From a virus, in the IMG/VR virus record IMGVR_UViG_3300047491_001293, positions 1 through 64,000 of that record: a stretch of DNA of 64,000 nucleotides, one strand, 5' to 3'. Position numbers and translations under genes: made by a program. The notes beneath the pieces are model-generated. The model searched no databases and was not told the origin of the DNA. It worked only from the letters and a program-made list of their open reading frames with translations. Every line of letters begins with the position of its first letter. The first letter of the stretch is position 1. Positions 1 to 64,000 of this stretch are shown in pieces.

Positions 1-262
1 GGAACGCATCCTTGTCCTTATCAAATATGTGGTCATACTTGATTGCCACCCACTTGTACTCATCGCCCGGAATACCTGGAGTAATCTGAATTCTCTCTCG
101 CTCAATGATTGGACCGCCATACGACCATTCGGCTGAAAAGTCCCAAATGGCTATCAGGTCCAGGACTGTCAGTTCAGAGGACATATCCAACCTACTCGCC
201 TCGCACTTCGCCACCACCCAATTAAGAACAACACTTGACAATTCACTTGTTTTCATCTTCAT
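1..262 (-). CDS. NinX-like / DUF2591 protein, 3' part outside the window
   Basis: Reads leftward off the window edge; the first 87 codons are visible. Starts MKMKTSELSSVVLNWVVAKC, and later has the stretch SAEWSYGGPIIERERI; both match the phage NinX/DUF2591 family (typical MKVKTSEL start, W-GGPIIERE core). The family is common in lambdoid and other tailed phages and its molecular role is unknown. The start is set by AGGAG seven bases upstream of ATG at 262. Family call is from motif memory, not a search. The C-terminus is missing. Confidence 0.8.
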   Translation of the reverse strand, partial: MKMKTSELSSVVLNWVVAKCEASRLDMSSELTVLDLIAIWDFSAEWSYGGPIIERERIQITPGIPGDEYKWVAIKYDHIFDKDKDAF

Positions 263-415
263 AGCAAAACTCCTTTAAATTGTTCGTTACACCCACAATA
301 TTCACTTGTGCCCCAAAAAAATCCATTACAGGTTATTCGCCTGGTTGCCATAATGTTTTCACTATATTGATGTTTTTTTGAAACCAGGTTATTACATGTA
401 CAAAAGTACACCAAG

Positions 416-520
416 ATGTAGTACACTCAGCCTGACATGTAGTACACTCAAGCTGAAATGTAGTACACTCAAGCTGAAATGTAGTACACTCAAGTTTCTT
501 AAAGAGAAATGCAGTACACT
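416..520. repeat. 21-bp direct repeats (iteron-like)
   Basis: Four consecutive units start at 416, 437, 458 and 479, each with core ATGTAGTACACTCA; a fifth degenerate unit (ATGCAGTACACT) lies at 509-520. Further AGTACA words flank the block at 405 and 559. Head-to-tail spacing of exactly 21 bp (two helical turns) places all cores on one DNA face, as in replication iterons or multi-operator sites. The binding protein is unknown. Confidence 0.8.
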
Positions 521-581
521 AACGCCAAGGATCATCCCGAAATTGATTTTAAGATCATAGTACACACAAACAAACCATCCA

Positions 582-601
582 GGCGCATAATTTTATGCGC
601 C
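582..601. repeat. Inverted repeat GGCGCATA-ATTT-TATGCGCC
   Basis: A perfect 8-bp inverted repeat with a 4-nt centre, just downstream of the iteron block. There is no T-run on either side, so it is more likely an operator or cruciform-type site than a terminator. A half-site CGCATAAT recurs at about 605. Confidence 0.6.
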
Positions 602-840
602 CATCGCATAATACCGCTAATAGTGAACACAATTACACTAAACCTGGTGCTTTTTTCTTACCTAATATGCCAAAGTCCGATAACATAAGTTATGTTTCTT
701 TAAAATTACTGTACAATTGTTCACTTAACACCCATTTTTACACCCTTCACAACCACAAGCCCACCCAATGCCCCTAAAATCGCATTACACGGGACTTCTT
801 TGGCAATGGCCTTCGGCCTGAATGCACAAAAATGTCCCCT

Positions 841-1020
841 CTAATCGCAATTTGAGGGCATAAGAAGGGCAAGAATGATGTACAACAGCACACCAATGCC
901 AAAATGTAGGAACGCAATCACAAAAACCAGGCGAATCCAGAACGGATCACACCCAAAGTGCCTGCCAATACCACTGCACACACCCGCCAAGGTTGCCCTG
1001 CTCTTATCCTTGCACAACAT
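841..1020 (-). CDS. Small PspC-domain membrane protein (59 aa)
   Basis: Translates as MLCKDKSRATLAGVCSGIGR, then HFGCDPFWIRLVFV and a hydrophobic helix ending LLYIILALLMP. This is the PspC layout: a basic start, A-GVC-GI--(Y/H)FG-DP--(V/I)R, one or two membrane helices and a terminal MP. In bacteria PspC domains sense membrane or phage-shock stress; a phage copy could tune that response (inference). It is essentially the PspC domain alone. Start set by AGGGGG a few bases before ATG at 1020. Confidence 0.85.
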   Translation of the reverse strand: MLCKDKSRATLAGVCSGIGRHFGCDPFWIRLVFVIAFLHFGIGVLLYIILALLMPSNCD

Positions 1021-1057
1021 TCATCCCCCTAAGTAGATATAAAATACTTTCTTTGTC

Positions 1058-1411
1058 TTAAATTTGCGGATCCGGCTTCCTCACCACCAGGTTGCACACC
1101 AAGTGACGCTCCCCAGACGGCGCAATCACAGTCACAGTCGCCGTCGCACCAACAGGATCAACACCATCAACACGCCAATTCGCACTCCCAAGAAGGAAAC
1201 TCCTCGGGTAGGCCCTCTCTATGCGCCTGTACACACCATTCCTGATGCCCCTCTCAAGCGTCAATGCGTTCACGGGACTCCTCAGGTCGTTTATCCTGAG
1301 CTTCTCCCCAGTCGCAACCACCTCCACAAAGTCCTGGTCGATGTCACTCGGCAGCAAAGCCAGGAAAGCCTCACGGCTCGACACCATCCACGGCTGGTAA
1401 TTATCATGCAC
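1058..1411 (-). CDS. Hypothetical protein, 117 aa
   Basis: Not recognised. A mixed protein with a helical N-terminus (SREAFLALLPSDIDQDFVEVV), a central basic segment (NGVYRRIERAYPRSF) and a beta-rich end (ATVTVIAPSGERHLVCNLVVR). The frame begins with GTG at 1411, preceded by AAGGGGGT at a suitable distance; the next in-frame ATG (residue 9) is the alternative start. It lies upstream of the PspC-like gene on the same strand, 37 bp away, and may share its transcript. Confidence 0.65.
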   Translation of the reverse strand: MHDNYQPWMVSSREAFLALLPSDIDQDFVEVVATGEKLRINDLRSPVNALTLERGIRNGVYRRIERAYPRSFLLGSANWRVDGVDPVGATATVTVIAPSGERHLVCNLVVRKPDPQI

Positions 1412-2338
1412 AACATCACCCCCTTGTCCTATCGCCTATGTATGCAACCCATGGCGCCTTTTGCACACCCTTCCGCACCCTGCAATCGACCCATAATTGC
1501 GCACTTCATAGGTAGGAAATGTCTGCAAAAATGGTGGCGCCCCAAATGGCCTGGGATTTGGCCATCCGGCGCCTCGAGGGGCAATGGGTGGGCGGCTAAA
1601 CACCTGTATACCTGTTTTTCAAATGGAGTTCACATGACTGGGACTTGGTTTCGATGGGAAAAACACGGGGCAAATACATGGATTCACACATTGATCCAGA
1701 AAACAACACAAAATTATGGGCGGTTTCACACTATTTCCCAGCAATTCACGCACCCCCTTTGCCACCCTTGGCCAACCCACAGCCCATTTGATCGAAACCA
1801 GGCCTAATAACAGCCACCCTTGGCTTCACAGACTTGCGCCCATGCACATGCCCCCATAATGGAGAGCTTCACAGCCCCAGGGATGGTTCACAATATGGCA
1901 TTTGAATTTGCCTTGGGGGTGCTGCACAAAAAGAAACGGGATTTCACATTAGGTGCTTCACAGTGGCTGCACACGGAAAAAGGGTGACTATCACGGGACT
2001 ATGCACGGATGGGTTCACAATCACCGTCACAATAGCCTCACGGAAGCTGTGAGTTGTCTGTGGGTTTGCTTCACACTTTGCCCCACAAGTTGGATCAATG
2101 GACAACAAGCCATAGCATGTGCTTCACAGTCTGCCTCACATGGCTTGTGTAAGCGCTTCACAGTCTGCCTCACATGGCTTGTGTAGGTGCTTCACAGTCT
2201 GCCTCACATGGTTTGCGATGATGCTTCACAGTTTGCTTCACATGGCTTGTGTAGGTGCTTCACAGTTTGCTTCACAGTTTGCTTCACATGGCTTGTGTAG
2301 GTGCTTCACAGTTTGTCCGGCAAATGTGAGATTGCGCA
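1412..2338. other. Long non-coding region rich in TTCACA boxes
   Basis: More than 900 bp without a credible gene. Plus-strand frames here (for example 1064-1807 and 1953-2343) have odd composition, no ribosome binding site and largely translate repeats. TTCACA occurs at about 1629, 1683, 1725, 1825, 1868, 1887, 1943, 1957, 2014 and 2070, then passes into the regular array at 2121-2316. The gradient from scattered to perfectly spaced copies looks like an expanding or decaying array. Confidence 0.6.
2121..2316. repeat. 34-bp tandem repeats (GCTTCACAG units)
   Basis: Units begin at 2121, 2155, 2189, 2223, 2257 and 2303. Each starts GCTTCACAGTYTGCYTCACA and continues TGGCTTGTGTAGGT. The last interval is 46 bp because an extra 12-bp GCTTCACAGTTT piece is inserted at 2269. 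Each unit holds two half-boxes, (C)TTCACA and (C)TCACA. The array ends 35 bp before a leader-tagged gene, so it could be a regulatory array or a recombination- or replication-linked repeat. It is not CRISPR: there are no variable spacers. Confidence 0.85.
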
Positions 2339-2348
2339 GATAGATAGG
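2339..2348 (+). promoter_or_regulatory. Late-promoter-like box GATAGATAGG abutting ATG
   Basis: The box ends two bases before the ATG at 2351, and there is no Shine-Dalgarno sequence. Nearly the same string (CATAGATAGGTC-ATG) precedes the gene at 9937. It resembles the T4 late -10 element TATAAATA. With normal T4 geometry the transcript would start at or inside the start codon. Confidence 0.55.
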
Positions 2349-2350
2349 TC

Positions 2351-2842
2351 ATGAAAACATTCAAACAGTTCATGGAGGATGAGGAGAGAAAGCTGGTGGT
2401 CCAGGGTGTTCTGGTCGAAGACATGCAGGACAAGCTCCGAAGACTACTTAGCCAGATAGCCTCAGCGACAACGGCAGCTGGAGTGGTGTCACTGAGCCAA
2501 TCTGCTGGAATAGACCTTGACCAGCTAGACCAAATGGGGATTGGCATAGGCGAAATCATGGAGTTCCTCAAGAGGGCAAGGTTGACGGTTGATCAATTCA
2601 AGATACTGAGCTCCTTGAGGGATGATCTTAAGCTGCGACTCAGAGACCAATGCTTCTCAGACCTTTCAAAGTTCAAAGGCACGACCAGATGGCTGGATGA
2701 AAAGGGAAAGAGCATAGATGCCTGCAAAAAGTATTGCGACATGACCAAGGATGAAAAAGCGTGTAGCAAGTCTGGGAGCACGGTATACAACTTTGGAAGA
2801 TACAAGAGGGTTGCAAGGAACCCATTCGCAAGAAGGTATTAG
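2351..2842 (+). CDS. Leader-tagged protein, putative internal head protein (163 aa)
   Basis: Begins MKTFKQFMEDEE, the closest match here to the T4 capsid-targeting sequence MKTYQEFIAE. The rest is helical (residues 15-110), with a repeated hydrophobic pattern and GIDLDQLDQMGIGIGEIM, then a cysteine-containing basic tail (DACKKYCDMTKDEKACSKS; ends NPFARRY). No enzymatic domain recognised. The start has no Shine-Dalgarno site but sits three bases after a late-promoter-like box. I infer packaging into the head and leader removal; function after that is unknown. Confidence 0.75.
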   Translation: MKTFKQFMEDEERKLVVQGVLVEDMQDKLRRLLSQIASATTAAGVVSLSQSAGIDLDQLDQMGIGIGEIMEFLKRARLTVDQFKILSSLRDDLKLRLRDQCFSDLSKFKGTTRWLDEKGKSIDACKKYCDMTKDEKACSKSGSTVYNFGRYKRVARNPFARRY

Positions 2843-3149
2843 CATTAATGCAACCTTTCCAGAGAACACATCAAATTGGGCCTCACGCTGGCTGTGAAGG
2901 ATCTCCTAATATATCTCTATTAGGACTTTCTTCACATAATTTGATGGTTCCATCCTCTGAACCAGAGGTAGAGGTGGCGGTAAGCACTACCCGAAGGGTG
3001 GAATCATCAGCTGGTCCACACCTTAAGTGACGGCATGTGGCCATTGTTGGGCATGGTAAAAAAAAGTTTTTTTAGAATTACAGTAAACTTTCCCCTTCTC
3101 GGGCGAATAAGAATGTGTGATTTGTAAGAAATGACCCAAGGAGTTCCCC
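2843..3149. other. Intergenic region with hairpins; possible ncRNA or UTR
   Basis: About 300 bp without a supportable gene. Two clear hairpins are visible: CCTAATA-TATCTC-TATTAGG at 2905-2924 and CCTCTG-AAC-CAGAGG at 2954-2968. An A8-G-T7 tract follows near 3060. It may be a structured leader or terminator region between the gene ending at 2842 and that starting at 3150, or a small RNA. Nothing matches a tRNA cloverleaf. Confidence 0.35.
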
Positions 3150-3620
3150 ATGAGCGAGCCAACTGACTGCCCATCTTGTCCATTCTGCGCCTTCCTCCAG
3201 AGGTTCATCCATGAATTTGAGTTCTGTGGCTTTTACGACACATTCTCCGTGGACGAGAACAACTATTACTGCTTGGATCCAGTCAAGTACCTTTCCGAGG
3301 AGATTGGGGTGTTGCCGACCATCGAAAGCATAGTTGCGGTGCAAAATTACAACCAGTTGCTGATGTGCCATGAGCTGCTGACATGCCATCTGAGGCATGA
3401 CCACAATTACGAATTCCCAGTGGTCTGGATCTGGCGCTTCTCGTCAGACTGGAAGCTTAGGTTGAAGTATTTCCTTGGGGAGATGGAGCTTTTGATGCCG
3501 AGCGTGCATTGCGTGGACAGTGATCTCATCCATATCAACTACGAAAGGTCAAATATAGCCGACTGCAACTACTACATCGAGCCGATAAACCAGGTTGCGG
3601 CAAACTGCGTGATGGTCTGA
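3150..3620 (+). CDS. Hypothetical protein, 156 aa, cysteine- and aromatic-rich
   Basis: Not recognised. Starts MSEPTDCPSCPFCAFLQRFI with a C-P-S-C-P-F-C cluster; further cysteines occur at TCHLRHDH, HCVDSD and DCNYY. This may be a zinc-binding or disulfide-rich fold. The rest alternates aromatic strands (YEFPVVWIWRFSSDW). Start is firm: AAGGAG lies seven bases before ATG. It follows the hairpin-rich region and is read alone on the plus strand. Confidence 0.7.
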   Translation: MSEPTDCPSCPFCAFLQRFIHEFEFCGFYDTFSVDENNYYCLDPVKYLSEEIGVLPTIESIVAVQNYNQLLMCHELLTCHLRHDHNYEFPVVWIWRFSSDWKLRLKYFLGEMELLMPSVHCVDSDLIHINYERSNIADCNYYIEPINQVAANCVMV

Positions 3621-3690
3621 GATGGATTCCGCTATACTTCTGGCGGTTTTGGGGTAGGATGCTGCGTGATCCAAGAGGCAAGGAGCATTT

Positions 3691-3819
3691 ATGTGGAATC
3701 TGGCCAACGAGCAGAAGTTCATCAAGGGTCCATTGGCGGAGCTGCTGGTGGAGTCCGCCCACCTGCGACTCAAGCGGATGGTACTCCCAGAGTCTCGGCA
3801 CTTACACATTTTATGGTAA
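3691..3819 (+). CDS. Small basic helical protein, 42 aa
   Basis: Starts MWNLANEQKFIKGPLAELLV and continues ESAHLRLKRMVLPESRHL, ending HILW. AAGGAG is placed five bases before ATG, which together with an amphipathic-helix composition supports translation. Larger overlapping frames (from 3659 and 3666) lack a binding site and are rejected. Function unknown. Confidence 0.55.
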   Translation: MWNLANEQKFIKGPLAELLVESAHLRLKRMVLPESRHLHILW

Positions 3820-3847
3820 GCCAGCTAAATATTGGGTCGATGAAATT

Positions 3848-3901
3848 GAATATATAAGTAAGAAGTAGTTGTATCCCATAAGGGTAAAAACCTTATAAAT
3901 C
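3848..3901 (+). promoter_or_regulatory. Late-promoter-like boxes upstream of 3917
   Basis: GAATATATAAG at 3848-3858 and TTATAAATC at 3893-3901 both resemble the T4 late box TATAAATA. The second lies 16 bases before the ATG at 3917, leaving room for the GAGG ribosome binding site between them. Confidence 0.45.
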
Positions 3902-3916
3902 TCCGAGGAATTTGCA

Positions 3917-4285
3917 ATGTTTGTATTTACGGACAATGAACTAAAGAACTGGAAAAAGGAATGCAAGACCAAGATCCGTGAGCTAAAGAGCGAAATTCTT
4001 AAGCTAAGGCATAGGATCATGGAAATACATAGTCAGGAGAGACTGAGAAAGGAAAACAAGCTGACTAGGCGTAATTTGACGCAAGTCTGTAAGAAGTATG
4101 GACTTACGCTAGCCCATGATAGGCAAAGAGATACATACATGGTGGGCATAAGTGATAAGAATATAGCCAAGCATTTTGGTGGGGTTAATCCCCTTACTGA
4201 TATGCTAAGTATCTACTACGACCCCCATATACTACTAAAAGACATAGAGGACAAGGTACTACCACTAGTGTCTAAGAATGTATAG
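3917..4285 (+). CDS. Hypothetical coiled-coil protein, 122 aa
   Basis: Residues 8-50 form a charged heptad-type helix (LKNWKKECKTKIRELKSEIL...), followed by a compact C-terminal half (LTQVCKKYGLTLAHDRQRDT, DPHILLKDIEDKVLPLVSKN). Family not recognised. Start chosen at ATG 3917 with CGAGG upstream. Its 3' end overlaps the convergent gene at 4265 by 21 bp. Confidence 0.7.
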   Translation: MFVFTDNELKNWKKECKTKIRELKSEILKLRHRIMEIHSQERLRKENKLTRRNLTQVCKKYGLTLAHDRQRDTYMVGISDKNIAKHFGGVNPLTDMLSIYYDPHILLKDIEDKVLPLVSKNV

Positions 4286-4816
4286 TTGGCAGGACGCAGA
4301 ATGTATAGAAATACGCAGTTTTGATGCAAAAATAGCGTAAATATTTGAATAATCGAGTGTTTTTAATTGATTTAACTTGTTATCTGACAAGGATGGGCCG
4401 ATGTAGAATGGCTTGCCGTTGTTCCAATCTGGGCTGTCGGTGAAGTATCCCTTTGGCTGGTAGGTGGCCTTGAGCCCCTGGATTGGGGTGATGAGTGGGT
4501 TCTCGAATGTGTTTGGGAAGCCGAACTGCCTTGCGGTGAAGTCAATTGCGTCATTGTTGACGACTGGCATGATGTGTGCGTCGCCTTGGCCGCCCTTGCC
4601 GCCCATTTCTGGGTGTTTCTTGATCATTTCCGGGCTTGGCGGCACAAGCAGCAGCACCCTTGCCTTGATGCCGTTCTGTCCTGCCCAGTTGATGAATGCC
4701 CTTGTGACGGTCTTGCAGTCCATGTGTGCGACCCTCTTGCCGGCATCGCTGGAAAGGAAGTTGGAGACGGCACTCTGGGTCTCCATGCCCTGCAGGAATT
4801 CCATGAATGTTATCAT
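4265..4816 (-). CDS. Leader-tagged papain/transglutaminase-like candidate (183 aa)
   Basis: Starts with the leader MITFMEFLQGMETQ. A Cys-His-Asp order typical of papain/transglutaminase folds follows: C34 at the start of a helix (MDCKTVTRAFINWAGQNGI), H81 in DAHIMPVV and D92 in NDAIDFTARQFGF. The linker is Gly/Lys-rich. Such folds act as peptidases, deamidases or transglutaminases on host targets; which one is unknown. It is the last gene of a minus-strand run, overlapping the upstream ART gene by ATGA, with AAAGGAA as binding site. The triad call is by eye. Confidence 0.7.
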   Translation of the reverse strand: MITFMEFLQGMETQSAVSNFLSSDAGKRVAHMDCKTVTRAFINWAGQNGIKARVLLLVPPSPEMIKKHPEMGGKGGQGDAHIMPVVNNDAIDFTARQFGFPNTFENPLITPIQGLKATYQPKGYFTDSPDWNNGKPFYIGPSLSDNKLNQLKTLDYSNIYAIFASKLRISIHSASCQLYILRH

Positions 4817-6417
4817 TTCTGTTCCTTTCCCAGTAAATCTTGGATTCTTTTGACTAAAGTTTTGAAGTTCATTCGCCCCATGGCCTTGGCAAGTTTGATG
4901 GCCTTGGTGCGGGTGTCCCAGATGCTAACATCCATGAAGGTTCTCCCGTTGTGCTCACTGACTGTGAATAGGCCACTGTCAAGCAACATCTTGAGGGTTA
5001 TGTCACTGAGCTTCTCCTTGGGAATCTCAGATCCTCTCAAGCGGGAAAACATGTCCAAGTTTTTCTCGATCAGCTTGACATTTTGTGCCCAGTAAGAGTC
5101 CCTCAGTATGTTCCTAACCTTTTCATCGGTGATATCTGGTTCAAGTATTGTGGCAATGTTGTACCCACGATCCTCCGACTTCTCGCCTATGACACCGGCA
5201 TCCAAGAGGGCGATGTATTCTGGACTGTCGCTGTATGGGGTTTGGCCATCCTTGAGCATTTTGGTGATTGGGTGTTCGGTCATGGGGACATCCTCGAACT
5301 TGACCCACCTCTTGGAACCTTCTATGTCCTTGCGCATTACCCATGGCTGTATTCTGCCTGGTTGTATTCTGCCACGATAGGCAAGGGTCGAGGATATGTC
5401 AACCGATGCTTGGGCGGTTGGAACCTTAGTGTCCTCATCGGGTGCCAGTTTATCGGGATCCAATCCAGTGGTATCAATCCGAATGATAAGTGGTTCTCCG
5501 CCATGTTTTTTTGCTGCTTGGATGGCCGCCTCACGAGTGGCTGCGTCTGGGTCTGTGGCAAGGTAAACAAGGTCGTCGTGGCTGAGAGCATAGACATTGG
5601 TCGAGCCATATGATCCTGAGGATCCCGTGACACTCCTTGGCTGTAGTCCCTTCTGCTTGATCCCATCATACCAAAGGTTTGTCGATGTGCCGTGGTAGAA
5701 GTGCTTGGGCATCTTGTTGGCAAGTCGGATTTCGGGCCTGCTCATCCAGTATGCCACGGTTCTGTGTTTATTCTTCGCCCCCTTCATGTGGCCTGCTTGG
5801 AAGTAATGCTCCACGGAGTAGCTGTCTATGTCGGTGTACTTGCTCCTGAGGGCATTAATGATCTGACGGAATTCCTTGGATTGTGGGCTGAGCTTTTGTA
5901 GTTGGATGGTTTTCCAACCCAAGACAAAGTGTGGCTTATTGGTCTTATAGTCGTAAGGAACGACATTGCCTTTGTTGTCCAAGGTCAGATGGATGTTTCG
6001 ATTGATATATGGACGACCGTCATCAGTCTTGTACTTTTCAAGGCTGGTGACCTTTGGATCAAGGATTGCCTCCTTGATTTGTAGCCACTCCTTGAACCTC
6101 CAGTACATAGTTTTTGCGGTTGGTGATGACAGGGTGTAGTCCATGTGTCGTCCCTTGTTGTGCACAAAGTCATTCTTGCGATAGAATCGCTCAAGTGCAC
6201 CCTTCTTGCCGGATTCATGCTCTGGACTGAGGACGATTGGCTTGCCAACCTTGGCTGCGTAATCTTTGATCATGCGGATTATATCGGTTCCGACCCCGGC
6301 ATTGCGCTTGTCTGGCTGGACATTGATCTTCCTCAACTCGATGCGGTCTTTGGACTCATGCGCCTCAACCTCGGCTGACTTGTGTTTGGAACGGATCTGG
6401 TCAAGAACTTCTTCCAT
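4813..6417 (-). CDS. GNAT - internal leader - ADP-ribosyltransferase-like fusion (534 aa)
   Basis: Residues 26-100 look like a GNAT acetyltransferase (IELRKINVQPDKRNAGVGTD, later LERFYRKNDFV). Residues 104-120 read MYWRFKEWLQIKEAILD, the same leader placed at protein starts elsewhere. Residues 235-330 resemble the KptA/ART fold: H242-G-T-S, GIKQKGLQP, DLVYLATDPDAA and EPLIIRIDTTGLD. The C-terminal 190 residues are helical and unassigned. It is translationally coupled to the genes on both sides. The internal methionine (genome position 6108) has no obvious binding site or promoter box, so a fused polyprotein or cleavage site is likelier than internal initiation. No family search was possible. 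Confidence 0.8.
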   Translation of the reverse strand: MEEVLDQIRSKHKSAEVEAHESKDRIELRKINVQPDKRNAGVGTDIIRMIKDYAAKVGKPIVLSPEHESGKKGALERFYRKNDFVHNKGRHMDYTLSSPTAKTMYWRFKEWLQIKEAILDPKVTSLEKYKTDDGRPYINRNIHLTLDNKGNVVPYDYKTNKPHFVLGWKTIQLQKLSPQSKEFRQIINALRSKYTDIDSYSVEHYFQAGHMKGAKNKHRTVAYWMSRPEIRLANKMPKHFYHGTSTNLWYDGIKQKGLQPRSVTGSSGSYGSTNVYALSHDDLVYLATDPDAATREAAIQAAKKHGGEPLIIRIDTTGLDPDKLAPDEDTKVPTAQASVDISSTLAYRGRIQPGRIQPWVMRKDIEGSKRWVKFEDVPMTEHPITKMLKDGQTPYSDSPEYIALLDAGVIGEKSEDRGYNIATILEPDITDEKVRNILRDSYWAQNVKLIEKNLDMFSRLRGSEIPKEKLSDITLKMLLDSGLFTVSEHNGRTFMDVSIWDTRTKAIKLAKAMGRMNFKTLVKRIQDLLGKEQK

Positions 6418-6418
6418 G

Positions 6419-7210
6419 TTATGATCTCTTGTACCTGTAGGTTATGTAGGCGCTTGCGTCGAAGTTGTCATTCCATATCAGCGCATTGACACTCTCCCGT
6501 GTCCTCTCGATTGTGGCCTCGAATGGGATGAACTCCAGGGCCTTTTCCTCGAGGTCCTTGGCCATCTCATGGAGCATGTACTTCGTGTACTTGTCGAATG
6601 TGGGCTTGTCCTTCTCCCAGCCCCTCTGCAGTGGGAAGTACTCTGGGTCGAGCTTCTTGCCATCTGGCCTCTCTGGGTGGTAGTGCTTGTAGTACTCTAC
6701 ATTCTGGCCAAGCATTGATGCCTTGATGTGGTACCACACATAGTCGGACATGTCGCCCTTGTCAAGGGTGTGCCAGAGCTCATCTGGCCTTACGCCAAGT
6801 GGCTTCCAGAGGTCGCTTCCTGACATCTTCAGCGTTGCGTGGATCCTCTCATCGATGGTCTCAACCGGGAGCTTCCACTCGACGCTGATGACAATCTCGC
6901 CTGTTGGGGCGAAGCTGGGATCATCGACCTCCTCATCGGGCAGGTGCTCCTTGAGGTCAATTTCCGGCTTGGTCTTGAATATCATCTCGAATATCTTGTT
7001 CTTTATCTTCCTTGCGAATGGGCTTGTGTTGCACCATTCCGTGAGCTGCCTGTCAAACCTTGACAGCTTGTCCCACTCCCACTCCCCATCGTCATCGCCG
7101 CCACCGCCGTCCCCGGTGTCTATGTCATCGATGCCGCCGCCGCCGGACTTGAGGGTTGGCGTGCCGGCCTTGGTGGCCATGCTCTCCAGGAATTCCTTGA
7201 ATGTGATCAT
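6419..7210 (-). CDS. Leader-tagged protein with Gly/Asp linker (263 aa)
   Basis: Starts MITFKEFLESMATKAGT, followed by a flexible Gly/Asp linker (SGGGGIDDIDTGDGGGG), then a structured domain (WDKLSRFDRQLTEWCNTSPF ... YITYRYKRS) rich in Trp, Tyr and acidic residues. Domain not recognised. Leader, flexible spacer, folded cargo is the layout expected if the leader is clipped. The frame extends 15 codons upstream to 7255, but ATG 7210 carries the leader and follows a CATAGATAA box by four bases, with no Shine-Dalgarno site. First gene of a three-gene minus-strand operon. Confidence 0.75.
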   Translation of the reverse strand: MITFKEFLESMATKAGTPTLKSGGGGIDDIDTGDGGGGDDDGEWEWDKLSRFDRQLTEWCNTSPFARKIKNKIFEMIFKTKPEIDLKEHLPDEEVDDPSFAPTGEIVISVEWKLPVETIDERIHATLKMSGSDLWKPLGVRPDELWHTLDKGDMSDYVWYHIKASMLGQNVEYYKHYHPERPDGKKLDPEYFPLQRGWEKDKPTFDKYTKYMLHEMAKDLEEKALEFIPFEATIERTRESVNALIWNDNFDASAYITYRYKRS

Positions 7211-7241
7211 GCTTTTATCTATGGTGAAATCTAGATAATCC
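7211..7241. promoter_or_regulatory. 31-bp divergent late-promoter region
   Basis: Minus strand carries CCATAGATAAAA (7213-7224) just before the ATG at 7210; plus strand carries CTAGATAAT (7231-7239) just before the ATG at 7242. Neither start has a Shine-Dalgarno site. Two leader-tagged genes appear to fire back to back from one short element. Confidence 0.5.
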
Positions 7242-7724
7242 ATGGCGAACATCATTGGTTTTTTTGAGTGGCTTGGTCGCAGGGATGGAGCTCTTCCGCC
7301 CTTGCCTGGTGAGCATCCGATTCCGTCTGGCCATGTGAGGTTGTACCATCAGACCGATCCATCGAATGTGGATTCCATACTTGCGCATGGCTTGGGGAAA
7401 TCGCACTCAAAAGGTGCCAATTTTGATGAGCCATCCGTCATATGGGCTGGCAGGGAGCCGTTCTATGGTGGCGTCTATGGCGATGGTGTCGCAACGGTGG
7501 AGTTTTCGGTTCCGAAGATCCAGTTTGATGCGCCCGACAAGCTCCGTGTTGACACGGTGCCTCCTGAGTCCATCATTGCGGTGCACCTGAACTGGCATGG
7601 GATAGCCCGCCAGTTGATTAGGGACTACCCCGATGATGCCGATTATGTCCGTGGCTTTGCGGACATAGACAACGACCACAGGATGGCGGTCGATGCGTAT
7701 CTGAGGCACATGGGCAAGGCTTGA
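7242..7724 (+). CDS. ADP-ribosyltransferase-like protein with leader (160 aa)
   Basis: Begins MANIIGFFEWLGRR, a variant of the leader. The body starts VRLYHQTDPSNVDSILAHGL (H36), the opening strand and helix of many ADP-ribosyltransferase and KptA-like folds (YHxT...I...GL). It continues SVIWAGREPFYGG and VATVEFSVPKIQF. An acidic residue that could act as the catalytic glutamate is V-E-F or later, but I cannot fix it. NAD-dependent modification of host protein or nucleic acid is inferred. It runs divergently from another leader gene and ends next to the convergent gene at 7725. Confidence 0.7.
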   Translation: MANIIGFFEWLGRRDGALPPLPGEHPIPSGHVRLYHQTDPSNVDSILAHGLGKSHSKGANFDEPSVIWAGREPFYGGVYGDGVATVEFSVPKIQFDAPDKLRVDTVPPESIIAVHLNWHGIARQLIRDYPDDADYVRGFADIDNDHRMAVDAYLRHMGKA

Positions 7725-7997
7725 TTACTTTACTCTTATCACCGAGTCTGTTTCATTTCTCCACTCGTCGCCGACCTCGGCATGTGGTGCCCAGTCCGCC
7801 AGGGTTTTGCCATCATAGTCTGTGTCGTCCGAGAATGAGTTGATGGACAAGAGGTCGCTTAGGCTTCGTTTGGTGGAATAGCCACGGCCTGTCTTGTCCC
7901 TGACCTTGAACATCCTTGAGTTGCCGCTCATCTGGCCAATAACGCTCTCCATCCACTTCTGGTCGCTGATTGGATTCTGGTCTGTGTAGTGTGACAT
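7725..7997 (-). CDS. MSHYT-leader protein 1 (90 aa)
   Basis: Starts MSHYTDQNPISDQKWMESVI, a 23-residue N-terminus shared with the genes at 8032 and 9108. The remaining 65 residues (basic, then acidic) differ from those two. Start fixed by AAGGAG six bases upstream. The conserved head with unrelated tails suggests a targeting or docking signal. No known domain. Confidence 0.75.
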   Translation of the reverse strand: MSHYTDQNPISDQKWMESVIGQMSGNSRMFKVRDKTGRGYSTKRSLSDLLSINSFSDDTDYDGKTLADWAPHAEVGDEWRNETDSVIRVK

Positions 7998-8031
7998 GAT
8001 ATCTCCTTTATGGTTAATCTGGTGTTACTGT

Positions 8032-8427
8032 TTATTCGTAGCCTGGTGGCAGTGGTGGAAGCTGGCCCTTGGGTACGACTGGGTGGTTGTATGGGTTTTC
8101 TGGGTCTTGTTGGCTTTGTTTGGCGCTTGCCGATATCTCTTTATAAAGACCAACAATTTTGCTTCTTGCTTGCGCTGATGTTTTTGGGGCCAGCTTGGCG
8201 AGCATGATGCTGAGCTGGTTCAGGAAGTTCTGCATCCCGGCATGGTCATCTGGCTGGAAGGCATATGCTGTGTAGGCAAGAACCTCCTTCAGCTTGTCAT
8301 GGAACCTCAACTTTGCGTCAAGAATTTCCTCGCCGACACCCTCATTGACCCTTAGGCTTATCTGTCCAAGCAGGCTCTCCATCCACTTATGGTCGCTGAT
8401 CGGCTTCTGGTTTGTGTAGTGTGACAT
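8032..8427 (-). CDS. MSHYT-leader protein 2 (131 aa)
   Basis: Starts MSHYTNQKPISDHKWMESLL then GQISLRVNEG. The body is helical (AKLRFHDKLKEVLAYTAYAF, LSIMLAKLAPKTSAQARSKI) and ends in a Pro-rich tail PPLPPGYE. AAAGGAA binding site; a CTAGATAGG late-type box lies at 8449-8457. Function unknown beyond membership of the shared-leader family. Confidence 0.75.
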   Translation of the reverse strand: MSHYTNQKPISDHKWMESLLGQISLRVNEGVGEEILDAKLRFHDKLKEVLAYTAYAFQPDDHAGMQNFLNQLSIMLAKLAPKTSAQARSKIVGLYKEISASAKQSQQDPENPYNHPVVPKGQLPPLPPGYE

Positions 8428-8448
8428 GCGTTCCTTTCGGTTGTTTAC

Positions 8449-8457
8449 CTATCTAGT
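8449..8457 (-). promoter_or_regulatory. Late-promoter-like box CTAGATAGG
   Basis: On the minus strand, 21 bp before the ATG at 8427. Same TAGATAGG core as at 2341 and 9927. It is probably the promoter of the MSHYT-leader gene at 8032, and perhaps of the one at 7725. Confidence 0.45.
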
Positions 8458-8483
8458 GTGACACTTGATATTTTGGGGGTTTT

Positions 8484-9116
8484 ATGATGTCAGTGGTGGT
8501 GCCATACAGGGGAAGGCCGAGCCACCTCGAGAGTTTCCTTGTGGAGATCCAGGCCAAGGGTGGCGTGCCGCTTGCGGTCATGGTCGTGGAGCAGTACGGG
8601 TCTGGCCTGTTCAACAAGGGCAGGCTGTGCAACATCGGCTTCGACATGACAAGGGGTTCGGCGGACTACTTCTGCTTCCACGATGTTGACATGATGCCGG
8701 TGGATGTTGACTACTCGATGCCGGGCTGCGTGATGCACCTTGCCACCAGGGCGTCGCAGTTCTCGTACAAGATGCCTGGGGCGAACTACTTTGGTGGCGT
8801 GAACCTGTTCAGGCGTTGTGACTTCGAGGCTGTGAACGGCTTCAGCAATGGCTATCTTGGATGGGGATGCGAGGATGATGACCTGCGCAAGCGTGTTCTG
8901 CGGCATGGGCTTGTTGTTGGGTCACGGGAGTGTGTGTTTGAGTGCCTCCCCCATGACAGGACAAGGGACGAGGATGCGTACAGGAGGAACTATGAGAGAC
9001 TGTGTCGTGATTATGACTACTCAGCCGATGGTCTGTCATCGCTACGCTATAAGGTTCTTGAAATTAAAGATATCAATGGGTATGCAAAGCTGGCTCTAGT
9101 TGATGGTTTAGACTGA
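8484..9116 (+). CDS. Beta-1,4-galactosyltransferase-like (GT7) glycosyltransferase
   Basis: GT-A fold of the GT7 type: VVVPYRGRPSHLESFL at the N-terminus, FNKGRLCNIGFD, the metal-binding HDVDMMP (DxD), FGGVNLFRRCDFEAVNGFSN and the acceptor motif GWGCEDDDLRKRV. These are the hallmarks of beta-4-galactosyltransferases and N-acetylgalactosaminyl relatives. It probably moves galactose or a related sugar from UDP-sugar to a virion or host glycan. At 210 aa it is a minimal catalytic domain without a membrane anchor. GGGGG precedes the ATG pair at 8484/8487. Ends overlapping the convergent gene at 9108 by 9 bp. Confidence 0.85.
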   Translation: MMSVVVPYRGRPSHLESFLVEIQAKGGVPLAVMVVEQYGSGLFNKGRLCNIGFDMTRGSADYFCFHDVDMMPVDVDYSMPGCVMHLATRASQFSYKMPGANYFGGVNLFRRCDFEAVNGFSNGYLGWGCEDDDLRKRVLRHGLVVGSRECVFECLPHDRTRDEDAYRRNYERLCRDYDYSADGLSSLRYKVLEIKDINGYAKLALVDGLD

Positions 9117-9491
9117 CTCCAGCTCCTTGAGCATTCGTGTGGCAAGGTCTCTTGGCATCTTCTCAGACAAATCCTTGAGATGGCTCAGCATACCCTCTGG
9201 GTCGCCCTCGCCGTGCCATGGCTGGAACTCTGGGACTTCGCTCTCATCTTGGTAATCAGGATGTTTGTATTCGCCCTTGGCTATTCTTTGAGCCATGGTC
9301 GAGAAGTATTTTTTTGCAATCAATATTATCTTCTCTTCCCTCTTCCAGTTTTTCTCAAGCTCATCTGGCTCATCAGTTTCATCGGAGTGGCTCTCAAGGG
9401 TTGGCCTCTGTGGCTTGCCTCCAATTTGCCTCAAGACGCTGTCCATCCAGGCCTGCTCGCTGATCGGGTTTTGGTCTGTGTAATGTGACAT
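9108..9491 (-). CDS. MSHYT-leader protein 3 (127 aa)
   Basis: Starts MSHYTDQNPISEQAWMDSVL then RQIGGK. It is followed by a charged linker (ESHSDETDEPDELEKNWKRE) and a helical segment (EEKIILIAKKYFSTMAQRIA, HLKDLSEKMPRDLATRMLKE). TAGGAGAG lies before ATG, and a CATATATA box is at 9511-9518 on the minus strand. Function unknown; third member of the second leader family. Confidence 0.75.
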   Translation of the reverse strand: MSHYTDQNPISEQAWMDSVLRQIGGKPQRPTLESHSDETDEPDELEKNWKREEKIILIAKKYFSTMAQRIAKGEYKHPDYQDESEVPEFQPWHGEGDPEGMLSHLKDLSEKMPRDLATRMLKELESV

Positions 9492-9533
9492 GGTCTCTCC
9501 TATTTTTTTTTATATATGGCGCCTATCGGTTTT

Positions 9534-9890
9534 TCACCCCAGTTTCTCACGCCATATCTTGGCGTCCTTCCTGACATCCTGGTTGTACTTGCTCCAGTTC
9601 AGGAGGTGGCCGAAGAGGAAGTGGCAGTTGAGTGTCCTGTTCTGGCAGAGCACAATGAAGTTGGTTTCATCCAGTTCCCTTTCGCCATCTACATGCACGG
9701 GTACGACATGGTGCACGGCCAAATTCTCGGTGCTGCCACAAGCTGCGCAGCATGGGTTTGACTCCAGGAAGGCGTCCCTTTTCTTTCTCCACTTGCCGCT
9801 TCTGACGCAGAAGATTGCCCTCCGCTCCTCGGCTGAGAGCAGACCTACGCCTTGGCCTCCAAAGAGCCAGTTCCAGAATTTCCTGATCAT
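9534..9890 (-). CDS. HNH endonuclease with leader-like N-terminus (118 aa)
   Basis: Contains the HNH finger: CCAACGST (Cys pair), LAVHHVVPVHVDGERELDET, then NFIVLCQNRTLNCHFLFGH, followed by a helical WSKYN...WREKL tail. HNH nucleases cut or nick DNA using a metal held by this finger. The frame extends to 9980, but the ATG at 9890 is preferred: it gives MIRKFWNWLFGG, close to the leader pattern, and lies three bases after CCTAAATAGG. It could be a homing, packaging or injected nuclease. It is divergent from the leader-tagged gene at 9937. Confidence 0.75.
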   Translation of the reverse strand: MIRKFWNWLFGGQGVGLLSAEERRAIFCVRSGKWRKKRDAFLESNPCCAACGSTENLAVHHVVPVHVDGERELDETNFIVLCQNRTLNCHFLFGHLLNWSKYNQDVRKDAKIWREKLG

Positions 9891-9936
9891 GAGCCTATTT
9901 AGGGTCAATGATCGGAGTTTATGGCATAGATAGGTC
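9891..9936. promoter_or_regulatory. 46-bp divergent late-promoter region
   Basis: CCTAAATAGG (9894-9903, palindromic-like) precedes the minus start at 9890, and CATAGATAGG (9925-9934) precedes the plus start at 9937 by two bases. Neither gene has a Shine-Dalgarno site. Confidence 0.5.
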
Positions 9937-11076
9937 ATGAGATTCAAAGATTGGATGATATCCGAGAGCTCCAAGGGCATAGTGTCACTGGCCTACCCGG
10001 CGGTTGTCGCAAAGATATTCAACCGCAACCTTGGCAAGCATGCGCAGCTGATGGCGAAGTGGTACCGTGACTACATGTGGCCGAAAGATGAGTTCCCAAG
10101 GAACTGGTGGCACCAGGCTCACTGGTCAGCAAGGGGCAACATCACCATATCTGACTACACGGACCTATACGATGCCGCAACCGACGAGGCATCCTACAAC
10201 AAAATGCTTCGGCAACTGGGGATTGAGTTGGATGGAGGCAGTGAGTTCAACAGCGAGGAAAAGCGCAAGAGAATAGAGATGCTGATCGAGCATGACATCA
10301 TGGGCAGCTCGTTCTTCAACAACAGCCTTGTGCGCAAGATACTATCCGGCGAGATCCGTGACCTGTCGCCATACAAGAACCTTCGCTTTGGCGATGCCCA
10401 GATGAGCCTTGAGAAGAAGATGATGTTCTCCGGCATGAAAACGGTCAAGTCGTACGAGGATGGATACAAGTGGATTGATGTTGGGTCGAAGTGCAGTTAC
10501 ATTGGCAGGGAGATGAGGAACTGCGGCAGGGCCCTCTCAGTCTACGGCGACCAAGACAAGACAATACTTGTGCTTTTCGACGGCAATGAAAAGCCGCACA
10601 TACTGGTCACATATCTCCCCAACGACAGGGTCATAACCGCAGACGAGGGTGTTGGGAGCTCTGAGCCCAAGGAGAAGTACCATGGCTACATACTTGACCT
10701 CGCCAGCCACCTCGGCGCAGAGTATGACATCCACCACGCAAAGTCCAATACCTTGAGGGGCAAGTACCTGCTGTCACGCCTTGGGGCGAATTTTGAGAAG
10801 CTGCCAATCGAGGACACATTTTATGTGTACCATGTTTTTGAGGTTGGTGGCCGCAAGTTTTACACGAACGGATATACTGTCGTGCCCGCCGAGGATGTCG
10901 ACAGGGTTGGGGCAGCCATTGGCGATGGCAGCCTCGTTCTGTCTGGCGTGAAGAAAGGGCGGATTCCACTCAATGAACTGATAAAGCTGGTCATGTCACG
11001 GGCTCACGCCAGAAACCTTGAGGATTTTGGGGTAAGGTACCAATCGCTTGAATCCATGCCAAGGGCTGGGGCTTAG
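9937..11076 (+). CDS. Leader-tagged 379-aa protein with PcfJ-like motif
   Basis: Starts MRFKDWMISESSKGIVSLA. N-terminal half is helical. The central part, GSKCSYIGREMRNCGRALSV (about residues 188-207), then ILVLFDGNEKPHILVTYLPN and IDLASHLGAEYDIHHAKSNT-like strands, recalls the C-x(6-8)-EM-NC core of PcfJ-like proteins; I rate that as weak. The C-terminus is alpha/beta and unassigned. Leader plus near-leaderless promoter suggest a packaged late protein. Confidence 0.7.
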   Translation: MRFKDWMISESSKGIVSLAYPAVVAKIFNRNLGKHAQLMAKWYRDYMWPKDEFPRNWWHQAHWSARGNITISDYTDLYDAATDEASYNKMLRQLGIELDGGSEFNSEEKRKRIEMLIEHDIMGSSFFNNSLVRKILSGEIRDLSPYKNLRFGDAQMSLEKKMMFSGMKTVKSYEDGYKWIDVGSKCSYIGREMRNCGRALSVYGDQDKTILVLFDGNEKPHILVTYLPNDRVITADEGVGSSEPKEKYHGYILDLASHLGAEYDIHHAKSNTLRGKYLLSRLGANFEKLPIEDTFYVYHVFEVGGRKFYTNGYTVVPAEDVDRVGAAIGDGSLVLSGVKKGRIPLNELIKLVMSRAHARNLEDFGVRYQSLESMPRAGA

Positions 11077-11077
11077 A

Positions 11078-11317
11078 TCACTTGAAACCTGCCAGCCCGG
11101 CCTTTATGAGCCCGCCAGCAATGATTAGACCAAGCCCCAGTGGCGCAGACAGCAATCCCCACAGCATGCCAATGGCGGCTGCGCCGCTCCTGTCGCCTCC
11201 AAATAAGGCGATGACCAGAAGTTCATCTGGAACGATCATGAACGGCAGTATCCATAGGATGAGGAAAGCCCCAGAGATGACAAGGATGTTTGCCAGTATG
11301 TTGAGTGCCCTCCTCAT
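11078..11317 (-). CDS. Small membrane protein, two to three helices (79 aa)
   Basis: Starts MRRALNILANILVISGAFLI, followed by LWILPFMIVPDELLVIALF and a second hydrophobic stretch (AAIGMLWGLLSAPLGLGLII). The ATG overlaps the stop of the methyltransferase upstream (ATGA), so it is translationally coupled to that operon. The longer frame from 11413 is not needed. Function unknown. Confidence 0.65.
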   Translation of the reverse strand: MRRALNILANILVISGAFLILWILPFMIVPDELLVIALFGGDRSGAAAIGMLWGLLSAPLGLGLIIAGGLIKAGLAGFK

Positions 11318-12267
11318 GGCCTGCACTCCATCTGTATCCTCTGTGCGATCCATCGCATGACTGGGACGGCCATTGAGTTGCCGAGTGCCTTGTACCTTGG
11401 GCCATCTGGGCATTTATCCGCCGGCCTTTTCCTGTAGCTTATGCGTGTGTAATCATCAGGGAACCCCTGGAGCCGCTCATACTCGACTGGGGTCATCTTG
11501 CGCACCACCATTGGGAGTGAGCTGTCTGATGGCACGCCGACCACGGTGCACCTGCCATCGCTGAGATCCTGGTTGCCAACGCCCTTGTAGTCCCTTGCCA
11601 TGAGGCAGCCTGCTATTTGCTTTCCGTTGGGTGGCACCCACTTGATGTCTGCTGGCGCAGCGCCGTCAGGAGTGGCTCCTGTATCTGTATGTTTCGCTTT
11701 GCCGCTCTGTCCAGCATCCCCCGGCACGCCTTCTGGCTCAAGTAGTATCTTGCAAGGTGACTTCCAGTCTCCAAGGCATCCGAGAGCAAAGACTCTTCTG
11801 CGCCGCTGGGGAACTCCGAAACCGGAAGCATCCAGCACTCTGTAGGCGACACCATACCCGAGCTGAGCCAGCGACCAGAGGAGGGTTCCAAAATCCCGTC
11901 CTCCACTGCTGGAAAGGGCACCTGGCACATTTTCCCAGAGGACATATCTTGGCCGTTCCCTGGAAACGACCTCAAGAAATCTGAGCATGAGTCCGCCCCT
12001 TGGGTCTGACAGCCCTCTCCTGAGGCCTGCGACTGAAAAAGCCTGACAGGGGGTTCCTGCGACGATGAGGTCTGGCTTGATTGATGGCCATTTTCCGTGT
12101 TCATTGAGGTCTCCTAGGTTTGGCACTGCTGGGTGCCTTTGGGAAAGAAGTTGACAGCAGAATGGGTCAACCTCGGCAACGGCTGCTGTCTCCCAGCCAA
12201 GCGGGTTCCATGCGACGCTTGCGGCCTCGATGCCAGAGCACAAAGATAGGAATCTCATCGCAAGCAT
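11314..12267 (-). CDS. C5 cytosine DNA methyltransferase, tandem copy 1
   Basis: Complete Dcm-type enzyme (317 aa): motif I FLSLCSGIEAAS, motif IV GTPCQAFSVAG (catalytic C74), motif VI WENVPG, motif VIII QRRRRVFALG and motifs IX-X ERLQGFPDDYTR and GNSMAVPVM. Transfers methyl from SAM to cytosine C5, probably shielding phage DNA from restriction. The target-recognition region (about 175-255) differs from copies 2 and 3, while the rest is nearly identical. Last of three tandem genes; overlaps copy 2 by 13 bp. Start is 12267 or the MRF at 12258. Confidence 0.93.
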   Translation of the reverse strand: MLAMRFLSLCSGIEAASVAWNPLGWETAAVAEVDPFCCQLLSQRHPAVPNLGDLNEHGKWPSIKPDLIVAGTPCQAFSVAGLRRGLSDPRGGLMLRFLEVVSRERPRYVLWENVPGALSSSGGRDFGTLLWSLAQLGYGVAYRVLDASGFGVPQRRRRVFALGCLGDWKSPCKILLEPEGVPGDAGQSGKAKHTDTGATPDGAAPADIKWVPPNGKQIAGCLMARDYKGVGNQDLSDGRCTVVGVPSDSSLPMVVRKMTPVEYERLQGFPDDYTRISYRKRPADKCPDGPRYKALGNSMAVPVMRWIAQRIQMECRP

Positions 12268-13199
12268 CCTCCCTCAAACATGTTGATCCTGTGGGCGATC
12301 CAGTGCATGACCGGCACAGCCATTGAGTTGCCGAGCGCCCTATAGCGAACACCATGAGGGCAGGATTCTGGTGGCCTGCCACGGTAGCTTATCTGTGTGT
12401 AATTGTCTGGCAGCCCCATGAGCCTCTCGCATTCCACTGGTGTGAGCTTTCGTATTGGCCTTGTGGATATGATTGGCTTGTCGCAATTCCTCGTGAGTGA
12501 AGGGCATAGTTCATAGGAGTACTCGGAATTAGCCTGTCCAGTGGCCCGGCATATCAGACCTTTCTTCTTGGTCTTGCGACCTCGAGAAGGGCCTCCTCCA
12601 TTGGCTTTGGTATCCTCTTCCCATGCCTCCCTGCTCGGTTTAAAATCCCCATACATCCCCTCTGGCTCAAGTAGTATTTTTGAGGAATGTCGCCAGTCTC
12701 CAGAATGTCTGAGAGATACACCAAGGACAAAAACCCTCCTCCTTCGCTGGGCCACTCCGAGCCACTGAGAGTCCAACACTCTGTAGGTGACACTATACCC
12801 GAGTTGAGCCAGCGACCAGAGGAGGGTTCCAAAATCCCGTCCTCGGTTAGAGGAAAGAACACCTGGAACATTCTCCCAGAGGACATATCTTGGCCGTTCC
12901 CTGGAAACGACCTCAAGAAATCTGAGCATGAGGCCTCCCCTTGGGTCGGAGAGACCATTCCTGAGCCCTGCGACTGAAAAGGCTTGACAAGGGGTTCCTG
13001 CAACGATGAGGTCTGGCTTGAGTTTCGGCCATTTTTTTTGGCCATTGATGTCTCCTAGGTTTTTTACTGTTGGGTACCTCTGCTCCAGTAGTGCGTTGCA
13101 GAATGGGTCAACCTCGGCAACGGCTGCTGTCTCCCAGCCAAGCGGGTTCCATGCGACGCTTGCAGCCTCGATGCCAGAGCATAGTGATAGGAATATCAT
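12255..13199 (-). CDS. C5 cytosine DNA methyltransferase, tandem copy 2
   Basis: 314 aa with the full motif set: FLSLCSGIEAAS, GTPCQAFSVAG, WENVPG, QRRRRVFVLG and GNSMAVPVM. Its recognition region (SLRHSGDWRHSSKI ... GLICRATGQANSEYSYELCP) is clearly different from copies 1 and 3, implying another target sequence. The start MIFLSLCSG begins one base after the stop of copy 3. Long stretches are identical at DNA level to copy 1 (around 12880-12935 vs 11940-11990) or to copy 3 (around 12800-12850 vs 13758-13810), a gene-conversion mosaic. Confidence 0.93.
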   Translation of the reverse strand: MIFLSLCSGIEAASVAWNPLGWETAAVAEVDPFCNALLEQRYPTVKNLGDINGQKKWPKLKPDLIVAGTPCQAFSVAGLRNGLSDPRGGLMLRFLEVVSRERPRYVLWENVPGVLSSNRGRDFGTLLWSLAQLGYSVTYRVLDSQWLGVAQRRRRVFVLGVSLRHSGDWRHSSKILLEPEGMYGDFKPSREAWEEDTKANGGGPSRGRKTKKKGLICRATGQANSEYSYELCPSLTRNCDKPIISTRPIRKLTPVECERLMGLPDNYTQISYRGRPPESCPHGVRYRALGNSMAVPVMHWIAHRINMFEGGCLR

Positions 13200-13200
13200 G

Positions 13201-14166
13201 CTAGATGCTTCCCTCCTCCAGCATCTGTATCCTCTGTGCGATCCAGCGCATGACCGGCACAGCCATTGAGTTGCCGAGAGCCTTGTATCTTGGACCCTCT
13301 GGGCACCTTTCGGATGGCTTCTTCCTGTAGCTTATGCGTGTGTAATCATCAGGGAACCCCTGGAGCCTTTCGCAGTCTATTGGGGTAAGCCTTCGCACGG
13401 CAAGGTTTGATATGTCAATTGAACCGATGGATTTGTCGGAGCTGCCGAGGTGTCCCCTTGGCACAAGTTCTCCATTTGTGAGGCATGGCACAACATGCCC
13501 ATTTGCCATTGTCTGGTGGGTCAGCTTTTGTCCGCCACATTCCGAGTCGAGACATCCTGCAATATCTGGAACAAGGCCGGCGGGAGCTGCCGTGCTCTTT
13601 TTTCCGACCTTCTCAGTATCCCCTGGCATGCCTTCTGGCTCAAAAAGTACTTTGCAAGGTGACTTCCAGTCTCCAAGGCATCCGAGAGCAAAGACTCTTC
13701 TGCGTCGCTGGGGAACTCCGAAGCCTGCAGCGTCAAGCACTCTGTAGGCGACACCATACCCGAGTTGAGCCAGCGACCAGAGGAGGGTTCCAAAATCCCG
13801 TCCTCGGTTAGAGGTAAGGACACCTGCGACATTCTCCCAGAGGACATATCTTGGTCGCTCCCTAGAAATGACCTCAAGAAATCTGAGCATGAGTCCGCCC
13901 CTTGGGTCGGACAGTCCCCTCCTGAGCCCTGCGACTGAAAAGGCTTGACAGGGGGTTCCTGCGACGATGAGGTCTGGCTTGAGTTTCGGCCATTTTTCGT
14001 GCTCATTTAAGTTTCCTAGGTTCTGTGCGCCTGGGTGTCTTTGGGAAAGAAGTTCACAGCAAAATGGCTCGATCTCGGATACTGCGGTCGTCTCCCAGCC
14101 GAGTGGATTCCATGCGACACTTGCAGCCTCGATGCCAGAGCACAAAGATAGGAATCTCATTTTCAT
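13201..14166 (-). CDS. C5 cytosine DNA methyltransferase, tandem copy 3 (first in operon)
   Basis: 321 aa with motifs FLSLCSGIEAAS, GTPCQAFSVAG, WENVAG, QRRRRVFALG, ERLQGFPDDYTR and GNSMAVPVM. Its recognition region (KKSTAAPAGLVPDIAGCLDS ... VVPCLTNGELVPRGHLGSSD) is unique. It leads the tandem; start MKM at 14166 or MRF at 14160. No strong binding site is visible. The C-terminus is closer to copy 1 (same FPDDYTRISYRKKP block) than to copy 2. Confidence 0.93.
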   Translation of the reverse strand: MKMRFLSLCSGIEAASVAWNPLGWETTAVSEIEPFCCELLSQRHPGAQNLGNLNEHEKWPKLKPDLIVAGTPCQAFSVAGLRRGLSDPRGGLMLRFLEVISRERPRYVLWENVAGVLTSNRGRDFGTLLWSLAQLGYGVAYRVLDAAGFGVPQRRRRVFALGCLGDWKSPCKVLFEPEGMPGDTEKVGKKSTAAPAGLVPDIAGCLDSECGGQKLTHQTMANGHVVPCLTNGELVPRGHLGSSDKSIGSIDISNLAVRRLTPIDCERLQGFPDDYTRISYRKKPSERCPEGPRYKALGNSMAVPVMRWIAQRIQMLEEGSI

Positions 14167-14300
14167 CTAAGTTATTTGAGTGCCATTTTTCAAAAAAACA
14201 TTGATTGACCACAAGTGATAGAAACTTTTAACATGGTTTTCAAGCCATTGTCAAGTGATGATAATTTCACAAAATTTCTTTGTGGTACAAAAAAATAAGC

Positions 14301-14700
14301 ATGACATTTGAAAAATTCAATGAATCATTGGATGGCACAAATTTTATATGCCGACAGAGTATGTGTTTCCAGATTGCAGTTTTGATTTGCAAATAGTGAA
14401 AGATGAGAACCCAATCAGTGAAATGGAGTTTGTCTTGAATATCATCTATATTTCCTTATTCCAATTGTCAGAAAAAAATTCAAAATTTAAAGCTGAAAAA
14501 GAAAAAGGTTTATTCATTATCAGTGACCTTACATATGCGTAAGAAGACCAATAACTTTTAGTGCCATAACTATACATATTCAGTGACCAACATTCGGCTC
14601 TAGAAAAACTGTTTGTTTTAAGGATCATGATATTGTCCAACATAATGACCTATGAAAAATCATATTGCCCCATCTATACTAAAAAACAAAAAAACGAGTG
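14301..14700 (+). pseudogene. Decayed leader-tagged gene relic A
   Basis: ATG at 14301 reads MTFEKFNESLDGTNF, a leader-type start, then runs into a stop after 31 codons. A frame shift near 14346 would continue into MPTEYVFPDCSFDLQIV... (to 14542). Another shifted frame at about 14580-14700 reads SDQHSALEKLFVLRIMILS, which resembles LDQHSMFELLFAFVII in relic B. AT-rich, with stops in all frames. It is either a true relic or unusually error-prone sequence. Confidence 0.4.
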
Positions 14701-14989
14701 ACTTTAAGGTCATGGCTTAGTCCAACATTTACATTTCTTGCTATGTGCAGTAAACAGCAGAGACTTCCTGGCATTCTGCCATTTGGAGAATGAAAACCAT
14801 CTTTCAAAAAGTCTCACTCCTGATTTGCTTATTTTCAAAATCATACATTCAACTCCAACACTTGCATCTATAACCATTTTTCAAGTTAGATGAATTCCAA
14901 GACAACAATGCGCCATTCCAGCAGTGTGAAAATGAATAAGACCTAGAGAATGAGCCAAAGATGGCAACATCATGATAGAGAACTTTCAT

Positions 14990-15602
14990 ATGTCATTCAC
15001 CCAATTCCTAGATGCAACAATTGTAAACCTGGAAAAACACTTGGCGTGCGAGATTCCCAAAATCATCGACCTGGACAGCCAGAAGGATGATGTGTGATAA
15101 TTTTGACGCCAATGGTTTGACTTGAAGTTGCCCCAGGAACTTGGGCGCCTGTTAGACCAACACTCTATGTTCGAGTTGCTGTTTGCTTTTGTTATCATTG
15201 GTTGCTCACATTAAAACCACCCAGGCAAATGATCTGGAGAAGCCATTTTTCCAGTTTGAACAATGCGATCGGCCGCTTGGCCAGCTCCTTGTGCATTGGT
15301 AGGCCAAGGACTGCGTCCATTGGTGCGAGAATGGCCTCCACCTTTCATCCGACCAACATGATGTGTCATCGGCACGGTTCGTTCTGTGCATCATGGGTCA
15401 TAAGCCCTCCTTGAAGCAAGCGCTTCTTGTCTTGAAAAAAAGACCAAGGTTTGACTCTTGGCAGCCAAAACTGGACCAGTTGATGCTTTTCTTGCCGCAG
15501 AGTCGGGATAGGAACTCCCTGGCAACGAGGGAATTATTGTAGGATCTTGACCAGGACTGGGAGCCATTATTTTTCCTTGTGATCATGGCTTCTTCTTCTT
15601 GA
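14990..15602 (+). pseudogene. Decayed leader-tagged gene relic B with in-frame TAG codons
   Basis: ATG at 14990 gives MSFTQFLDATIVNLEKHLAC, a leader start, with stops at 15095-15106. The same frame then reopens (WFDLKLPQELGRLLDQHSMF). After a shift near 15205, one frame stays open from 15210 to a TGA at 15600 except for TAG at 15300 and TAG at 15540; it includes SLKQALLVLKKRPRFDSWQP. Other genes here use TAG as a normal stop, so general recoding is unlikely. Best read as a broken gene of about 200 codons. Confidence 0.45.
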
Positions 15603-15924
15603 GTGGGTTCTTGTTGAAGACATCATACAGCTTCTTGCCAAGCTTGCTTAAGCCCTTCACGGACTTGCAGTGTTCAGTTGTGTCAAATATCTCAATTTCA
15701 GATATTTCATGCCTGATTGTGGGGACAAACCTGTACGCCTTGGCGGCATTTTCCTTAAGGCATGGGTCACAGATGTATATCTCCAGCATGTCGGTTGGGC
15801 TGTCAAAAACCGTGCTGCCATAGTTCCCTGGCGTCTGCCAGGCCGTGGCATTGTCTGGTGGGGACTGGAAGCCCTTGCCCAGTGACTTTAACTTTTTGCC
15901 ACATCGAAAGCACTCTCTCTTCAT
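15583..15924 (-). CDS. Zinc-ribbon-type small protein (113 aa)
   Basis: Starts MKRECFRCGKKLKSLGKGFQ and later has YICDPCLKENAAKAY, giving two CxxC pairs about 55 residues apart, a zinc-ribbon arrangement. The C-terminus is basic (NKNPLKKKKP). Start fixed by AAGGAGATATC before ATG 15924; the longer frame to 16095 overlaps the divergent gene and is rejected. Role unknown; nucleic-acid or protein binding is possible. Confidence 0.75.
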   Translation of the reverse strand: MKRECFRCGKKLKSLGKGFQSPPDNATAWQTPGNYGSTVFDSPTDMLEIYICDPCLKENAAKAYRFVPTIRHEISEIEIFDTTEHCKSVKGLSKLGKKLYDVFNKNPLKKKKP

Positions 15925-15987
15925 GATATCTCCTTTCCCTCGATTGTAACATGGATTTGTTGCCAGTGTCAATTTTGCGGTAAAATT

Positions 15988-15998
15988 GAATATATAGG
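15988..15998 (+). promoter_or_regulatory. Late-promoter-like box GAATATATAGG abutting ATG
   Basis: Ends two bases before the ATG at 16001, which has no Shine-Dalgarno site. Same TATATAGG core occurs before 39266 and, as TATATAG, before 47853. Confidence 0.55.
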
Positions 15999-16000
15999 CC

Positions 16001-16729
16001 ATGGTGACTTTCTTTGAGTTTGTTGAGATACTGAGGCTTGAGGCCGCCGAAATAGCACGGGATCTTGGCGAGTTCAAGATCATCCATGACGGCATGGGAG
16101 ATTACCACAGCAGCTTCTCCCATGCGTCAACGCCAATAACCGTCTATTTCAAAAAGAAGGCCATGAGGGAGCCATCCTTTTCCAAGGATGAATCTGGCAA
16201 GCCAACACTGGAAAGGCTAAGTGGTTATGAGATAACATTCAAGGGTCTTAAGGACTTTGAGCCGACTGGGGAGGCTGGTGGCGATGCATTCTCCATTTAC
16301 GGCAAGGTGCTCGCTGTGGTGAAGAAATTCTTGGATGAGATGGCAACAAAGAAGCCAAACCCCGTTGAGTTCATCACATTCACTGGGTTTGACCCAAGGA
16401 TGAGCTTGATCTACGAGAGGTTTGTGAGGAAGCACCTTGGCGGGATGTACACCAGAGTTGACCCAGAGCATCTGGTGAGGAATGATGTGGTCAATGCCGC
16501 CAGGTCAATGACGCAGGGTGCGTCTGACAAGGCAATACAAGTTGGTCAAGATAGCCATGTTGGCTACCTTGACCAGATAAGACAGGCCAAGGGGAGCCAG
16601 GCTGCGCTGCAGCTCCTCAAGGCGCCAGAGGCGGAGAAGTCAGTGCCTTGGTATATGGTCAGGACAGCGCAACATCAACAACCAACGAAAGGAAAGAGAA
16701 ATGTACGACAGGAACAACCAGCACTATAA
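16001..16729 (+). CDS. Leader-tagged protein, paralogue of the gene at 40300 (242 aa)
   Basis: Starts MVTFFEFVEILRLEAAEIAR. Body alternates strands and helices (SGYEITFKGLKDFE, FSIYGKVLAVVKKFLDEMAT, PVEFITFTGFDPRMSLIYER, GGMYTRVDPEHLVRND). The same order of elements occurs in the leader protein at 40300-40974, so the two form a family. The last 40 residues (after SVPWYM) are Gln/Lys-rich and overlap the next gene by 29 bp. No function recognised. Confidence 0.72.
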   Translation: MVTFFEFVEILRLEAAEIARDLGEFKIIHDGMGDYHSSFSHASTPITVYFKKKAMREPSFSKDESGKPTLERLSGYEITFKGLKDFEPTGEAGGDAFSIYGKVLAVVKKFLDEMATKKPNPVEFITFTGFDPRMSLIYERFVRKHLGGMYTRVDPEHLVRNDVVNAARSMTQGASDKAIQVGQDSHVGYLDQIRQAKGSQAALQLLKAPEAEKSVPWYMVRTAQHQQPTKGKRNVRQEQPAL

Positions 16730-17333
16730 AAGGTATCTCGCCGGGATCATCACTGAGAGCCAGTACTTTGCCATCATCGAGGCAGATGCGGCAGGGGCGG
16801 CTCCAGCTCAGCCTGGTGCGGTTCCAGCTGCGCCAGCGGCTCCAGCTGCGGCTCCAGCCAGCAAGGACATCAACACGGTTGCGGCCTCAATGCAATTTTT
16901 GCCAACAACCAAAAAGAAGCTCACCTACAACTTTGTCGAGAGCGACAGTGAGATGCCAGCCATGACATATGCCGTCGCAAAAGAGAAAAAGCCAGTGGTG
17001 ACAGTAACCGCCGATGGCAAGGAAACACAAAATGTGGCAGAGCCGAATGACATAATCATGAGCGGTCCATCAAGGGAGAACTATGTCGTAAAGGCCGCAA
17101 AGTTCCCAAAGATGTACACAGGGAGCGTTGGAAGCCCAGTTGTCCCAGAGCAGAGCCCAAGAATGGTTTCTGTGTATGCTGGGCAGGAGCCAATTAACTT
17201 CAAGGCCTCCTGGGGTGAAGACATGGTGCTCAAGCCGGGCGACTACTTGGTCAAGGAAGCCGAGGGCAAGTTTTACAGAATTGCCAAGAAGGAATATGAG
17301 ATAACATACAATCCTCCAGGCAAGCAGGGCTAA
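16701..17333 (+). CDS. Protein with Ala/Pro linker and two PGD-type repeats (210 aa)
   Basis: N-terminal helix (HYKRYLAGIITESQYFAIIE), then an Ala/Pro linker (residues 30-54), then a domain holding two related units: EPNDIIMSGPSRENYVVKAA-KFPKMY and KPGDYLVKEAEGKFYRIAKK-EYEITY. The unit pattern (P-x-D-x(10)-Y-x-(V/I)-x(3)-(K/E)(F/Y)-x(2)-(M/T)Y) suggests a duplicated beta fold. Starts with GGAAAGAGAA upstream and is likely co-translated with the leader gene before it. Structural or binding role only guessed. Confidence 0.7.
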   Translation: MYDRNNQHYKRYLAGIITESQYFAIIEADAAGAAPAQPGAVPAAPAAPAAAPASKDINTVAASMQFLPTTKKKLTYNFVESDSEMPAMTYAVAKEKKPVVTVTADGKETQNVAEPNDIIMSGPSRENYVVKAAKFPKMYTGSVGSPVVPEQSPRMVSVYAGQEPINFKASWGEDMVLKPGDYLVKEAEGKFYRIAKKEYEITYNPPGKQG

Positions 17334-18028
17334 CCATAGGTTGCGGTCTCTTGCCTCTTGACTGGACATGGGGCAAGAGACTCATTCAATGACTTTAAAG
17401 CAGCCTTCGCATCACACATATCCAAGAAGTTATCATATCCATCGATCAAATCACAATACTTACCCTGCCTGGGGTTGTATTCCTTCCGATATCGAACGCC
17501 TTTTTTCAAGTCCATCACAAAGAACTTGTTGCAAAGAATGGAAAAACCCAAGACAATGGCATTGGAATCAACCAACTTTTTCAATTTGTCATGACGGAAA
17601 TGTATCCTTCCAAGATCCACCCAGTATGAACCCCAGTCGACCATCAACTCAACCGGTCTTTCCAGCAGCTTGAAATCGGTCAGATTGCTTATTTTCCCAG
17701 TCGGCAAAAATTCCCTATCACTGTCCGACCCAGACAACTCCAAGCTAAAAACATCTGCGATCACATCCTCAATGAGCCAGCCAAGCACAAGCTCCGATCC
17801 ATACTCCGATGCAGACCTTTTGTCACGGTGCTTTATGTTCAGCATTTTATTCACATAAGAAAACTCTTCCTCATTGAGGCTGTTGGTCAACAGCCCCCTG
17901 AACAACTTGAACTTGTCTAGGCTTGTGCCAGAGAAGAAACGGCCACGATATCTCACAAAATAGTCCAACAAGTTCAAACCCTCCTTGGCACAAAATCCAT
18001 GGAGCAGTCTCAATTTCTCTTTAATCAT
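17330..18028 (-). CDS. Hypothetical protein, possible PD-(D/E)XK-like fold (232 aa)
   Basis: Helical N-terminus (LRLLHGFCAKEGLNLLDYFV), then a core KISNLTDFKLLERPVELMVD-WGSYW followed by RHDKLKKLVDSNAIVLGFSI and a strand NKFFVMDLKKG. The order D - (E)xM - helix K - strand is like restriction-type nuclease folds but with Met where Lys is expected, so it may be inactive or something else. Start at 18028 (AGGTG upstream) preferred to a GTG three codons earlier. Same run as the DUF6428 gene. Confidence 0.6.
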   Translation of the reverse strand: MIKEKLRLLHGFCAKEGLNLLDYFVRYRGRFFSGTSLDKFKLFRGLLTNSLNEEEFSYVNKMLNIKHRDKRSASEYGSELVLGWLIEDVIADVFSLELSGSDSDREFLPTGKISNLTDFKLLERPVELMVDWGSYWVDLGRIHFRHDKLKKLVDSNAIVLGFSILCNKFFVMDLKKGVRYRKEYNPRQGKYCDLIDGYDNFLDMCDAKAALKSLNESLAPCPVKRQETATYG

Positions 18029-18045
18029 GGCAATCACCTAAATGG

Positions 18046-18498
18046 TCAACAGCAGCCTCTCCCCTCGCAGCAACTCTTGACGCTGTTGATGCCGCATTTG
18101 TCTGGGGCTAGGCAGTCCGTCTTCTGGTATGCGAGTTCTATATCCAAAAAGCCATCATTGGTGGAGCAGGAAATGGCGTTGAAAATCACGGCATGTGAGC
18201 TTCCATACTCAACATCCACAGCAAGGCAGTCATCGAGTTTTAGATCACCAGACAAAGAGAAAATGTGCAGCAGCTTTGATGCGTCAACCCTGTGGTCATA
18301 GTCATCGGCCACAAAAAGCTGAATCAGGCAACTTTCACGCTTCCTTCTGGTTCCACCACAATCGATGAAGTCCTTTGAGAGCCTGCCTATCTCCGTGACA
18401 TGGAAGTGGCTTTCAACATAGCGCCTTCCAGGCAGCTTTAGTCTGATTTGGGATTTTTCATTGGATCTGAGCAAAGACATCAAGCTTGCTAAATTCAT
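18046..18498 (-). CDS. DUF6428-like protein (150 aa)
   Basis: Matches the pattern of the DUF6428 family: a LRLKLPG start, then SHFHVTEIGRLSKDFIDCGG, CLIQLFVADDYDHRV and KLLHIF. Known from many bacteria; function unknown. This copy has a Cys-rich C-terminal tail (KSCCEGRGCC) that may bind metal. Start firm from GGAGG upstream of ATG 18498. It sits between a small gene downstream of a methyltransferase and the gene at 17330. Confidence 0.75.
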   Translation of the reverse strand: MNLASLMSLLRSNEKSQIRLKLPGRRYVESHFHVTEIGRLSKDFIDCGGTRRKRESCLIQLFVADDYDHRVDASKLLHIFSLSGDLKLDDCLAVDVEYGSSHAVIFNAISCSTNDGFLDIELAYQKTDCLAPDKCGINSVKSCCEGRGCC

Positions 18499-18546
18499 GT
18501 TGCCTCCAGTTAAATCATTGCAACCACATGAGCTGCATATTCGACA

Positions 18547-18762
18547 TTATAAGTCATTGCTCCAGCTGAAGGACATGCCGATGTCAAGATTTCCAATTCT
18601 TGACGAGCATATGGTCATGTTGCTTGTGAATGGTGCACATCTATGTTTTTGTCCAAAATTAGTGGAGCCAGTGCCGCTACTTTCAAATGTGTAGCTTTTG
18701 AATCTCTCAAACACAATGTCCACCATGAACCTAAAAGCGGCCGATTTCAATGGCATGCTCAC
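18547..18762 (-). CDS. Small protein coupled to the methyltransferase (69-71 aa)
   Basis: GTG at 18762 overlaps the methyltransferase stop (GTGA); the ATG two codons on gives MPLKSAAFRFMVDIVFERFK. The rest is Ser/Thr/Cys-rich (SSRIGNLDIGMSFSWSNDL). It fills the gap before the DUF6428 gene. No family recognised and no strong binding site, so it may be a chance frame. Confidence 0.45.
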   Translation of the reverse strand: MSMPLKSAAFRFMVDIVFERFKSYTFESSGTGSTNFGQKHRCAPFTSNMTICSSRIGNLDIGMSFSWSNDL

Positions 18763-19802
18763 GATTTAACCCCTAACAGAACAGACAATATGGCCTGGAC
18801 AACAGGAACTGCAATGCTGTTTCCTGCCTGCTTATAAAGCTTGACATCGGTATTGCTGCCAGACCAAACGGCAGCCTCAAAGTCAGAATCATCAAAACCC
18901 ATGAGTCTATAGCACTCCCTTGGGGTGAGCCTCCTGATGTGGCCATCTATGAGGTAGAGGCCAGTCTTGGCGCCCCAGCCGCCACCATTCCCGCATAGGG
19001 TTACCGATGTCCCGTTTTGGCTGTAGACCCTGTCGCACTGCCTGTTCTTGCCAAGGTATCCTATTTGTATAAGTCGGTTTTCTGGCTTTGGTTCATCAAC
19101 ACCGAACCTTGACTCCATGAAGCTGTCAACTTTTGGTGACTTTATCCTGTATCTTTCTGGGGCTTCCTCGAGAAGGTTTGCGAGGCTTGCCATGGATGGC
19201 CTTGGTGGAGGGAAGGAAAAGTCACCACCTCCAAGGCGACTTACTATGAAAACCCTCTCCCTGTTCTGTGGCACACCATAGTCCTTTGCGTTGAGAACCG
19301 CCCAGCTTGATGTGTATCCAAGGTTTGAAAGGTCTGAAAGCAATGTGTCGAACTTGTCCTTGTATTTTTTGCCGACCAAGTTTTTGACATTCTCGATGAT
19401 GGAGTACTTTGGCCTCTTGGCATCAAGGATGCGAAGGCCATGCTGGTACAGCCCTGACCTAGTGCCCTCGCCAAGTCCTTGGTGCTGCCCGGCAACCGAT
19501 ATGTCCTGGCATGGGAAGCCCCATGTCATGAGGTCACAGTCTGGGATGCTGGCAACATTGACGACTGATATGTCACCAATGTTTTTCAGCTTGTCCATGT
19601 TGTGCATGGCACAGTATGCGTTCTCCGCATCTATGTCAATCTCACTGAAGGCCACAGTCTCATGGTCAATCGCAAGATTGCGCATGGCCTTCTCAAAGGC
19701 GCCTATTCCACTGAAAAGACTAAGAAGTTTGATCACTTGATCATTTTCCCTTGATCTGAAATATCTGTCAAACTTTTGACACCAATTTAATCCAACTTCC
19801 AT
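18759..19802 (-). CDS. C5 cytosine DNA methyltransferase, solo copy (fourth)
   Basis: Motifs: LLSLFSGIGAFEKA (I), GFPCQDISVAGQH (IV, catalytic Cys), IIENVKNLVG (VI), PQNRERVFIVS (VIII), RLTPRECYRLMGF (IX) and QAGNSIAVPV (X). It is not a member of the tandem triplet; sequence between VIII and IX is Gly-rich (CGNGGGWGAKTGLY). Methylates cytosine in another context, probably for restriction evasion. ATG at 19802 overlaps the upstream gene by 35 bp; a GTG at 19736, right before KLLSLF, is an alternative start. Confidence 0.92.
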   Translation of the reverse strand: MEVGLNWCQKFDRYFRSRENDQVIKLLSLFSGIGAFEKAMRNLAIDHETVAFSEIDIDAENAYCAMHNMDKLKNIGDISVVNVASIPDCDLMTWGFPCQDISVAGQHQGLGEGTRSGLYQHGLRILDAKRPKYSIIENVKNLVGKKYKDKFDTLLSDLSNLGYTSSWAVLNAKDYGVPQNRERVFIVSRLGGGDFSFPPPRPSMASLANLLEEAPERYRIKSPKVDSFMESRFGVDEPKPENRLIQIGYLGKNRQCDRVYSQNGTSVTLCGNGGGWGAKTGLYLIDGHIRRLTPRECYRLMGFDDSDFEAAVWSGSNTDVKLYKQAGNSIAVPVVQAILSVLLGVKS

Positions 19803-20325
19803 CTAAGAACTTTTGGTCTGGCGATCCGATCATTTCATCAACTGCCTTTATTACTTCTTCATGGCCACGACTGTAATCATGACCGCCTAAAAAACCGCCA
19901 TTTTTTATCAATGGCAGGTAATTTGAGATGTCTTTTTTTACTTGTTCATATCTGTGAATTCCGTCTATGTAGACAAAATCAAAATGATTTATTTTCAGAG
20001 AAGACACAGCATCGTCAGACTTTTTTCTTACATGACTTATGTTTTTAAACTTGTGTATGTTTGATTTAAACTTTTCATAAACAACAGCCAATGGTGCAAA
20101 TTTGCATGCGCTATCCTTGGGATCATAGTTCTCAATGTATGGATCAATGCTCAAAACGGTCTCAAAATGATCAGCAAAAATCATCGTGCTTTCCCCAGCA
20201 TATGATCCTATTTCAATCATTTTCATTTTCTTTGTGTCAGAATAACCAGATATGTACTTAATCAAATCACGCAAGCCTTCAGTGCCTGGTTTGTTCCTCA
20301 TCTCTCTTATTTTTTCTTTGCTCAT
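19768..20325 (-). CDS. Class I SAM-dependent methyltransferase (185 aa)
   Basis: Rossmann methyltransferase with MIEIGSYAGESTMIFADHFE (motif I), LSIDPYIENYD (motif II acidic loop), NHFDFVYIDGIHRYEQVKKD (motif IV) and KNGGFLGGHDYSRGHEEVIK. This is the Methyltransf_24/CmcI-like type often found beside glycosyltransferases, where it methylates sugar hydroxyls. Substrate unknown. Next to a glycosyltransferase upstream. Confidence 0.82.
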   Translation of the reverse strand: MSKEKIREMRNKPGTEGLRDLIKYISGYSDTKKMKMIEIGSYAGESTMIFADHFETVLSIDPYIENYDPKDSACKFAPLAVVYEKFKSNIHKFKNISHVRKKSDDAVSSLKINHFDFVYIDGIHRYEQVKKDISNYLPLIKNGGFLGGHDYSRGHEEVIKAVDEMIGSPDQKFLDGSWIKLVSKV

Positions 20326-20377
20326 TTTTACCTTCGATTGTTTTAATTTGCAGCATTTTCATTGAGTAGATTTATTC

Positions 20378-21190
20378 TCAAATATCCAGATTGACGCCAT
20401 TTAACAAAGCTTCTTCCCTTACCATTTTCAACCATGTCTTGGAATGAATGTGATCATCATATGTTCTCTGCCTGGACATGGTCATATGGCTGATCATCTT
20501 TTTGCCCTTAAATGAATAAAACTCAAATTGTGGATCTTTTGTTCTCATGCTGTCCAACAAAACAGTCCTATATCCATGTTTTGCCATCTCCCGTGGTATC
20601 CTGTATCCAGTTTCCATGTAAACTTTAGATCCAACTGGCTTGTTCCAAATTGAGTTGTTTTCATCTGTTACATCAATCCACTTTCCACCCATTTTTTCAG
20701 GATCTGTGGTTCTGTCATAGGATGCGCCTATTTCTAAGAATTTTTGCTTAGAAAAAACACAAGCCATGCTGCTTGGATAGCCCCTCCACAAATCATCAAT
20801 GACTGGTTCTGAGCCACAGGCAATTGTATCACCATTTATCTGGGCTGACATTGTTTGTGCCCAACCTTGGCACAGAAAAGCAACATCAAGGTCAAAAACC
20901 CCAGTTATTTCTGATTCGGCCGCCATCCACAGCGCATCCAGCATCGCTCCATGCCTTAGGCTAGTGTATCTGTATGTTTTGTAATTTATATCTGTCGGCA
21001 AATTTAAACTTTCAATGATTCTGTATTTTCCAGAAAATGGCTTTAAAGTTTCCATGACTGCGTCAGTGTCAGTCAATGGGTCTAAGATGAATACCCATTT
21101 TATTTTTGGCTCAGTAATCGCCGATGAGTGCAATAAAAGTTTCAGATAACCTTCGCTGCCGGGTCCTATTGGCGCTCCAAATTCAAACAT
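20378..21190 (-). CDS. Putative glycosyltransferase, GT-A type (270 aa)
   Basis: N-terminus FEFGAPIGPGSEGYLKLLLH and IKWVFILDP fit a nucleotide-binding Rossmann-like start. ITGVFDLDVAFLCQGWAQ supplies a D-x-D motif after a strand, as in metal-dependent GT-A enzymes. Later MISHMTMSRQRTYDDHIHS is a His-rich C-terminal segment often seen in acceptor or metal sites. Sugar and acceptor unknown. Heads the minus-strand pair with the methyltransferase at 19768. Confidence 0.65.
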   Translation of the reverse strand: MFEFGAPIGPGSEGYLKLLLHSSAITEPKIKWVFILDPLTDTDAVMETLKPFSGKYRIIESLNLPTDINYKTYRYTSLRHGAMLDALWMAAESEITGVFDLDVAFLCQGWAQTMSAQINGDTIACGSEPVIDDLWRGYPSSMACVFSKQKFLEIGASYDRTTDPEKMGGKWIDVTDENNSIWNKPVGSKVYMETGYRIPREMAKHGYRTVLLDSMRTKDPQFEFYSFKGKKMISHMTMSRQRTYDDHIHSKTWLKMVREEALLNGVNLDI

Positions 21191-21289
21191 GTTTACCTCA
21201 ATTTATATATGTTTTTTGAAACAATTTAACATGAGGCAAATTTCAGCAAATTCAAAGACTCACTGGCGTAAATTTTAAAAGAAAAAACT

Positions 21290-21323
21290 AAAAAAAGGCG
21301 ACTAAGTTCATAACTTAGTCGCC
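21290..21323 (-). terminator. Rho-independent terminator for the minus-strand run from 24401
   Basis: Perfect 12-bp stem GGCGACTAAGTT / AACTTAGTCGCC with a 3-nt loop at 21297-21323, followed on the minus strand by a run of seven T. It lies 24 bp after the stop of the gene at 21347. Confidence 0.85.
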
Positions 21324-21346
21324 AAAAATTCAAAGTTTTGTGAACA

Positions 21347-21649
21347 TCAATCATCAAGTGTGTGGAAAACCCAGTTTGGCTGGTACACCAACTCCACGGC
21401 ATTAAGTGATATTATCACCGATGAGCCAATTGGATCCTCGCTGTTTGGCCTCTCGCTGGAGCTTGCCCCGGATGACTCAACAGCCCGTGCTTGGGCAAGG
21501 ACGACGCAATCGTCACAAACCTTGCTCAGTATGCCACGGTAGTTGAACCGAGCGCACAGTATTGCCACAGGTTGCCCTATGTAATCCTGCATGATCAACG
21601 CCATGTTTGCCCCCGTGGAGTTCTCCGGGGACACTCTCTTCTTCTTCAT
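21347..21649 (-). CDS. Small Sm-like beta protein candidate (100 aa)
   Basis: Starts MKKKRVSPENSTGANMALIM. The core YIGQPVAILCARFNYRGILS, DDCVVLAQARAVESSG and SVIISLNAVELVYQPNW looks like a five-strand small beta-barrel with an Sm-like G-x-(L) turn. It might bind RNA or act as a small regulator (inference). Start at 21649 from AAAGGAAAGAAG upstream; the frame extends further but overlaps the next gene. Last gene before the terminator. Confidence 0.65.
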   Translation of the reverse strand: MKKKRVSPENSTGANMALIMQDYIGQPVAILCARFNYRGILSKVCDDCVVLAQARAVESSGASSSERPNSEDPIGSSVIISLNAVELVYQPNWVFHTLDD

Positions 21650-21662
21650 GCTTCTTTCCTTT

Positions 21663-21983
21663 CTAATCCGCCACTCGGCGTTCCCTGTCGGCAGCAAGAG
21701 GGTCATACTCCCTCTGCCTGCTGACACATACCCATTCACCCTGTGGCAACACAATCTGGTCATGCTCGTCATGGCCGATGGTGATGCTTGATTTCATTGA
21801 GCGGACATAGATGTCACCTCTCTCGTCAATCACGCTTTCCATCTCCGATATCGATGGCGACATGATTTTGTGGGAGTGCCCCGTGACCTCGCCATGGGCA
21901 AGGATGTTTGTCTCATGCTTTTTGTGGTTGCGTGGTGGCGACTTCACCGTCTTGAAAAAGATGTCTCCTTGTCTTGCCTGCAT
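21663..21983 (-). CDS. Conserved AHGEVTGH-type small protein (106 aa)
   Basis: Starts MQARQGDIFFKTVKSPPRNH and carries ILAHGEVTGHSHKI, a motif I recall from a widespread family of short phage and bacterial proteins (RQGD...AHGEVTGHxH). It continues with beta strands (GDIYVRSMKSSITIGHDEHD). The His-rich motif suggests metal binding. Very strong ribosome binding site AAGGAGG. Precise role unknown. Confidence 0.75.
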   Translation of the reverse strand: MQARQGDIFFKTVKSPPRNHKKHETNILAHGEVTGHSHKIMSPSISEMESVIDERGDIYVRSMKSSITIGHDEHDQIVLPQGEWVCVSRQREYDPLAADRERRVAD

Positions 21984-21995
21984 AAAAACCTCCTT

Positions 21996-22583
21996 TTAGG
22001 TTTCCTGGGTTGGGTTGTAATCGCTCGCATTAAGTCCGAAAGTCCAAGCCACGGCTTGCTTGCACTTTTTCATGTTTGGCGGCACGCATAGGTAGTAGTT
22101 CTTGAAGCTGCCATCTGGTTCCATGGTGCTGTTCACCACCTTGAGATAACTTACGGGCTCGGATAGGCCGCCATCAAACTGGAATAGGACCATGCCCTTG
22201 GATTCATCACTATCTATGATTCTGGTCCTCTTATCCGCCATGACCTTCTCAAGGCCAATGATGCGCATGCCAACATAGCGAACCTCGGCATTGGGGTGTG
22301 AAAGGACATCATCTATGGTAAGGGTCTCTGGCTTTGTGCAGTAGTGCGGTGGAACCCTTATGTTCTCATAGTAGTAGGTTATGGAGCCATGCTTGTCGGC
22401 ATCAATTCCATGCCTCCGCCCATTGATGTAGTGCGCTATCCTCGTGGGCGAAATGTAAGCAGGCCCATCATCACGGTGCAGCCTTCCATCCTCGTTCTTG
22501 AATGTTTGCATCTGGCCAAACGGGAACTCCTTGCTGAAGTAATCCAGACGACTCCGCCAAGCTTCAAACCCCGAGTTCTTCAT
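21996..22583 (-). CDS. MORN-like plus DUF6745-like protein (195 aa)
   Basis: N-terminal third carries DGRLHRDDGPAYISPTRIAH, YINGRRHG and SITYYYENIRVPPH, a DGPA/MORN-like repeat. C-terminal part has HPNAEVRYVGMRIIGLEKVM, SYLKVVNSTMEPDGSFKNYY and KKCKQAVAWTFGLNASDY, which resembles DUF6745. A truncated homologue of the first third is at 48692. Function unknown; the family is common in phages. Confidence 0.7.
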   Translation of the reverse strand: MKNSGFEAWRSRLDYFSKEFPFGQMQTFKNEDGRLHRDDGPAYISPTRIAHYINGRRHGIDADKHGSITYYYENIRVPPHYCTKPETLTIDDVLSHPNAEVRYVGMRIIGLEKVMADKRTRIIDSDESKGMVLFQFDGGLSEPVSYLKVVNSTMEPDGSFKNYYLCVPPNMKKCKQAVAWTFGLNASDYNPTQET

Positions 22584-22628
22584 TTACGCCTCCAAAAGAA
22601 GTATACCACCAATGGCGTAGATGTAAAC

Positions 22629-22871
22629 CTATTTTTTTGATCCTGCGATGGCGGACTGCAACTGGAATATCATCTCTTCGGATATTGCATTTTTTCGGCT
22701 GCTCTCGTGCAGATCCTTTTCGAGCGTGAACTTGTCCGAGTAAACCCTGACAAGTTCATCTTCAAGCTTGATGGCCTTCATGTGGTTTCCTAAGGCCACA
22801 AGGGACATGCCAAGAGTGATAGACAGTGAAGCAAGGGCAACATAAATCCTGTAATCAAAAAATCTTTGCAT
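22629..22871 (-). CDS. Small membrane-anchored coiled-coil protein (80 aa)
   Basis: Starts MQRFFDYRIYVALASLSITL; one membrane helix (about 8-28) is followed by a charged helix (KAIKLEDELVRVYSDKFTLE, RKNAISEEMIFQLQSAIAG). AGAGGTTG upstream sets the start; the longer frame to 23174 overlaps the upstream gene and is a shadow. The layout is spanin- or envelope-protein-like, but not diagnostic. Confidence 0.65.
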   Translation of the reverse strand: MQRFFDYRIYVALASLSITLGMSLVALGNHMKAIKLEDELVRVYSDKFTLEKDLHESSRKNAISEEMIFQLQSAIAGSKK

Positions 22872-22938
22872 GTCAACCTCTTTGAAAAAGGGCATAATAG
22901 AAAAATTGATTAATGGTGTCAATTGCAAATGAAAAAAC

Positions 22939-23796
22939 CTACAACAATGTTTTTCTTGAAAGTCTTTTTTTATACAAATCCTCAAGCTTGCCAATGGCCT
23001 CAATGTTGTTGATCTTCTTTGACTGCAACTCCCTAAAGACATGCTGCGATGCTGGGATGCCAAATATTCTGGTCGCCGTCTCCACATCAAAAAAGCCACT
23101 CTCAAGGTGGCCAAGTATTCTTTGTGGTGTGTCGCAGAGACCATATATGAAACTTGATGGGGCATGTTTAACATTGAGGCACTTGCAATGGTGCTCCATC
23201 AGCCATTCACTTATCCACTTTACATTGTGGACCAACAGGTAGTAGTCCATGAGGTCATAGCACGAGCAAAGCTTGTCCATAGTGGCGGAGTCTGACATGA
23301 AGCAGTTGTCGGTCATCATGGCGTGGAAGCAATTTTTCGGGAAGCAAACATCGCCTGGGCTCATCTTGGCGGGTGAAATTTCAAGTATTCTTGCGTCAGG
23401 TCTGCTCCTGATGACGAGATCGTAAGTCATGAAGTTTTTGTACTCATGCTCCCTCTTGAGGTCGTTTGCCGCACGCATCATGAAGTAGTAGTTGTAGTTG
23501 TCGGCGCCACTTCTGCCCTTGTGGAATCCTGCATCGTAAGGTCTTCTCTGGCGCATGTTGTCGTACTTCATGACATGTGCGCTGTAAACAACATCATAGC
23601 AGTAGACCATGTGCGACTTTGGGTTGAGAACTTCCAGAGCTTCATTTATCCGTGCTGCAGACTTTGAGCCAACATCCTCGTTGTCCCATGTCGCAAGAAA
23701 GCAGTCAGCCTGTACGGTCTCAAAAAATCTCTTGTGGAATGGGGCCATTCTTTGCAACTCACGCAGGTGACCAGACATGCAGATAGCCACTTTCAT
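22939..23796 (-). CDS. Putative glycosyltransferase-like protein (285 aa)
   Basis: Begins MKVAICMSGHLRELQRMAPF, with CFLATWDNED, then DLVIRSRPDARI and FMSDSATMDKLCSCYDLMDY. This A-I-x-S-G-x-x-R start with an R-x-R-x-D pair recurs in viral and bacterial surface-glycan proteins often annotated as glycosyltransferases. The specific donor is unknown. It overlaps the upstream methyltransferase by ATGA, so they are co-translated. Confidence 0.65.
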   Translation of the reverse strand: MKVAICMSGHLRELQRMAPFHKRFFETVQADCFLATWDNEDVGSKSAARINEALEVLNPKSHMVYCYDVVYSAHVMKYDNMRQRRPYDAGFHKGRSGADNYNYYFMMRAANDLKREHEYKNFMTYDLVIRSRPDARILEISPAKMSPGDVCFPKNCFHAMMTDNCFMSDSATMDKLCSCYDLMDYYLLVHNVKWISEWLMEHHCKCLNVKHAPSSFIYGLCDTPQRILGHLESGFFDVETATRIFGIPASQHVFRELQSKKINNIEAIGKLEDLYKKRLSRKTLL

Positions 23797-24401
23797 CTTT
23801 TGAACCTCTTCTTGACGATTACCTGTCCATGTGAGATCCTCAGATGGTCAATGCTTGATACCCCCTGGTTGGGAACCCTGTCGTTCCTGCCAGCCTCATC
23901 AACCAGATCCTTGACGAACCCAACCATCCCAGAGTAATGGCCTTTGGAAAATTGTTTTCCATCTATCCAGTTCGGCCAATAACCAGTGCCCCAGTCCTCA
24001 ATTATGTAGAGACCGCCTGGGCTGGTGAAATTGAAAAGAAAGTTGTATGAAAACCTTGCCACTTCACCAATGTGAGCCGCATCATCTATGATGATGTCGA
24101 ATTGCTTGTGATCATCTACGATTCTGCTGAGCACTTTGATGTCAGATTGGTCTCCGTGATAGAAAGCAGACCTATCCTCAAAGCCTTTTAAATTGGCGAT
24201 GTTTAGGTTGTCAAGTCCAACAACAAATGCGTTTGGGAAATATGAAAGCCACATTTTCATGGATGCACCGTCATAGACACCGATCTCAAGAATTCTTACA
24301 CTCTTCTCCCTGAGAGGCTCAAACAAGTCGGCATACACATCAATATACGACGCTATTTTGCCGTAACCATAGACTCTTGCTATGTCATGAAGTTTCTGCA
24401 T
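23793..24401 (-). CDS. Class I SAM methyltransferase, sugar-modifying type (202 aa)
   Basis: VRILEIGVYDGASMKMWLSY (motif I), FVVGLDNLNIANLKGF (motif II), DIIIDDAAHIGEVARFSYNF (motif IV) and GGLYIIEDWGTGYWPNW match the MycE/CmcI-like class. Starts MQKLHDIARVYGYGKIASYI. It probably methylates a sugar made or moved by neighbours. First gene of the minus-strand run that ends at the terminator near 21300. Confidence 0.8.
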   Translation of the reverse strand: MQKLHDIARVYGYGKIASYIDVYADLFEPLREKSVRILEIGVYDGASMKMWLSYFPNAFVVGLDNLNIANLKGFEDRSAFYHGDQSDIKVLSRIVDDHKQFDIIIDDAAHIGEVARFSYNFLFNFTSPGGLYIIEDWGTGYWPNWIDGKQFSKGHYSGMVGFVKDLVDEAGRNDRVPNQGVSSIDHLRISHGQVIVKKRFKR

Positions 24402-24608
24402 GAAATATCTACATTGCCATGTTTATTTTTCATGTTGGATGATTACTTAACCACAAAAATTTCAAAGTAAAACAGCTATGTATAATCGTAAAAATAACAC
24501 CAAAACATGAGGCGTTAGAGCGGTCAGACGACCTTGGGAGCATATATACATCAAGAATTGAATACAAGTGAAATGAAAGATGGGCATCCTTGATCGCAGG
24601 AGGCGAAA
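24402..24608. promoter_or_regulatory. Divergent intergenic region with CATATATACAT box
   Basis: AT-rich 207-bp spacer between divergent glycan genes. A CATATATACATC late-type box sits near 24541-24552 on the plus strand, about 57 bp before the ATG at 24609. GGAGG just before that ATG is the ribosome binding site. No small gene is convincing here. Confidence 0.4.
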
Positions 24609-25214
24609 ATGGCTCTCAGATACTTTCTTTTCGATTTGGATGGCGTTCTCATAAACGCATGCGACTGGCATTATGAGTGCCTCAACATGGCCATGGAGCA
24701 GGTCGTCGGATTCTCCATAAGCAGACAAGACCATGAAACAAAGTTCAATGGGCTTCCATCACAAACCAAGCTGAAAATGCTTGGTGTCATGCCACACCAC
24801 CGAGAGATGATATGCGCCGAGAAAAGGCGGTTCATCCAGAAGAAGATAGACATGTACAAACAAGACCAATCAAAGATTGATCTTTTGAGCCACCTTTCTG
24901 GCATTGGCAAGGTGGCATGCGTGACAAACTCAATAAGAAGCAGTACAATAGCCATGCTTCGTGCGGTGGGTGTTGTGTCCAGCATGTCTCTGCTTGTGAC
25001 AAACGAGGATGTCAAAAACCACAAGCCAAGCCCAGAGCCATACAACATGGCAATGGAAATGCTTGGTGCAAACCCAGAGGAGACCCTTATCGTTGAGGAC
25101 TCTCCATTTGGGTTGCAAGCTGCGGTGTGCAGCCGTGCATCGGTGATCTGGAAGGTCAAAGATGCAAGTGAGGTAAACTTGAATGGATTCAAATCAAGGT
25201 TTGGAGGCCTATGA
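24609..25214 (+). CDS. HAD-superfamily phosphatase, beta-phosphoglucomutase-like (201 aa)
   Basis: HAD motifs: FDLDGVLINA (motif I, nucleophile Asp), VTNSIR (motif II), K at NHKPSPEPY (motif III) and IVEDSPFGLQAA (motif IV). The helical cap (residues 18-85) is subclass I. Dephosphorylates a small phosphorylated sugar or metabolite. Its stop overlaps the start of the nucleotidyltransferase (ATGA), so the two probably work in sequence: phosphate removal or sugar-phosphate processing, then activation. Confidence 0.85.
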   Translation: MALRYFLFDLDGVLINACDWHYECLNMAMEQVVGFSISRQDHETKFNGLPSQTKLKMLGVMPHHREMICAEKRRFIQKKIDMYKQDQSKIDLLSHLSGIGKVACVTNSIRSSTIAMLRAVGVVSSMSLLVTNEDVKNHKPSPEPYNMAMEMLGANPEETLIVEDSPFGLQAAVCSRASVIWKVKDASEVNLNGFKSRFGGL

Positions 25215-25939
25215 AACTTGTAATACCAATGGCTGGCGATGGGACCAGGTTCTCCCAATGTGGTTACGATCTGCCAAAGCCTCTGATAGATGCGTGCGGC
25301 AAACCAATCATATCCCATGTTATTGGCAATTTCAACTCATTGGCAATAGACGAGGTGGTGTTCATATGTCGCCAAGAGCATGAGGACAAGTATGGCATCT
25401 CTTCAAGGCTTGAGGTTCTATGCGGCAGGCGCAAGTCAAGATTTGTTTTCGTGAACAAGCTCACTGAGGGGGCTGCCTGCTCCCTGCTGTTAGCCAAGGA
25501 TTACATCGACATTGATGATTCGATCATAATCGCAAACTCAGACCAGTATGTGTCATGGGACATCAACAAGTTCCTGTCCTCATGCCAGGGTCTGGATGGG
25601 TGCATCCTCACATTTAGGTCAAGTGACCCAAAATGGAGCTATGCAAAATTGGGCAGCAACGGCCTGGTCAAGTGTGTTGCTGAGAAGGTCGCCATAAGCG
25701 ACATGGCAACCGTTGGAATATACCACTGGGCTAGGGGCTGTGAGTTCGTCTCATGCGCCGAGCAGATGATAAGGAAGAACATAAGGACAAGGAATGAGTT
25801 CTATCTGTGCCCAGTGTACAATGAGGCGGTTGAGGCTGGTCTTTCGATAGGGATACACGAGATAGACAGCCATGACATGTGGGGGCTGGGAACTCCAGAG
25901 GATCTGGAAAAATTCAAGTCAGGCTTCTGTGGGTCATGA
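25211..25939 (+). CDS. Sugar-phosphate nucleotidyltransferase (242 aa)
   Basis: Starts MKLVIPMAGDGTRFSQCGYD-LPKPL, the G-x-G-T/S-R-F...PKP signature of NTP-transferases. IIANSDQYVSWD holds the metal-binding Asp. Makes an NDP- or CDP-activated sugar or head group for the following glycosyltransferases. Coupled to the HAD gene before and to the glycosyltransferase after (ATGA at 25936). Confidence 0.85.
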   Translation: MKLVIPMAGDGTRFSQCGYDLPKPLIDACGKPIISHVIGNFNSLAIDEVVFICRQEHEDKYGISSRLEVLCGRRKSRFVFVNKLTEGAACSLLLAKDYIDIDDSIIIANSDQYVSWDINKFLSSCQGLDGCILTFRSSDPKWSYAKLGSNGLVKCVAEKVAISDMATVGIYHWARGCEFVSCAEQMIRKNIRTRNEFYLCPVYNEAVEAGLSIGIHEIDSHDMWGLGTPEDLEKFKSGFCGS

Positions 25940-26765
25940 GGGTAACAATATATGTCATCACCTATAGGAATGACAGGATCCTGAATGAGTGGTTTCTTGC
26001 GTCCCTAGCAAAATCAAGCTACCCAAGGGAAAAGGTATGTTTGCAGATCCAGAACAACTTTTCCGACAAAGTCAGCATTGATGACGCACACAGGACGCTC
26101 ATCAACTACATCCACCACAACACCATGAGGCTGGATAGGTCTACAGGCCACTTGGCCAGAGACTGGAACCATGGTATCATGAATGGAATGGTCGATCTGG
26201 ACAGGCCAAAATCTGATGTGGTGATGCTTCTCCAGAATGACAATAGGCTTGAGCCAGACTGGTATGAGAGGGTTTGCAAGGCCATGTCAGAAAACACATT
26301 CGCCTCCTACGGCGCAGGCGACCAGTGCATGCTTGTCCGCCCAGCTTGCGTCAAGAGGGTTGGCATGTTTGACGAGAGATTCTGTGACATATACCTTCAA
26401 GAGGGTGATTACTTCTTGCGGTGCATATGGCGCATACCAATGCACGCATATCGATCAATGACGACTACCATGGTAGGGTTCACAGGCCATCGCCTGACTT
26501 CTGCCCAGTGGTGCGAACCTTGACTGGATCGCAGAGGCGTGGGGGTTACCACATGGCATCTGTTGGCAACCACCAAGTATCGGTCGGCTTTTGGAGAAAG
26601 AAATGGCCATTCCATGACAGGGGTTGGAGATCAACCTGGAACCTTGCCAAGTCGGTGGCGCACAGTGGAGCCCCATTTGTACTCATGTACATGATGTACC
26701 CATACTTTGAAAGGGCGATTGATCGTAGCGTCTATGAGAAATGGTCGCCCTTCAAGCTGCAATAG
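25936..26765 (+). pseudogene. Frameshifted glycosyltransferase, paralogue 1
   Basis: ATG at 25936 gives MRVTIYVITYRNDRILNEWF and follows the paralogues at 26776 and 27612 up to IWRIPMHA. There it changes frame: at about 26450 two extra bases (or one missing) move the rest into another frame, where SINDDYHGRVHRPSPDFCPV ... YEKWSPFKLQ again matches the paralogues to a stop at 26765. The break lies at the end of a 91-bp block identical to 27199-27289. A recent imprecise gene conversion, a programmed shift or a sequencing error are all possible. Confidence 0.8.
26359..26449 (+). repeat. 91-bp block identical to 27199-27289
   Basis: Every base from 26359 to 26449 equals the base 840 downstream, while flanks differ at many positions. 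It covers the GMFDERFCDIYLQEGDYFLR segment and ends where the reading frame breaks. This is the expected footprint of recent gene conversion between the two glycosyltransferase genes. Confidence 0.9.
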
Positions 26766-26775
26766 GTAACTAACC

Positions 26776-27600
26776 ATGAACATCACGGTCTATGTCGTAA
26801 CATACAAAAACGACATAATCTTGAATGAATGGCTACTTGCATCACTAGCAGAATCAAGATACCCAAAGGGCAAGGTGCGCCTACACATACAGAACAACTT
26901 TTCTGGCATGGTTGCAATTGACGAGCCATATAGATCACTCATAGATCACATCCACCACAACACCGTCAGGCTCGATCGCTCTCTAGGGCATCTGGCCAGG
27001 GACTGGAACCATGGAATCATGCATGGGTTTGTCGATCTGAAAAATCCAAGGTCAGACATGGTTATGCTTTTACAGAATGACACCAAGCTGACAAGTGACT
27101 GGTATGAAAAGGTGTGCGGTGTCATGCGTGGCAACTATTTCGCATCATACGGGGCTGGTGACCAGTGCGTTCTAATCAGGCCAGAATGCATAAAGAAAGT
27201 TGGCATGTTTGACGAGAGATTCTGTGACATATACCTTCAAGAGGGTGATTACTTCTTGCGGTGCATATGGCGCATACCAATGCACGCATCTATAAATGAT
27301 GATCACCATGTCAGGACGCATAGGCCAATGCCAGATTCATGCCCAGTAGTCAAAACGGAAACTGGCTTGCAGAGGCGTGAGGAGTACCACACATACTCAC
27401 CAGAGAAAAAAATATCAGCTGAATTTTGGAACAAGAAATGGCCTTTTTATGACAGGCCATGGGGGTCAAGCTGGGAATTGGCAAAGTCTGTGTCTCAGAG
27501 CGGTTCGCCACTCGTCCCCATGCACATCATGTACCCATACTTTGAGAGGGACATTGACAAAAATGTTTATGAAAATTGGTCTTCTTTCAAACTACAATAA
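26776..27600 (+). CDS. Glycosyltransferase, GT2-like paralogue 2 (274 aa)
   Basis: Starts MNITVYVVTYKNDIILNEWL. Conserved blocks: HHNTVRLDRSLGHLARDWNH, SDMVMLLQNDTKLTSDWYEK, SYGAGDQCVLIRPECIKKVG, MFDERFCDIYLQEGDYFLRC and the end LVPMHIMYPYFERDIDKNVY. The VTYKN start and the QND segment fit a GT-A/GT2-type donor site. Intact copy in the tandem group. Donor and acceptor unknown. Confidence 0.75.
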   Translation: MNITVYVVTYKNDIILNEWLLASLAESRYPKGKVRLHIQNNFSGMVAIDEPYRSLIDHIHHNTVRLDRSLGHLARDWNHGIMHGFVDLKNPRSDMVMLLQNDTKLTSDWYEKVCGVMRGNYFASYGAGDQCVLIRPECIKKVGMFDERFCDIYLQEGDYFLRCIWRIPMHASINDDHHVRTHRPMPDSCPVVKTETGLQRREEYHTYSPEKKISAEFWNKKWPFYDRPWGSSWELAKSVSQSGSPLVPMHIMYPYFERDIDKNVYENWSSFKLQ

Positions 27601-27611
27601 GTAATTAAATC

Positions 27612-28433
27612 ATGAAAATTACAATTTATGTTATAACTTATAAAAATGACAAAATTTTAAATGAATGGCTCCTTGCATCTTTGGCAAATTCAAACTATCC
27701 AAAAGATAAAATTTGTTTACATATACAGAATAATTTTTCTGATAAAGTTGTTATTGATAAAGAATTTGAAACTTATGTAAATTACATTCACCATAATACA
27801 ATAAGATTAAGTAGATCATTTGGTCATTTATCAAGAGATTGGAATCATGGAATCATGAATGGTTTTGTTGATTTAAACAAACCAAGATCTGACATGGTGA
27901 TGCTTTTGCAAAATGATACAAAATTAACAAGTGATTGGTATGAAAAAACATGTGATGTTATGCAAGATAATTATTTTGTATCTTTTGGAGCTGGCGATCA
28001 GTGCATGATTATTCGTCCAGAGTGTGTTAAAAAAGTTGGAATGTTTGAAGAAAGATTTTGTAGTCTCTCATGGCAAGAATATGATTATTTTTTGCGTTGT
28101 ATTTTAAGAATACCAATGAAAACATCGATAAATGATGAATATCATCAAAGATTGCATAGACCATTAAATTATCTTTGCCCAATTAAAAAAACAGAAACTG
28201 GTATGGAGAGAAAAGAAAATTATTTTTTGGCTGGGACACATTACGAATCTGAAAATTTTTTAAAGAAAAAATGGCCTTGTCGAGATATGTGGGGCGAATC
28301 ATCATGGCTTCTTGCAAAAAAAATTTCTCAAAGCGGGGCGCCACTCGTCCCCATGTACATCATGTATCCATACTTTGAGAAAGACATTGATCAAAGCGTC
28401 TACAAGCAATGGTCACTATTCAGGTTGGCCTAA
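27612..28433 (+). CDS. Glycosyltransferase, GT2-like paralogue 3, AT-rich body (273 aa)
   Basis: Protein closely follows its neighbour (MKITIYVITYKNDKILNEWL ... MVMLLQNDTKLTSDWYEK ... MYIMYPYFEKDIDQSVYKQW), but the DNA from 27612 to about 28330 is much more AT-rich, using AAA, TTT, AAT and GAT codons. The last 100 bases (GCGCCACTCGTCCCCATGTA...) return to the neighbour's codon style and sequence. It was probably acquired from a relative with different codon use, then partly overwritten by local recombination. Confidence 0.78.
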   Translation: MKITIYVITYKNDKILNEWLLASLANSNYPKDKICLHIQNNFSDKVVIDKEFETYVNYIHHNTIRLSRSFGHLSRDWNHGIMNGFVDLNKPRSDMVMLLQNDTKLTSDWYEKTCDVMQDNYFVSFGAGDQCMIIRPECVKKVGMFEERFCSLSWQEYDYFLRCILRIPMKTSINDEYHQRLHRPLNYLCPIKKTETGMERKENYFLAGTHYESENFLKKKWPCRDMWGESSWLLAKKISQSGAPLVPMYIMYPYFEKDIDQSVYKQWSLFRLA

Positions 28434-28846
28434 AGATCCTGCCAATCACCATAGTATAGGACATCACCCTTGAACTCATAGAACCGACCAATCCTAAGGT
28501 TTTTCTCCCTGCTTCCATAGTAAACTATGATGTACGGCTCATCTGTCAGTAAAAGGTCACGCCCATCGGCGACAATGATGTACTCCAGCAGCGATCCATC
28601 CTCAAGTCCCTGGTATTTGGACTCAAAGCTCTCATCGAGCAGTTCCTTGGTGCTGATGTTCATGGGGGCCTGCCACATTAGCCCATCGTGCATCCTGACA
28701 AAACACATGGGCACAAGGGTTTTGTTCTTGGCTAGGTAATTGCAAGCTTGATTCTGTATATTGACCAAGTCCTCCAGAAGTGTCTCTGGGTATGGAAGGT
28801 CGCCCTTGCCATTGCCATCCTTCCTTCCCTCAATTCTCCGTCCCAT
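28430..28846 (-). CDS. Hypothetical protein, 138 aa
   Basis: Not recognised. Starts MGRRIEGRKDGNGKGDLPYP; body is alpha/beta (TLLEDLVNIQNQACNYLAKN, SLLEYIIVADGRDLLLTDEP, YIIVYYGSREKNLRIGRFYE). AAGGAAG upstream of ATG 28846 supports the start. Its stop overlaps the convergent glycosyltransferase by 4 bp, and it is followed upstream by the coiled-coil gene at 28848 on the same strand. Confidence 0.65.
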   Translation of the reverse strand: MGRRIEGRKDGNGKGDLPYPETLLEDLVNIQNQACNYLAKNKTLVPMCFVRMHDGLMWQAPMNISTKELLDESFESKYQGLEDGSLLEYIIVADGRDLLLTDEPYIIVYYGSREKNLRIGRFYEFKGDVLYYGDWQDL

Positions 28847-28847
28847 C

Positions 28848-29162
28848 TTAATCTTCCTTGCGAGATATTTTGGGGAAGCTTTTTCCGAGGGCTTGCCACG
28901 CCAAGCTCTTCAAATAATGGACATTCTCCGACTTCTGCTGGAACTCATCTGGGTCAGATTTGGGAAGATTCTTCTGCGCAAATGAGATTGGATCTGCAAT
29001 TTGCTCCAAGGCTGTGCGCAGCCTGGCTATCTCTGCGTACATGGCCTTGATGTCCTGCTCAAGATATTTGACCCTTTGGGACACATCACCATAAATGGTC
29101 ACTTGCCCCCTCAGTTCCATGTAATAATCATCAAAAAACTCACTGACTGATTTTTCAAGCAT
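28848..29162 (-). CDS. Small coiled-coil phage protein (104 aa)
   Basis: Starts MLEKSVSEFFDDYYMELRGQ and has QRVKYLEQDIKAMYAEIARL-RTALEQIADPISF, a heptad helix seen in many short phage proteins (EIARLRxALExIAD). The end reads SLAWQALGKSFPKISRKED. GGAGG seven bases before ATG 29162 fixes the start; the longer frame to 29264 is rejected. Function unknown. Confidence 0.7.
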   Translation of the reverse strand: MLEKSVSEFFDDYYMELRGQVTIYGDVSQRVKYLEQDIKAMYAEIARLRTALEQIADPISFAQKNLPKSDPDEFQQKSENVHYLKSLAWQALGKSFPKISRKED

Positions 29163-29220
29163 GATCAACCTCCAAATCAAGATTGTAACAAATTTGTGGA
29201 AATAGGCAAACAATTGGTTG

Positions 29221-29230
29221 CTATATACAT
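29221..29230 (+). promoter_or_regulatory. Late-promoter-like box CTATATACAT
   Basis: Fourteen bases before the ATG at 29245, with GAGGTG between as ribosome binding site. Similar CATATATACAT strings precede 40974 (minus) and 24609. Confidence 0.4.
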
Positions 29231-29244
29231 TACTGAGGTGAAAC

Positions 29245-29763
29245 ATGGGTGGGATTAGATTCAAGGGTTTTCTGCTACATCAAGAAGTCAAGGCCATTCT
29301 TGAGAATGTCTGGGCAAGCATTCATGACCAGCCGGCTCCAAGCCCGAAGATCCCATTGCAGACACAGATCAAAAATCTACAAGACTTCATTAAGAAGAGG
29401 GAAGAAAACCAGAATCTTCTGAGGCTGCAAATAAAGAGACTGGAGAGATATTCAAGTGAATTTCCTTCGGATAAGCAGTCATCTGATTTGCAGATTGCAG
29501 ACGCCAACAGAACCATAGGTGAATTATACAGCCAAATAACCAAGGCCAAAAAGGAACTTGAGAAGATAAGTTCTGGAGCCGCAACCCCACAACAAAGCGG
29601 TGACTGGACGGCATATGACGACAAAAAGGCAAAAGGCATATTTGGTGACATATCAAGAAATCTTAAGACTGGCGCCTTTGGAAGGACTGAAACTGGCGAG
29701 TACATAACCAAAGCCGACCCTCGTTGGGCAAATTACAACATTGTAAGAGGCAACAAAAGATAG
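29245..29763 (+). CDS. Coiled-coil protein with leader-like start (172 aa)
   Basis: Starts MGGIRFKGFLLHQEVKAILE, a looser version of the leader (IRFKGFLLHQE). Residues 36-112 form a long helix (LQTQIKNLQDFIKKREENQN-LL..., TIGELYSQITKAKKELEKIS), followed by DWTAYDDKKAKGIFGDISRN. GAGGTG binding site. Virion-associated or scaffold-like role is a guess. Confidence 0.65.
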   Translation: MGGIRFKGFLLHQEVKAILENVWASIHDQPAPSPKIPLQTQIKNLQDFIKKREENQNLLRLQIKRLERYSSEFPSDKQSSDLQIADANRTIGELYSQITKAKKELEKISSGAATPQQSGDWTAYDDKKAKGIFGDISRNLKTGAFGRTETGEYITKADPRWANYNIVRGNKR

Positions 29764-29765
29764 GA

Positions 29766-30437
29766 TCAGATAAGCTTAACCAATGACAGCCACTGTATTG
29801 GCAAATCAATGCCTCCCGGTCTGTTGCTGTAGTCCAAATTTTTCATTGGGTATTTTCTCATGTCAAATCTGACATCATTAAATTGTTTTTTGTTGGCAAG
29901 AGTTATCTCCACAGCAACAGGCACCATGCAATCAACATGACCATAATTGTTTCCATGGACATGAACAACATGGTGCGTTTCAAGCATCTTTTCCATAACT
30001 GAAATTGGAATTCTTTTTGGATTCATGTGAAAGTGCAATTCAAAAGCAAAGCATGAAACATGTTTTGAAAAATGCTCTTGGTCTAGGGTGTCGAAGAAAG
30101 TCCATTCGGATCCTTCGGTGTCTATTTTAAGTATGACATTATTTGATTTTGAAACCTCTTCAAGGCTTGAGAAATCACTATAACATTTCAATGTTTTCTG
30201 CCTTGCCCATGGGATATTGCGTTTGGCATGCATGTCGAAACCTATTACATTTATACCCCTTTTGATGATATCATTCTCAAATGTCACATTGTTGCCGAGA
30301 CCGTATGACACACAAATGTCGGAGTTTTTTAGGCATTTTTCCGGGAAGACATAACCACCATCACAATTGTTTCCAAGACGAACCTTGTTTGTTTTGATTG
30401 GCCTTATGTGTTGCATCATCCATAAAAATCTTTCCAT
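29766..30437 (-). CDS. FkbM-family methyltransferase (223 aa)
   Basis: From ATG 30437 (GAGGATG upstream): GNNCDGGYVFPEKC, DICVSYGLGNNVTFENDIIK (motif I), VIGFDMHAKRN (motif II), NNVILKIDTEGSEWTFFDTL (the D-x-E-G-x-E mark of FkbM) and a C-terminal strand VAVEITL. O-methylates sugars or related hydroxyls. The frame upstream to 30608 overlaps the divergent glycosyltransferase and is not part of the gene. It sits among glycosyltransferases. Confidence 0.82.
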   Translation of the reverse strand: MERFLWMMQHIRPIKTNKVRLGNNCDGGYVFPEKCLKNSDICVSYGLGNNVTFENDIIKRGINVIGFDMHAKRNIPWARQKTLKCYSDFSSLEEVSKSNNVILKIDTEGSEWTFFDTLDQEHFSKHVSCFAFELHFHMNPKRIPISVMEKMLETHHVVHVHGNNYGHVDCMVPVAVEITLANKKQFNDVRFDMRKYPMKNLDYSNRPGGIDLPIQWLSLVKLI

Positions 30438-30515
30438 GGCATCCTCATCCTTAAAAATCAGCCTAACACTATTTAAGGCAGTTTGACACTCTTTTGCATA
30501 GATAAAATGTGAACC

Positions 30516-31382
30516 ATGAAGATAACACTGTTTGTTGTGACATATAAAAATGACAAAGTTTTGAATGAGATGGTGCTCAAGTCTCTGCATGATTCCAAAT
30601 ACCCACATGATCTAGTAAATGTCAAAATACTGAACAATTTTGGAGACAGAATTGAGATAGATGACAAATTCAAGCCACTCATCAATGAGATTCACCACAA
30701 CACCATAAGATTAGACAATTCAACTGGTCACTTGGCGAGAGATTGGAACCATGGCATCATGAATGCATTTGTAAGCCTTAAAAAGCCAAGGTGTGATGCC
30801 GTCATCCTTCTGCAAAATGACACCATCATGAAAGAAGACTGGTACCTCATAGCAAAAAAATGCGTGAATGAATTTTCATATTGCTCCTTTGGATGTGGTG
30901 ACCAGTGCCAGATAGTTAGACCTGACGCAATAGCCAGAATAGGCATGTTTGATGAGAGATTCTGCAACATTGGCTTTCAAGAGTGCGATTATTTCATTCG
31001 TGCAGTATTAAGGGAGAAAGAAAGGTGCTCAATCAATGACCCAAGCCATGGTAGAATTTTCAACCAAAGAAGTGATTTAAACCCAATAGTACCAACAATT
31101 TCAGGTTTTTTAAGAAGAGATTCACACCATATGGAATCCTTTAATTTTCATCATGTTTCCAAAAGTTTTTTGATAGAGAAATGGGGAGCGCCTATAGTTC
31201 CACCATGGGGCAACACAAAGGATCTGGCAAGATTGCTGTTGGAGTCAAAGGCGCCTTTCAGAAAAATGTGGAAAATGTACCCATACTTTGAGAATGACAT
31301 AGATCAAAATGCCTATTTAACCGATAATTATTTCCATGGAAAAAGTATTGAAAACGAAAAGAAAAGAATAAAACTTATATGA
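30516..31382 (+). CDS. Glycosyltransferase, GT2-like paralogue 4 (288 aa)
   Basis: Fourth member of the family: MKITLFVVTYKNDKVLNEMV, HHNTIRLDNSTGHLARDWNH, DAVILLQNDTIMKEDWYLIA, SFGCGDQCQIVRPDAIARIG, MFDERFCNIGFQECDYFIRA and FRKMWKMYPYFENDIDQNAY. More diverged, with a longer C-terminal tail (TDNYFHGKSIENEKKRIKLI). No strong binding site. Divergent from the FkbM gene, followed by the TylF gene. Confidence 0.75.
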   Translation: MKITLFVVTYKNDKVLNEMVLKSLHDSKYPHDLVNVKILNNFGDRIEIDDKFKPLINEIHHNTIRLDNSTGHLARDWNHGIMNAFVSLKKPRCDAVILLQNDTIMKEDWYLIAKKCVNEFSYCSFGCGDQCQIVRPDAIARIGMFDERFCNIGFQECDYFIRAVLREKERCSINDPSHGRIFNQRSDLNPIVPTISGFLRRDSHHMESFNFHHVSKSFLIEKWGAPIVPPWGNTKDLARLLLESKAPFRKMWKMYPYFENDIDQNAYLTDNYFHGKSIENEKKRIKLI

Positions 31383-31399
31383 CCACATTAATTTAATTC

Positions 31400-31954
31400 A
31401 TGGAAACACTACTTGGATACGACAGAAGAGACAAACTTAGACTTTACACTCAACTTGCCAATTTTTTACCTGGGAACATTGCAGAGGTTGGCGTTTACAA
31501 GGGTGGAAGTGCCGAGATAATCGCTGAAAAAAAACTACCAAAGAAAAAGCTTTTTCTGTTCGACACCTTCTGTGGCATGCCAGAGACCAGCCCAGAGGAC
31601 AACTATCACAAAAAGGGCAACTTTTCCGATACAAGCTACGAGGCAGTACTCGGTGGCATGAGTAAGTTTGAAAATGTCCATGTCTTCAAGGGTGTCTTCC
31701 CTGAGGAAAACAGCGATGTCGTCGCCTCGGAGTCCTTCTGCATGGTTCATATCGATGTTGACATCTACAAGTCATACATGGAATGCCTCAACTTTTTCTG
31801 GCCTAGGCTCGTCAAGAATGGGATCATGGTCCTCGATGATTATCACGAAAAGAACTGCCTTGGCGCAAAAAAGGCGGTCAATGAGTTCTTTGCCGACAAA
31901 ATAGAGAAGCCAATCTGGCCATGCCATTCGCAGGTTTGCCTGATAAAATCCTAA
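31400..31954 (+). CDS. TylF/macrocin-type O-methyltransferase (184 aa)
   Basis: NIAEVGVYKGGSAEIIAEKK, LFLFDTFCGMPETSPEDNYH, HVFKGVFPEEN, CMVHIDVDIYKSYMECLNFF and NGIMVLDDYHEKNCLGAKKA are the TylF-family signatures (AEVGVYKGGS, FDTF-G-P, HIDVDxYxS, DDYxxxxCxGAK). Methylates a sugar hydroxyl with SAM and metal. Placed directly after the glycosyltransferase. Confidence 0.88.
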   Translation: METLLGYDRRDKLRLYTQLANFLPGNIAEVGVYKGGSAEIIAEKKLPKKKLFLFDTFCGMPETSPEDNYHKKGNFSDTSYEAVLGGMSKFENVHVFKGVFPEENSDVVASESFCMVHIDVDIYKSYMECLNFFWPRLVKNGIMVLDDYHEKNCLGAKKAVNEFFADKIEKPIWPCHSQVCLIKS

Positions 31955-31982
31955 TTGATTTAATTTGTGAACTACCCACCCA

Positions 31983-32990
31983 ATGAAAAGACCAACATCA
32001 ATAGATCTGTTCGCTGGCTGTGGCGGTTTGACTCTTGGGTTCGAGATGGCAGGATTTGAGTGCATTGCCTGCAATGAGATTGACAAAAACACCTGTGATA
32101 CCCTTCGTGCGAATCGGCCATCATGCAATCTCATAGATGGCGACATATGCATGGTCAACTTCAAGGAATTTAAAGGTGAGGCTGACATTGTGACTGGGGG
32201 TTTTCCATGCCAATCATTCAGCTCCGCCGGCAAAAGGCTGGGACTCGATGACATCCGTGGCACCATGTTCTACCAGTTTGCCAGGGCCATCGATGAGATA
32301 AGGCCGAGAATGGCAATTGGCGAGAATGTCCGTGGCCTTCTGAGCCATGACAATGGAAAAACCCTTGAGACCATGCTTTCTGTTCTGGACTCGATTGGGT
32401 ATCGGGTTGAACAACCATACCTACTCAAGGCCGTTGATTATGATGTCCCACAGAAGAGGGAGCGCCTATTCATCATCGCCATCAGGAAAGATTTGGACAT
32501 ACAATTCAAGCCTCCACAAAAATCTACAAAAAAATGGACACTGTATGATGCCCTAAGATCAGGGGGGCTTTTCGCAACTGATGTGCCACCATCGGCTGGA
32601 TCCAAATACCCAGAATCAAGAAGAAGTGTCTTGGACATGGTGCCACCTGGTGGCTGCTGGCGTAATCTTCCTCTGGACATACAAAAATCCTACATGAAAG
32701 GTTGTTTCTACAACGATGGTGGCAAGACCGGCATAGCCAGGAGGCTGAGCTGGGATGAGCCAAGCCTAACACTGCTTTGCAGCCCGATTCAGAAACAGAC
32801 AGAGAGATGCCATCCAGATGAAACAAGGCCGTTGACAATAAGGGAATACGCAAGGATACAGACATTCCCGGACAGCTACACATTCTGCGGCCCTAACTCA
32901 AGCCAGTACAAGCAGATTGGCAATGCGGTTCCTGTGAACCTAGCCATGGCCGTTGGCAAGGCGGTTAGATCGTCACTTGGCGTGTTTTAG
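31983..32990 (+). CDS. C5 cytosine DNA methyltransferase, fifth copy (335 aa)
   Basis: IDLFAGCGGLTLGFEMAGFE (I), DGDICMVN, TGGFPCQSFSSAGKRLGLDD (IV), AIGENVRGLLSHD (VI), PQKRERLFIIAIRK (VIII), LTIREYARIQTFPDSYTF (IX) and QIGNAVPVNLA (X). Recognition region includes KGCFYNDGGKTGIARRLSWD. It belongs to a different branch from the triplet (DLFAGCGG versus SLCSGIEA), so was probably acquired separately. Confidence 0.93.
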   Translation: MKRPTSIDLFAGCGGLTLGFEMAGFECIACNEIDKNTCDTLRANRPSCNLIDGDICMVNFKEFKGEADIVTGGFPCQSFSSAGKRLGLDDIRGTMFYQFARAIDEIRPRMAIGENVRGLLSHDNGKTLETMLSVLDSIGYRVEQPYLLKAVDYDVPQKRERLFIIAIRKDLDIQFKPPQKSTKKWTLYDALRSGGLFATDVPPSAGSKYPESRRSVLDMVPPGGCWRNLPLDIQKSYMKGCFYNDGGKTGIARRLSWDEPSLTLLCSPIQKQTERCHPDETRPLTIREYARIQTFPDSYTFCGPNSSQYKQIGNAVPVNLAMAVGKAVRSSLGVF

Positions 32991-33017
32991 TTGCCATTGA
33001 AAAGCATAAATAGACAC

Positions 33018-33659
33018 ATGGTCATAAACGACAGCCAAAAACTAATTTTTTTTATGACGCCACGATGCTCGTCCACCACCCTCCATGAACTGATAACAAG
33101 TAATTTCACGGGTTGTAGGACGATAACATCGACCACCAGCGCCGGGGTTGTGCACCACCACACCAGAATGGCTGGCATGTGGGAAAGCAAGTACTACAAA
33201 TACACAGCAGTCGTGCCAACGAGGCCACTGCTGGAATGGGCGGTGTCTTGTTACAACAACTTCGTTGGCAACTTCCCGCACCACAACTTCTCGTCTTCTT
33301 TTGATGACTTTGTTGTCAACATGCGTGGCATCGACACTAGATATGGCGATGAAATGACTGGATTCAACTGGTTCCAGCATTCTCCACAGAACATGATTGC
33401 CCTTGGGCGTGGAAGGCTGCCGAATTTCACGAGAATAGTGACATTAAGGCATGATCACCTTCTGGAGGACATGTGGCAGATCATAGAGAGTGGGTTCCAC
33501 AAGAACATGTTCATTCCCAATGTTCGAAGAAATTCATGCCATCCAGTCGCAAAGGTGAACATATCCGATGATGTCAAAAGAACCATCGTCAAGCTTTGCT
33601 GCCCATTTGGCGAAGACTGGGATGAAAAGCAAAGGGCAAAAATAGCAAAATTACCATGA
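33018..33659 (+). CDS. Sulfotransferase-like protein (213 aa)
   Basis: LIFFMTPRCSSTTLHELITS resembles the sulfotransferase 5'-phosphosulfate loop, and YTAVVPTRPLLEWAVSCYNN the R-x-P...S-Y segment that binds the 3'-phosphate. Would move sulfate from PAPS to a sugar, fitting the cluster. The frame reaches a TTG at 32991, but ATG 33018 follows the late box CATAAATAG (33005-33013) by four bases and is the likely near-leaderless start. Confidence 0.65.
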   Translation: MVINDSQKLIFFMTPRCSSTTLHELITSNFTGCRTITSTTSAGVVHHHTRMAGMWESKYYKYTAVVPTRPLLEWAVSCYNNFVGNFPHHNFSSSFDDFVVNMRGIDTRYGDEMTGFNWFQHSPQNMIALGRGRLPNFTRIVTLRHDHLLEDMWQIIESGFHKNMFIPNVRRNSCHPVAKVNISDDVKRTIVKLCCPFGEDWDEKQRAKIAKLP

Positions 33660-33671
33660 GAGGTTCAACCC

Positions 33672-34121
33672 ATGAAAATCATATCTCACAGAGGCAACTT
33701 GATCGGACCAGATCCAAGCACTGAAAACACATTGAGGCAATTTGAGATAGCCATATCAAAAGGGTTTGAGATTGAGATCGATGTCTGGAAAATCGTTGAA
33801 GGAACCGTGTGGATTGGCCATGACCAGGGAGACAGCGTGATGCCAAAATCTTTCCTTGAGGACAACTCAAGCAGAATATGGGTTCATGCCAAAAGCCTAC
33901 AGGCTGTAGAGTCTCTGCGTTTCATGCATGGCATAAACTGGTTCTGGCACGAAAACGACAGAATGACCATCACAAGCAAGGGTTACATATGGTGCTATCC
34001 AGGAACATACATTGATGGCGGCATTAGCGTTGTAAACCAGAAGGATTTCCAGACCGATCATGACATACTTGGCATATGCACTGATTTCCCAGAAAACTTC
34101 AAGAGGTTTCAATCTTTGTGA
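33672..34121 (+). CDS. Glycerophosphodiester phosphodiesterase-like protein (149 aa)
   Basis: Starts MKIISHRGNLIGPDPSTENT, with FEIAISKGFEIEIDVWKIVE and VWIGHDQGD: the HRG...ENT...E-D-V...HD signature of GDPD and PI-PLC-like barrels. It is shorter than usual (about 230 aa), so it may be a minimal barrel. Hydrolyses phosphodiesters in lipids or glycan substituents. GAGAGG binding site. Overlaps the convergent gene by 13 bp. Confidence 0.75.
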   Translation: MKIISHRGNLIGPDPSTENTLRQFEIAISKGFEIEIDVWKIVEGTVWIGHDQGDSVMPKSFLEDNSSRIWVHAKSLQAVESLRFMHGINWFWHENDRMTITSKGYIWCYPGTYIDGGISVVNQKDFQTDHDILGICTDFPENFKRFQSL

Positions 34122-34402
34122 TTTGATATTTTTTCAACGAACTTGGATATCACAGTATCAAAAAAACCATCACTTACATCCATGTGCATGGCGTGTTTGA
34201 ACTCATCGCTGAGCATCTTCGACAAAACATGCCAGTCATCTTCATATACGCAAATTGGCGGCTTTCTGCTGGACAAGGCATTTTGCAATCTATCACTCAA
34301 CATCCTAAACCCCTCCAAAAGACCATGACAAAGCGACTTAATGTCGCCCTCAAAAACCTCACCTGGGGTAATTTTTTCAAAAAATAATTTGCCCATGCTC
34401 AT
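34109..34402 (-). CDS. Hypothetical helical protein (about 97 aa)
   Basis: Not recognised. Contains ITPGEVFEGDIKSLCHGLLE, GFRMLSDRLQNALSSRKPPI and YEDDWHVLSKMLSDEFKHAM, predicted mainly helical. Possible starts are at 34414, 34402 and 34396; the first overlaps the -10 of the promoter at 34410-34439, so a later one is favoured. No strong binding site. Confidence 0.55.
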   Translation of the reverse strand: MSMGKLFFEKITPGEVFEGDIKSLCHGLLEGFRMLSDRLQNALSSRKPPICVYEDDWHVLSKMLSDEFKHAMHMDVSDGFFDTVISKFVEKISNHKD

Positions 34403-34409
34403 GAACGCC

Positions 34410-34439
34410 AGCATACGAAAAACGAGTTGCTTGTGTCAA
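34410..34439 (-). promoter_or_regulatory. Sigma70-like promoter TTGACA-18-TATGCT
   Basis: On the minus strand, TTGACA (34434-34439) and TATGCT (34410-34415) are 18 bp apart, a good host-type -35/-10 pair, unlike the late boxes. It would allow early transcription of the gene at 34109. Confidence 0.5.
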
Positions 34440-34631
34440 CACCTAAGCCTTTTTTTGCAAACGATTTATAACTTTTCTAAATGAAAATATGGGCAAAAAA
34501 ACAAGGTCTTGGATATGTGGGCATTATGGGAAAATAAACTGCGAACAAGGTAAAACAGCTTGTTTTTTTGAAATGGTTAAGACATAGTAAGTTTGAGTTT
34601 TGTTTTTTTTAGCTCACAACAAGGGGAAAAG

Positions 34632-35036
34632 ATGAAGACTAACCTTTCGGTGGAAATGCGTGAGAAGTGCTTTAAGGCGCTTTCTGAACTGCGCTTCAAG
34701 ATGGCTGTGGTGATGGCCTACCCAAACCACAAAAACAATGAGATAAAGCTGATCAGGACAACTGGCAAGTCAATTGACATGCTTGACATAACGGACGATG
34801 AGACATTCTGGGAGGTTGACAAGTACAAGGACTTCTTGCTTGAATGTCTTCCATGCCCATATTACCAGAAGAACAAGGTCATATTCACCGATGAGCACCT
34901 CAGCAAGAATGCCATCTTCTTCCTTGATCACGCCAAGATAGTTTGGAATGTGGTCGACAGGTCAATTACCATGTACGACATGGGAACCAGAGAGACAAAG
35001 GTCATTTATGCCGATCCAGTCAAACTGGAGGCGTAG
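34632..35036 (+). CDS. Hypothetical protein, 134 aa
   Basis: Starts MKTNLSVEMREKCFKALSEL after AAGGGG; the longer frame from 34593 is rejected. Alternates helices and strands (MAVVMAYPNHKNNEIKLIRT, CPYYQKNKVIFTDEHLSKNA, VWNVVDRSITMYDMGTRETK). Not recognised. Its 3' end overlaps the convergent gene at 35020 by 17 bp. Confidence 0.65.
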   Translation: MKTNLSVEMREKCFKALSELRFKMAVVMAYPNHKNNEIKLIRTTGKSIDMLDITDDETFWEVDKYKDFLLECLPCPYYQKNKVIFTDEHLSKNAIFFLDHAKIVWNVVDRSITMYDMGTRETKVIYADPVKLEA

Positions 35037-35577
35037 GGCTTTTGCATGTTGAAATGGCAATCACCGACTTTGGGTCAAAAACAAAGTGCAGACCCTGCTG
35101 TACGATGGTTCTCGCCCACTTGTCAGAGCTAATGCAATTGGGATGCAAGGGGTAGCGTGCAAAGACATCACGCCTGATGAAACAGAAGTCCATGCAAAAA
35201 TCAAAAGCAGTGGTCTGTTCGCCCCTTAAGTTTTTTACAACCTCGATGCGTTCTGATTCAGAGCTTGAATCGCAGTTCAAGCATGCTCCAGTGACTGCAA
35301 AACATGCGTCATCCTCAAAATGCTTAAGTACAGCGCTCCAGTCGATTCTAACCACATCAAAATCAAAGGATGAGAAGAAGCACAATATGTCAGAGGAACC
35401 GTTTTTTACCGCCATGCCATATTCATGCAATGTCGGCCTTTGACCATGGGGAACGCATGAAGATTTACCCTTTACATTTTCAATCAAATTACACAACAAG
35501 CAAAAAACAAAATCTGTCTCTGTGTCGTTTTTAAAAATGTGAACATCAACGGTGGGCGATTCACCAAGTGTTCTCAT
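35020..35577 (-). CDS. Putative GT-A glycosyltransferase fragment-like protein (185 aa)
   Basis: Starts MRTLGESPTVDVHIFKNDTE after GGGAGG. SSDILCFFSSFDFDVVRIDW has a strand followed by D-F-D, and ACFAVTGACLN, FCMDFCFIRRDVFARYPLHP and CISSDKWAR fit the donor and acceptor segments of GT-A enzymes. It is shorter than most and lacks a clear nucleotide-binding start. In the same minus-strand run as a GT2 gene. Confidence 0.55.
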   Translation of the reverse strand: MRTLGESPTVDVHIFKNDTETDFVFCLLCNLIENVKGKSSCVPHGQRPTLHEYGMAVKNGSSDILCFFSSFDFDVVRIDWSAVLKHFEDDACFAVTGACLNCDSSSESERIEVVKNLRGEQTTAFDFCMDFCFIRRDVFARYPLHPNCISSDKWARTIVQQGLHFVFDPKSVIAISTCKSPTPPV

Positions 35578-36172
35578 CAAGTAAATCCTCCCCATCGTAA
35601 AGCTCAAACTTGGCTGCTATTGGTATCGAGTCATATGGGACAAACACAAGCACCTTGTAGTAAACGGATGTGTCAGTTCCCTCGTCAATTTTAAACCATG
35701 ACTCGACACCACTATCTGCCCTGTGTATTTTCACAGACCTATTGCGGAACTTCAAAGCTCTTGCGACAAGGTTAGAAACAAATTCTTGTGAGAAGTTGAA
35801 GCTGGACACCTCTTGAGCGGCCATGGATTTGACCACCTTTGTCGGTGCCACTATAACTTTTCGCTTGTCAGAGGAAAGGCAGCAATAATACTGCGATTGC
35901 GTCCTGCAATCCCTGCCATCTATGGTCTCAAACCCGCCAGGTATCGGGTAAAATCTCATGGCCTCAAATATGATGTCTGACCTATTGTCACGGCACTTGA
36001 ACTGCGCCGTCCTATTGTGCTTTGCGCAGCGGAAGTCTATCATCTCCCGCATATCCTCCTCCAGTGAGACCTCCTCAAACTGGTAGCCGAACCTTTTATT
36101 CATGTATCTGGCAAGTGTCGATGCAATTCCATTGCCAAACTTTATTCTGGATGATATTGAGTCGCTTTTCAT
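35561..36172 (-). CDS. Hypothetical protein, possible nuclease fold (203 aa)
   Basis: Contains MREMIDFRCAKHNRTAQFKC-RDNRSDIIFE, where I-D ... Q-x-K recalls the PD-(D/E)XK core used by restriction-type nucleases, followed by CRTQSQYYCCLSSDKRKVIV. Cysteines might bind zinc. Start uncertain: ATG 36172 or a TTG at 36220 that overlaps the upstream gene by 17 bp. Assignment of function is weak. Confidence 0.55.
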   Translation of the reverse strand: MKSDSISSRIKFGNGIASTLARYMNKRFGYQFEEVSLEEDMREMIDFRCAKHNRTAQFKCRDNRSDIIFEAMRFYPIPGGFETIDGRDCRTQSQYYCCLSSDKRKVIVAPTKVVKSMAAQEVSSFNFSQEFVSNLVARALKFRNRSVKIHRADSGVESWFKIDEGTDTSVYYKVLVFVPYDSIPIAAKFELYDGEDLLDENTW

Positions 36173-36203
36173 TTTTGAATCGTAATTCCTTTTTGGAAAA
36201 TTT

Positions 36204-36821
36204 TCAATAGTTGTTACCAAGAACCTCTGCTATGTGCTCCCACTTATTTCTGGAGCATATGTGCTCATAGATCTCACCATCGGATTGTTCATAGGTCAAT
36301 GACCAGAAGCCAATGCTTGCCCAGACATCACGGTGAGCGACCATCTGCATTGCGTCTATATTGTATTGCTTTGGTGGAACACCAGCAAAGTAGGCTGGCG
36401 TTTCCATTTTGACGCCACCGGGTTTGTAATGGTTTATGGAAAAAACTACGACATCAGAATTTGTGGCTTCAATCTTTTCATTTATCGTTTCTAGGGCATT
36501 GGGGAAGAGGTAATTGTCTATATTGAAATGGATGTAGTATTCGCAATCGGTGTTGGCATAGGCAAACCGCATGGCAGCATCTCTGGAGCTGTGCCCCCAA
36601 TTTGCCATGCGGACACTTGTGTTCAGAAAGTAAGTATTCATTTTCAAGTCAACACCTGCAAGCTCATCAGAGTATGGTGTTGATTTATAGCCATCATGGC
36701 ATATGAATACATCAAAGCATCTGTAGGTCTGGGCTGATAAAGATTTCAAGCCGTTAACCATGCCATCCCTTGGCACATGGCCTTCGTAGTCAACAGCAAT
36801 TATGCCAAACTTGACGCCCAT
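36204..36821 (-). CDS. Family 2 glycosyltransferase (205 aa)
   Basis: FGIIAVDYEGHVPRDGMVNG, LKSLSAQTYRCFDVFICHDG (GT2 L-S-x-Q-T-Y...D-G), ANWGHSSRDAAMRFAYANTD and YYIHFNIDNYLFPNALETIN (strand with D-N metal site). A catalytic-domain-only GT2. First gene of the three-gene minus-strand run 36821-35020. Confidence 0.82.
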   Translation of the reverse strand: MGVKFGIIAVDYEGHVPRDGMVNGLKSLSAQTYRCFDVFICHDGYKSTPYSDELAGVDLKMNTYFLNTSVRMANWGHSSRDAAMRFAYANTDCEYYIHFNIDNYLFPNALETINEKIEATNSDVVVFSINHYKPGGVKMETPAYFAGVPPKQYNIDAMQMVAHRDVWASIGFWSLTYEQSDGEIYEHICSRNKWEHIAEVLGNNY

Positions 36822-37037
36822 AAAATTTATTTCTGAGATAATGAGATAACTTAGTTACTCTCATCTGTTTTTTTGGGTTGTGTTCATTCGGTTCATTTCG
36901 GCCATGATGGATTCCATTTTCTTATTTAGCCCAATGATTTCTTTGAAACTTTTGATGGAAATACTGATTTTTCACTGTTGGTGAGGTGCAAATTTACAAA
37001 AAAATCATTTTCAATATCATGTGATTGGAGGATTGAA
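36822..37037. other. Divergent spacer, no supported gene
   Basis: AT-rich region between divergent genes. A minus-strand frame at 36861-36962 (SIKSFKEIIGLNKKMESIMA...) would encode a 33-residue helix, but lacks ATG, GTG or TTG and a binding site. GGAGG at the right end belongs to the gene at 37038. Confidence 0.4.
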
Positions 37038-38195
37038 ATGGCAAGTAAAGAAGAAAAGACAAGGAAGAAGAATGAATCCCAGGTTCTGGGAAGGTATCCA
37101 GGCTTGTCAATTGTTGGTGAAGAGCATGTTGACCAACAGATCATATCCTCAATCAAAAAGGCCTACAAAAGCATCATTCTAACAGTTGACTCAAAAAGGA
37201 AGAGCGAAAGTGAGCTCATCGTCTGTGATTTTCTCAAACACATAAAAAAACATGGTTTCCACAGCCAGCAAAAAAGCAACAATGTGGTAAACAAGTTCTG
37301 GGACATTTACAAGCCGGGGGCTGGTAAACTTTTGAATGACATCTACGAAAGCATCAAGAGTAAGGAGAATGACAAGCTTGGCTTCTTCATATCAGCCGTG
37401 CACTACACAACCACCATATTGACAAACAAGATATTCAAGTGCTGCAAGCTTGAAAGCATACTGCCGGACACATTCATGCTCTGCTCACTGTATAAGGATG
37501 TATTGCTCCTTAGGTTCCACCAAATACCAAGCAGAGCCACGCCATCTGGCAGGGTGTACAAGCACGAAAAAAGCATAGTGGTTGACGGGAAGGAATATGA
37601 AATATGGTTCACCAAGCATGCACTGGAGCGGATCATGCAGAGGGTGGCAAGTTTCGATGTGATGAAAATCATGGGCGAATTCATGTTCCATGCCCATTTT
37701 GAGTTCAGTGGATTCGGAAAGTTCCAGCACCTTCTTTGTGCCTATCTGGCAACAACCATATCTGGAAGTGTGGCACTCACGGATGAGGACGACATACCAA
37801 CCATGAGTGGGCAGAATCCAGTTGACATGATATCCAAGTATTTGTACTTCCCATTTGTTGTCGAGGACAACAGGATCATATGCAAGAGCGGCTTGATACC
37901 TGGATTTTATGGCACCCCAGAGTTTTTGCTCAGGCAGGCCATAGAGAAGAACAATGTCGTGTTTGAAGGCGAGATGGTTGATCTTGACAAACCCATAAAA
38001 ACCAATGGTGGCAAGATGATCACGCCATCGAAGGTTGTCAGGGATTTTTACGAGAAAAACTGCGATGGTCAAATGGTGAACACCAACAACTTCTATTTCA
38101 TATCTTATATTTTCCACAAGCTTGGCATGACGCAGTACTACATGGGCGAGATGGAGAGCTTCTTCCCGATAATATCAAGAAATATCAAGGAATAA
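37038..38195 (+). CDS. Hypothetical protein, 385 aa
   Basis: Start MASKEEKTRKKNESQVLGRY after GGAGG; earlier start at 36978 rejected. Basic N-terminus, then helical body (NNVVNKFWDIYKPGAGKLLN, DKLGFFISAVHYTTTILTNK). KEYEIWFTKHALERIMQRVA resembles the F-(T/S)-x-H-A-x-x-R-x-x-x-R helix of DUF4258/BrnT-like RNase toxins, but is embedded in a larger protein. Function unknown. Confidence 0.7.
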   Translation: MASKEEKTRKKNESQVLGRYPGLSIVGEEHVDQQIISSIKKAYKSIILTVDSKRKSESELIVCDFLKHIKKHGFHSQQKSNNVVNKFWDIYKPGAGKLLNDIYESIKSKENDKLGFFISAVHYTTTILTNKIFKCCKLESILPDTFMLCSLYKDVLLLRFHQIPSRATPSGRVYKHEKSIVVDGKEYEIWFTKHALERIMQRVASFDVMKIMGEFMFHAHFEFSGFGKFQHLLCAYLATTISGSVALTDEDDIPTMSGQNPVDMISKYLYFPFVVEDNRIICKSGLIPGFYGTPEFLLRQAIEKNNVVFEGEMVDLDKPIKTNGGKMITPSKVVRDFYEKNCDGQMVNTNNFYFISYIFHKLGMTQYYMGEMESFFPIISRNIKE

Positions 38196-38211
38196 TTCAT
38201 GCAATTGAAGA

Positions 38212-38508
38212 TTACATCCAGTCGTACCAAGTCAAACTCTTGCCATCAGCAAGCTTTTGAAGATGACGGATGTCAACATGATTACTATTGAAGTTGGAAA
38301 CACTGGAATTAAAAGAATTTGGATTTTCTTGTTTGAATTTCTCAATTTTTGGCAGCAAGTCAGGGTTCTGGTTCAATATATCGGTAATTATTTTCATGCT
38401 TTGCTGATCTGTAACAGCCGAAAAAAGATCAGGAGGAATTTGTTCATTTAAAACATTGTCCTTAACTATCAAATTTTCACGAATCAAAAAATCATGGAAA
38501 CTTATCAT
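38212..38508 (-). CDS. Leader-tagged small protein (98 aa)
   Basis: Starts MISFHDFLIRENLIVKDNVL; the leader is followed by PPDLFSAVTDQQSMKIITDI, an Asn/Ser-rich stretch (NPNSFNSSVSNFNSNHVDI) and LTWYDWM. Start at 38508 is preferred over 38526 because it brings the leader to the N-terminus and is preceded by AGAGGTTG. No domain recognised. Confidence 0.7.
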   Translation of the reverse strand: MISFHDFLIRENLIVKDNVLNEQIPPDLFSAVTDQQSMKIITDILNQNPDLLPKIEKFKQENPNSFNSSVSNFNSNHVDIRHLQKLADGKSLTWYDWM

Positions 38509-38531
38509 TTCAACCTCTTTATTCAAATGAA

Positions 38532-39266
38532 TTAATCAGATTTACCACCGTTATTTTTTATTCTCTCGATCCTCTCAATGTGCTTCAGCCCGCTTTTTTT
38601 TATGTGGCCAATTGTATCATCGACCTCTTTATCCGCATTCATTATACTGATTGCCTGCTTGTCCTTGAATGTGTTTATGCCGAAGTTGAAATCCTTGCCC
38701 TTGAGCCTTCCAGTCCTGTCCATCAATATAAAGGTGACAAGGAGCTTTGGCCTCCTCTCATTCCTTATCATGCCCTTGCCATCGTACATGGTGTTGTAGA
38801 GCTTCCTAGGGAATCCACTCTCTGGCTGCAGTGACATGTGGTTGTCTATGACAAAATGCAAGGTTTCCATGTCCTCGGGAGACAAGGATAGGTACATGTC
38901 CTTTATTGGCCCAGTCAGCTTTTCGATCATTGGCATGTAATGCTTTGGAGACTCGTGCCCGTGCGATTTCACCTTTCCGTCATCGCCAAACTTGCTGGCG
39001 CTGGCTTTGCCGATGTCATGGAACCACGCAGCAAGCTTGAGAACCCTAAGGTCTGAATCGGAAAGGTTCATGTCAAGATTTTTGAAAACACTGTCTGGAT
39101 TTTCCTTGTCCCTTGCGATAAAATTCAAGGCCAGTGGGAGCCGGCTACGAACCATCCTGGTGTGCGTGAACACATCGCCCTCGGCGTGATGCTCGGGGTT
39201 CTGTGGCACTGGCTTCAAAATTTGCCTCAAGGAAACTTCTTTAATTAGGAACTGCTTGAAATTCAT
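38532..39266 (-). CDS. Leader-tagged HD-domain hydrolase (244 aa)
   Basis: Leader MNFKQFLIKEVSLRQILKPV, then an HD phosphohydrolase: H35 (DVFTHTRMVR), H83-D84 in LKLAAWFHDIGKA, H102/H104 in KSHGHESPKHY and a later helix LHFVIDNHMSLQPE. This is the metal-binding HD set of (p)ppGpp, dNTP and tRNA-CCA-type phosphohydrolases. A packaged HD enzyme could cut host nucleotides or RNA immediately after injection (inference). Start has no Shine-Dalgarno site but GGATATATAGG ends five bases before it. Confidence 0.82.
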   Translation of the reverse strand: MNFKQFLIKEVSLRQILKPVPQNPEHHAEGDVFTHTRMVRSRLPLALNFIARDKENPDSVFKNLDMNLSDSDLRVLKLAAWFHDIGKASASKFGDDGKVKSHGHESPKHYMPMIEKLTGPIKDMYLSLSPEDMETLHFVIDNHMSLQPESGFPRKLYNTMYDGKGMIRNERRPKLLVTFILMDRTGRLKGKDFNFGINTFKDKQAISIMNADKEVDDTIGHIKKSGLKHIERIERIKNNGGKSD

Positions 39267-39270
39267 GGTA

Positions 39271-39282
39271 ACCTATATATCC
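39271..39282. promoter_or_regulatory. Shared late box between divergent genes (TATATA)
   Basis: Read on the minus strand this is GGATATATAGGT, 5 bp from the ATG at 39266; on the plus strand it is ACCTATATATCC, 15 bp from the ATG at 39297 with AAAGGTG between. One near-palindromic element may serve both. Confidence 0.5.
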
Positions 39283-39296
39283 AAAGGTGCAACAAT

Positions 39297-39665
39297 ATGA
39301 GCGTTTTTGAATTGATATCCGACATCCAAAAGAAGTTTGAGAACCTTGACAAGACATGGGTTCGATTCGAGTCAAGGGAAAGGAACGCACTTCTATCAGA
39401 GGTGACATCCAAGATATCAATCCTTCAGAAAATCAGCCTTGCCGAGGATAATTGCATTGGTGACCAATCCATCACCATAAGCCCTCAAAACAGCCAGCCA
39501 GTTGCCCACGACCCAGACTCCCAAGTGTTTGATAGGCTCTTGCAATGTGTCAAGATGCTCGCCTACAGTGGCAAGTTCGACCTCAACGCCATAGCAACAT
39601 ACCTTGACATCAATGTGGACAAGGCAAAATTGCTGATGGATCAGTGGAAATCGGAAAAGAATTAG
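39297..39665 (+). CDS. Hypothetical protein, 122 aa
   Basis: Starts MSVFELISDIQKKFENLDKT, a weak leader resemblance followed by a helix (RNALLSEVTSKISILQKISL), a polar linker (GDQSITISPQNSQPVAHDPD) and a small helical C-terminal domain (FDLNAIATYLDINVDKAKLL) that looks like a helix-turn-helix. Might bind DNA. Divergent from the HD gene. Overlaps the next, convergent gene by 4 bp. Confidence 0.65.
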   Translation: MSVFELISDIQKKFENLDKTWVRFESRERNALLSEVTSKISILQKISLAEDNCIGDQSITISPQNSQPVAHDPDSQVFDRLLQCVKMLAYSGKFDLNAIATYLDINVDKAKLLMDQWKSEKN

Positions 39666-40261
39666 CTTGGTAGGCGCAATATCTTCTTGAAGGATTGCGC
39701 CATCTCATCCATGGCAATCTTGCTTGCCTGGCTGGTTGGCATGCCTTGCTGCAGCTCATCAAACCTTGAAACATATCGTGAATATTGTCTCATGATGATT
39801 TGCTTGTCCAGATTGTTGAAATCGGCAAGGTCATTGTCACTGAAATCACAAAGTTTTGTCAATATGGAGTAAACAAGACCAAGTGTGTACTCGCCGCCAT
39901 CTCTTATGACAAGCGATTTACCGATGTCCATGAAAGATATGCTCTCTCGAATTTCATCAATCTGATCCTCAAAAAAACCAAATGTTTCATTTCTCATCGC
40001 AATGAGGACGGTCTCGTTGTGGCCGACATGCTCAAACTTCAAAATCGCAAAACCACTGTCGCTTTTTGTTTTTTTGAAAAACTTGTCAATGAGCATAACC
40101 GTGCGCTCATGGTCTACGCACACATCAACAATCTCTTCGCTTGAGTCATTGAACACACAAACATGCATCATCTCGCCATGGTATCTCTCGAGCACAAAGC
40201 TCTTTGCGTCTGAGCAAGCCTCAGATGGACTGGCATGCTTAATTATTGTCATGTCGCTCAT
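39662..40261 (-). CDS. Hypothetical protein, 199 aa
   Basis: Not recognised. Alpha/beta N-terminal half (MMHVCVFNDSSEEIVDVCVD, SGFAILKFEHVGHNETVLIA) and helical C-terminal half (YTLGLVYSILTKLCDFSDND, RQYSRYVSRFDELQQGMPTS, ASKIAMDEMAQSFKKILRLP). No signal or membrane segments. Start MSDMTIIKHASP has no strong binding site. Confidence 0.6.
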   Translation of the reverse strand: MSDMTIIKHASPSEACSDAKSFVLERYHGEMMHVCVFNDSSEEIVDVCVDHERTVMLIDKFFKKTKSDSGFAILKFEHVGHNETVLIAMRNETFGFFEDQIDEIRESISFMDIGKSLVIRDGGEYTLGLVYSILTKLCDFSDNDLADFNNLDKQIIMRQYSRYVSRFDELQQGMPTSQASKIAMDEMAQSFKKILRLPS

Positions 40262-40299
40262 AATGGTAGTTTACTTGAAAAATCACTTGTGTAAAGTGA

Positions 40300-40974
40300 T
40301 CACCATGTAAATATGCCTTTTCTGACACTTTGCGGCTTTGTCGCAGTTGATGGACTTTCCCTCTTCTGAGCCTTTAGCTGTTTCTTACGATCAACATCCT
40401 TGGCCGAAAATTTTGACATTTCAAACTCAAACCTTGCCCCCAGAAGCTCTTGCAGCAAGTCGGTGTGGACATAGTAATCCATACCAAGAGAATTTTCAAC
40501 CAGTTGGTAGCCAGCTGGACGCAAGAAAATTGTGTACAGCTTGTGGTATACGGACTTTTGGTCAACTGTCGATCCATAAAACTGTAGGACTTTTGGCCTT
40601 TCAACCTCAATCAAGGTTTTCACGGCACTGATCACCTCGGTTATGACATGGGTCGGACTTGCGCTTTTTCCAGTAGGCAGGTAGGCACGAACTGGGTGTG
40701 AATCGGATTCTTCCTTGAATGAAATGTTGAAACCCTTGACGCTTTTTATTTTTGACAATGCCTCATGGCCACGGATGCCAAGGTCATGACCCAAGTCGGC
40801 AGCCATAAATGCTTTTGGTATTGGCTGGATCATGACCTCAAAATATCCCATCTTGCCAGACTTGCTTGGTGAGCTGAATGTGTGCGTGAGGACATCACCA
40901 TGCCTCTGCAGCGCAACGGGACTGCTGGATGCAATCACCTCGACAATGTGAAAAAACTCAAAGAAACGAATCAT
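40300..40974 (-). CDS. Leader-tagged protein, paralogue of the gene at 16001 (224 aa)
   Basis: Starts MIRFFEFFHIVEVIASSSPV. Core elements VKGFNISFKEESDSHP, VITEVISAVKTLIEVERPKV-LQFYGST, KSVYHKLYTIFLRPAGYQLV and YYVHTDLLQELLG follow the same order as the 16001 protein (strand, helix, P-x(5)-F-x-G, S-x-Y, Gly-Tyr strand). The frame continues to 41004, but ATG 40974 carries the leader and directly follows CATATATACATT, with no Shine-Dalgarno site. Basic C-terminal tail. Confidence 0.72.
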   Translation of the reverse strand: MIRFFEFFHIVEVIASSSPVALQRHGDVLTHTFSSPSKSGKMGYFEVMIQPIPKAFMAADLGHDLGIRGHEALSKIKSVKGFNISFKEESDSHPVRAYLPTGKSASPTHVITEVISAVKTLIEVERPKVLQFYGSTVDQKSVYHKLYTIFLRPAGYQLVENSLGMDYYVHTDLLQELLGARFEFEMSKFSAKDVDRKKQLKAQKRESPSTATKPQSVRKGIFTW

Positions 40975-41000
40975 AATGTATATATGGGGACATAAATATT
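40975..41000. promoter_or_regulatory. Divergent late-promoter region
   Basis: Minus strand CATATATACATT abuts the ATG at 40974. Plus strand ACATAAATATT (40990-41000) precedes the gene at 41026 with AGGGGAAG between. Confidence 0.5.
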
Positions 41001-41025
41001 TCATCCATTACAGTTAGGGGAAGAT

Positions 41026-41865
41026 ATGAAAGGCTTTACACATTTTATAGAGACACAAGAGTTGGCCCAAGAACTTTTAAAAATGGGACTGAACCCTTCA
41101 AATTATGATTTGGACAGGATGATAAATGAGGTCGACTGGAAAAAAGCCATTGCGACTGGGGTCTTGGCAGTGGCTCCATTCATAAGTGGCGCAAAACACA
41201 AGGATATTCCAGACAAGCAGCCACAGCCATACACATACAACATCCAGAGATCCTACGAGGATGAACTTTCCATAAAGGCAAAGCAGGATGACAAGAAATA
41301 CCTTGCAGCCGGCGGCCCAAGGTTTGAGGGATCGGTTCCAGGCGCCAATCAATTCGTAAAGTTCAGGAAATCAGAGGCTCACCGTGACATTATCGAAAAG
41401 GCCGGTCTTGATGCCGATTACATACCATCAAATGTGAAGGAATTCGTGTTTGGCTCAAAAATCCAAAGCGTGCACAAGCACTCGGAGACAAGCGGGAGGA
41501 TTGAAGATTTCAAGAGCGGAGTGGTCAAGACCCTTGGAAGAGACAGCTTCGTTGAGATAATCAAATCAGAGAAATTGAAAAATGGTGGATCCTTCATATC
41601 CGCCAACATAAGCGGTGTCATCATGGCCATGGACCAGCAGGATGCCGAAAGAAGGGTGGAAAGCCAAATCGAGAACATAATCAGAGCGAATGGATTTGAC
41701 TTGAATGGCATGTCAGTGAAGGTCCATCGTGAATTCAAGCATGTTGAGCCAGCGCCAAGAAGCACCATAGACTACAAACAAGCACGAGAATGGTACACCG
41801 AGTCAAATGGTGTCAACAAGTTCAAATACAATGCAAGTGTGAGTTTCACCATCAAGCCAAACTAA
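41026..41865 (+). CDS. Leader-tagged protein, 279 aa
   Basis: Starts MKGFTHFIETQELAQELLKM. A short hydrophobic stretch near 40-55 (KAIATGVLAVAPFISGAK) is followed by a Pro/Gln segment and a soluble domain with SFVEIIKSEKLKNGGSFISA, DQQDAERRVESQIENIIRAN and GMSVKVHREFKHVEPAPRST. No family recognised. AGGGGAAG before ATG. 4-bp overlap with the convergent ART-like gene. Confidence 0.72.
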   Translation: MKGFTHFIETQELAQELLKMGLNPSNYDLDRMINEVDWKKAIATGVLAVAPFISGAKHKDIPDKQPQPYTYNIQRSYEDELSIKAKQDDKKYLAAGGPRFEGSVPGANQFVKFRKSEAHRDIIEKAGLDADYIPSNVKEFVFGSKIQSVHKHSETSGRIEDFKSGVVKTLGRDSFVEIIKSEKLKNGGSFISANISGVIMAMDQQDAERRVESQIENIIRANGFDLNGMSVKVHREFKHVEPAPRSTIDYKQAREWYTESNGVNKFKYNASVSFTIKPN

Positions 41866-42674
41866 AACATTTTATCAAGCCAGAGCATGGCTGGAAGATA
41901 TTGTTTTGGCCACAGATAATACCCGAATGCATTCAAGAATTCAACTTTTGGATTCCTGGATTTTTTTATTGTGTCTTTTATGTTCTTGAGATTTTCAAAT
42001 TTCAAATATGGATGCCTTTTCAATAGTCTTTCCCAGAAAACATCTGGATCAAATTTATCCTCTGGCATGAAAAGCTTATCTGATTTCTGCCCAGATCCAT
42101 ATTCATTGGCAAATTCATCTGGTGTGATTTTTTTACCTTTAACATAAAAAGCTTTTATTCTACTTGGATTCAAGTCGCCAACAAACAAGGCTTGGTTTTC
42201 CGTGGAAACGAAAAGCAAATAGGCCATGTATGGGTTGTCACTTTCCCTGACAAAGCTAGGCAAATCTTTGTTCTGCTTGAATTCCATCTCAAACTTTTTC
42301 TTTGCTTTTATTCTTTCAATATTGCCCTTGAAAACTTGCACATACTGGCCTTGGATTCCATATGAACCACTTGGCCACACTGGCGGCTCAAGCTCTTCGT
42401 ATTTGGCAACAAACTCAACAACAACACCATCAGAACCAATAAACTTCTCCGCCGTTTTTACATCAAGAGTCACGAAAAGACCTTTGGGGTTGGTGGCCGC
42501 CTCATAAGAGTATCTTCTCTTGGCTCTGACTTTACCTGACAATCCTTGAGTTGCCAAATTGATGGCATCATTGATGTCGTTGAAACCATGATACACAGTC
42601 AGAGTGTCGCCTTTCTTCAAGGGTTCAGTGGAGTCAAGCTGGTGATGGGTTTCAAGCCATAGTTTAAAGTTCAT
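41862..42674 (-). CDS. Leader-tagged ADP-ribosyltransferase-like protein (270 aa)
   Basis: Leader MNFKLWLETHHQLDSTEPLK, then GDTLTVYHGFNDINDAINLA (H29; ART strand 1 YHG), GLFVTLDVKTAEKFIGSDGV (the T/S-x-D-x-x-x-A segment) and VVVEFVAKYEELEPP, where an acidic residue could be catalytic. The C-terminal half (LFVGDLNPSRIKAFYVKGKK, QKSDKLFMPEDKF) recurs in the partial gene at the right edge. Likely NAD-dependent modifier delivered by the virion (inference). GTAAATAAATC immediately before ATG; no Shine-Dalgarno site. Confidence 0.75.
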   Translation of the reverse strand: MNFKLWLETHHQLDSTEPLKKGDTLTVYHGFNDINDAINLATQGLSGKVRAKRRYSYEAATNPKGLFVTLDVKTAEKFIGSDGVVVEFVAKYEELEPPVWPSGSYGIQGQYVQVFKGNIERIKAKKKFEMEFKQNKDLPSFVRESDNPYMAYLLFVSTENQALFVGDLNPSRIKAFYVKGKKITPDEFANEYGSGQKSDKLFMPEDKFDPDVFWERLLKRHPYLKFENLKNIKDTIKKSRNPKVEFLNAFGYYLWPKQYLPAMLWLDKMF

Positions 42675-42744
42675 GATTTATTTACCCAACAACGGTTAAC
42701 ACCTGAATGTTTTATTGAGGTTTTCACAAAAAAGACGATAAATA
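42675..42744. promoter_or_regulatory. Divergent region with late boxes
   Basis: Minus strand GTAAATAAATC (42675-42685) abuts the ATG at 42674; plus strand GATAAATA (42737-42744) is 23 bp before the ATG at 42768, which also has AAAGGAAA. Confidence 0.45.
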
Positions 42745-42767
42745 CCATCAACGACAAAGGAAAAACC

Positions 42768-43541
42768 ATGGCGAACTTTCTGCGAAAAGAATACATCTAT
42801 GATGATGGCTACTTAATGGATGCCGACAGCGACATCGACAAGGGTCATGAGGAGCATGTGATTGATGCCATCTGTAGGATGTATGCCTATGATTTTGCTG
42901 AAATCGCAGAAGAAATATTGGATAAAAAATTCAACAGAGAAGACCTAAGTGGTGATGAAAACAAAATAAAGATGGAAATTGAAGATTACATAAATCAAAT
43001 AAAAGAATACGGGGAAGGACAAGAACCCGGCGCAATATACGGAATTTACAAAATCATAAGATCTATAGAACCAAGACTAGTTTCAAACCCAAAACTGCAG
43101 GAGGCCATGAATGCATTGTACGGCGACTCAAGGATGTTTGGGTGCAAACATCTTGGATACATAATCATCCGTGGCAACAATTTTGAGGTCTGGAGACTTG
43201 ATCCGGGAACATCGAAAAAAATCGTTGATGCCGTTCACGAAATTGCCAATCAGGATGGATATGGGGTCAGTGACGATGAGATTTCAGAACAAGAAATAAA
43301 TGTATACTCATATGAGACAGAAAAATCAAGAACCTACACGGTAGGAGAATTACAAGGGGGCGGCCTTTTAAAGACAGCATCAATACCAAGCACAAAGGCA
43401 AATGTGTACATACCACCGCTCAAAAAGAAACAATCATTCACCACGAAAAGATTGGGCGGAATGCCTCAAAGCATGTATCATAGCATGGTAAGCACGAGCG
43501 AATGGCTATCATTCAAAGAATGGATTTCAAGGTTTGAGTAA
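42768..43541 (+). CDS. Hypothetical protein ending in a leader-like tag (257 aa)
   Basis: Starts MANFLRKEYIYDDGYLMDAD, helical acidic N-terminus (IDAICRMYAYDFAEIAEEIL), then a small alpha/beta part (HLGYIIIRGNNFEVWRLDPG). The last residues, STSEWLSFKEWISRFE, look like the leader (F-K-E-W) placed at the C-terminus. AAAGGAAA upstream. Function unknown; the terminal tag may be another route into the head or chance. Confidence 0.68.
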   Translation: MANFLRKEYIYDDGYLMDADSDIDKGHEEHVIDAICRMYAYDFAEIAEEILDKKFNREDLSGDENKIKMEIEDYINQIKEYGEGQEPGAIYGIYKIIRSIEPRLVSNPKLQEAMNALYGDSRMFGCKHLGYIIIRGNNFEVWRLDPGTSKKIVDAVHEIANQDGYGVSDDEISEQEINVYSYETEKSRTYTVGELQGGGLLKTASIPSTKANVYIPPLKKKQSFTTKRLGGMPQSMYHSMVSTSEWLSFKEWISRFE

Positions 43542-43542
43542 A

Positions 43543-44304
43543 TTACAAACCGTTGCCGCCATTGTTGAAACCACCACCAAAACCGAATTGATTGTTGCCA
43601 AATTGGTTGTTCCCAAACTGGTTATTGCCAAACCCACCATTGTTAAATTGTCCAAATTGACCATATCCAAACTGCCCACCGCCAAATTGTCCACCACTTG
43701 AAAAAGCACTTCCGCTTACTCCGGCGGTAATTCCTTGCATTGCCATCTGATAATATGGATTGTCAAAACCAATTGGCCTTCCACTCATGCCCATGCCATT
43801 TCCTTGAAAAAAACCACCATTGTTTTGATTAAATCCTCCACCAAACTGACCACCTCCAAATACGCCTTGGTTTAATACACCACCAAACTGACCTCCAAAT
43901 CCACCTTGATTGAATCCCCCTCCAAATTGATTGCCTTGATTAAACACGCCTCCAGACTGGACGAATCCAGTAGACAGTGGAATTTGGTAAAGCTGATGTA
44001 TTCTCATGCCAGGCGTGTTGTTTTGTGTGTACTGTATTGTCCCCTGGACACCACCTGAATTTTGGCTAAAAACACCGCCACCAATACCAGTGGAGCCACC
44101 AATTATGCTGTTCCCTGTGTTGAAATTTACATTCTGGTTGGCGATCTGTGGCTGAACTGTGTTGTTTAAAGGCGGTGGCATAAGCGGCGCTGGCGGCAGA
44201 ATCATTCTGTAGCGCTGAGCCAATGTTGCCTTGTTTGTGCCAAACAATAAGGTAAAAAGAACCAAAATTTTCAGTATTGCTTTGATTGTGTTATTTGCAT
44301 GCAT
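43543..44304 (-). CDS. Secreted Gly/Asn/Gln/Phe-rich repeat protein (253 aa)
   Basis: Start MHANNTIKAILKILVLFTLL gives a signal peptide (cleavage near LAQ). The mature part is low-complexity: FNQGGFGGQFGGVLNQGVFG, GGGFNQNNGGFFQGNGMGMS, GGQFGYGQFGQFNNGGFGNN and so on. This composition is typical of secreted, aggregating or adhesive proteins and is unusual in phages. GGGGCAAA precedes ATG 44304; the extended frame to 44352 overlaps the kinase gene. Role unknown. Confidence 0.7.
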   Translation of the reverse strand: MHANNTIKAILKILVLFTLLFGTNKATLAQRYRMILPPAPLMPPPLNNTVQPQIANQNVNFNTGNSIIGGSTGIGGGVFSQNSGGVQGTIQYTQNNTPGMRIHQLYQIPLSTGFVQSGGVFNQGNQFGGGFNQGGFGGQFGGVLNQGVFGGGQFGGGFNQNNGGFFQGNGMGMSGRPIGFDNPYYQMAMQGITAGVSGSAFSSGGQFGGGQFGYGQFGQFNNGGFGNNQFGNNQFGNNQFGFGGGFNNGGNGL

Positions 44305-44333
44305 TTTGCCCCATGTTGCTGTAAATGTGTCTA

Positions 44334-44879
44334 TCACGACCCGAGGCCGCAAAGACTGTAAAGGTTTTCAAAAGCCAATTGGTCTGCATTCTCAATTATG
44401 TGCAGGCCACCACCAATGTATTTACTCAGGAAGCCATCCATCCTCAATCGCAGTTCGTCAAGCTGGGCCTCATTGTGGTGCCTCCCAGAGGCGCTGTACG
44501 AGCTGTTGCTGTTCTTGCGTATGTAAAAATTGACACTGGGAAATGTGGACTCAAAGATTGCATGGAGGTCGATCAGTGGCTCAAGGAATTTACTGTTGTG
44601 AATGTCTGAATAGAATGCGTTCAACAGAATTGGTGAGTCTGTTATCACAAATTCAACCTTATTGCGGTGAAGAAGCGTGTCCTCACGGTGCATCTGGCTG
44701 GCGGTCAAGTATATCTGGTCAAATGACTTTATCTGCCTGTCTGTGTACGCCCAATCCCTTGCAAGCTCAGAAATGAGCTCACAGATGTGCCCATTTGACT
44801 TGCAGAAATGGAAGAAACCCGTGGCCACGGTTGTCTTGCCAACCGATGGAACGCCAAAAAAATTGATGCGCTTAACCAT
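44334..44879 (-). CDS. NadR/Ttd14-like P-loop kinase (181 aa)
   Basis: MVKRINFFGVPSVGKTTVAT supplies Walker A (GVPSVGKTT); ELISELARDWAY and KVEFVITDSPILLNAFYSDI (Walker B-like, D-S-P) follow the AAA_28/NadR-like kinase layout, ending in a short helical lid. Phages often carry this family; nucleotide or NAD-precursor phosphorylation is a reasonable guess. No strong binding site seen. Confidence 0.8.
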   Translation of the reverse strand: MVKRINFFGVPSVGKTTVATGFFHFCKSNGHICELISELARDWAYTDRQIKSFDQIYLTASQMHREDTLLHRNKVEFVITDSPILLNAFYSDIHNSKFLEPLIDLHAIFESTFPSVNFYIRKNSNSSYSASGRHHNEAQLDELRLRMDGFLSKYIGGGLHIIENADQLAFENLYSLCGLGS

Positions 44880-44952
44880 TTTAACCGCTCCCCCTTAGAT
44901 GATAACCAGATAATAGCAAAAACTTGCAAAGTCAACAAATGATATAAAAATT

Positions 44953-44972
44953 TATAAATGAAACATAAATAG
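44953..44972 (+). promoter_or_regulatory. Late boxes TATAAATG and CATAAATAG before hsp20
   Basis: TATAAATG (44953-44960) and CATAAATAG (44964-44972) resemble the T4 late consensus. They lie about 77-96 bp upstream of the Hsp20 ATG, leaving a leader of about 70 nt, in contrast to the near-leaderless genes. Confidence 0.5.
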
Positions 44973-45048
44973 GGCAAGGTCTGGACCTGAGTAGGACGGA
45001 CCAACTGGGCGTAAAACGACAGTTTAACCAACAAAAAGGAGGTGCGCA

Positions 45049-45519
45049 ATGCACTTGTTACCGTCACGCCGAGATGATTTTCTTTTCCCAATCGAAGCCC
45101 ACTTCAACAAGATTTTTGACCAGTTCCTCACTGGGAGCAGCCTCAAGGACTCGCTAAAGGCGACACAAGGCTACCCCAAGATGGACATGTATGAGGATGG
45201 CGAATCCCTCACCGTAAAGGTTGCCGTTCCTGGCCTCAAGCTTGAGGATCTATCCGTTGATCTGGACAGGTCAAAGGGTCTGGCTGAGCTAACCATAGCC
45301 GGCAAGCTGTCCGAGGTTTCAAGATCAAAGGCATCGGCATTCTATGTCAAGGAGCTTCGCCAGTCCGCCTTCAAGAGGACGGTGGCGCTGCCAGACTATG
45401 TCAAGGATGACCCAGATGCAATTCTTGAGGATGGTATCCTGACCCTGCGGTGGGATCTGCCAGAGAGGCAAAAAGATGTCGAGGTTAAGAGGATTACCAT
45501 CAAGCAGAAGCCAAAATAG
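45049..45519 (+). CDS. Hsp20/alpha-crystallin small heat-shock chaperone (156 aa)
   Basis: Alpha-crystallin domain about residues 42-150: YPKMDMYEDGESLTVKVAVP-GL, LEDLSVDLDR, LTIAGKLSE, FKRTVALPDYVKDDPDAILE and DGILTLRWDLPER. The N-terminal arm (SRRDDFLFPIEAHFNKIFDQ) and C-terminal IxI-like end (ITIKQKPK) match bacterial Hsp20. Holds unfolded proteins; phage copies are known in T4-like cyanophages. Strong AAGGAGG. Followed by a clear terminator. Confidence 0.92.
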   Translation: MHLLPSRRDDFLFPIEAHFNKIFDQFLTGSSLKDSLKATQGYPKMDMYEDGESLTVKVAVPGLKLEDLSVDLDRSKGLAELTIAGKLSEVSRSKASAFYVKELRQSAFKRTVALPDYVKDDPDAILEDGILTLRWDLPERQKDVEVKRITIKQKPK

Positions 45520-45539
45520 GTTTCATAGTAGAAATTTGC

Positions 45540-45569
45540 ACGGGCGCCAGGATGGTGCCCGTTTTTTTT
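45540..45569 (+). terminator. Rho-independent terminator after hsp20
   Basis: Stem ACGGGCGCC / GGTGCCCGT (one G-T pair) with a 5-nt loop at 45540-45562, followed by eight T. It lies 20 bp past the Hsp20 stop and abuts the end of the minus-strand gene at 45568. Confidence 0.88.
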
Positions 45570-47853
45570 ACAATGTAGATCCAATGTTCTGACTGGTGGA
45601 CACGACTGGAATCAGCGTGGACACCTTGGCTGTGAACTGCTGCCCATCATCTGTGGATATCACGGCGGATTGTGCGCCACGGATCATTCTGAATGAAGCG
45701 ATCCTTCCACTTTTTCCATAGTTCAATCCACTGGAAACAAAAACCTTATCGCCAATCCCAAAGTTTCCACCGTCCAAACCTTGCTGCCTCTCACTTGGCT
45801 GGTTTGCAGCACTGGATGTATCCCTCTGAATGTATGTCACTGGCAGCTCAACAGCTCTTGACACACCTGGTCCTGATCTTGCGTTAAGGACCCTCAGCGA
45901 TGCATAAAGAATGTTGTTCTTTATTCTCATGCTGGTAATGACACCCTTCTTCTTGTTGCCAACAGAGAAATGCGAAACTATGAAGTGATCACCAGGCTTT
46001 AACCTCTCCCTATTGTGCGGGTGCGAAAGTATTGCATCAAGGTTTGCCGGGGTTTGAATCTTTATCTCCTCTTTTTCACCGTCATCCATATTTTCAATGT
46101 CGTCCCTCTTGGCTCTCCTATCTTCCTTCTTTTCCTTTCTCAAGAGATCGGCATCGATTTCGGCGTCTGAACTCAAAAACCTTGGCCACATCTTGACAGT
46201 CTCATCATCCCACTGGACCTTGACTCTCAAATCAAACACAATGTCGTCCAGTGAACCAACGCCTCTTGTGCGCAGCGAGAACGACAAAACCTTGCCCCTT
46301 TGCTTCAATTCCCTCCGCATTGGATCAATCGACCCAATCACGGTGTCGCCTTCCTTGTAGTCGATTCCTTCTGACCTCCTCTTCTCCTCAATCTTGCCCT
46401 TGTACCATTTGATGTGATCTCGGACAGAATCAACCTTGGTCAATAGCAACAAATCAACCTGATTGTCAGACTCCTCCTCAATGTCAAACTCGGCGCTGGT
46501 TGGGTTTTTTTGGAACTGCAGTTTGGCCATGACCTGATCTGATCTCTCGTTGATGATTGAAAACCCAAGAACCTTGAAGCACTTCAATGCATATGGGGCG
46601 AACTCACGCCTTATATAGTTGAAACGGGCAATGTCGCCAACCTTGATTCCACTTGGATTGTTGGCTCTGTCCGCAGCAAGCGCATTGGCACGAGCCGCCA
46701 TGCGTTCAGCCCTGTTGCGCCGTGCGACTTGCATTGACCTCTCAATGTCATCGTCAATGTCCTGCATCATATCCGTGCGTATTCTTGAGAGCAATCCAAA
46801 TGGGTTGCTCATGGAGTTTATCTTTTGGCTCAGCACCTCAAATGCCTTTGACTTGACGAAGCCGTCACTGTCTGCGTTGACATCGATGCTGCTGTACACT
46901 GTTTCGCCAGAGTCATTCTTGACTATGTCGCCATCCTTGTTCCTCTTGGGGATCAAGATAGTTTTTGGAACCTCTGGGAAACCTTGAGGTACAAAATTTT
47001 TGTCATACGCATCACGGTTGATCCAATTGCCAAAGATGCCAACAAACTTGTCGGGGAAAAGGTTCTTTATGCTCCATGTCTCATACACATTTTTTCTTGC
47101 CGAAACTGTCTGGCTCCTAAACTTATCAATCTGCTCTGGCGTCCTTTTTATCTTTGCTGCACGCACGGCCCCAGATATGTCGGTCTTTTCGACTGGCGTC
47201 CAAGACATGCTAACAGGTTTCAATGTCTTTATGTACTCACCAACGGCATGCATGACCCCGGCAAAGACACCTGGGCCGATTGGAACCTTTATGGTCTCCA
47301 CGGATCCATCACTCTTCTTTCGGTACATCTTCCTTGTGATCTTCATATCCGTGTATTCACCGCCACGGAAGAATGATATTGACACGACACGCCTTGGGTC
47401 GCCAGATATGTTGACTGAGTAACAGGTGGGATTGTGGCCTCGGTAGCTAAGGCACCGACATGGATTCTCATTTCTTTCACTACATCCATCACCAAGAACA
47501 TTGAACCTATATGTGTAACTGTTACTTGGCACGACCTCACCAGAGTCAATGTCTGATCTTTTTGGCAGTGGCTCCAGCCAGTGTCCATCGTAAAACTTTT
47601 TGTCAAACTCCAGATCGCCAACCTTGGCCATGACGACATCGCCAGAATCCCTGTATACCTCCGCATCGTCACCATCTATGGACTTTATCACCCCATGGAT
47701 CGTCTCGCCATCAGCCTTGGCAATGACATCATCGCCAACCGCAAAGCTGCCAGATTTTTCCTCATGAAGGAGGCGCATCTGGCAATCAATAACTTCGGCA
47801 AGAAAATCAAACTTTGACTCTTCGTTGGCGAGGAATTTCCTGAAATCACGCAT
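45568..47853 (-). CDS. Leader-tagged 761-aa protein with KOW/SH3-like segments
   Basis: Leader MRDFRKFLANEESKFDFLAE. Several SH3/KOW-like beta segments: SFAVGDDVIAKADGETIHGV-IKSIDGD near residue 36, KEGDTVIGSIDPMRRELKQR near 495, and FGIGDKVFVSSGLNYGKSGR-IASFR near 700. A Cys cluster (DGCSERNENPCRCLSYRGHN) near 133-156 may bind zinc. Largest tagged protein in the window. It looks like a modular DNA- or RNA-binding virion protein. Near-leaderless start with ATATATAG before ATG. Confidence 0.75.
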   Translation of the reverse strand: MRDFRKFLANEESKFDFLAEVIDCQMRLLHEEKSGSFAVGDDVIAKADGETIHGVIKSIDGDDAEVYRDSGDVVMAKVGDLEFDKKFYDGHWLEPLPKRSDIDSGEVVPSNSYTYRFNVLGDGCSERNENPCRCLSYRGHNPTCYSVNISGDPRRVVSISFFRGGEYTDMKITRKMYRKKSDGSVETIKVPIGPGVFAGVMHAVGEYIKTLKPVSMSWTPVEKTDISGAVRAAKIKRTPEQIDKFRSQTVSARKNVYETWSIKNLFPDKFVGIFGNWINRDAYDKNFVPQGFPEVPKTILIPKRNKDGDIVKNDSGETVYSSIDVNADSDGFVKSKAFEVLSQKINSMSNPFGLLSRIRTDMMQDIDDDIERSMQVARRNRAERMAARANALAADRANNPSGIKVGDIARFNYIRREFAPYALKCFKVLGFSIINERSDQVMAKLQFQKNPTSAEFDIEEESDNQVDLLLLTKVDSVRDHIKWYKGKIEEKRRSEGIDYKEGDTVIGSIDPMRRELKQRGKVLSFSLRTRGVGSLDDIVFDLRVKVQWDDETVKMWPRFLSSDAEIDADLLRKEKKEDRRAKRDDIENMDDGEKEEIKIQTPANLDAILSHPHNRERLKPGDHFIVSHFSVGNKKKGVITSMRIKNNILYASLRVLNARSGPGVSRAVELPVTYIQRDTSSAANQPSERQQGLDGGNFGIGDKVFVSSGLNYGKSGRIASFRMIRGAQSAVISTDDGQQFTAKVSTLIPVVSTSQNIGSTL

Positions 47854-47856
47854 GAA

Positions 47857-47865
47857 CTATATATT
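47857..47865 (-). promoter_or_regulatory. Late-promoter-like box ATATATAGT abutting ATG
   Basis: On the minus strand, ending three bases before ATG 47853 with no Shine-Dalgarno site. An A/T-rich tract lies upstream of it. Confidence 0.5.
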
Positions 47866-48063
47866 TTTTTTGCCAGAAGATTTGCGAATATATTTGCGAA
47901 GGAAGAAAAATGCCTGGTCAATTGTCATTCTCTCCTCATCTTTTCCAGACCTGTGCTCTGGCATGATTATGTAAAAGCCATCGGAGTCAACCGTGGCGAT
48001 GCCACGGCCAACTAGGAATGAGTCAACCACGCTTTTCCTCACACTGTCAATCATGCTTTCCAT
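47857..48063 (-). CDS. Small protein, 68 aa
   Basis: Starts MESMIDSVRKSVVDSFLVGR (or three codons later at MIDSVRK), with GIATVDSDGFYIIMPEHRSG and TIDQAFFFLRKYIRKSSGKK. Overlaps the BPSL0761-like gene by 17 bp and probably uses the AATGGAAAG region for initiation. No family recognised. Confidence 0.55.
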   Translation of the reverse strand: MESMIDSVRKSVVDSFLVGRGIATVDSDGFYIIMPEHRSGKDEERMTIDQAFFFLRKYIRKSSGKKNI

Positions 48064-48286
48064 TGTTGCGCCCACTGAGATCAAATCTGTACTTGTCTGA
48101 GAACACGCTTGGCGCCATTTCCCCAGCATTCTCTATGTCCAATGGGGTCGGGAAATGGCGCAAGGCATCCGCAGCTCTCTTCCTGATCTCCCTTGGAACC
48201 CTTGGAGTGGCCTTGGTGTCAAGAAGCTCAATCAAGAATTGCCTTGCCTTCAATATGCTGTTTGTTCTCTCATGCGGAAGGGTCAT
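48047..48286 (-). CDS. BPSL0761-family-like small protein (79 aa)
   Basis: MTLPHERTNSILKARQFLIE, TPRVPREIRKRAADALRHFP and TPLDIENAGEMAPSVF match the pattern of the BPSL0761 family (T-x-P-x-E-R-T, then VP-x-x-I-R-x-x-A-x-x-x-L-R-H). Function unknown, found in many proteobacteria and prophages. GGGAG upstream sets the start. Confidence 0.75.
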   Translation of the reverse strand: MTLPHERTNSILKARQFLIELLDTKATPRVPREIRKRAADALRHFPTPLDIENAGEMAPSVFSDKYRFDLSGRNNGKHD

Positions 48287-48289
48287 GCT

Positions 48290-48541
48290 TCACTCCCATA
48301 GCCTGTACTTGTTGTATATGAGTTCCTCGCAATCCATCACAGCGGTTCTTTTTGCGTACTTCACTGGTGTGTAGAATTGCATGCCAGACTCATCGGTGTA
48401 ATCTGGCTTTGTTTCACGCTCATGTATATAAAGTATGTCAATTATCTCAAGAGCAGTTCGCTTCCTAATGTGCGAAAGCTTGTAGAAATGGTATGATATA
48501 AGGCCAAAAACCAGGACACCAAGCGTCACGACCCTGATCAT
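48290..48541 (-). CDS. Small single-pass membrane protein (83 aa)
   Basis: Starts MIRVVTLGVLVFGLISYHFY (one membrane helix), then HIRKRTALEIIDILYIHERE and KYAKRTAVMDCEELIYNKYR. GGGTGG precedes ATG 48541. The longer frame to 48682 covers another gene in a different frame and is rejected. Perhaps an envelope- or lysis-related accessory protein; unassigned. Confidence 0.65.
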   Translation of the reverse strand: MIRVVTLGVLVFGLISYHFYKLSHIRKRTALEIIDILYIHERETKPDYTDESGMQFYTPVKYAKRTAVMDCEELIYNKYRLWE

Positions 48542-48542
48542 G

Positions 48543-48677
48543 TTACCACCCATCATTCTTGCTGCGAAACCATGTGTTCTGCCTATCGGAGATCCGACGC
48601 AACAGTATGCAGGTTCCAATGAATGCAAAAAAAACAGCACAAGAAGCACCCAGCAAAAAGCCAATGATGAATTCCAT
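48543..48677 (-). CDS. Tiny membrane protein (44 aa)
   Basis: Frame MEFIIGFLLGASCAVFFAFI-GTCILLRRISDRQ, ending SKNDGW. A single membrane helix with a basic cytoplasmic side. AGGAG five bases before ATG 48677 is an excellent binding site, unlike the overlapping longer frame. Its stop lies one base from the ATG of the next gene, so the two are coupled. Confidence 0.65.
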   Translation of the reverse strand: MEFIIGFLLGASCAVFFAFIGTCILLRRISDRQNTWFRSKNDGW

Positions 48678-48691
48678 GTCATCTCCTCAGA

Positions 48692-48991
48692 TCAAACAAC
48701 CAGACCTTCCATGATTCCATATATTGTTTTGCTATTTAGGAACTTGGGATTTATGTGGCTTGGAATTTTTATGCCACGGAAGAAATACTCCACCTTGCCA
48801 CCCTTTGTCAAATGCAAACCATGTTTGAGTCCGTGGCAATACCAAGTCGCCGTTGTGTCGGTCACAAGTGCTGGCTCTGTGTCGGAATGGAGACGGCCTT
48901 CTTCATCATAAATTTCACGATTCTGGCCAAATGGGTATTCTAGGAAGCATGGGGCTACTCTTTCCTTCCATGACTCAATAATTTCATCCAT
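48692..48991 (-). CDS. MORN-like fragment paralogue of the gene at 21996 (99 aa)
   Basis: IYDEEGRLHSDTEPALVTDT, WYCHGLKHGLHLTKGGKVEY and FFRGIKIPSH follow the first third of the protein at 21996 (NEDGRLHRDDGPAYISPTRI, YINGRRHG, YYYENIRVPPH). The DUF6745-like part is missing, ending NSKTIYGIMEGLVV. It may be a stand-alone domain or a truncated copy. Confidence 0.68.
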   Translation of the reverse strand: MDEIIESWKERVAPCFLEYPFGQNREIYDEEGRLHSDTEPALVTDTTATWYCHGLKHGLHLTKGGKVEYFFRGIKIPSHINPKFLNSKTIYGIMEGLVV

Positions 48992-49055
48992 GATTCACCT
49001 CACTTCACAAAAATTATACTACACAAAGTGAAAATATAAAGTACATGATGGCTCT

Positions 49056-49349
49056 CTAAGCGAAATTGACTTCACCAGACTTTACATTCGCTATCGTGGC
49101 TATCTCTTGAAGCTTGATTTCAAGTACTTGATTTGTTGTCTCAAGGCTGGAAACCTTTTCACGCAATTTTTTGGACTCATTTTGAGATTTTAACACTTGT
49201 TGCTGCAAGTTTCCATTGTCATTGGTCAAAAGATTGATTTCATTCTGCAAATCTAAAATTTGCTTCTCAAGTTTGAAAACCTTGTCTTCAAAATCCAATA
49301 TGACATTGTTTGCTGTGTTTTTTTCAAAAACCTTAAATATGTTGAACAT
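49056..49349 (-). CDS. Coiled-coil protein (97 aa)
   Basis: Starts MFNIFKVFEKNTANNVILDF, then an almost continuous coiled coil (EDKVFKLEKQILDLQNEINL, QQQVLKSQNESKKLREKVSS, TTNQVLEIKLQEIATIANVK). GGGGG before ATG. Oligomeric adaptor or structural role is possible. Confidence 0.7.
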   Translation of the reverse strand: MFNIFKVFEKNTANNVILDFEDKVFKLEKQILDLQNEINLLTNDNGNLQQQVLKSQNESKKLREKVSSLETTNQVLEIKLQEIATIANVKSGEVNFA

Positions 49350-49365
49350 ACAATCCCCCTTTTAA

Positions 49366-49593
49366 TTAAAGGAGTTTGTCGTCCAAATCTTCCACGATGT
49401 TTTCATCTGAGGCGAACCCATAAGGGCAGTTTTTACAGCCACCATGGCAACACCTTCCCCTGCGGAGGAGGAATTCACTCGTCAAAACCATGAGGCCATC
49501 CTCGTAATAAAAATCAATGCCCTCAACCATATTGATTTTCCCATGCGTCAAGAGTATCATGTCCCTAGAAAGAAGGGAGTCTGACATGTACAT
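49366..49593 (-). CDS. DUF5522-like cysteine-rich protein (75 aa)
   Basis: SEFLLRRGRCCHGGCKNCPY carries the CC-x(3)-C-x(2)-CP-Y signature of DUF5522, preceded by HGKINMVEGIDFYYEDGLMV. These are small probable metal-binding proteins of unknown function. The start overlaps head-to-head with the divergent membrane gene at 49586. Confidence 0.72.
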   Translation of the reverse strand: MYMSDSLLSRDMILLTHGKINMVEGIDFYYEDGLMVLTSEFLLRRGRCCHGGCKNCPYGFASDENIVEDLDDKLL

Positions 49594-49870
49594 TTTTTCG
49601 GCAATTCTTTTCCTTGTTGGCCTATTGAGCGTCCCAATGGCTCTTGCATGCGTTTATGCCTCACATGGTCTCCTTGAGAGGAAAGATGGGAGTTTAAACT
49701 TCACACACATCACAGTGTGGCTCTGTACCACACCACTGCCAGCGATATGCTTCATTGGGATGGCAGAGTGCTTGCTGAACGGGTCTTTCTATGTTGGGTG
49801 CTTTGGGGCCATATTGGCTATAGTTGATGCGGCCATCATAGCGCCACTGTTGATAAGCAAAGAAATGTGA
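49586..49870 (+). CDS. Small membrane protein, three helices (94 aa)
   Basis: Starts MYIFSAILFLVGLLSVPMAL (helix 1), then HITVWLCTTPLPAICFIGMA (helix 2) and YVGCFGAILAIVDAAIIAPL (helix 3). AAGGGAG before ATG 49586; the longer frame from 49517 overlaps the DUF5522 gene and is rejected. The first bases are shared, on opposite strands, with the start of that gene. Followed by a terminator hairpin. Confidence 0.68.
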   Translation: MYIFSAILFLVGLLSVPMALACVYASHGLLERKDGSLNFTHITVWLCTTPLPAICFIGMAECLLNGSFYVGCFGAILAIVDAAIIAPLLISKEM

Positions 49871-49896
49871 AACAGCGGGTAAAAACCCGCTGTTTC
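49869..49896. terminator. Bidirectional hairpin after the membrane gene
   Basis: Perfect 12-bp stem GAAACAGCGGGT / ACCCGCTGTTTC with an A4 loop, beginning in the stop codon of the gene at 49586. T-tracts are short, so termination strength is uncertain. It separates convergent genes. Confidence 0.6.
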
Positions 49897-49921
49897 AAAA
49901 AATAACTGGATAAAATTAAAA

Positions 49922-50362
49922 TTAGGGCTTTACGCCAGATGGATCAAAATCCGCACCAGGTGCTGGTTTGGCAGCCGTGGTCGGTATGGTTCCAGGCATC
50001 TGTTTGTTCTGGACTTGTGATGCTTGGCTTTCCAGTTCCTTGATAGTTTGATCAAGCCATCTGACCATTGGCATTGCTTTAACGCCACCGGCAACACCAG
50101 TGGTGGTTGAATCCTTCCAATTAGGATCTTTACTTATAGCATCCAAGGCCTTTTTCAATGCGTCAACGGCATTGTCATATTTCACCTTGGGGCCAGCCAC
50201 TTGGCTATAGGCAGCTTGGCTGCCCTGCTTAACACCTTGCCAAAGCTGCTTTGCGCCCTGCCAAAGGTTTTTGCCAAAGTCCATGAGTCCAGCCTCATCA
50301 ATGCCAATGCTTTCATACAACTTCGGATCACGATGTTCAAGATATTCACTAAATTTGTACAT
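49922..50362 (-). CDS. Leader-tagged protein, 146 aa
   Basis: Starts MYKFSEYLEHRDPKLYESIG, with NLWQGAKQLWQGVKQGSQAA (a repeated LWQG-KQ motif), VKYDNAVDALKKALDAISKD and a Pro/Ala-rich C-terminus (GTIPTTAAKPAPGADFDPSG). GGAGAAAT before ATG. Domain unknown; the duplicated amphipathic motif could contact membrane or DNA. Confidence 0.7.
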   Translation of the reverse strand: MYKFSEYLEHRDPKLYESIGIDEAGLMDFGKNLWQGAKQLWQGVKQGSQAAYSQVAGPKVKYDNAVDALKKALDAISKDPNWKDSTTTGVAGGVKAMPMVRWLDQTIKELESQASQVQNKQMPGTIPTTAAKPAPGADFDPSGVKP

Positions 50363-50508
50363 GTTATTTCTCCAATTCTTGGAACTAAAGCTAGTTATGG
50401 TTCCTCACGCAAAAATAGTTTAATTTATAAAAAAATATCACTTGATTTTTGACCCAAAAAGAATTTTGATGAAGTGGCATATTTCATCAATCCATGGAGG
50501 TCAATGTC

Positions 50509-51315
50509 ATGAAAAGAGGATATGTGCGTGAAGATGGAATGGTGTACGCAAGGATGCTCGATGGTAAACCTCTCTGGCTCACAAGAGAGCAGTACGACAA
50601 GAGAGAGGTGGCCAGAAAGAAGTATGTCAAGGAATGTTTCGCCATGTACAAGAGGAGAAGGCAGTGCGTCAGGAAGATAGGCGAGTATGATCACAGGAGG
50701 AACCTCTATTTTGTTGGGGTGTCATCCTCTGGCAAAGAGGTTTGGAGGGGTCGTGCCTTTTACGAGAGATTTCTTGACAAGGTCAAGAGAAGCAAGTCAA
50801 GGTACAACCAGAGGTGCAAGGATCTGCCACCAACAGACCTTGTCATAGGTTCGCCACACCCAACAAAACCGGGCATTTTCGTTACAAACAAGGTTGGGAA
50901 CAAATGCTTCTTCGGCAACAAGGCAAAACTGCAGAAGCGCCTTGAGAGCATTAGGATGGCATACACAAAGAGGCACTACAAGGCCAAGAAGCGCCGTGCT
51001 CTGGCCCTTGAGGGAATAGTCAGAAAAAGGCGTGGTGAGACTCGATTAGAGGACAGCAAGATTTTCTTCGAGTATGACAGGATCGGCAAGGAGATATGGC
51101 TTGACCCAGTGGAATTCCACAGAAGAAGAAACAAGGACTGTGAGCGTCGAAGGCAATATCGTAAATTGCGGAAGCAGAAAACATGCCAGGAATCGAACTC
51201 CCAAGCATCATCACCCCTCCATTCAGTGGATTTGCTGTCTCCAAGCACAACGGGCAGCTCATGTTTGTCGAAGGAAGAAACTATGAGCAGCGCAACCAGT
51301 GCACAAGGCAGCTGA
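50509..51315 (+). CDS. Highly basic repeat protein (268 aa)
   Basis: Starts MKRGYVREDGMVYARMLDGK after GGAGG. Four related units: VYARMLDGKPLWLTREQYDK, LYFVGVSSSGKEVWRGRAFY, GIFVTNKVGNKCFFGNKAKL and IFFEYDRIGKEIWLDPVEFH, each a strand-turn-strand followed by an Arg/Lys-rich helix. This suggests nucleic-acid binding. The last 133 bp overlap the GT90 gene in another frame, giving a Ser/Thr tail that may be incidental. Confidence 0.7.
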   Translation: MKRGYVREDGMVYARMLDGKPLWLTREQYDKREVARKKYVKECFAMYKRRRQCVRKIGEYDHRRNLYFVGVSSSGKEVWRGRAFYERFLDKVKRSKSRYNQRCKDLPPTDLVIGSPHPTKPGIFVTNKVGNKCFFGNKAKLQKRLESIRMAYTKRHYKAKKRRALALEGIVRKRRGETRLEDSKIFFEYDRIGKEIWLDPVEFHRRRNKDCERRRQYRKLRKQKTCQESNSQASSPLHSVDLLSPSTTGSSCLSKEETMSSATSAQGS

Positions 51316-52037
51316 TCGCAGATGTAGTTTCCAAGTTCCAAGTGCCAGACTTCGGGTGGACAATAGTCAACACCGATGACATGGACCTCTACAAGACCTA
51401 CTTTGGCTACAGGGTCTTGTGCTTCTCGACATTCAATGGTGACTTCAGCCAGACCGTCCCGGACTTCACATATGGTGGGTGGCCAGAGGTTGGCATAGAC
51501 AGCTTTGAGGGAACCTGCGCCAGCATGGAGGCCGGTGGCATGGATCCATATGCAATGAACGCAATCGGCTGGCGTGGGGCTCTTACACATTACAACAGGC
51601 GCCTAATTGTCCAGATGCACGATGGAGCAAACATAGACGCCATCTGGATCGAGTGGGACACGACAAACCCAGAGAGGCTGGTGTGCAGGAACAACTTTGT
51701 CAGCCTCCCAGACCACCCAAGGCGCTGGAGGTTCCTCATCGATGTTGAGGCGCATGGTTGGAGTGGCAGGCTAAAGTTCTTTTTCTTTGCCAACAGGCCA
51801 GTGTTTATACAGGACAGGCCGTACAAAGAGTGGTACTTCCAGCACTTGAAGCCATGGGTGCACTATGTGCCAGTTGCAAGGGACATGTCAGACTTGCGTG
51901 CCAACATGGAAAGGGTCAGAGCAGACCATGCCCTTGAGATGTCACTACGCCGCAACGCCCTTGAGTTCGCCAAAACAAGACTGTCACGGGATGCTGCACA
52001 TGAGCGATGGGCAGAGGCCCTAAGGTCACTTGCTTAA
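51183..52037 (+). CDS. GT90 (CAP10/LpsA-like) glycosyltransferase (284 aa)
   Basis: C-terminal part has HPRRWRFLIDVEAHGWSGRL, FFANRPVFIQDRPYKEWYFQ and LKPWVHYVPVARDMSDLRAN, the core of family 90 (D-x-x-G-x-S-x-R, W...L-P-x-x-H-Y-x-P, DL). VNTDDMDLYKTYFGYRVLCF and DPYAMNAIGWRGAL are earlier parts. Transfers xylose, glucose or a related sugar. ATG 51183 has GGAAG upstream and overlaps the basic repeat gene by 133 bp. Confidence 0.85.
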   Translation: MPGIELPSIITPPFSGFAVSKHNGQLMFVEGRNYEQRNQCTRQLIADVVSKFQVPDFGWTIVNTDDMDLYKTYFGYRVLCFSTFNGDFSQTVPDFTYGGWPEVGIDSFEGTCASMEAGGMDPYAMNAIGWRGALTHYNRRLIVQMHDGANIDAIWIEWDTTNPERLVCRNNFVSLPDHPRRWRFLIDVEAHGWSGRLKFFFFANRPVFIQDRPYKEWYFQHLKPWVHYVPVARDMSDLRANMERVRADHALEMSLRRNALEFAKTRLSRDAAHERWAEALRSLA

Positions 52038-52186
52038 TTGAAATATTTAAACAATTTTTGCTAGAATAATATCAACTTCAAACTTAACGATCATTGTTTC
52101 ACATAAATTTGCCTTATGTTAAATTTGAGAAGTAAATTCAATTGTTGAAACCAAACCATTCAGAGATTGATTTTTAGCATCGTTCA

Positions 52187-52194
52187 TATAAATA
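52187..52194 (+). promoter_or_regulatory. T4-type late promoter TATAAATA
   Basis: Exact match to the T4 late -10 consensus, 16 bp before the ATG at 52211 with GAGGAG between. This is the clearest late promoter in the window and precedes a virion-type gene. Confidence 0.7.
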
Positions 52195-52210
52195 AAAAGA
52201 GGAGATAATC

Positions 52211-53854
52211 ATGTCAAATGGAATAACAAGTCAATCTGGACCAGCATATAAATCAGTTGTAGTTGAATACAAAGACGGGGCATCCAACATAACCGTAACT
52301 CCAGAAACACCCTTGCCAGTTACTGGGACTATTACAACTGGAGATTCTGGTTTACCAGAAGCAGATCCGCTTCCAGTATTTCAACCAGTTTCACAAGGAG
52401 CTTTTGGTGATCAAATAGTAGCAAATCTAAGTCAAGAAATTTCATTAATGTTTAATTATCATGTAGATTCAGATGTGTTAAGCACTTTAACACAGAGCAG
52501 TGCCAGTGTAACCACAGCTAATTCAAAAATGATTTTAGCAACTGGTGGTGTTATGGGGTCTTTAGCCGTTGTAAAAAGCAAAGATTATTTAAGATACAGA
52601 CCCGGATATGGTGGACTGGCTAGATTTACTTTGGGAGTAACAACAGGATACACTGGCACCGAACAAACTGCTGGAGTTGGAAATGAAGAGGATGGCTTTT
52701 TTTTCAGCTACAGAGATCATGATGAGTCTGGAAATCCAGATATGTGTATTGTAAGAAGATCTTTTGGTGCAAGAGAAATAAGATACCTTACGATAACAAA
52801 TGGATCAAGCTCCGCTGCCAACACAACAATTACTCTTAATAGTGTTGCTGTAACCGTTGCTGTAAGCAACAATTCTAATGCAGTAAATCAAACTGCAACC
52901 AATATAGCAAATAATTTTACCTCTACTGACTGGACAGCTTCAGCACATGGCAACATAGTTGTGTTTCGTGCTGTGCATGCTGGTGTAAAAAGTGGAACAT
53001 ATAGCTTTTCCGCTGGCACATCTGGAATTACCACAAGTCCATCTGGAGAACTCACTCAAAAAGTAGCTGGTGTCAACAAAAACGAAGAAGTCATTTCAAG
53101 TGCCAACTGGAATTATGATAAAGCTGATGGTACGGGAACTTTGCCAGATTTAGATTGGAGCAAAGGAAATGTGTACCAGATCAAATATCAGTGGTTGGGA
53201 TATGGTATGATTCAGTTTTATATTGAAGATCCAACTTTGGGAAGATTTATTAGAGTTCACGCTATAGAATATGCAAATACAAGCACCATTCCAACCGTGG
53301 GCAATCCCACATTTCCATTTTACTTTCACGCAAGTAATTCCAATTCAGTACAAAATATAAGCATGTTTACTTCATCATGTGGTGGTTTTGTGGAAGGAAA
53401 TACTGGCAGAAGCACTGGAGGAAATCAAAAAACATATACTGTATCAGATAGTTGTGGAGATTCTGGGACCCTAATAGCAACTCTGTTTAATCCAAATAAC
53501 TTTAAAAGTAAAAATTCCAGAGTTCAAGTGTCCATTTCTGATATTTCTGCTTCGGCTGCCTCGCCAGTAACATTTAGATTTTACAGAAATGCAGCTTTGA
53601 CTGGGACAGCAAGTTGGACTTCTATAGGAACCAACAGTTGCATGTATTATGACGAGGGATCTACAAGTTTTTCTGGTGGTGATTTAGCCTGTGCGATACG
53701 AGTAGAACATCAATCAAACAATAATTTAACTGCCAGAGACATTAGCGATGGCATTTTAACATTACATCCGGGTGACACATTAAGCATTGTCGCCACTTCA
53801 GATTCTGGCACCGTTAAAGTTGGATGTTCAATCAACTGGGTTGAATACTTATAA
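52211..53854 (+). CDS. Putative virion fibre or surface protein (547 aa)
   Basis: Ser/Thr/Asn/Gly-rich, beta-dominated: TTGDSGLPEADPLPVFQPVS, YGGLARFTLGVTTGYTGTEQ, FFFSYRDHDESGNPDMCIVR, NVYQIKYQWLGYGMIQFYIE and FIRVHAIEYANTSTIPTVGN. This matches the style of large-phage fibre and capsid-decoration proteins. A Cys pair in TSSCGGF / DSCGDSG may form a disulfide. AT-rich compared with neighbours. Preceded by the best late promoter here. Confidence 0.72.
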   Translation: MSNGITSQSGPAYKSVVVEYKDGASNITVTPETPLPVTGTITTGDSGLPEADPLPVFQPVSQGAFGDQIVANLSQEISLMFNYHVDSDVLSTLTQSSASVTTANSKMILATGGVMGSLAVVKSKDYLRYRPGYGGLARFTLGVTTGYTGTEQTAGVGNEEDGFFFSYRDHDESGNPDMCIVRRSFGAREIRYLTITNGSSSAANTTITLNSVAVTVAVSNNSNAVNQTATNIANNFTSTDWTASAHGNIVVFRAVHAGVKSGTYSFSAGTSGITTSPSGELTQKVAGVNKNEEVISSANWNYDKADGTGTLPDLDWSKGNVYQIKYQWLGYGMIQFYIEDPTLGRFIRVHAIEYANTSTIPTVGNPTFPFYFHASNSNSVQNISMFTSSCGGFVEGNTGRSTGGNQKTYTVSDSCGDSGTLIATLFNPNNFKSKNSRVQVSISDISASAASPVTFRFYRNAALTGTASWTSIGTNSCMYYDEGSTSFSGGDLACAIRVEHQSNNNLTARDISDGILTLHPGDTLSIVATSDSGTVKVGCSINWVEYL

Positions 53855-54631
53855 AAGTTTTATCGGCCTTGCGGGTATCTCGGCGACAATTCCACGCTTG
53901 TGCATCCTGAAATTTGGGTACATGAACTTGTAAGCGACCTCGACGCTGTCGCTGAACTGGTTTGTGGTGGCCTGTATGATTATATCGCCATCAACACCAA
54001 GAGTTCCACTAAGGTGCGACATTCCAGAGTCTATCCCAAAGAATGACTTACAAGAAAGAAGGAATTTTGCTTGCTCATAAAGTGTAGTGAAGTTAACTGG
54101 CATGTCGGGAAAGAAATTCCTGCTTCCAGGTCCGCCAATTGCATAGGTGTTGCCTCCACTGAACTTTTTTATGGCCCTCTCCATCTCTTGTAGTGTGAAC
54201 CTTGGCTTGTCATGCCTGGGTGAATGACCATTCAATTGGAAGCATTTGTGCCCCCTTTTTTCTGGCATTGGAATGCGTGGCCTTGGAAGCGAAAATGTTT
54301 CCAGCGGGTCTGGCCTGCATGATGAGTGCCCGAAATTTAGTGCGCACCAATAGGCAGTTCCAAGGCGGCCAAGGTTGAGCATCCTGCCAAATCTAAAGTC
54401 ATGCTTCAAACCATCGACCTTCGTTACTGGCTCTATGTAACCCTCATAGTCAAATATGCTCATTATCTGTCTGCCGATCTCTTGCCTTACGAAGTGTATC
54501 TTGGCCTTGAAGCCATCCCTCTTTGCGCAGTTGTAGACAATGTTGGTGAACACCTGGATGTCGCCATAGTGGACGGGCTCTATCTTGAACATTTCAACTC
54601 TGTCGCACTGCAAATCGATGTCTTGGTTCAT
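53849..54631 (-). CDS. GT9-like (heptosyltransferase-type) glycosyltransferase (260 aa)
   Basis: GT-B features: FGRMLNLGRLGTAYWCALNF and NTYAIGGPGSRNFFPDMPVN, then KFLLSCKSFFGIDSGMSHLS-GTLG, the G-x-D-(S/T)-G-x-x-H-x-A/S motif of ADP-heptose:LPS heptosyltransferases. Start MNQDIDLQCDRVEMFKIEPV. It may decorate LPS-like or virion sugars. Convergent with the fibre gene (6-bp overlap). Confidence 0.75.
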   Translation of the reverse strand: MNQDIDLQCDRVEMFKIEPVHYGDIQVFTNIVYNCAKRDGFKAKIHFVRQEIGRQIMSIFDYEGYIEPVTKVDGLKHDFRFGRMLNLGRLGTAYWCALNFGHSSCRPDPLETFSLPRPRIPMPEKRGHKCFQLNGHSPRHDKPRFTLQEMERAIKKFSGGNTYAIGGPGSRNFFPDMPVNFTTLYEQAKFLLSCKSFFGIDSGMSHLSGTLGVDGDIIIQATTNQFSDSVEVAYKFMYPNFRMHKRGIVAEIPARPIKLL

Positions 54632-54652
54632 AGATATTCCGAAGGATTAAAA

Positions 54653-54964
54653 ATGAGCGCCCGTGAAAACACATTTTTTTGGCTTGTATTCACCATCGTA
54701 CTAAGTGTAAGCACAGTAGACCTGTATCTCCTGATCAGGTTCCAAAATGTCATAGCCGAGGAGGAGAAGAACATAGTCGGACTGTGGCTGATCCACCTAG
54801 ATAGTGGTTCAACCGCTCTATTTTCAGCCGTCAAGATGTTTGGGACATGCCTCAGCCTCATGCTCTTGAAGAAGATATTTCTGGCGCACCGAAGGATTGG
54901 CTATATTGTCGGGAGCCTCATGGCCACCTTCCAGATCTGCCTGATCATATACCTTCTGAGTTGA
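54653..54964 (+). CDS. Small membrane protein, three helices (103 aa)
   Basis: Starts MSARENTFFWLVFTIVLSVS, with helices at TFFWLVFTIVLSVSTVDLYL, LFSAVKMFGTCLSLMLLKKI and GYIVGSLMATFQICLIIYLL. GAAGGATT before ATG 54653; the upstream frame from 54401 is a shadow of the GT9-like gene. Unassigned. Confidence 0.65.
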   Translation: MSARENTFFWLVFTIVLSVSTVDLYLLIRFQNVIAEEEKNIVGLWLIHLDSGSTALFSAVKMFGTCLSLMLLKKIFLAHRRIGYIVGSLMATFQICLIIYLLS

Positions 54965-54966
54965 TG

Positions 54967-55290
54967 TCATTTTCCAGAAAACTTTATCATGCAAAAGCCG
55001 ACAAATATGACGGCCATGCCGGCGATCTGAAGTGCTGTCAGTCTAAAGCCAAATATGGCCATCGGCAGTATGTAGCCTATGAACATGATCATCATGTCCC
55101 AGTATGCGCTATTCAAGAGGACGGCCTCCTTGTCTGGGAGGCTTTTTGCAAGTGTGTACCAGAGAAGGCATGCGACTATGTTGCATGCAGTGCTTGCTGG
55201 TATGTAATAGTTCGATGACCTAGCCGTGTCAAGGAAGGTCAACATCATGATAACCAGATATAGCATGGCAGCCGTGATGTAGAAACTCAT
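54967..55290 (-). CDS. Four-helix small membrane protein, SMR/EamA-like (107 aa)
   Basis: Four hydrophobic helices: ITAAMLYLVIMMLTFLDTAR, SNYYIPASTACNIVACLLWY, AYWDMMIMFIGYILPMAIFG and LTALQIAGMAVIFVGFCMIK, the size and topology of small multidrug resistance and EamA half-domains. The final GMAVIFVGFCMIK resembles the last helix of such transporters. Transport function is only suggested. Confidence 0.6.
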   Translation of the reverse strand: MSFYITAAMLYLVIMMLTFLDTARSSNYYIPASTACNIVACLLWYTLAKSLPDKEAVLLNSAYWDMMIMFIGYILPMAIFGFRLTALQIAGMAVIFVGFCMIKFSGK

Positions 55291-55305
55291 GCCATATCTA
55301 TGGCA

Positions 55306-56379
55306 TCAGACTCCTATATCGAGCCTATGCCTCGCTTGCTCAAGTGTGTCACCCTGTGATTTAAACTCGGATATCCTCAAGAGCTGGTCGAGGTTCACGC
55401 CATCAAGCGATTGCGCCCATGAGCCAACAATTGATTCACGCATGACAATGTCTGGGTTGTCAAAGTTCCTGACAAACTTGAACCTGCTTGGCCTCTGCTT
55501 GAGGGCTATGTCAACCTTGCCTATGTCATTGGCCGTCAAGAAGAAGGCGACCTTGTTGTAACTGTTGTAAACCCCATCAAGGCAATTCAATATGCTGTCA
55601 AATGTGAACTTGATTCCCATGTTGTTGGTGCCACCTGGGCTCTCGCCGATGATGCAGCGCCGACAGCAAAAGTAGTTGTCAAAGTCCTCCAGAAGGACAA
55701 TGCACCTCTCAGGAACATTGGAGAACATGAACATGATGTCCATGTTGGAAAACTCTGGCGAAAATGTGATTATGACAATTGGAACCTTGTGCTTGACAGC
55801 AAGGTACCTTATCAACGATGTCTTGCCGTTGCCTGGCTTTCCATAGAGTATAGCACCAGTTCTTGGCTTCTTGCCGTCCATGACCATGGAAACATCCATT
55901 TCTATGTCGTTCCACAGTGACTTGTCAAGGATGGGATCATCGGCACCCTTGATGGATCCTATCTTGTCGGTGTGCCATGGCGTCGCAACAAGGACTGGTA
56001 TGCCAAATTTCTCAAGTTGAACGGCGTGCAACTGGTTGACAAGAAATGATTTTATCGATTTGTATGACCATCGGAAGCAAATTATGACCGTGGTGAAGTC
56101 CTTGCCCTGGAATCCAGCTTGAAGCATGCGCTCTTGATGAGCCAAATAAAACAATGGTGTGCCATCATACTTGCAAAAAGCCTTGTAAACCACTGGGTGC
56201 CTTGATTCCGTGAAAAACTCCTCCTCCATGACAAACTTGGTCACATCATCAAGCGTCTCATAGATCGTCCTAAATGTATTCTGGTCAACCCTAAGATCAA
56301 CAAGGATGACGAACCGCAATACAGCCCATATGCCGACCAAAGTTCCACCAACAGCAAGCAAACCAGTAATCCAAGACAT
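55306..56379 (-). CDS. BCS1-like membrane-anchored AAA ATPase (357 aa)
   Basis: Start MSWITGLLAVGGTLVGIWAV after GAGAGGAA gives an N-terminal membrane helix. A BCS1-N-like beta region follows, then the AAA module: Walker A LYGKPGNGKTSLIRYL (about 179-190), Walker B CIVLLEDFDNYF, sensor 1 VAFFLTANDIGKVD and the arginine-finger region LKQRPSRFKF. Membrane-tethered BCS1-type ATPases remodel or move proteins. Unusual in phages. The frame to 56481 is not used. Confidence 0.82.
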   Translation of the reverse strand: MSWITGLLAVGGTLVGIWAVLRFVILVDLRVDQNTFRTIYETLDDVTKFVMEEEFFTESRHPVVYKAFCKYDGTPLFYLAHQERMLQAGFQGKDFTTVIICFRWSYKSIKSFLVNQLHAVQLEKFGIPVLVATPWHTDKIGSIKGADDPILDKSLWNDIEMDVSMVMDGKKPRTGAILYGKPGNGKTSLIRYLAVKHKVPIVIITFSPEFSNMDIMFMFSNVPERCIVLLEDFDNYFCCRRCIIGESPGGTNNMGIKFTFDSILNCLDGVYNSYNKVAFFLTANDIGKVDIALKQRPSRFKFVRNFDNPDIVMRESIVGSWAQSLDGVNLDQLLRISEFKSQGDTLEQARHRLDIGV

Positions 56380-56425
56380 TAAAATTCCTCTCAAAATGAC
56401 ACTAGATAATGTAAGAGGTGAACAA

Positions 56426-56815
56426 ATGAGAAGTATAAATGAATTCAAGGCTGGCAACAAGATTAAAGGTTTTTTAAACAAGCTTTTTGAGGCTCGACAA
56501 GTGGCGCATATAGCCCACCTTCAAACCAAGAGTTATGCCGAGCACAAGGCTTTGAACTCATTCTATGACAGCATCTTGGATCTCACTGATGGTTTCATTG
56601 AGGCCTACCAGGGGCAATATGGCATCGTGACTGGGTATGAATCCATATCATCAACAGCGCCAGATTCGATAGACAAATACATCTCAGATTTTGCCGACGA
56701 TGTCAAGGCCGCAAGAAAAAATCTTGATGAAAATGACACTCATCTCCAGAACATGCTTGACGAGATTATCAGCCTTGCCTATTCAACAGTTTACAAATTA
56801 AGGTATTTGAAATAA
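56426..56815 (+). CDS. DUF5856-like protein (129 aa)
   Basis: Starts MRSINEFKAGNKIKGFLNKL after AGAGGTG. FEARQVAHIAHLQTKSYAEH-KALNSFYDSILDLTDGF and EAYQGQYG match the DUF5856 pattern (H-I-x-H-x-Q-T-x-S-Y-A-x-H-x-A-L). This helical family, ferritin- or Dps-like in look, is known from T4-like phages. Overlaps the following methyltransferase by one base (TAATG). Confidence 0.78.
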   Translation: MRSINEFKAGNKIKGFLNKLFEARQVAHIAHLQTKSYAEHKALNSFYDSILDLTDGFIEAYQGQYGIVTGYESISSTAPDSIDKYISDFADDVKAARKNLDENDTHLQNMLDEIISLAYSTVYKLRYLK

Positions 56816-57507
56816 TGTCCTATGATGACCTCATTGCCGAGATTGGCATAGGACATCCTTGCCAAAAATTCAATGATGCCTGGTCTAGGGTGGAGATGGC
56901 GCTTAGCCAACATTATGTGAAAACCTTGACCCAAGAAGAGGCTGCTATAGCTTGGTTGGTGGTCATGCGTGTCCGACCAAAACTTTTTGTAGAGCTTGGA
57001 GGACAGCATGGCCACTCCAGCATGATATTCTCGGAGGCCATGAAGGTTGTTGGCGGCAGGTTCATTAGTGTCGAGCTTGGCATTTCCCCAGAAAACAAGT
57101 ACCCACCAGAGGTCTGCGGAACCTTGAAATTTTTGCCAGAGGAAGGCCATGTCACAAAGATATTTGGCAATGCCGAGGTTGAGCTCCCAAGGATTTTGGA
57201 AAACAACAAGGTTGACATGGTGTTCCACGATTGCGCCCACACATGGGACCATGTGGAATTCTGCCTAAATGCCGCAGAGAGGTCAAACCCAGATGTCGTT
57301 CAGATGTGCCATGATTGCGCAAGCTTCATGTGGAACCCAGAGAGGGAAACACAGTATGGGGTCATCTGCGCTGAGAGGCCTGTCTTTGACAAGCACTTCC
57401 TCAACAACGATAGATACATGTACCGTGTCTATGAGGGCAAGTATGGGTTAGGATTTGCCATACCGAAAACTAGATTAGTTAATGATTGTGCCACCAAAAA
57501 GGATTGA
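56815..57507 (+). CDS. Class I SAM methyltransferase (230 aa)
   Basis: RPKLFVELGGQHGHSSMIFS (motif I), FISVELGISPENK (motif II), DMVFHDCAHTWDHVEFCLNA (motif IV) and DVVQMCHDCASFMWNPERET. Methyltransf_24 type, as in sugar-modifying enzymes. Coupled to the DUF5856 gene and to the glycosyltransferase after it (26-bp overlap). Confidence 0.8.
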   Translation: MSYDDLIAEIGIGHPCQKFNDAWSRVEMALSQHYVKTLTQEEAAIAWLVVMRVRPKLFVELGGQHGHSSMIFSEAMKVVGGRFISVELGISPENKYPPEVCGTLKFLPEEGHVTKIFGNAEVELPRILENNKVDMVFHDCAHTWDHVEFCLNAAERSNPDVVQMCHDCASFMWNPERETQYGVICAERPVFDKHFLNNDRYMYRVYEGKYGLGFAIPKTRLVNDCATKKD

Positions 57508-58333
57508 TTGGAAGATACATGTGCCCGTGCCAGATGGCATAGGAAATGCAGATTTCACGCCGCCATCACTTAGATCACAGCCAAAAGTGAATTTCATAAT
57601 ATCAACTTGCGACAGGCCAGCGGCATATATCCACAAAATGCTTGCGACAATGTTCATGGGTGGATTCCCAATTGAATACAAACTAAACCTTGTCGTATCT
57701 GGAGACGAAACAAAATACCTTGACTGCTACAAGCACATGCCAAACATCAGGATATACAAGTGGAACTCGGATGAATGGGGCAGAGTTAAGTCGTTGCCGG
57801 TAAAGTTCAGGGCGAGCTACAACTACCTGCAGTGCTTAGGCATAAACGATTACGAGAACAGCTTGATATTTGAGGATGACTTGGTTTTCCAGCACAATTG
57901 GCTTGGCAAGCTATTCAAGTGCATCACTGCCGCAGAGATTGATGGATACGACAATTACATGATGACACTGTTCTGCCAAAACAAATGCAGAACCACAAAA
58001 TTATACGCAAAGGTTCCACGCATAACATGGGCTGGAACACAGGCAATGTACTACCCAGAGAAAGTGCTGCGGGTCATAAGGCCATTCGTGCAGCAAGTCA
58101 CTGAAATTGTTTCAAAGGTCCAGTCTGAGCCCAGCAACCCACTCTACCTCAACGCATACGACATGCTTGTTAAGGAGTGCGCCATAATGGATGGTGTTGA
58201 CATACTTGCCCCATGCGAGTCTCTGGTGCAACACATAGGCTCACAAACAGCGGGCGGCACTGGCCAAGATATAATGAAAAGCCCAATTTTCCATTCATGC
58301 AAGCTTGATGGTGTCGGTGGCGATGCCCCTTGA
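57482..58333 (+). CDS. GT-A glycosyltransferase (283 aa)
   Basis: VNFIISTCDRPAAYIHKMLA is a GT-A start; ENSLIFEDDLVFQHNWLGKL has the E-D-D metal site after a strand. Acceptor-side motifs include RITWAGTQAMYYPEKVLRVI and ESLVQHIGSQTAGGTGQDIM, where Q-H-I-G-x-x-T/S-A recalls MGAT4-like and related glycosyltransferases. Overlaps the convergent glycosyltransferase by 39 bp. Confidence 0.75.
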   Translation: MIVPPKRIDWKIHVPVPDGIGNADFTPPSLRSQPKVNFIISTCDRPAAYIHKMLATMFMGGFPIEYKLNLVVSGDETKYLDCYKHMPNIRIYKWNSDEWGRVKSLPVKFRASYNYLQCLGINDYENSLIFEDDLVFQHNWLGKLFKCITAAEIDGYDNYMMTLFCQNKCRTTKLYAKVPRITWAGTQAMYYPEKVLRVIRPFVQQVTEIVSKVQSEPSNPLYLNAYDMLVKECAIMDGVDILAPCESLVQHIGSQTAGGTGQDIMKSPIFHSCKLDGVGGDAP

Positions 58334-59194
58334 CCATTGAAAGCTCTTGAAGCTTACTGGTGGGTTGCTTCTGTTGACAAAACCAAAAGGCTTCTTCTCA
58401 TAGTACAGCCATGCTGGATTCTCTTTTGATTTCTGGCTCGTCACAAAATGAAAACCCTCCATTTCGTCTGTTCTTTCTTTTATTCTGTAAATGTGCTCTG
58501 GATACTTTGAGAAATATGTGGTCAATATGCCTGGTTCAGAGTTGTGATAGTTGAAGATTACGGGATCTGGTATGACATAGTGATCTATTGTCATTACAAG
58601 TCTTGCCGTAAGACCCTGCTCATCAAACCAATTGTCCCAGTTGTTGGAGTTCTCAATGATAGCACCAGTTATGTCATAATTTGGAGGAAAGCCAAAAATC
58701 CCTGCATTGATCGGTTGCATAGGGATATTTTTTTTTATCATGTCCAAGGTGTTGGATCCAAGACTCGTGTTGATTCCCCTATTTGCAAAAGCCTTGTTTG
58801 AGGAAAAAAACTTGTTGATATGGCTTCCACGAGCCAGAAGAACAAGGTCTGAGTCAATGTAAACCTCATGGCTCTGCATGCGAAGTCTGGGTGGGTAAAA
58901 TTTCCATCCCGTATTCTTTGGAGCTAGTGGAAGGCTGCCAGTGTCTGCAGCAACACAAGAAACTCCATACTTACCAAGCTCATCTTGGAACCTTGCAAGC
59001 GCATCTGGCCTAAAGCAAGTGTTGAATACAGCGACACCGTCGGCGATGTCGCCGTAAAGAACGCTGAATGTTCGGCAGCTTTCAAATAATATTTTGTTTC
59101 CAAATGGACTTGGTCCAACCGTCCACCTAAAAAGAGGTCTATTGTTGCCCTTGTTTTTTTCTATGAACTCTGATGCCGAAAATTTATGTGGCAT
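58295..59194 (-). CDS. Putative GT-A glycosyltransferase (299 aa)
   Basis: Starts MPHKFSASEFIEKNKGNNRP. VAVFNTCFRPDALARFQDEL, then SHEVYIDSDLVLLARGSHIN with D-S-D, and MQPINAGIFGFPPNYDITGA fit a retaining GT-A enzyme (GT8-like order: D-x-D, N-x-G, later H: FHFVTS). ATG 59194 is reached just after the upstream stop; a TTG three bases earlier is less likely. Confidence 0.68.
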   Translation of the reverse strand: MPHKFSASEFIEKNKGNNRPLFRWTVGPSPFGNKILFESCRTFSVLYGDIADGVAVFNTCFRPDALARFQDELGKYGVSCVAADTGSLPLAPKNTGWKFYPPRLRMQSHEVYIDSDLVLLARGSHINKFFSSNKAFANRGINTSLGSNTLDMIKKNIPMQPINAGIFGFPPNYDITGAIIENSNNWDNWFDEQGLTARLVMTIDHYVIPDPVIFNYHNSEPGILTTYFSKYPEHIYRIKERTDEMEGFHFVTSQKSKENPAWLYYEKKPFGFVNRSNPPVSFKSFQWSRGIATDTIKLA

Positions 59195-59197
59195 CAA

Positions 59198-59644
59198 CTA
59201 TTTAGATTCTATGTTGTACTTTTCCTTGAGATAGGAAATTAAGACTTTTTGTTCAGTGTCCATGTCCTTGTGTTGATCATAAAGATCTTGGTATCTTTTT
59301 TGCAAGTTGTCCATTTTCTCCCTCTGCTTCCTCAGTGGGAATTCAGTCTTAAAAAAATCATCCGAACCAATCTTTATTGACTCAAGAAAATCGGCATACT
59401 CAGTTGCCAGCTTGATCCGCTTCTCACTGTACATCAACACAAGGGAATCAACATTTTTTGTTGACATTGATCGTATTTTTGCGATGGCATTCTTTATTTC
59501 CATAGATGCCATTGATGGCTTAGAATTAACCGCTGTGTTGAACTTGTGTATTATGTCATTTAGGCCAATCCAGTACCTTTTTGTGGCTATCTCTTGCTCT
59601 GGCGTAATTGCAAACATCACCAATTGAAACAATAAAACTGTCAT
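59198..59644 (-). CDS. Helical protein with hydrophobic N-terminus (148 aa)
   Basis: Starts MTVLLFQLVMFAITPEQEIA, a signal-like or anchor segment, followed by a long helical body (IGLNDIIHKFNTAVNSKPSM, LATEYADFLESIKIGSDDFF, KTEFPLRKQREKMDNLQKRY). GGGAGG upstream. Could be a periplasmic spanin-like or envelope protein; unassigned. Confidence 0.65.
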   Translation of the reverse strand: MTVLLFQLVMFAITPEQEIATKRYWIGLNDIIHKFNTAVNSKPSMASMEIKNAIAKIRSMSTKNVDSLVLMYSEKRIKLATEYADFLESIKIGSDDFFKTEFPLRKQREKMDNLQKRYQDLYDQHKDMDTEQKVLISYLKEKYNIESK

Positions 59645-59750
59645 TTTATGATCCTCCCTATAGATAATACTTGGATCTTAGCATGAATTGCTAAAAAAAA
59701 TCAATAGCGATATCACCATCAATATGCCTTATCAAATGGGAGGCATGGAT

Positions 59751-59760
59751 AATATATAAT
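59751..59760 (+). promoter_or_regulatory. Late-promoter-like box AATATATAAT
   Basis: About 21 bp before the ATG at 59782, with GAGGTGA between as the ribosome binding site. Confidence 0.45.
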
Positions 59761-59781
59761 GAACGAACCATGAGGTGAAAA

Positions 59782-60330
59782 ATGAAATTTGAAGAATATG
59801 CTGCCATGAGGGAGGCGACCACTCCCATGATCCTAAAAGAAAGTACAAATGGCCTTTCAGAGAACATAAAATACCATCTGGAAAACAATTTGTCTCTTTC
59901 GGACAGTGTATTTAGAATTGGTTCCACCGCATACTTAGATCTTGTCAATGAGGTGCGTGACTTGCACCTTGATGGCAAACTGGAACTCAATGAAAATGAT
60001 CTATTCATCATCATGACTGAGGCTGGGCGTACTGGCGTATATCAAGGAAAACAAGTTCCACTCGACAGCCCAAAAAGAGGCGGATCAAAGAAATTCTATG
60101 TTTTTGTCAATAGCGGCAGAAAAAACGCAGATGGCCGTGTTGTGGCCAAAAAAGTCAGTTGGGGAGACCGAAAACTTTCAGTCAAAAACCAAAGCGACAA
60201 GGCCAGAAAGAGCTTTTTGGCACGGCACAAATGCTCACAGAAATCAGATAGGAAAACCGCTGGATGGTGGGCATGCAATGTAAACAGATATGCCAAACAG
60301 CTCGGTCTTGTAAGCACAAAAAAATGGTGA
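59782..60330 (+). CDS. Leader-tagged DUF5872-like virion protein (182 aa)
   Basis: Starts MKFEEYAAMREATTPMILKE. The C-terminal part KKFYVFVNSGRKNADGRVVA-KKVSWGDRKLSVKNQSDKAR and KSFLARHKCSQKSDRKTAGW-WACNVNRYAKQ matches DUF5872 (V-x-F-G-D...RKSFxARHxCxxxxxKTxxxxWxC), seen among T4-like phage head-associated proteins. This ties the leader to a virion-linked domain. Start set by GAGGTGAAAA. Confidence 0.82.
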   Translation: MKFEEYAAMREATTPMILKESTNGLSENIKYHLENNLSLSDSVFRIGSTAYLDLVNEVRDLHLDGKLELNENDLFIIMTEAGRTGVYQGKQVPLDSPKRGGSKKFYVFVNSGRKNADGRVVAKKVSWGDRKLSVKNQSDKARKSFLARHKCSQKSDRKTAGWWACNVNRYAKQLGLVSTKKW

Positions 60331-60334
60331 TCAA

Positions 60335-60607
60335 ATGCTGCCATTCAAGCAAAAGAAAGTTTCCAGTGATAAGGTCATAAGGACATTCAGCCAGGACACA
60401 CCCAGCGAGGAATTCAAGTGGCATAGAGATGCCGAAGACAGGATCATAAAACCACTGCAGGAAACAGATTGGAAAATTCAAATTGACAATCAATTGCCAG
60501 TGGCCATCAAAGGCATCATGGAAATACCAGCGGGTGTATATCATAGGGTCATCAAGGGCACTGGAAACCTGCACCTTGAGATAGAAATGAATCCAAAAGA
60601 GGTTTGA
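60335..60607 (+). CDS. Small cupin-like protein (90 aa)
   Basis: FKWHRDAEDRIIKPLQETDW-KIQIDNQLP, then IMEIPAGVYHRVIKGTGNLH-LEIEM. The H-x-D/E...P-x-G-x-x-H pattern is a compact cupin fold; similar short proteins occur in T4-like phages. Enzymatic role unknown. Its stop overlaps the next start (TTTGATG). Confidence 0.75.
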   Translation: MLPFKQKKVSSDKVIRTFSQDTPSEEFKWHRDAEDRIIKPLQETDWKIQIDNQLPVAIKGIMEIPAGVYHRVIKGTGNLHLEIEMNPKEV

Positions 60608-61275
60608 TGTTCAAGCCTGGGCCGCTCTACAACAAGCGATACCACATCATGGAGCGACTGAGAAAAGTTTCGCTTGAGACTGGCGATGTCTTTTACAATG
60701 GCTCAAATGTCCGTGGGCCACTTGGAATTCCATTTGGTGGTCTCATACAGTTGTTCACAAAATCCGTCTACAGCCACGCAACAGTAGCTCTTGTTGAAGA
60801 GGGTGAATACTACGCCATAGATGTCTCAGATTATGGGTGCAGGAAGTTACGCATCATTGACTGGTTTGACAACTGGGGGGTTGAGGACTTTTGTGTGGTT
60901 CGTTTGAAGGAAAAAAAGACTGATGATGAGGAAAGATTTAAAGTCGCCATCAAGAAATTTCTTGATGAAGACCCAAGCTATGATTTCACCTTCAACGACC
61001 CAAAAGCATACTACTGCACCGAGTCGGTCAAGCGCATATATGGCGAGCTTGGCTATGATCTTGGAGGTAGCTATCTCATCAAAGACATAGTTCCATGGTG
61101 GTTCTACCCGCTGTTGCGAATTGGCTCAGTGATGACAAAAATTGCAAGCGGTGCATCGCTGCCAACCGATGTCAAAATATCGATAGTCGGCAATGAAGAA
61201 AAAGGCATGCTCGCAAGTACGCTTACTAGGAAACTGATCGCATATGATGGCAAAGATTTCACTTATTTTTCTTAG
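60607..61275 (+). CDS. YiiX/NlpC-P60-like cysteine hydrolase (222 aa)
   Basis: LETGDVFYNGSNVRGPLGIP and LFTKSVYSHATVALVEEGEY give the GD...S-H-(A/V) start of permuted NlpC/P60 (YiiX-like) proteins, with His; YYCTESVKRIYGELG supplies the catalytic Cys (C-T/S-E-x-V). This family cuts amide or ester bonds in peptidoglycan or lipids. AGAGG before ATG 60607. Overlaps the CAP gene by 32 bp. Confidence 0.75.
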   Translation: MFKPGPLYNKRYHIMERLRKVSLETGDVFYNGSNVRGPLGIPFGGLIQLFTKSVYSHATVALVEEGEYYAIDVSDYGCRKLRIIDWFDNWGVEDFCVVRLKEKKTDDEERFKVAIKKFLDEDPSYDFTFNDPKAYYCTESVKRIYGELGYDLGGSYLIKDIVPWWFYPLLRIGSVMTKIASGASLPTDVKISIVGNEEKGMLASTLTRKLIAYDGKDFTYFS

Positions 61276-61729
61276 TGCCATGCTGGCAGCTGGCTGCCCG
61301 AGTCACCAAGACACTAGCTGGAAAGACATCAAGCCTTGGGACGAAAGCGCACCAGGCCACGATGATGCGGCCAAGGATGGCACAAGTTCCAAGCTTTTGT
61401 CACTTCACAACAAGCAGAGGGAATTGCGTGGCAGGACAGGACTTGCAATCGACAGCTACCTTGAGAAATATGCGCAAAAGCACGCAGAGTGGATGGCAAA
61501 CAAGCATAACCTACAGCATTCTGACATATCGGTTCTGATGGGGAGATACCACACAGCCGGTGAAAACATAGCTTGGAACCAAGAGGATGAGCTGGAAGTT
61601 GTCAACGCATGGATGAAATCGCCTGGCCACAGGGATAACATTATGAATAGGCAGTTCAGCAAGGTTGGTTTCGGTGTGGCGCAAGCTGGCGATGGAAGCC
61701 TATTCTGGTGTACGGTATTCGGAGACTGA
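61244..61729 (+). CDS. CAP/SCP-domain lipoprotein (161 aa)
   Basis: Signal with lipobox: ISLIFLSAMLAAGCPSHQDT. CAP core: LLSLHNKQRELRGRTGL, YAQKHAEWMANKHNLQHSDI, YHTAGENIAWNQEDE, VVNAWMKSPGHRDNIMNRQF, SKVGFGVAQAG and FWCTVFGD, matching the CAP/PR-1 signatures (HN-x-x-R, HS, GEN, W-x-x-SPGHR-x-N-I). Would be exported and lipid-anchored in the host envelope. Function of bacterial and viral CAP proteins is not settled. Confidence 0.88.
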   Translation: MMAKISLIFLSAMLAAGCPSHQDTSWKDIKPWDESAPGHDDAAKDGTSSKLLSLHNKQRELRGRTGLAIDSYLEKYAQKHAEWMANKHNLQHSDISVLMGRYHTAGENIAWNQEDELEVVNAWMKSPGHRDNIMNRQFSKVGFGVAQAGDGSLFWCTVFGD

Positions 61730-62161
61730 AACCATCTGCAAGTAGAGCGTGCTTGGTGGCTCTGGGTAGTAAAACCGTATGTAGGGACAAAGCCATGTCT
61801 GTTGGCCTGGCATAACGCCAGAAAGGTTCTCGGAGTGGACATCATAGATCCACCCGTCATAGAGCGGCTCCTTGTAGGTTATCCTGACATCACATCCAGG
61901 GAAATACCCATCAGACACCAGCAGCACAAAGCCCTTTTCATAGTTCTCTATGCTTTTAATTTTACAACCGTGATTAATGAGCCTATCGGCGCCAATGATG
62001 ACAGGGCTCAGTGCCGCATCTGTCATCCCGGCTGGCGCAAAATCATAAAGCTCATCCTCATGCTCAAAGACCCATCTGTCCTTGGATTTGAGGACAAAGA
62101 AAGGCTTTATTCCCATTTTCTCATAGTCGCTGCGTGTGTCTGAATTTTCAAAGAATCCCAT
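61700..62161 (-). CDS. Hypothetical protein, 153 aa
   Basis: Starts MGFFENSDTRSDYEKMGIKP after AAGGTG. Beta-rich: KPFFVLKSKDRWVFEHEDEL, CKIKSIENYEKGFVLLVSDG, GCDVRITYKEPLYDGWIYDV and GQQTWLCPYIRFYYPEPPST. Not recognised. Convergent with the CAP gene (30-bp overlap). Confidence 0.65.
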   Translation of the reverse strand: MGFFENSDTRSDYEKMGIKPFFVLKSKDRWVFEHEDELYDFAPAGMTDAALSPVIIGADRLINHGCKIKSIENYEKGFVLLVSDGYFPGCDVRITYKEPLYDGWIYDVHSENLSGVMPGQQTWLCPYIRFYYPEPPSTLYLQMVSVSEYRTPE

Positions 62162-62163
62162 AT

Positions 62164-62580
62164 TCACACCTTGCCATGGTTTTTGCTTTTTATTTTCATA
62201 GACATTGTCATTGCCTTAACAGGGGCGGTGAACAAGTGAAGCAGCATGTTTGACCTGCCATTCTTGATCTCAAATGCAATGGCCGGGCACTCAAATTGGT
62301 TCTTGCCACGACTTAGCAGAACAATGTCCTTAACAATTATTCCTTTAGACTTGCACGCCTTTGTGAACTTATTGATCCCAAACAGAAATGAGAAATACCC
62401 AGTCTTTCCATCCTTGGGACCGCCAACAATCTCATGCCTCATTGGGCAAACAAAAATGTGTGTAAGCCCATCAAACGACTGGACTGAATGTGGCAGAAAG
62501 TTTACTTTTTTTTCCCTTTTTGTAAACCAACACTCAGACAGTGTTGACAAAATTGCCTTTATCGCTTGTTTCTTTTTCAT
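62164..62580 (-). CDS. Hypothetical protein, 138 aa
   Basis: Basic N-terminus MKKKQAIKAILSTLSECWFT; strands LTHIFVCPMRHEIVGGPKDG, KGIIVKDIVLLSRGKNQFEC and AIAFEIKNGRSNMLLHLFTA. Cysteine pair not in a known metal motif. GGGAATGC upstream. Unassigned. Confidence 0.6.
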   Translation of the reverse strand: MKKKQAIKAILSTLSECWFTKREKKVNFLPHSVQSFDGLTHIFVCPMRHEIVGGPKDGKTGYFSFLFGINKFTKACKSKGIIVKDIVLLSRGKNQFECPAIAFEIKNGRSNMLLHLFTAPVKAMTMSMKIKSKNHGKV

Positions 62581-62591
62581 TTATGCATTCC

Positions 62592-62825
62592 CTAAAATGG
62601 TAGTTCTGGGTCTTGTATATCGTAAATAATTGGGGCAGCAACCTTATAGTCACGGCCTATCGCCTCAACAATCTTTTGTTTCTCATGGTCATCAACTTGC
62701 TCCAAAGCGACAATGAACATGTCCAAAATGGCGTTTTTCTCATCCTCTGGATATGTCGAAGCGCTTTTGGCAACCTTTGAAAGAAATTCAATCAAAATCT
62801 TTTTGTGTCGCAGAGAAACTTTCAT
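62592..62825 (-). CDS. Small helical protein (77 aa)
   Basis: Starts MKVSLRHKKILIEFLSKVAK; helices SASTYPEDEKNAILDMFIVA and LEQVDDHEKQKIVEAIGRDY, ending YDIQDPELPF. AAGGGG lies upstream of ATG 62825; a GTG at 62846 would add seven residues. Unassigned. Confidence 0.6.
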   Translation of the reverse strand: MKVSLRHKKILIEFLSKVAKSASTYPEDEKNAILDMFIVALEQVDDHEKQKIVEAIGRDYKVAAPIIYDIQDPELPF

Positions 62826-62891
62826 AGGCGGTGCCCCTTCGGACACATTATAGCATCAATTGCAAATTGCTAAAGTACATTTGGAAAAAAC

Positions 62892-63728
62892 TCACCAAAC
62901 AATTGATTCGCCCTTGCAAAGGTCATGTTTGTAGTCAAATATCTTACGGTGCAAAAGTTCGGCAAAAACAGCCGGGTTCACAAATTCATTCATATTGCAC
63001 TGTTTTGAATTCTCTGCGATAAGACTCTCAACTTGATGGATGAAGCTTGTCTTGCCGAGAAAACTCTGTGTGGATATCAATCTGCCATGCAAGTCATTGT
63101 TTATCCATTTTTTTCTCAACAAATCATCACAAATCATTACGAGTTTTTCACTTGCATCAACCCATTCTGGATGCATTGGCGAAATAAGGTCAATGACATA
63201 AATTTCTGGATTTTTTTCAAGATAAGAAAAGACAAATCTCAAACTGTGAAAATAATTTCTTTGCTGGGTAAAACCAAGGCTCTTGCCAATGTCCTCTATC
63301 TCATCCATCTGCGGGTTCGTGTGGAGAATGACTTGGTATTTGGCCCACGGTGAGCAATCAAGAACCTCATGCTCTTGCCCCCACTCCAACTGCCCAGGAT
63401 CCACAAATGAATATGGGAAAATCCTTAACTCAAGTGATTCTGGCTGTACCTTGAGAACCGAAAGGCTTTCGCCGGCACAGTTTGTCCTAATGTCTCCATC
63501 AACACCAATCGCAAATGATTTAATGCCAGCACCAGTGCGCAAAGCCCTGGCTGTTGTCTCAATTAAATCATTTGATTTCAAAAGAATTATCGCATTGCAA
63601 ACACCTTCTGATGTGATCAAGATGAAGGAAGGAATAATCTTGCTGCCAGAGTGCTCACTCCAGTAGACCTTGAATAATCTGGAAAACTCAAAAACATCCT
63701 TTTCTAACTTATCACGAAGACGAAACAT
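62892..63728 (-). CDS. Hypothetical protein, 278 aa
   Basis: Starts MFRLRDKLEKDVFEFSRLFK after AAGGAAGG. Contains VCNAIILLKSNDLIETTARA, GIKSFAIGVDGDIRTNCAGE, EWGQEHEVLDCSPWAKYQVI and IYVIDLISPMHPEWVDASEK. Alpha/beta, no recognisable catalytic motif. C-terminal helical part NPAVFAELLHRKIFDYKHDL. Confidence 0.65.
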   Translation of the reverse strand: MFRLRDKLEKDVFEFSRLFKVYWSEHSGSKIIPSFILITSEGVCNAIILLKSNDLIETTARALRTGAGIKSFAIGVDGDIRTNCAGESLSVLKVQPESLELRIFPYSFVDPGQLEWGQEHEVLDCSPWAKYQVILHTNPQMDEIEDIGKSLGFTQQRNYFHSLRFVFSYLEKNPEIYVIDLISPMHPEWVDASEKLVMICDDLLRKKWINNDLHGRLISTQSFLGKTSFIHQVESLIAENSKQCNMNEFVNPAVFAELLHRKIFDYKHDLCKGESIVW

Positions 63729-63770
63729 AGATTCCTTCCTTGGTAGTGCACCCAAGGAATTATAAAGGTT

Positions 63771-64000
63771 TTATCGCATTTGTACATAGATCATTTGTGG
63801 CCACATGCCAAATTTCTTCAAAAAATTAATTGGCATGAAAAACTTATCGCTTGGCTTTCCACCAAGTATACTATATTCATTGTCAGCATCATGTTTCTCG
63901 AGCACAAAATCAGTGCTGGGTAATTTTCCAGCACTTACCACCATGCAGCCTCGATTATCGCAACCATTGATTAATTTAGCCAAGTTTTTTGGCACAATTG
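63771..64000 (-). CDS. Partial protein resembling the ART-like C-terminal half (right edge)
   Basis: Runs in from beyond the right edge on the minus strand. STDFVLEKHDADNEYSILGG-KPSDKFFMPINFLKKFGM resembles EYGSGQKSDKLFMPEDKFDP in the protein at 41862. It is probably the 3' end of a longer related gene; a GTG at 63995 could also start a 74-residue protein. Confidence 0.45.
   Translation of the reverse strand, partial: IVPKNLAKLINGCDNRGCMVVSAGKLPSTDFVLEKHDADNEYSILGGKPSDKFFMPINFLKKFGMWPQMIYVQMR

Follow-up and report, generated by a model that had tools for sequence, protein, structure and literature searches.

Bacteriophage T4 loads a few internal proteins into its head by means of a capsid-targeting sequence (CTS), and reviews suggest that T4-like phages carry varied cargo of this kind (PMC9026906, PMC3012670). 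In the T4 CTS, residues 4 and 7 are responsible for targeting, while processing is governed by residues 8 and 10 (PMC9026906). The T4 protein IPI starts with MKTFKEF, IPII and IPIII start with MKTYQEFIAE, and 61.1 with MKTFKEFIKED. In phage P1, the first 30 residues of DarB (N30) suffice to package a reporter, and no consensus is common to the Dar proteins (PMC9024508). In SPN3US and phiKZ, N-terminal propeptides are cut after Glu, and the diverged proteins gp53 and gp54 have identical N-termini (PMC5694885). Polyvalent proteins, finally, are multidomain proteins predicted to be injected together with the DNA (Iyer et al. 2017; PMC5512222).

The viral DNA analysed here (the window; 64,000 nucleotides, positions 1 to 64,000 of the 84-kb IMG/VR record IMGVR_UViG_3300047491_001293) encodes a series of proteins that share a short N-terminal leader. 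Judged from its sequence, this leader is probably a propeptide that targets proteins to the capsid, like that of the T4 internal proteins, here with a divergent tag on an expanded and dispersed set of proteins, which would be loaded into the head and injected.

Leader proteins of the window

Twelve definite proteins start with the motif M-x(1-2)-F-x-x-[FWY]-[LIMVF], at the coordinates given in a first-pass annotation that had counted about 16 such proteins (Table 1; genes are named by their start). All twelve have aromatic residues at approximately positions 4 and 7. Despite their longer prefix, 7242 and 9890 are probable leader proteins, since both form a divergent pair with a definite leader gene and share the hexamer around position -10. 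Leader protein 29245 is possible, although a chance resemblance may remain. Doubt attaches to 59782, because its 63%-identical homologue in contig G063 (L440_10530) starts with MEEELLGYYESQEG and has no leader; its own start could be due to chance. It is on this weakest member that the leader had been described as joined to a DUF5872-type domain. A leader shared across proteins of the window is thereby confirmed, with approximately 12-15 members. As for two supposed relics, the leader at 14990 is a good one, while 14301 (MTFEKFNESL, 31 aa) has no hydrophobic residue following the second aromatic. Both lie within poorly coding DNA.

Table 1. Leader genes of the window and neighbouring genes referred to in the text.
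Feature	Position	Strand	Details
2351, definite leader protein	2351..2842	+	MKTFKQFMEDEERK; 163 aa; no body assignment; hexamer TAGATA at -10
4816, definite leader protein	4265..4816	-	MITFMEFLQGMETQ; 183 aa; papain/transglutaminase-like candidate from a Cys/His/Asp pattern seen by eye; 4 bp overlap with 4813..6417, consistent with an operon
Leaderless GNAT-domain protein	4813..6417	-	Between two leader genes
7210, definite leader protein	6419..7210	-	MITFKEFLESMATK; 263 aa; start is 7210, not 7255; hexamer at -11
7242, probable leader protein	7242..7724	+	MANIIGFFEWL (MANIIGFFEWLGRR); 160 aa; divergent with 7210; YHQT motif, ART-like by eye (candidate only)
9890, probable leader protein, HNH nuclease	9534..9890	-	MIRKFWNWL (MIRKFWNWLFGG); 118 aa; divergent with 9937
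9937, definite leader protein	9937..11076	+	MRFKDWMISES; 379 aa; no body assignment; hexamer at -10
14990, possible relic leader	14990..15097	+	MSFTQFLDATI (MSFTQFLDATIVNLEKHL); 35-aa ORF
16001, definite leader protein	16001..16729	+	MVTFFEFVEILRLE; 242 aa; hexamer TATATA at -10
29245, possible leader protein	29245..29763	+	MGGIRFKGFL (MGGIRFKGFLLHQE); 172 aa; coiled-coil-like
38508, definite leader protein	38212..38508	-	MISFHDFLIRE; 98 aa; downstream of 39266
39266, definite leader protein, HD-domain hydrolase	38532..39266	-	MNFKQFLIKE; 244 aa; phrog_6931, E 4e-8
40974, definite leader protein	40300..40974	-	MIRFFEFFHIVE; 224 aa; divergent with 41026
41026, definite leader protein	41026..41865	+	MKGFTHFIETQE; 279 aa
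42674, definite leader protein	41862..42674	-	MNFKLWLETHH; 270 aa; ART-like candidate by eye from its YHG motif; its TAAATAAATC-ATG also precedes leader genes of G017
47853, definite leader protein	45568..47853	-	MRDFRKFLANEESK; 761 aa; body clusters with leader protein L154_8519
50362, definite leader protein	49922..50362	-	MYKFSEYLEHRDPKLYESI; 146 aa; extended leader like G017_13959 and G017_65675
Virion structural protein (phrog_1645), no leader	52211..53854	+	Perfect TATAAATA upstream
59782, doubtful leader	59782..60330	+	MKFEEYAAMRE; 182 aa; phrog_7595 domain

Exact-start matches to the motif were found in 10-12 of the 144 ORFs of the 84-kb record, compared to an average of 0.6-0.8 and at most 5 over 1000 shuffles, which bears out the enrichment that the first-pass annotation had made a test of its proposal. 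At decoy starts of the same record the motif occurred in 0-1 of 229 unchosen ORFs and at 1-3 of 567 internal Met positions. With pooled motifs and identical processing, the window record (14/149) also exceeded eight other phages, i.e., T4 (5/269), HTVC008M (5/201), Melnitz (4/216), S-B43 (4/285), Kolga (2/63), immuto (1/231), P1 (1/125) and the huge phage LR745208 (3/684). The latter (485 kb), used as negative control for these counts, is the nearest database record for 52211; it otherwise has little in common with the window and almost no leaders.

Beyond the leader, where complete divergence had been claimed, each window body forms its own cluster, and even 16001 and 40974, which look most alike, show an insignificant 22% identity over 27 aa. 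The leader proteins are mostly 98-380 aa long, with at most one recognised domain each. Several bodies had been described as enzymes. The HNH nuclease 9890 alone passes a curated cut-off, while the phrog_6931 match of the HD protein 39266, which has a leader-bearing homologue in L103, is yet below the Pfam cut-off. The ART-like and papain-like bodies of the window are candidates by eye; the C92 papain-like match is 60607, which has no leader. The GNAT domain of 4813..6417 has matches among leader proteins of G002 and G024 and among DarB-like phage proteins. No matches were obtained for 47853, 16001, 7242 and 4816 by tblastn against phages or for 7242 in family searches; a PDB sequence search gave no relative of 39266 or 7242, and no relatives emerged from related-locus searches that used 52211, the HD protein and another protein of the record (295 aa). 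When profiles of five window bodies were compared to all leader clusters, the best assignment had at most 27% probability, and AlphaFold models built from the single sequences of 42674 and 4816 were unusable (pLDDT 37-38).

Sequence context and distribution of the leader

In the canonical dialect, the first seven residues of the leader are identical to those of T4 IPI. Several marine phages of the T4-like type have at least one protein with the tag. Scans of IMG/VR with MITFK[EQ]F and MKTFK[EQ]F retrieved at least 119 and at least 120 stretches, respectively, versus 21 with a permuted-codon control. Among the matches listed for the two scans, 75% and 52% have [LIMV] at position 8, 66% and 59% have Glu at position 10, and 62% and 41% show [LIMV]xE at 8-10; positions 8 and 10 both lie outside the search pattern. 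In the window, G017 and G006 taken together, [LIVM]xE follows the leader in 22 of 46 cases, compared to 35 of 361 other N-termini. The triplet [LI]xE lies near the tag in 9937, 38508, 39266 and 40974, and elsewhere in the window it comes later or is missing. The Glu in the window dialect is usually located five, not three, residues past the second aromatic. Cleavage is not predicted for 4816, 7210 and 42674, since these have no [LIVM]xE among their first 40 residues.

A promoter-like hexamer, TA[TGA]A[TA]A, is found ~10 nt before the ATG of 10 of the 16 window leader genes and of 5 of 106 others, a contrast for which the p-value is optimistic since the pattern was picked after inspection of the window. 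When retested, the hexamer was again more frequent before leader genes than before others in G017 (11/19 versus 1/67) and G006 (9/20 versus 19/166); it is not enriched before leader genes in G002, G005, G009, G010 and G016. Only this looser hexamer is enriched; the T4 late promoter TATAAATA, with up to one mismatch, is not.

A prohead protease had been named as a requirement of capsid packaging. The T4-type enzyme, S77, is present in 16 of 25 leader contigs and in 11 of the 12 that are at least 130 kb long, counted among leader contigs only. Two relatives also have it: G063, which shares with the window a syntenic gene pair of 63% and 56% identity, encodes S77, as does G065, which overlaps G017. 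The G017-type virus has a T4-type terminase. Neither S77 nor a T4 head gene (gp13, 14, 17-23) was found in the 84-kb record of the window or in G006 (155 kb). A T4-type head (gp23, gp20) was found in G002, G005, G009, G010 and G016; the fragments of the window, G017 and G006 yielded none. A ClpP-type match in G017, at first a candidate head protease, was discarded as evidence of head maturation, since G063 has it next to S77 and its family is present in ordinary bacterial genomes.

In total, the bodies of 308 leader proteins form 154 clusters (186 in 108 in a first set). A Pfam tally of the bodies includes Acb1, SAM lyase, ART-PolyVal, Zeta toxin, PARP and GNAT.

Probable capsid targeting and competing readings

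Good support for capsid targeting comes from the positions and spacing shared with the T4 CTS, the [LI]xE triplet that the searches did not impose, the association with S77, and the many unrelated bodies, among them anti-defence and effector domains. The first-pass annotation had proposed an arsenal packaged in the capsid, which is supported in part: sequence comparison upholds the CTS-type tag, and virion loading and injection would be its presumed consequences. We infer that the proteins bind the core, are cleaved and injected and function as effectors, and that their genes are transcribed late and nearly without a leader, along the following lines. The two aromatics, three residues apart, and the hydrophobic residue would bind the prohead core, such that the leader protein becomes enclosed as the shell is built. 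Many members would then be cut by the S77 prohead protease after the [LI]xE triplet, and the mature protein would be ejected with the DNA into the host. There the varied bodies may have an early role, most plausibly in countering host defences or modifying the host. In the window phage the set would have expanded to 12-15 dispersed genes, most of which have a promoter-like element of their own immediately 5' of the ATG.

The core route is common to T4 core and internal proteins (PMC5694885), and leader proteins might instead be core or scaffold partners in head assembly or DNA packing that are not injected as effectors. The location of leader genes 43376 and 65675 within the tail/baseplate cluster of G017 is in line with such a role, as is the match of 1 of 69 leader bodies to an HK97-type capsid family. 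Conserved assembly factors differ, however, from these extremely diverse bodies with their defence-related Acb1, SAM lyase and ART-PolyVal domains, and injected IPI of T4 blocks GmrSD (PMC3012670), which makes an assembly role unlikely. It is highly unlikely that the shared start has no link to the capsid and represents a promoter/start-codon cassette or an amphipathic membrane- or compartment-targeting helix. The fixed distance of the hexamer from the ATG would fit the former, and F-x-x-[WF]-L could make an amphipathic face, but it is the residues that are constant and not their codons (MNFK is encoded by ATGAATTTCAAG in 39266 and by ATGAACTTTAAA in 42674), and hexamer-free leaders exist in operons and in G002, G009 and G010. 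The position-specific match to the T4 CTS and the [LI]xE triplet would, moreover, be left unexplained.

Tandem arrays of leader paralogues in G002, G009 and G010 (clusters of 21-29) could point to a single ancient family that was duplicated, its bodies diverging past recognition with the N-terminus alone conserved. Such an origin is hardly credible for bodies that have different known folds (HNH, HD, Acb1, ART, GNAT, AAA). In addition, Acb1 occurs both with a leader (in G005, with the domain starting at residue 14) and without (in G002), and the body of 7725 stands behind a different leader in another phage (G016_66605). Chance likeness of N-termini in an AT-rich phage genome might be suspected from the 1-5 matches that a loose motif yields in most phages; for the group it is refuted by the far lower counts in shuffles, decoy ORFs, internal Met positions and other phages, and by the permuted-codon control of the IMG/VR scans.

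Beyond capsid targeting as such, about even confidence is placed in a broader reading, that the tag, a CTS, is a portable export code of many large phages and, coupled in one clade to a promoter element, makes up a cassette by which any gene could become that of an injected effector. The promoter element would lie so near the start codon that late transcripts would have almost no leader. If the tag is such a code, scans for it would expose more than 100 uncharacterised effector families, including virion-delivered anti-CBASS proteins (Acb1) and SAM lyase. Tagged bodies include enzymes known to counter CBASS and restriction, and proteins arriving with the DNA precede phage gene expression and so would provide a route against first-response defences. 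As the tag is short and searchable, the injected proteome of uncultured phages would become predictable by sequence.

Comparison with known systems

Leader bodies overlap in domain types with polyvalent proteins (ART-PolyVal, GNAT). The latter are chains of 2-15 domains, whereas the leader proteins are mostly small, single-body proteins united by their tag, and do not combine several disparate domains in one long polypeptide. The ejection propeptides of SPN3US and phiKZ mostly exceed 100 residues, occur on few proteins and have an A-x-E motif, in contrast to a leader of ~10-25 residues; no propeptide of ~100 or more residues is seen here, as the Acb1 domain in G005 already starts at residue 14 and the canonical [LI]xE lies at 8-10. 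P1 DarB is similar in that a short N-terminal signal brings an anti-restriction protein into the head, but the Dar proteins lack a common consensus, while the leader of the window is one consensus on many bodies.

The closest likeness is to IPI, IPII, IPIII and Alt of T4, with aromatics at 4 and 7, a hydrophobic residue at 8, [LI]xE in part of the members, unrelated bodies and, in relatives, S77. Unlike the T4 genes, the leader genes of the window are scattered over both strands and have upstream elements of their own, and their dialect prefers Trp at the second aromatic, places the Glu later and is attached to enzyme bodies. Compared to about four CTS proteins in T4, the same code is found on 12-15 proteins within a single 84-kb fragment, and overall on 154 body clusters, mostly from uncultured phages.

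A shared N-terminal leader and its neighbours

Twelve proteins encoded in the window start with M-x(1-2)-[FY]-x-x-[FWY]-[LIMVF], and the definite members of this leader set have Phe at position 3-4 and Phe, Trp or Tyr at 6-7, directly followed by a hydrophobic residue. Of 144 ORFs, 10-12 match at their exact start, whereas 1000 shuffles average 0.6-0.8 matches; the pattern occurs in 0-1 of 229 unchosen ORFs and at 1-3 of 567 internal Met positions. Eight other phages under identical processing yield 1-5 matches each among 63-684 ORFs, weak ones included, versus 14 of 149 in the window's record, so that the motif is indeed enriched over other N-termini. The first-pass annotation had listed about 16 such proteins, and the twelve are found at gene starts that it gave; those at 7242, 9890 and 29245 fit only with a longer prefix, and the membership of 59782 is doubtful because its homologue in contig G063, 63% identical, lacks the leader. 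The enzymatic character it ascribed to several bodies (the parts after the leader) is modestly supported for HNH and HD, and the ART-like and papain-like bodies are unproven candidates.

A second, distinct leader of 24 residues, MSHYT[DN]Q[NK]PIS[DE]xxWM[ED]S, is present on three nearby proteins with unrelated bodies, tabulated with other features.

Second-leader proteins and other features
Feature	Coordinates	Strand	Observation
Second-leader protein	7725-7997	-	Body matches a canonical-leader protein in G016
Second-leader protein	8032-8427	-	
Second-leader protein	9108-9491	-	
Protein without leader	4813-6417	-	GNAT domain at the N-terminus, with matches to phage proteins of the DarB/PLxRFG type and to two proteins bearing the leader (G002 and G024)
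Three tandem paralogues	11314-14166	-	Common start FLSLCSGIEAASVAWNPLGWE; likely C5 methyltransferases, judged from sequence
Poorly coding stretches	14160-15600; record bases ~76380-81880		Many short minus-strand ORFs, alike in pattern (MIxK...CWN), which may represent repeats or non-coding RNA

Upstream hexamer and the window clade

The hexamer TA[TGA]A[TA]A starts 9-13 bases 5' of the ATG in 10 of 16 leader genes and 5 of 106 others in the window. As this pattern was picked after inspection of these leader genes, independent tests in other contigs matter: the proportions for leader and other genes are 11/19 versus 1/67 in G017 (L411) and 9/20 versus 19/166 in G006. Contigs L436-L440 were retrieved via the hexamer itself and are not independent, and the operon-type contigs G002, G009 and G010 show no enrichment. 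The position of the hexamer suggests a promoter yielding nearly leaderless mRNA, with transcription possibly late. Three head-to-head leader pairs (7210/7242, 9890/9937 and 40974/41026) are 31-51 bases apart.

Leader density reaches ~20/200 ORFs in G006 and 19/100 in G017, where the densest stretch seen in the clade (10893-19087) has 10 leaders among 12 ORFs in ~8 kb. The window, G017 and G006 share a dialect of the leader: in the three together, the second aromatic residue is Trp in 49%, Glu most often follows it by 5, not 3, residues, and [LIVM]xE occurs after the leader in 22 of 46 proteins versus 35 of 361 other N-termini. Three definite window members have no [LIVM]xE within their first 40 residues, and may thus be targeted without being cut.

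Head genes and the prohead protease

The window covers bases 1-64000 of an 84,311-base IMG/VR record, taken to be a fragment, of which the last 20 kb were also read. No tRNA is found in the window, and in profile searches of the record the T4 genes for head and tail (gp13, 14 and 17-23) are all missing. The product of 52211-53854 matches the head/packaging family phrog_1645 (6e-33). Of all upstream regions scanned, only the one before this virion structural gene (+) contains a perfect TATAAATA, the T4 late promoter.

A search with S77, the T4-type prohead protease family, matches T4 and five other control phages, with no match in P1 or Kolga. The protease that the first-pass annotation suggested looking for beyond the window is not found in the 84,311-base record and is present in a relative: G063, which has syntenic counterparts of the window genes 59782 (63%) and 60335 (56%), encodes S77, and its leader genes bear the window-type upstream element. 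G065, which overlaps G017 (100% over 1296 bases), also encodes S77, and a T4-type terminase is found in the G017-type virus (3e-100). S77 is present in 16 of 25 leader contigs and in 11 of the 12 of at least 130 kb, an association only, since there is no matched background of leader-free contigs.

Spread of the leader and comparison with T4

IMG/VR DNA scans, in which residues 1-7 alone were fixed, give at least 119 stretches for MITFK[EQ]F and at least 120 for MKTFK[EQ]F, and 21 for a permuted-codon control of equal degeneracy. Among the matches listed, Glu occupies position 10 in 66% and 59%, and Leu, Ile, Met or Val occupies position 8 in 75% and 52%, respectively. Tandem leader arrays occur in G002 (15/189 ORFs), G024 (7/16) and G010 (12/545) among the contigs read. 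The leader proteins collected number 308, redundant copies included, and form 154 body clusters (102 single); Pfam matches of 69 include Acb1, SAM lyase, ART-PolyVal, Zeta toxin, PARP, GNAT and RNA ligase, among others. Acb1 of G005 starts with MISFKQFLHE, its domain beginning at residue 14; that of G002 has no such start. One leader-bearing protein of the IMG/VR set (an A1 alignment member) matches the HK97-type capsid family PF05065 (2.8e-24), which could reflect chance or a tagged capsid protein. The HD and kinase-like ends of phrog_6931 appear as separate leader proteins, at 38532-39266(-) in the window and 65675-66397(+) in G017.

The T4 proteins start with MKTFKEF (IPI), MKTYQEFIAE (IPII and IPIII) and MKTFKEFIKED (gp61.1), and their capsid-targeting sequence (CTS) resembles the window leader in its aromatic pair at about 4 and 7, followed by a hydrophobic residue. 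In mutational work on the CTS, targeting depends on residues 4 and 7 and processing on residues 8 and 10, and targeting without processing is possible (PMC9026906). Mature IPI has 76 residues (PMC3012670) and its gene product 95, which by our arithmetic implies a 19-residue propeptide ending in ITE; hence the cut in T4 too can fall well beyond the aromatic pair. Most likely, the leader would bind the prohead core, so that the tagged protein becomes enclosed in the head, often loses its leader by clipping, and is ejected along with the DNA to act early. Here, targeting is inferred from the similarity of the signals, and the other steps are proposed on the model of IPI, IPIII and Alt. Because CTS-driven diversity in T4-like phages has already been proposed in reviews (PMC9026906, PMC3012670), the leader system described here expands a device that is already known and represents a strong variant of it, and is not new in kind.

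What the first reader, a model, noticed from the sequence alone, without database searches (positions are those of the whole stretch)
4813..7724. Two adjacent ADP-ribosyltransferase-like proteins and a third at 41862
Proteins at 4813 (H242-G-T-S ... VYLATD ... IIRID), 7242 (YHQTD ... ILAHGL) and 41862 (VYHGF ... GLFVTLD ... VVVEF) each carry the opening H/Y-H-x-T strand and later strand pattern of ART/KptA folds, are very different from one another, and carry a leader. T4 injects Alt, an ADP-ribosyltransferase, so a set of diverged ARTs would fit early host takeover.
Basis: partly seen in the sequence, partly recalled or inferred. Interest (0 to 1): 0.7.

Follow-up and report, generated by a model that had tools for sequence, protein, structure and literature searches.

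The report
Head-targeting tags on phage ART-like proteins
A fragment of an uncultured phage genome encodes one well-supported and two possible ADP-ribosyltransferases, which belong to a set of about 15 mostly unrelated proteins that share a short tag resembling the one phage T4 uses to pack proteins into its head for injection into the host.

Summary
The three proteins and their motifs are as described. P1 (4813-6417, minus) is a supported ADP-ribosyltransferase: its domain matches phrog_11974, which is KVP40.0290 and its relatives, and those match Pfam PARP. P1 also has an N-terminal GNAT domain like those in injected polyvalent phage proteins. P2 (7242-7724, plus) and P3 (41862-42674, minus) carry the ART strand motifs, but no family, homologue or usable structure model backs them, so they are plausible only.
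The "leader" is the stronger finding. About 15 otherwise unrelated proteins in the window share M-x(0-3)-[FYW]-x-x-[FYW]-[LMIVF]. This matches the residues that T4 internal-protein capsid-targeting sequences need (aromatics at 4 and 7, processing at 8 and 10). It occurs in 15 of 104 ORFs here, against 4 of 607 in a related huge phage. P3 has it at the N-terminus and P2 near it. P1 has it internally, exactly between GNAT and ART, as the best of 15,738 internal positions. Nine of 14 tagged genes also carry a TA[TGA]ATA box 10-13 bases before ATG, against 0.6% of all ATGs.
Best reading: late-expressed, head-packaged, injected effectors. They work like T4 Alt but are not in the Alt (R-S-E) family. 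Packaging, injection and enzyme activity are inferred, not shown.

The parts
4813..6417 (-). P1: 534-aa protein, GNAT domain (res 1-105) + internal capsid-targeting-like leader (res 104-117) + ART domain (about res 236-360) + unknown C-terminus
6103..6417 (-). P1 GNAT domain, like those of polyvalent PLxRFG/DarB-like injected proteins
   Evidence: Pfam Acetyltransf_7 E 5.8e-4, below the curated cut-off; 31-37% identity, best E 1e-8, to polyvalent proteins by tblastn; phrog_10691 E 5.9e-13
6067..6108 (-). P1 internal leader MYWRFKEWLQIKEA, with an I-x-E putative prohead-protease site
   Evidence: leader PSSM rank 1 of 15,738 internal positions, 16.3 against 9.3 for the next
5338..5712 (-). P1 ART domain (FYHGTS ... 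VYLATD ... IIRID ... AYRGRIQPGRI)
   Evidence: phrog_11974 E 1.6e-6, phrog_13493 E 2.8e-4; alignment with KVP40.0290-type proteins
7242..7724 (+). P2: 160-aa ART-like protein (motifs only) with leader-like GFFEWL at residue 6
   Evidence: model pLDDT 51.7, no fold match
7232..7237 (+). late-promoter-like box TAGATA at -10 of P2 ATG
41862..42674 (-). P3: 270-aa ART-like protein (motifs only) with N-terminal leader MNFKLWLET
   Evidence: model pLDDT 36.9
42679..42684 (-). late-promoter-like box TAAATA at -10 of P3 ATG
6419..7210 (-). leader protein MITFKEFLESMAT (true start Met16 of the listed ORF), 1 bp upstream of P1
   Evidence: leader, box at -11, junction
4265..4816 (-). leader protein MITFMEFLQGMET; overlaps the P1 stop by 4 bp, so it lies in the same operon
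2351..2842 (+). leader protein MKTFKQFMEDEE, the closest to T4 IP leaders; box at -10
9937..11076 (+). leader protein MRFKDWMISE; box at -10
16001..16729 (+). leader protein MVTFFEFVEIL; box at -10
29245..29763 (+). leader protein MGGIRFKGFLLHQE, found by PSSM and not in the training set
38212..38508 (-). leader protein MISFHDFLIRE
38532..39266 (-). leader protein MNFKQFLIKE with an HDIGK (HD-domain-like) motif; box at -13
40300..40974 (-). leader protein MIRFFEFFHIVE (true start Met11); box at -10
41026..41865 (+). leader protein MKGFTHFIET
45568..47853 (-). leader protein MRDFRKFLANEE, 761 aa; box at -10
49922..50362 (-). leader protein MYKFSEYLEHR

Best explanation
P1, and probably P2 and P3, are ADP-ribosyltransferase-type effectors of a large tailed phage. 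They belong to a set of about 15 mostly unrelated proteins that share a T4-type capsid-targeting leader, most of them with a late-promoter-like box in front. The proposed course is: late expression, binding of the leader to the scaffold core, inclusion in the prohead, trimming of the leader by a prohead protease after I/L-x-E in those that have the site, packaging with the DNA, and injection, after which the ARTs transfer ADP-ribose from NAD to host macromolecules and P1's GNAT may acetylate host protein. Shown here: the shared leader, the shared box, the GNAT plus ART make-up of P1, and P1's relation to PARP-like KVP40 proteins. Inferred: packaging, cleavage, injection, catalysis and targets, and the ART nature of P2 and P3.
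For: Leader enrichment: 15/104 ORFs against 2.7% in shuffles, 4/607 in LR745208 and 12/366 in KVP40; Fisher tests. The leader matches the T4 CTS determinants reported in PMC9026906: residues 4 and 7 for targeting, 8 and 10 for processing. PMC3012670 says T-even internal proteins are diverse with only the CTS conserved. Box TA[TGA]ATA at -10 to -13 in 9/14 leader genes against 21/3329 ATGs and 4/85 other ORFs. P1 ART. KVP40.0290, a PARP-like protein of a T4-like phage, itself begins MKNLKSFMEELQ, which resembles the leader. P1 GNAT resembles GNATs of injected polyvalent proteins, in which GNAT typically neighbours ART (PMC5512222).
Against: No virion data. The record is an 84-kb fragment, and no gp21-type protease was found in it; that search rang nowhere, so it is uninformative. 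I-x-E at the expected offset is present in only about 5 of 15 leaders. The P1 leader is internal, whereas T4 CTSs are N-terminal. No acidic residue sits where the third catalytic ART residue is expected in P1, by motif reading. P2 and P3 lack any homology or fold support. KVP40.0290's leader scores only on the looser pattern.
Confidence: 0.6

Rival explanations
1. The shared N-terminus is not a capsid-targeting signal but another sorting or localisation tag, such as one for a phage nucleus, a membrane or a late complex, and the proteins act after late expression, not after injection.
For: No packaging data; the I-x-E processing site is absent from most leaders; the closest relative by structural protein, LR745208, lacks the leader.
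Against: The pattern coincides with the T4 CTS determinants, the tagged set includes polyvalent-type domains known from injected proteins, and a CTS-like leader is on the KVP40 PARP-like homologue.
Confidence: 0.22
2. P2 and P3 are not ARTs; the YH-x-T ... GL resemblance is coincidental and only P1 is an ART.
For: No profile, homologue or fold support. The weak P3 tblastn hits lie in 72-aa non-ART-like ORFs. P3 against the ART profile scores no better than shuffles.
Against: Ordered strand motifs in both; P2 scores slightly above all 40 decoys in hhalign (20.9 against 19.6); all three carry the leader.
Confidence: 0.4
3. P1 is a chance or assembly fusion of a GNAT gene with a leader-ART gene whose real start is Met104.
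For: The leader follows the GNAT exactly, and KVP40.0290 begins with its leader at a comparable distance from the ART.
Against: Met104 has no ribosome-binding site and no late box. Met1 lies 1 bp after the upstream stop, and the reading frame runs through without a stop.
Confidence: 0.2
4. Ordinary case: head-packaged ARTs are already known to be common in jumbo and myo-type phages, and this is simply another phage with several.
For: PMC9503650 reports ARTs in over 40% of jumbo phages, with Bacillus phage G having at least 10, and 44% in contexts that suggest head packaging.
Against: That survey does not describe, in the parts read, a shared leader plus late box on so many proteins, nor an internal leader.
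Confidence: 0.5

Closest known systems
T4 internal proteins IPI-III and their capsid-targeting sequence
   Same: A short leader with aromatics three apart followed by an aliphatic residue, shared by otherwise unrelated proteins; I-x-E-like site in some
   Different: About 15 proteins in 64 kb; leader spacing varies; in P1 it is internal; no protease identified in the fragment
T4 Alt
   Same: Proposed deployment: an ART packaged in the head and injected
   Different: Alt is of the R-S-E Alt/VIP2 clade (PMC5512222); P1 is histidine-type and PARP/KptA-like, with no Alt profile match
KVP40.0290 / phrog_11974 (Schizotequatrovirus PARP-like protein)
   Same: Homologous ART domain (31-35% identity in the aligned region); CTS-like leader at its N-terminus at a similar distance from the ART
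   Different: No GNAT domain; P1's tyrosine in VYLATD is phenylalanine there
Polyvalent proteins (PLxRFG / DarB-like; Tunturi_5 gp273)
   Same: GNAT domain like P1's; GNAT typically neighbours ART in one polypeptide; predicted to be injected
   Different: P1 is small (534 aa), carries a T4-type leader, and its ART does not match ART-PolyVal PF18760

Membership tests
Histidine-type ART (PARP/KptA-like) | Profile similarity to a recognised ART family | tested here: met
   P1 only: phrog_11974 E 1.6e-6, whose KVP40-type members hit PF00644 PARP at E 1.5e-5 to 7e-3. P2 and P3: no match.
Histidine-type ART (PARP/KptA-like) | First-strand His and second-motif Tyr | tested here: inconclusive
   P1 has H242 and Y285. 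P2 H36 and P3 H29 are present, but the Tyr is replaced (IWA, LFVT). KVP40 has Phe.
Histidine-type ART (PARP/KptA-like) | Third catalytic acidic residue | tested here: inconclusive
   By motif alignment only: no acidic residue at the expected place in P1; some mono-ARTs (PARP10 group) also lack it (own knowledge).
Histidine-type ART (PARP/KptA-like) | ART fold with NAD pocket | tested here: inconclusive
   P2 and P3 models too poor (pLDDT 51.7 and 36.9); P1 not modelled.
T4 Alt/VIP2 (R-S-E) ARTs | R-S-E active site / Alt-family profile match | tested here: not met
   First strand carries His, not Arg; no Alt-family match in Pfam, PHROGs or NCBIfam.
T4-type capsid-targeting sequence | Aromatics at about 4 and 7 and an aliphatic at 8, shared by unrelated proteins | tested here: met
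   compared with PMC9026906
T4-type capsid-targeting sequence | L/I-x-E processing site | tested here: inconclusive
   I-x-E at the same offset in about 5 of 15 leaders (9937, 38212, 38532, 40300, P1), read
T4-type capsid-targeting sequence | N-terminal position | tested here: inconclusive
   Met for P3 and most others; near-terminal in P2; internal in P1
T4-type capsid-targeting sequence | Encapsidation and cleavage by a gp21-type protease | not testable with these tools
   Protease search on the fragment uninformative
Polyvalent proteins | Disparate effector domains in one polypeptide, GNAT beside ART | tested here: met
   P1: GNAT 1-105 and ART about 236-360
ART-PolyVal PF18760 | Profile match | tested here: not met
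   No match in the whole record at E <= 10, with controls ringing

The most novel reading that the evidence does not exclude
P1 is a head-packaged mini-polyprotein. A capsid-targeting sequence placed between two effectors carries both into the prohead, and the prohead protease then cuts after I-K-E to release a separate acetyltransferase and ADP-ribosyltransferase. It is part of a leader-plus-late-box regulon through which this phage can tag any new gene for injection.
Probability: 0.25. Interest if true: 0.7.

Novelty: new variant of a known kind. Interest (0 to 1): 0.5.

Why it matters
If right, the leader gives a sequence-level way to list a phage's injected proteins directly from its genome, including orphans with no homologue, in a lineage not close to the T-evens. 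It would show the T4 trick of tagging cargo for the head scaled up to about 15 effectors with a shared late control element, and it makes the question of which host proteins phage ARTs and GNATs modify in the first minutes testable.

Tried and rejected
IMG/VR scans for relatives of P1, P2, P3, the structural protein, the HD protein and the 761-aa leader protein found none beyond KVP40-type records with the ART alignment. Genome contigs and plasmids for P2: none. P1, P2 and P3 against LR745208, and P2 and P3 also against KVP40: none. P2 fold search: no meaningful match. P3 tblastn hits in Certrevirus are 72-aa ORFs and were judged chance. phrog_6170 match to P3 (E 0.02) could not be traced. PSSM and promoter statistics were kept only after comparison with shuffles, all ATGs and control phages.

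Full report
Setting. The window is bases 1-64000 of an 84,311-base virus record, an uncultured tailed-phage fragment. A virion structural protein at 52211-53854 has its nearest relatives in a 485-kb uncultured phage, LR745208 (31% identity over 92%), and in T4-like cyanophages.

The observation. The three proteins exist as stated and carry the stated motifs. They share no detectable sequence similarity with one another.

P1. The ART region matches phrog_11974 (E 7.5e-6 with the whole protein, 1.6e-6 with the domain) and phrog_13493 (E 2.8e-4). phrog_11974 is the family of KVP40.0290, which matches its whole length. tblastn finds the same Vibrio-phage family, weakly (E 0.04-1). Members of that family match Pfam PARP at E 1.5e-5 to 7e-3, just under the curated cut-off, and one is annotated as PARP catalytic domain. 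Weak matches to RNA 2'-phosphotransferase fall on the same first-strand motif. H242-G-T-S and the VYLATD strand align with the family. Residues 1-105 are a GNAT domain resembling those of PLxRFG/DarB-like polyvalent proteins. In such proteins GNAT typically neighbours ART (PMC5512222).

P2 and P3. No profile library, PDB sequence, phage, plasmid or contig collection gives a relative. Single-sequence AlphaFold models are poor, and the fold search with P2 is meaningless. P2 scores marginally above decoys against the ART profile; P3 does not. Their ART status therefore rests on motifs and remains open.

The leader. 15 of 104 ORFs begin with M-x(0-3)-[FYW]xx[FYW][LMIVFA], against 2.7% for shuffled proteins, 4 of 607 in LR745208 and 12 of 366 in KVP40; Fisher p 3e-10 and 1e-4. 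A position matrix built from 12 leaders ranks P1's internal RFKEWLQIKEA first of 15,738 internal positions (16.3; next 9.3), finds a further leader at 29245, and places P2's GFFEWL above every internal position except P1's. Leave-one-out scores of some training leaders were modest (one was negative), so single weak members are less certain than the set. In T4 IPIII, targeting depends on residues 4 and 7 and processing on 8 and 10 (PMC9026906), and T-even internal proteins share little but this sequence (PMC3012670). The window's leaders, such as MKTFKQFMEDE and MNFKQFLIKE, fit that layout; T4's MKTYQEFIAE is quoted from my own knowledge.

The box. Nine of 14 tagged genes, P2 and P3 among them, have TA[TGA]ATA starting 10-13 bases before ATG, against 21 of 3,329 ATGs (binomial 3e-17) and 4 of 85 other ORFs (Fisher 7e-7). 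It resembles the T4 late promoter TATAAATA (own knowledge) and lies so close to ATG that mRNAs may be leaderless; that is inference. P2 and the tagged gene 6419-7210 diverge across a 31-base gap holding one box each way. P1 sits in a tight operon between two other tagged genes.

Mechanism. The best account is a set of late-made, head-packaged, injected effectors; ARTs and a GNAT among them modify host proteins at once on infection. Head-packaged ARTs are a known and common theme (PMC9503650). What is new is the number of tagged proteins, the linked box, and the leader inside P1, where a prohead protease could cut after I-K-E and part the two enzymes. Alternatively Met104 may be a second start, though it lacks a ribosome-binding site and a box.

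Limits. Nothing here shows packaging, cleavage, injection or catalysis. The genome is incomplete, no protease was found in the fragment (uninformative), and the third catalytic residue in P1 is unclear.

Noticed in passing
7725-7997, 8032-8427, 9108-9491 (minus): Three neighbouring genes share a second, different N-terminus, MSHYT[DN]Q[NK]PIS[DE]..WM[ED]S, followed by unrelated bodies; possibly another sorting leader.
   Followed up: partly
boxes before 2351, 7210(-), 7242, 9937, 16001, 39266(-), 40974(-), 42674(-), 47853(-): TA[TGA]ATA box at -10 to -13 of ATG, probably a late promoter, perhaps giving leaderless mRNAs.
   Followed up: yes
11314-14166 (minus): Three adjacent paralogous cytosine-C5 DNA methyltransferase-like genes.
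   Followed up: no
25879-31382 (plus): Several copies of a glycosyltransferase-like protein beginning MKITIYVITYKND(K/R)ILNEW.
   Followed up: no
record 76381-79805 (L002 13382-16806), minus: A DUF5131-like gene (named from memory) seems split: its N-terminal part (79644-79805) and C-terminal part (76381-76926) are parted by about 2.7 kb of repeat-rich sequence; no Rfam match.
   Followed up: partly
416-494 and 2119-2315: Tandem repeats of 21 and 34/46 bases near the window start.
   Followed up: no
L022 37733-39178 and 39187-39834 (KVP40): KVP40 has two adjacent genes next to gp24/gp55 with the same kind of leader (MLGNFDSFLSEN, MKQFCNFLAEV), likely unrecognised head-packaged proteins.
   Followed up: no
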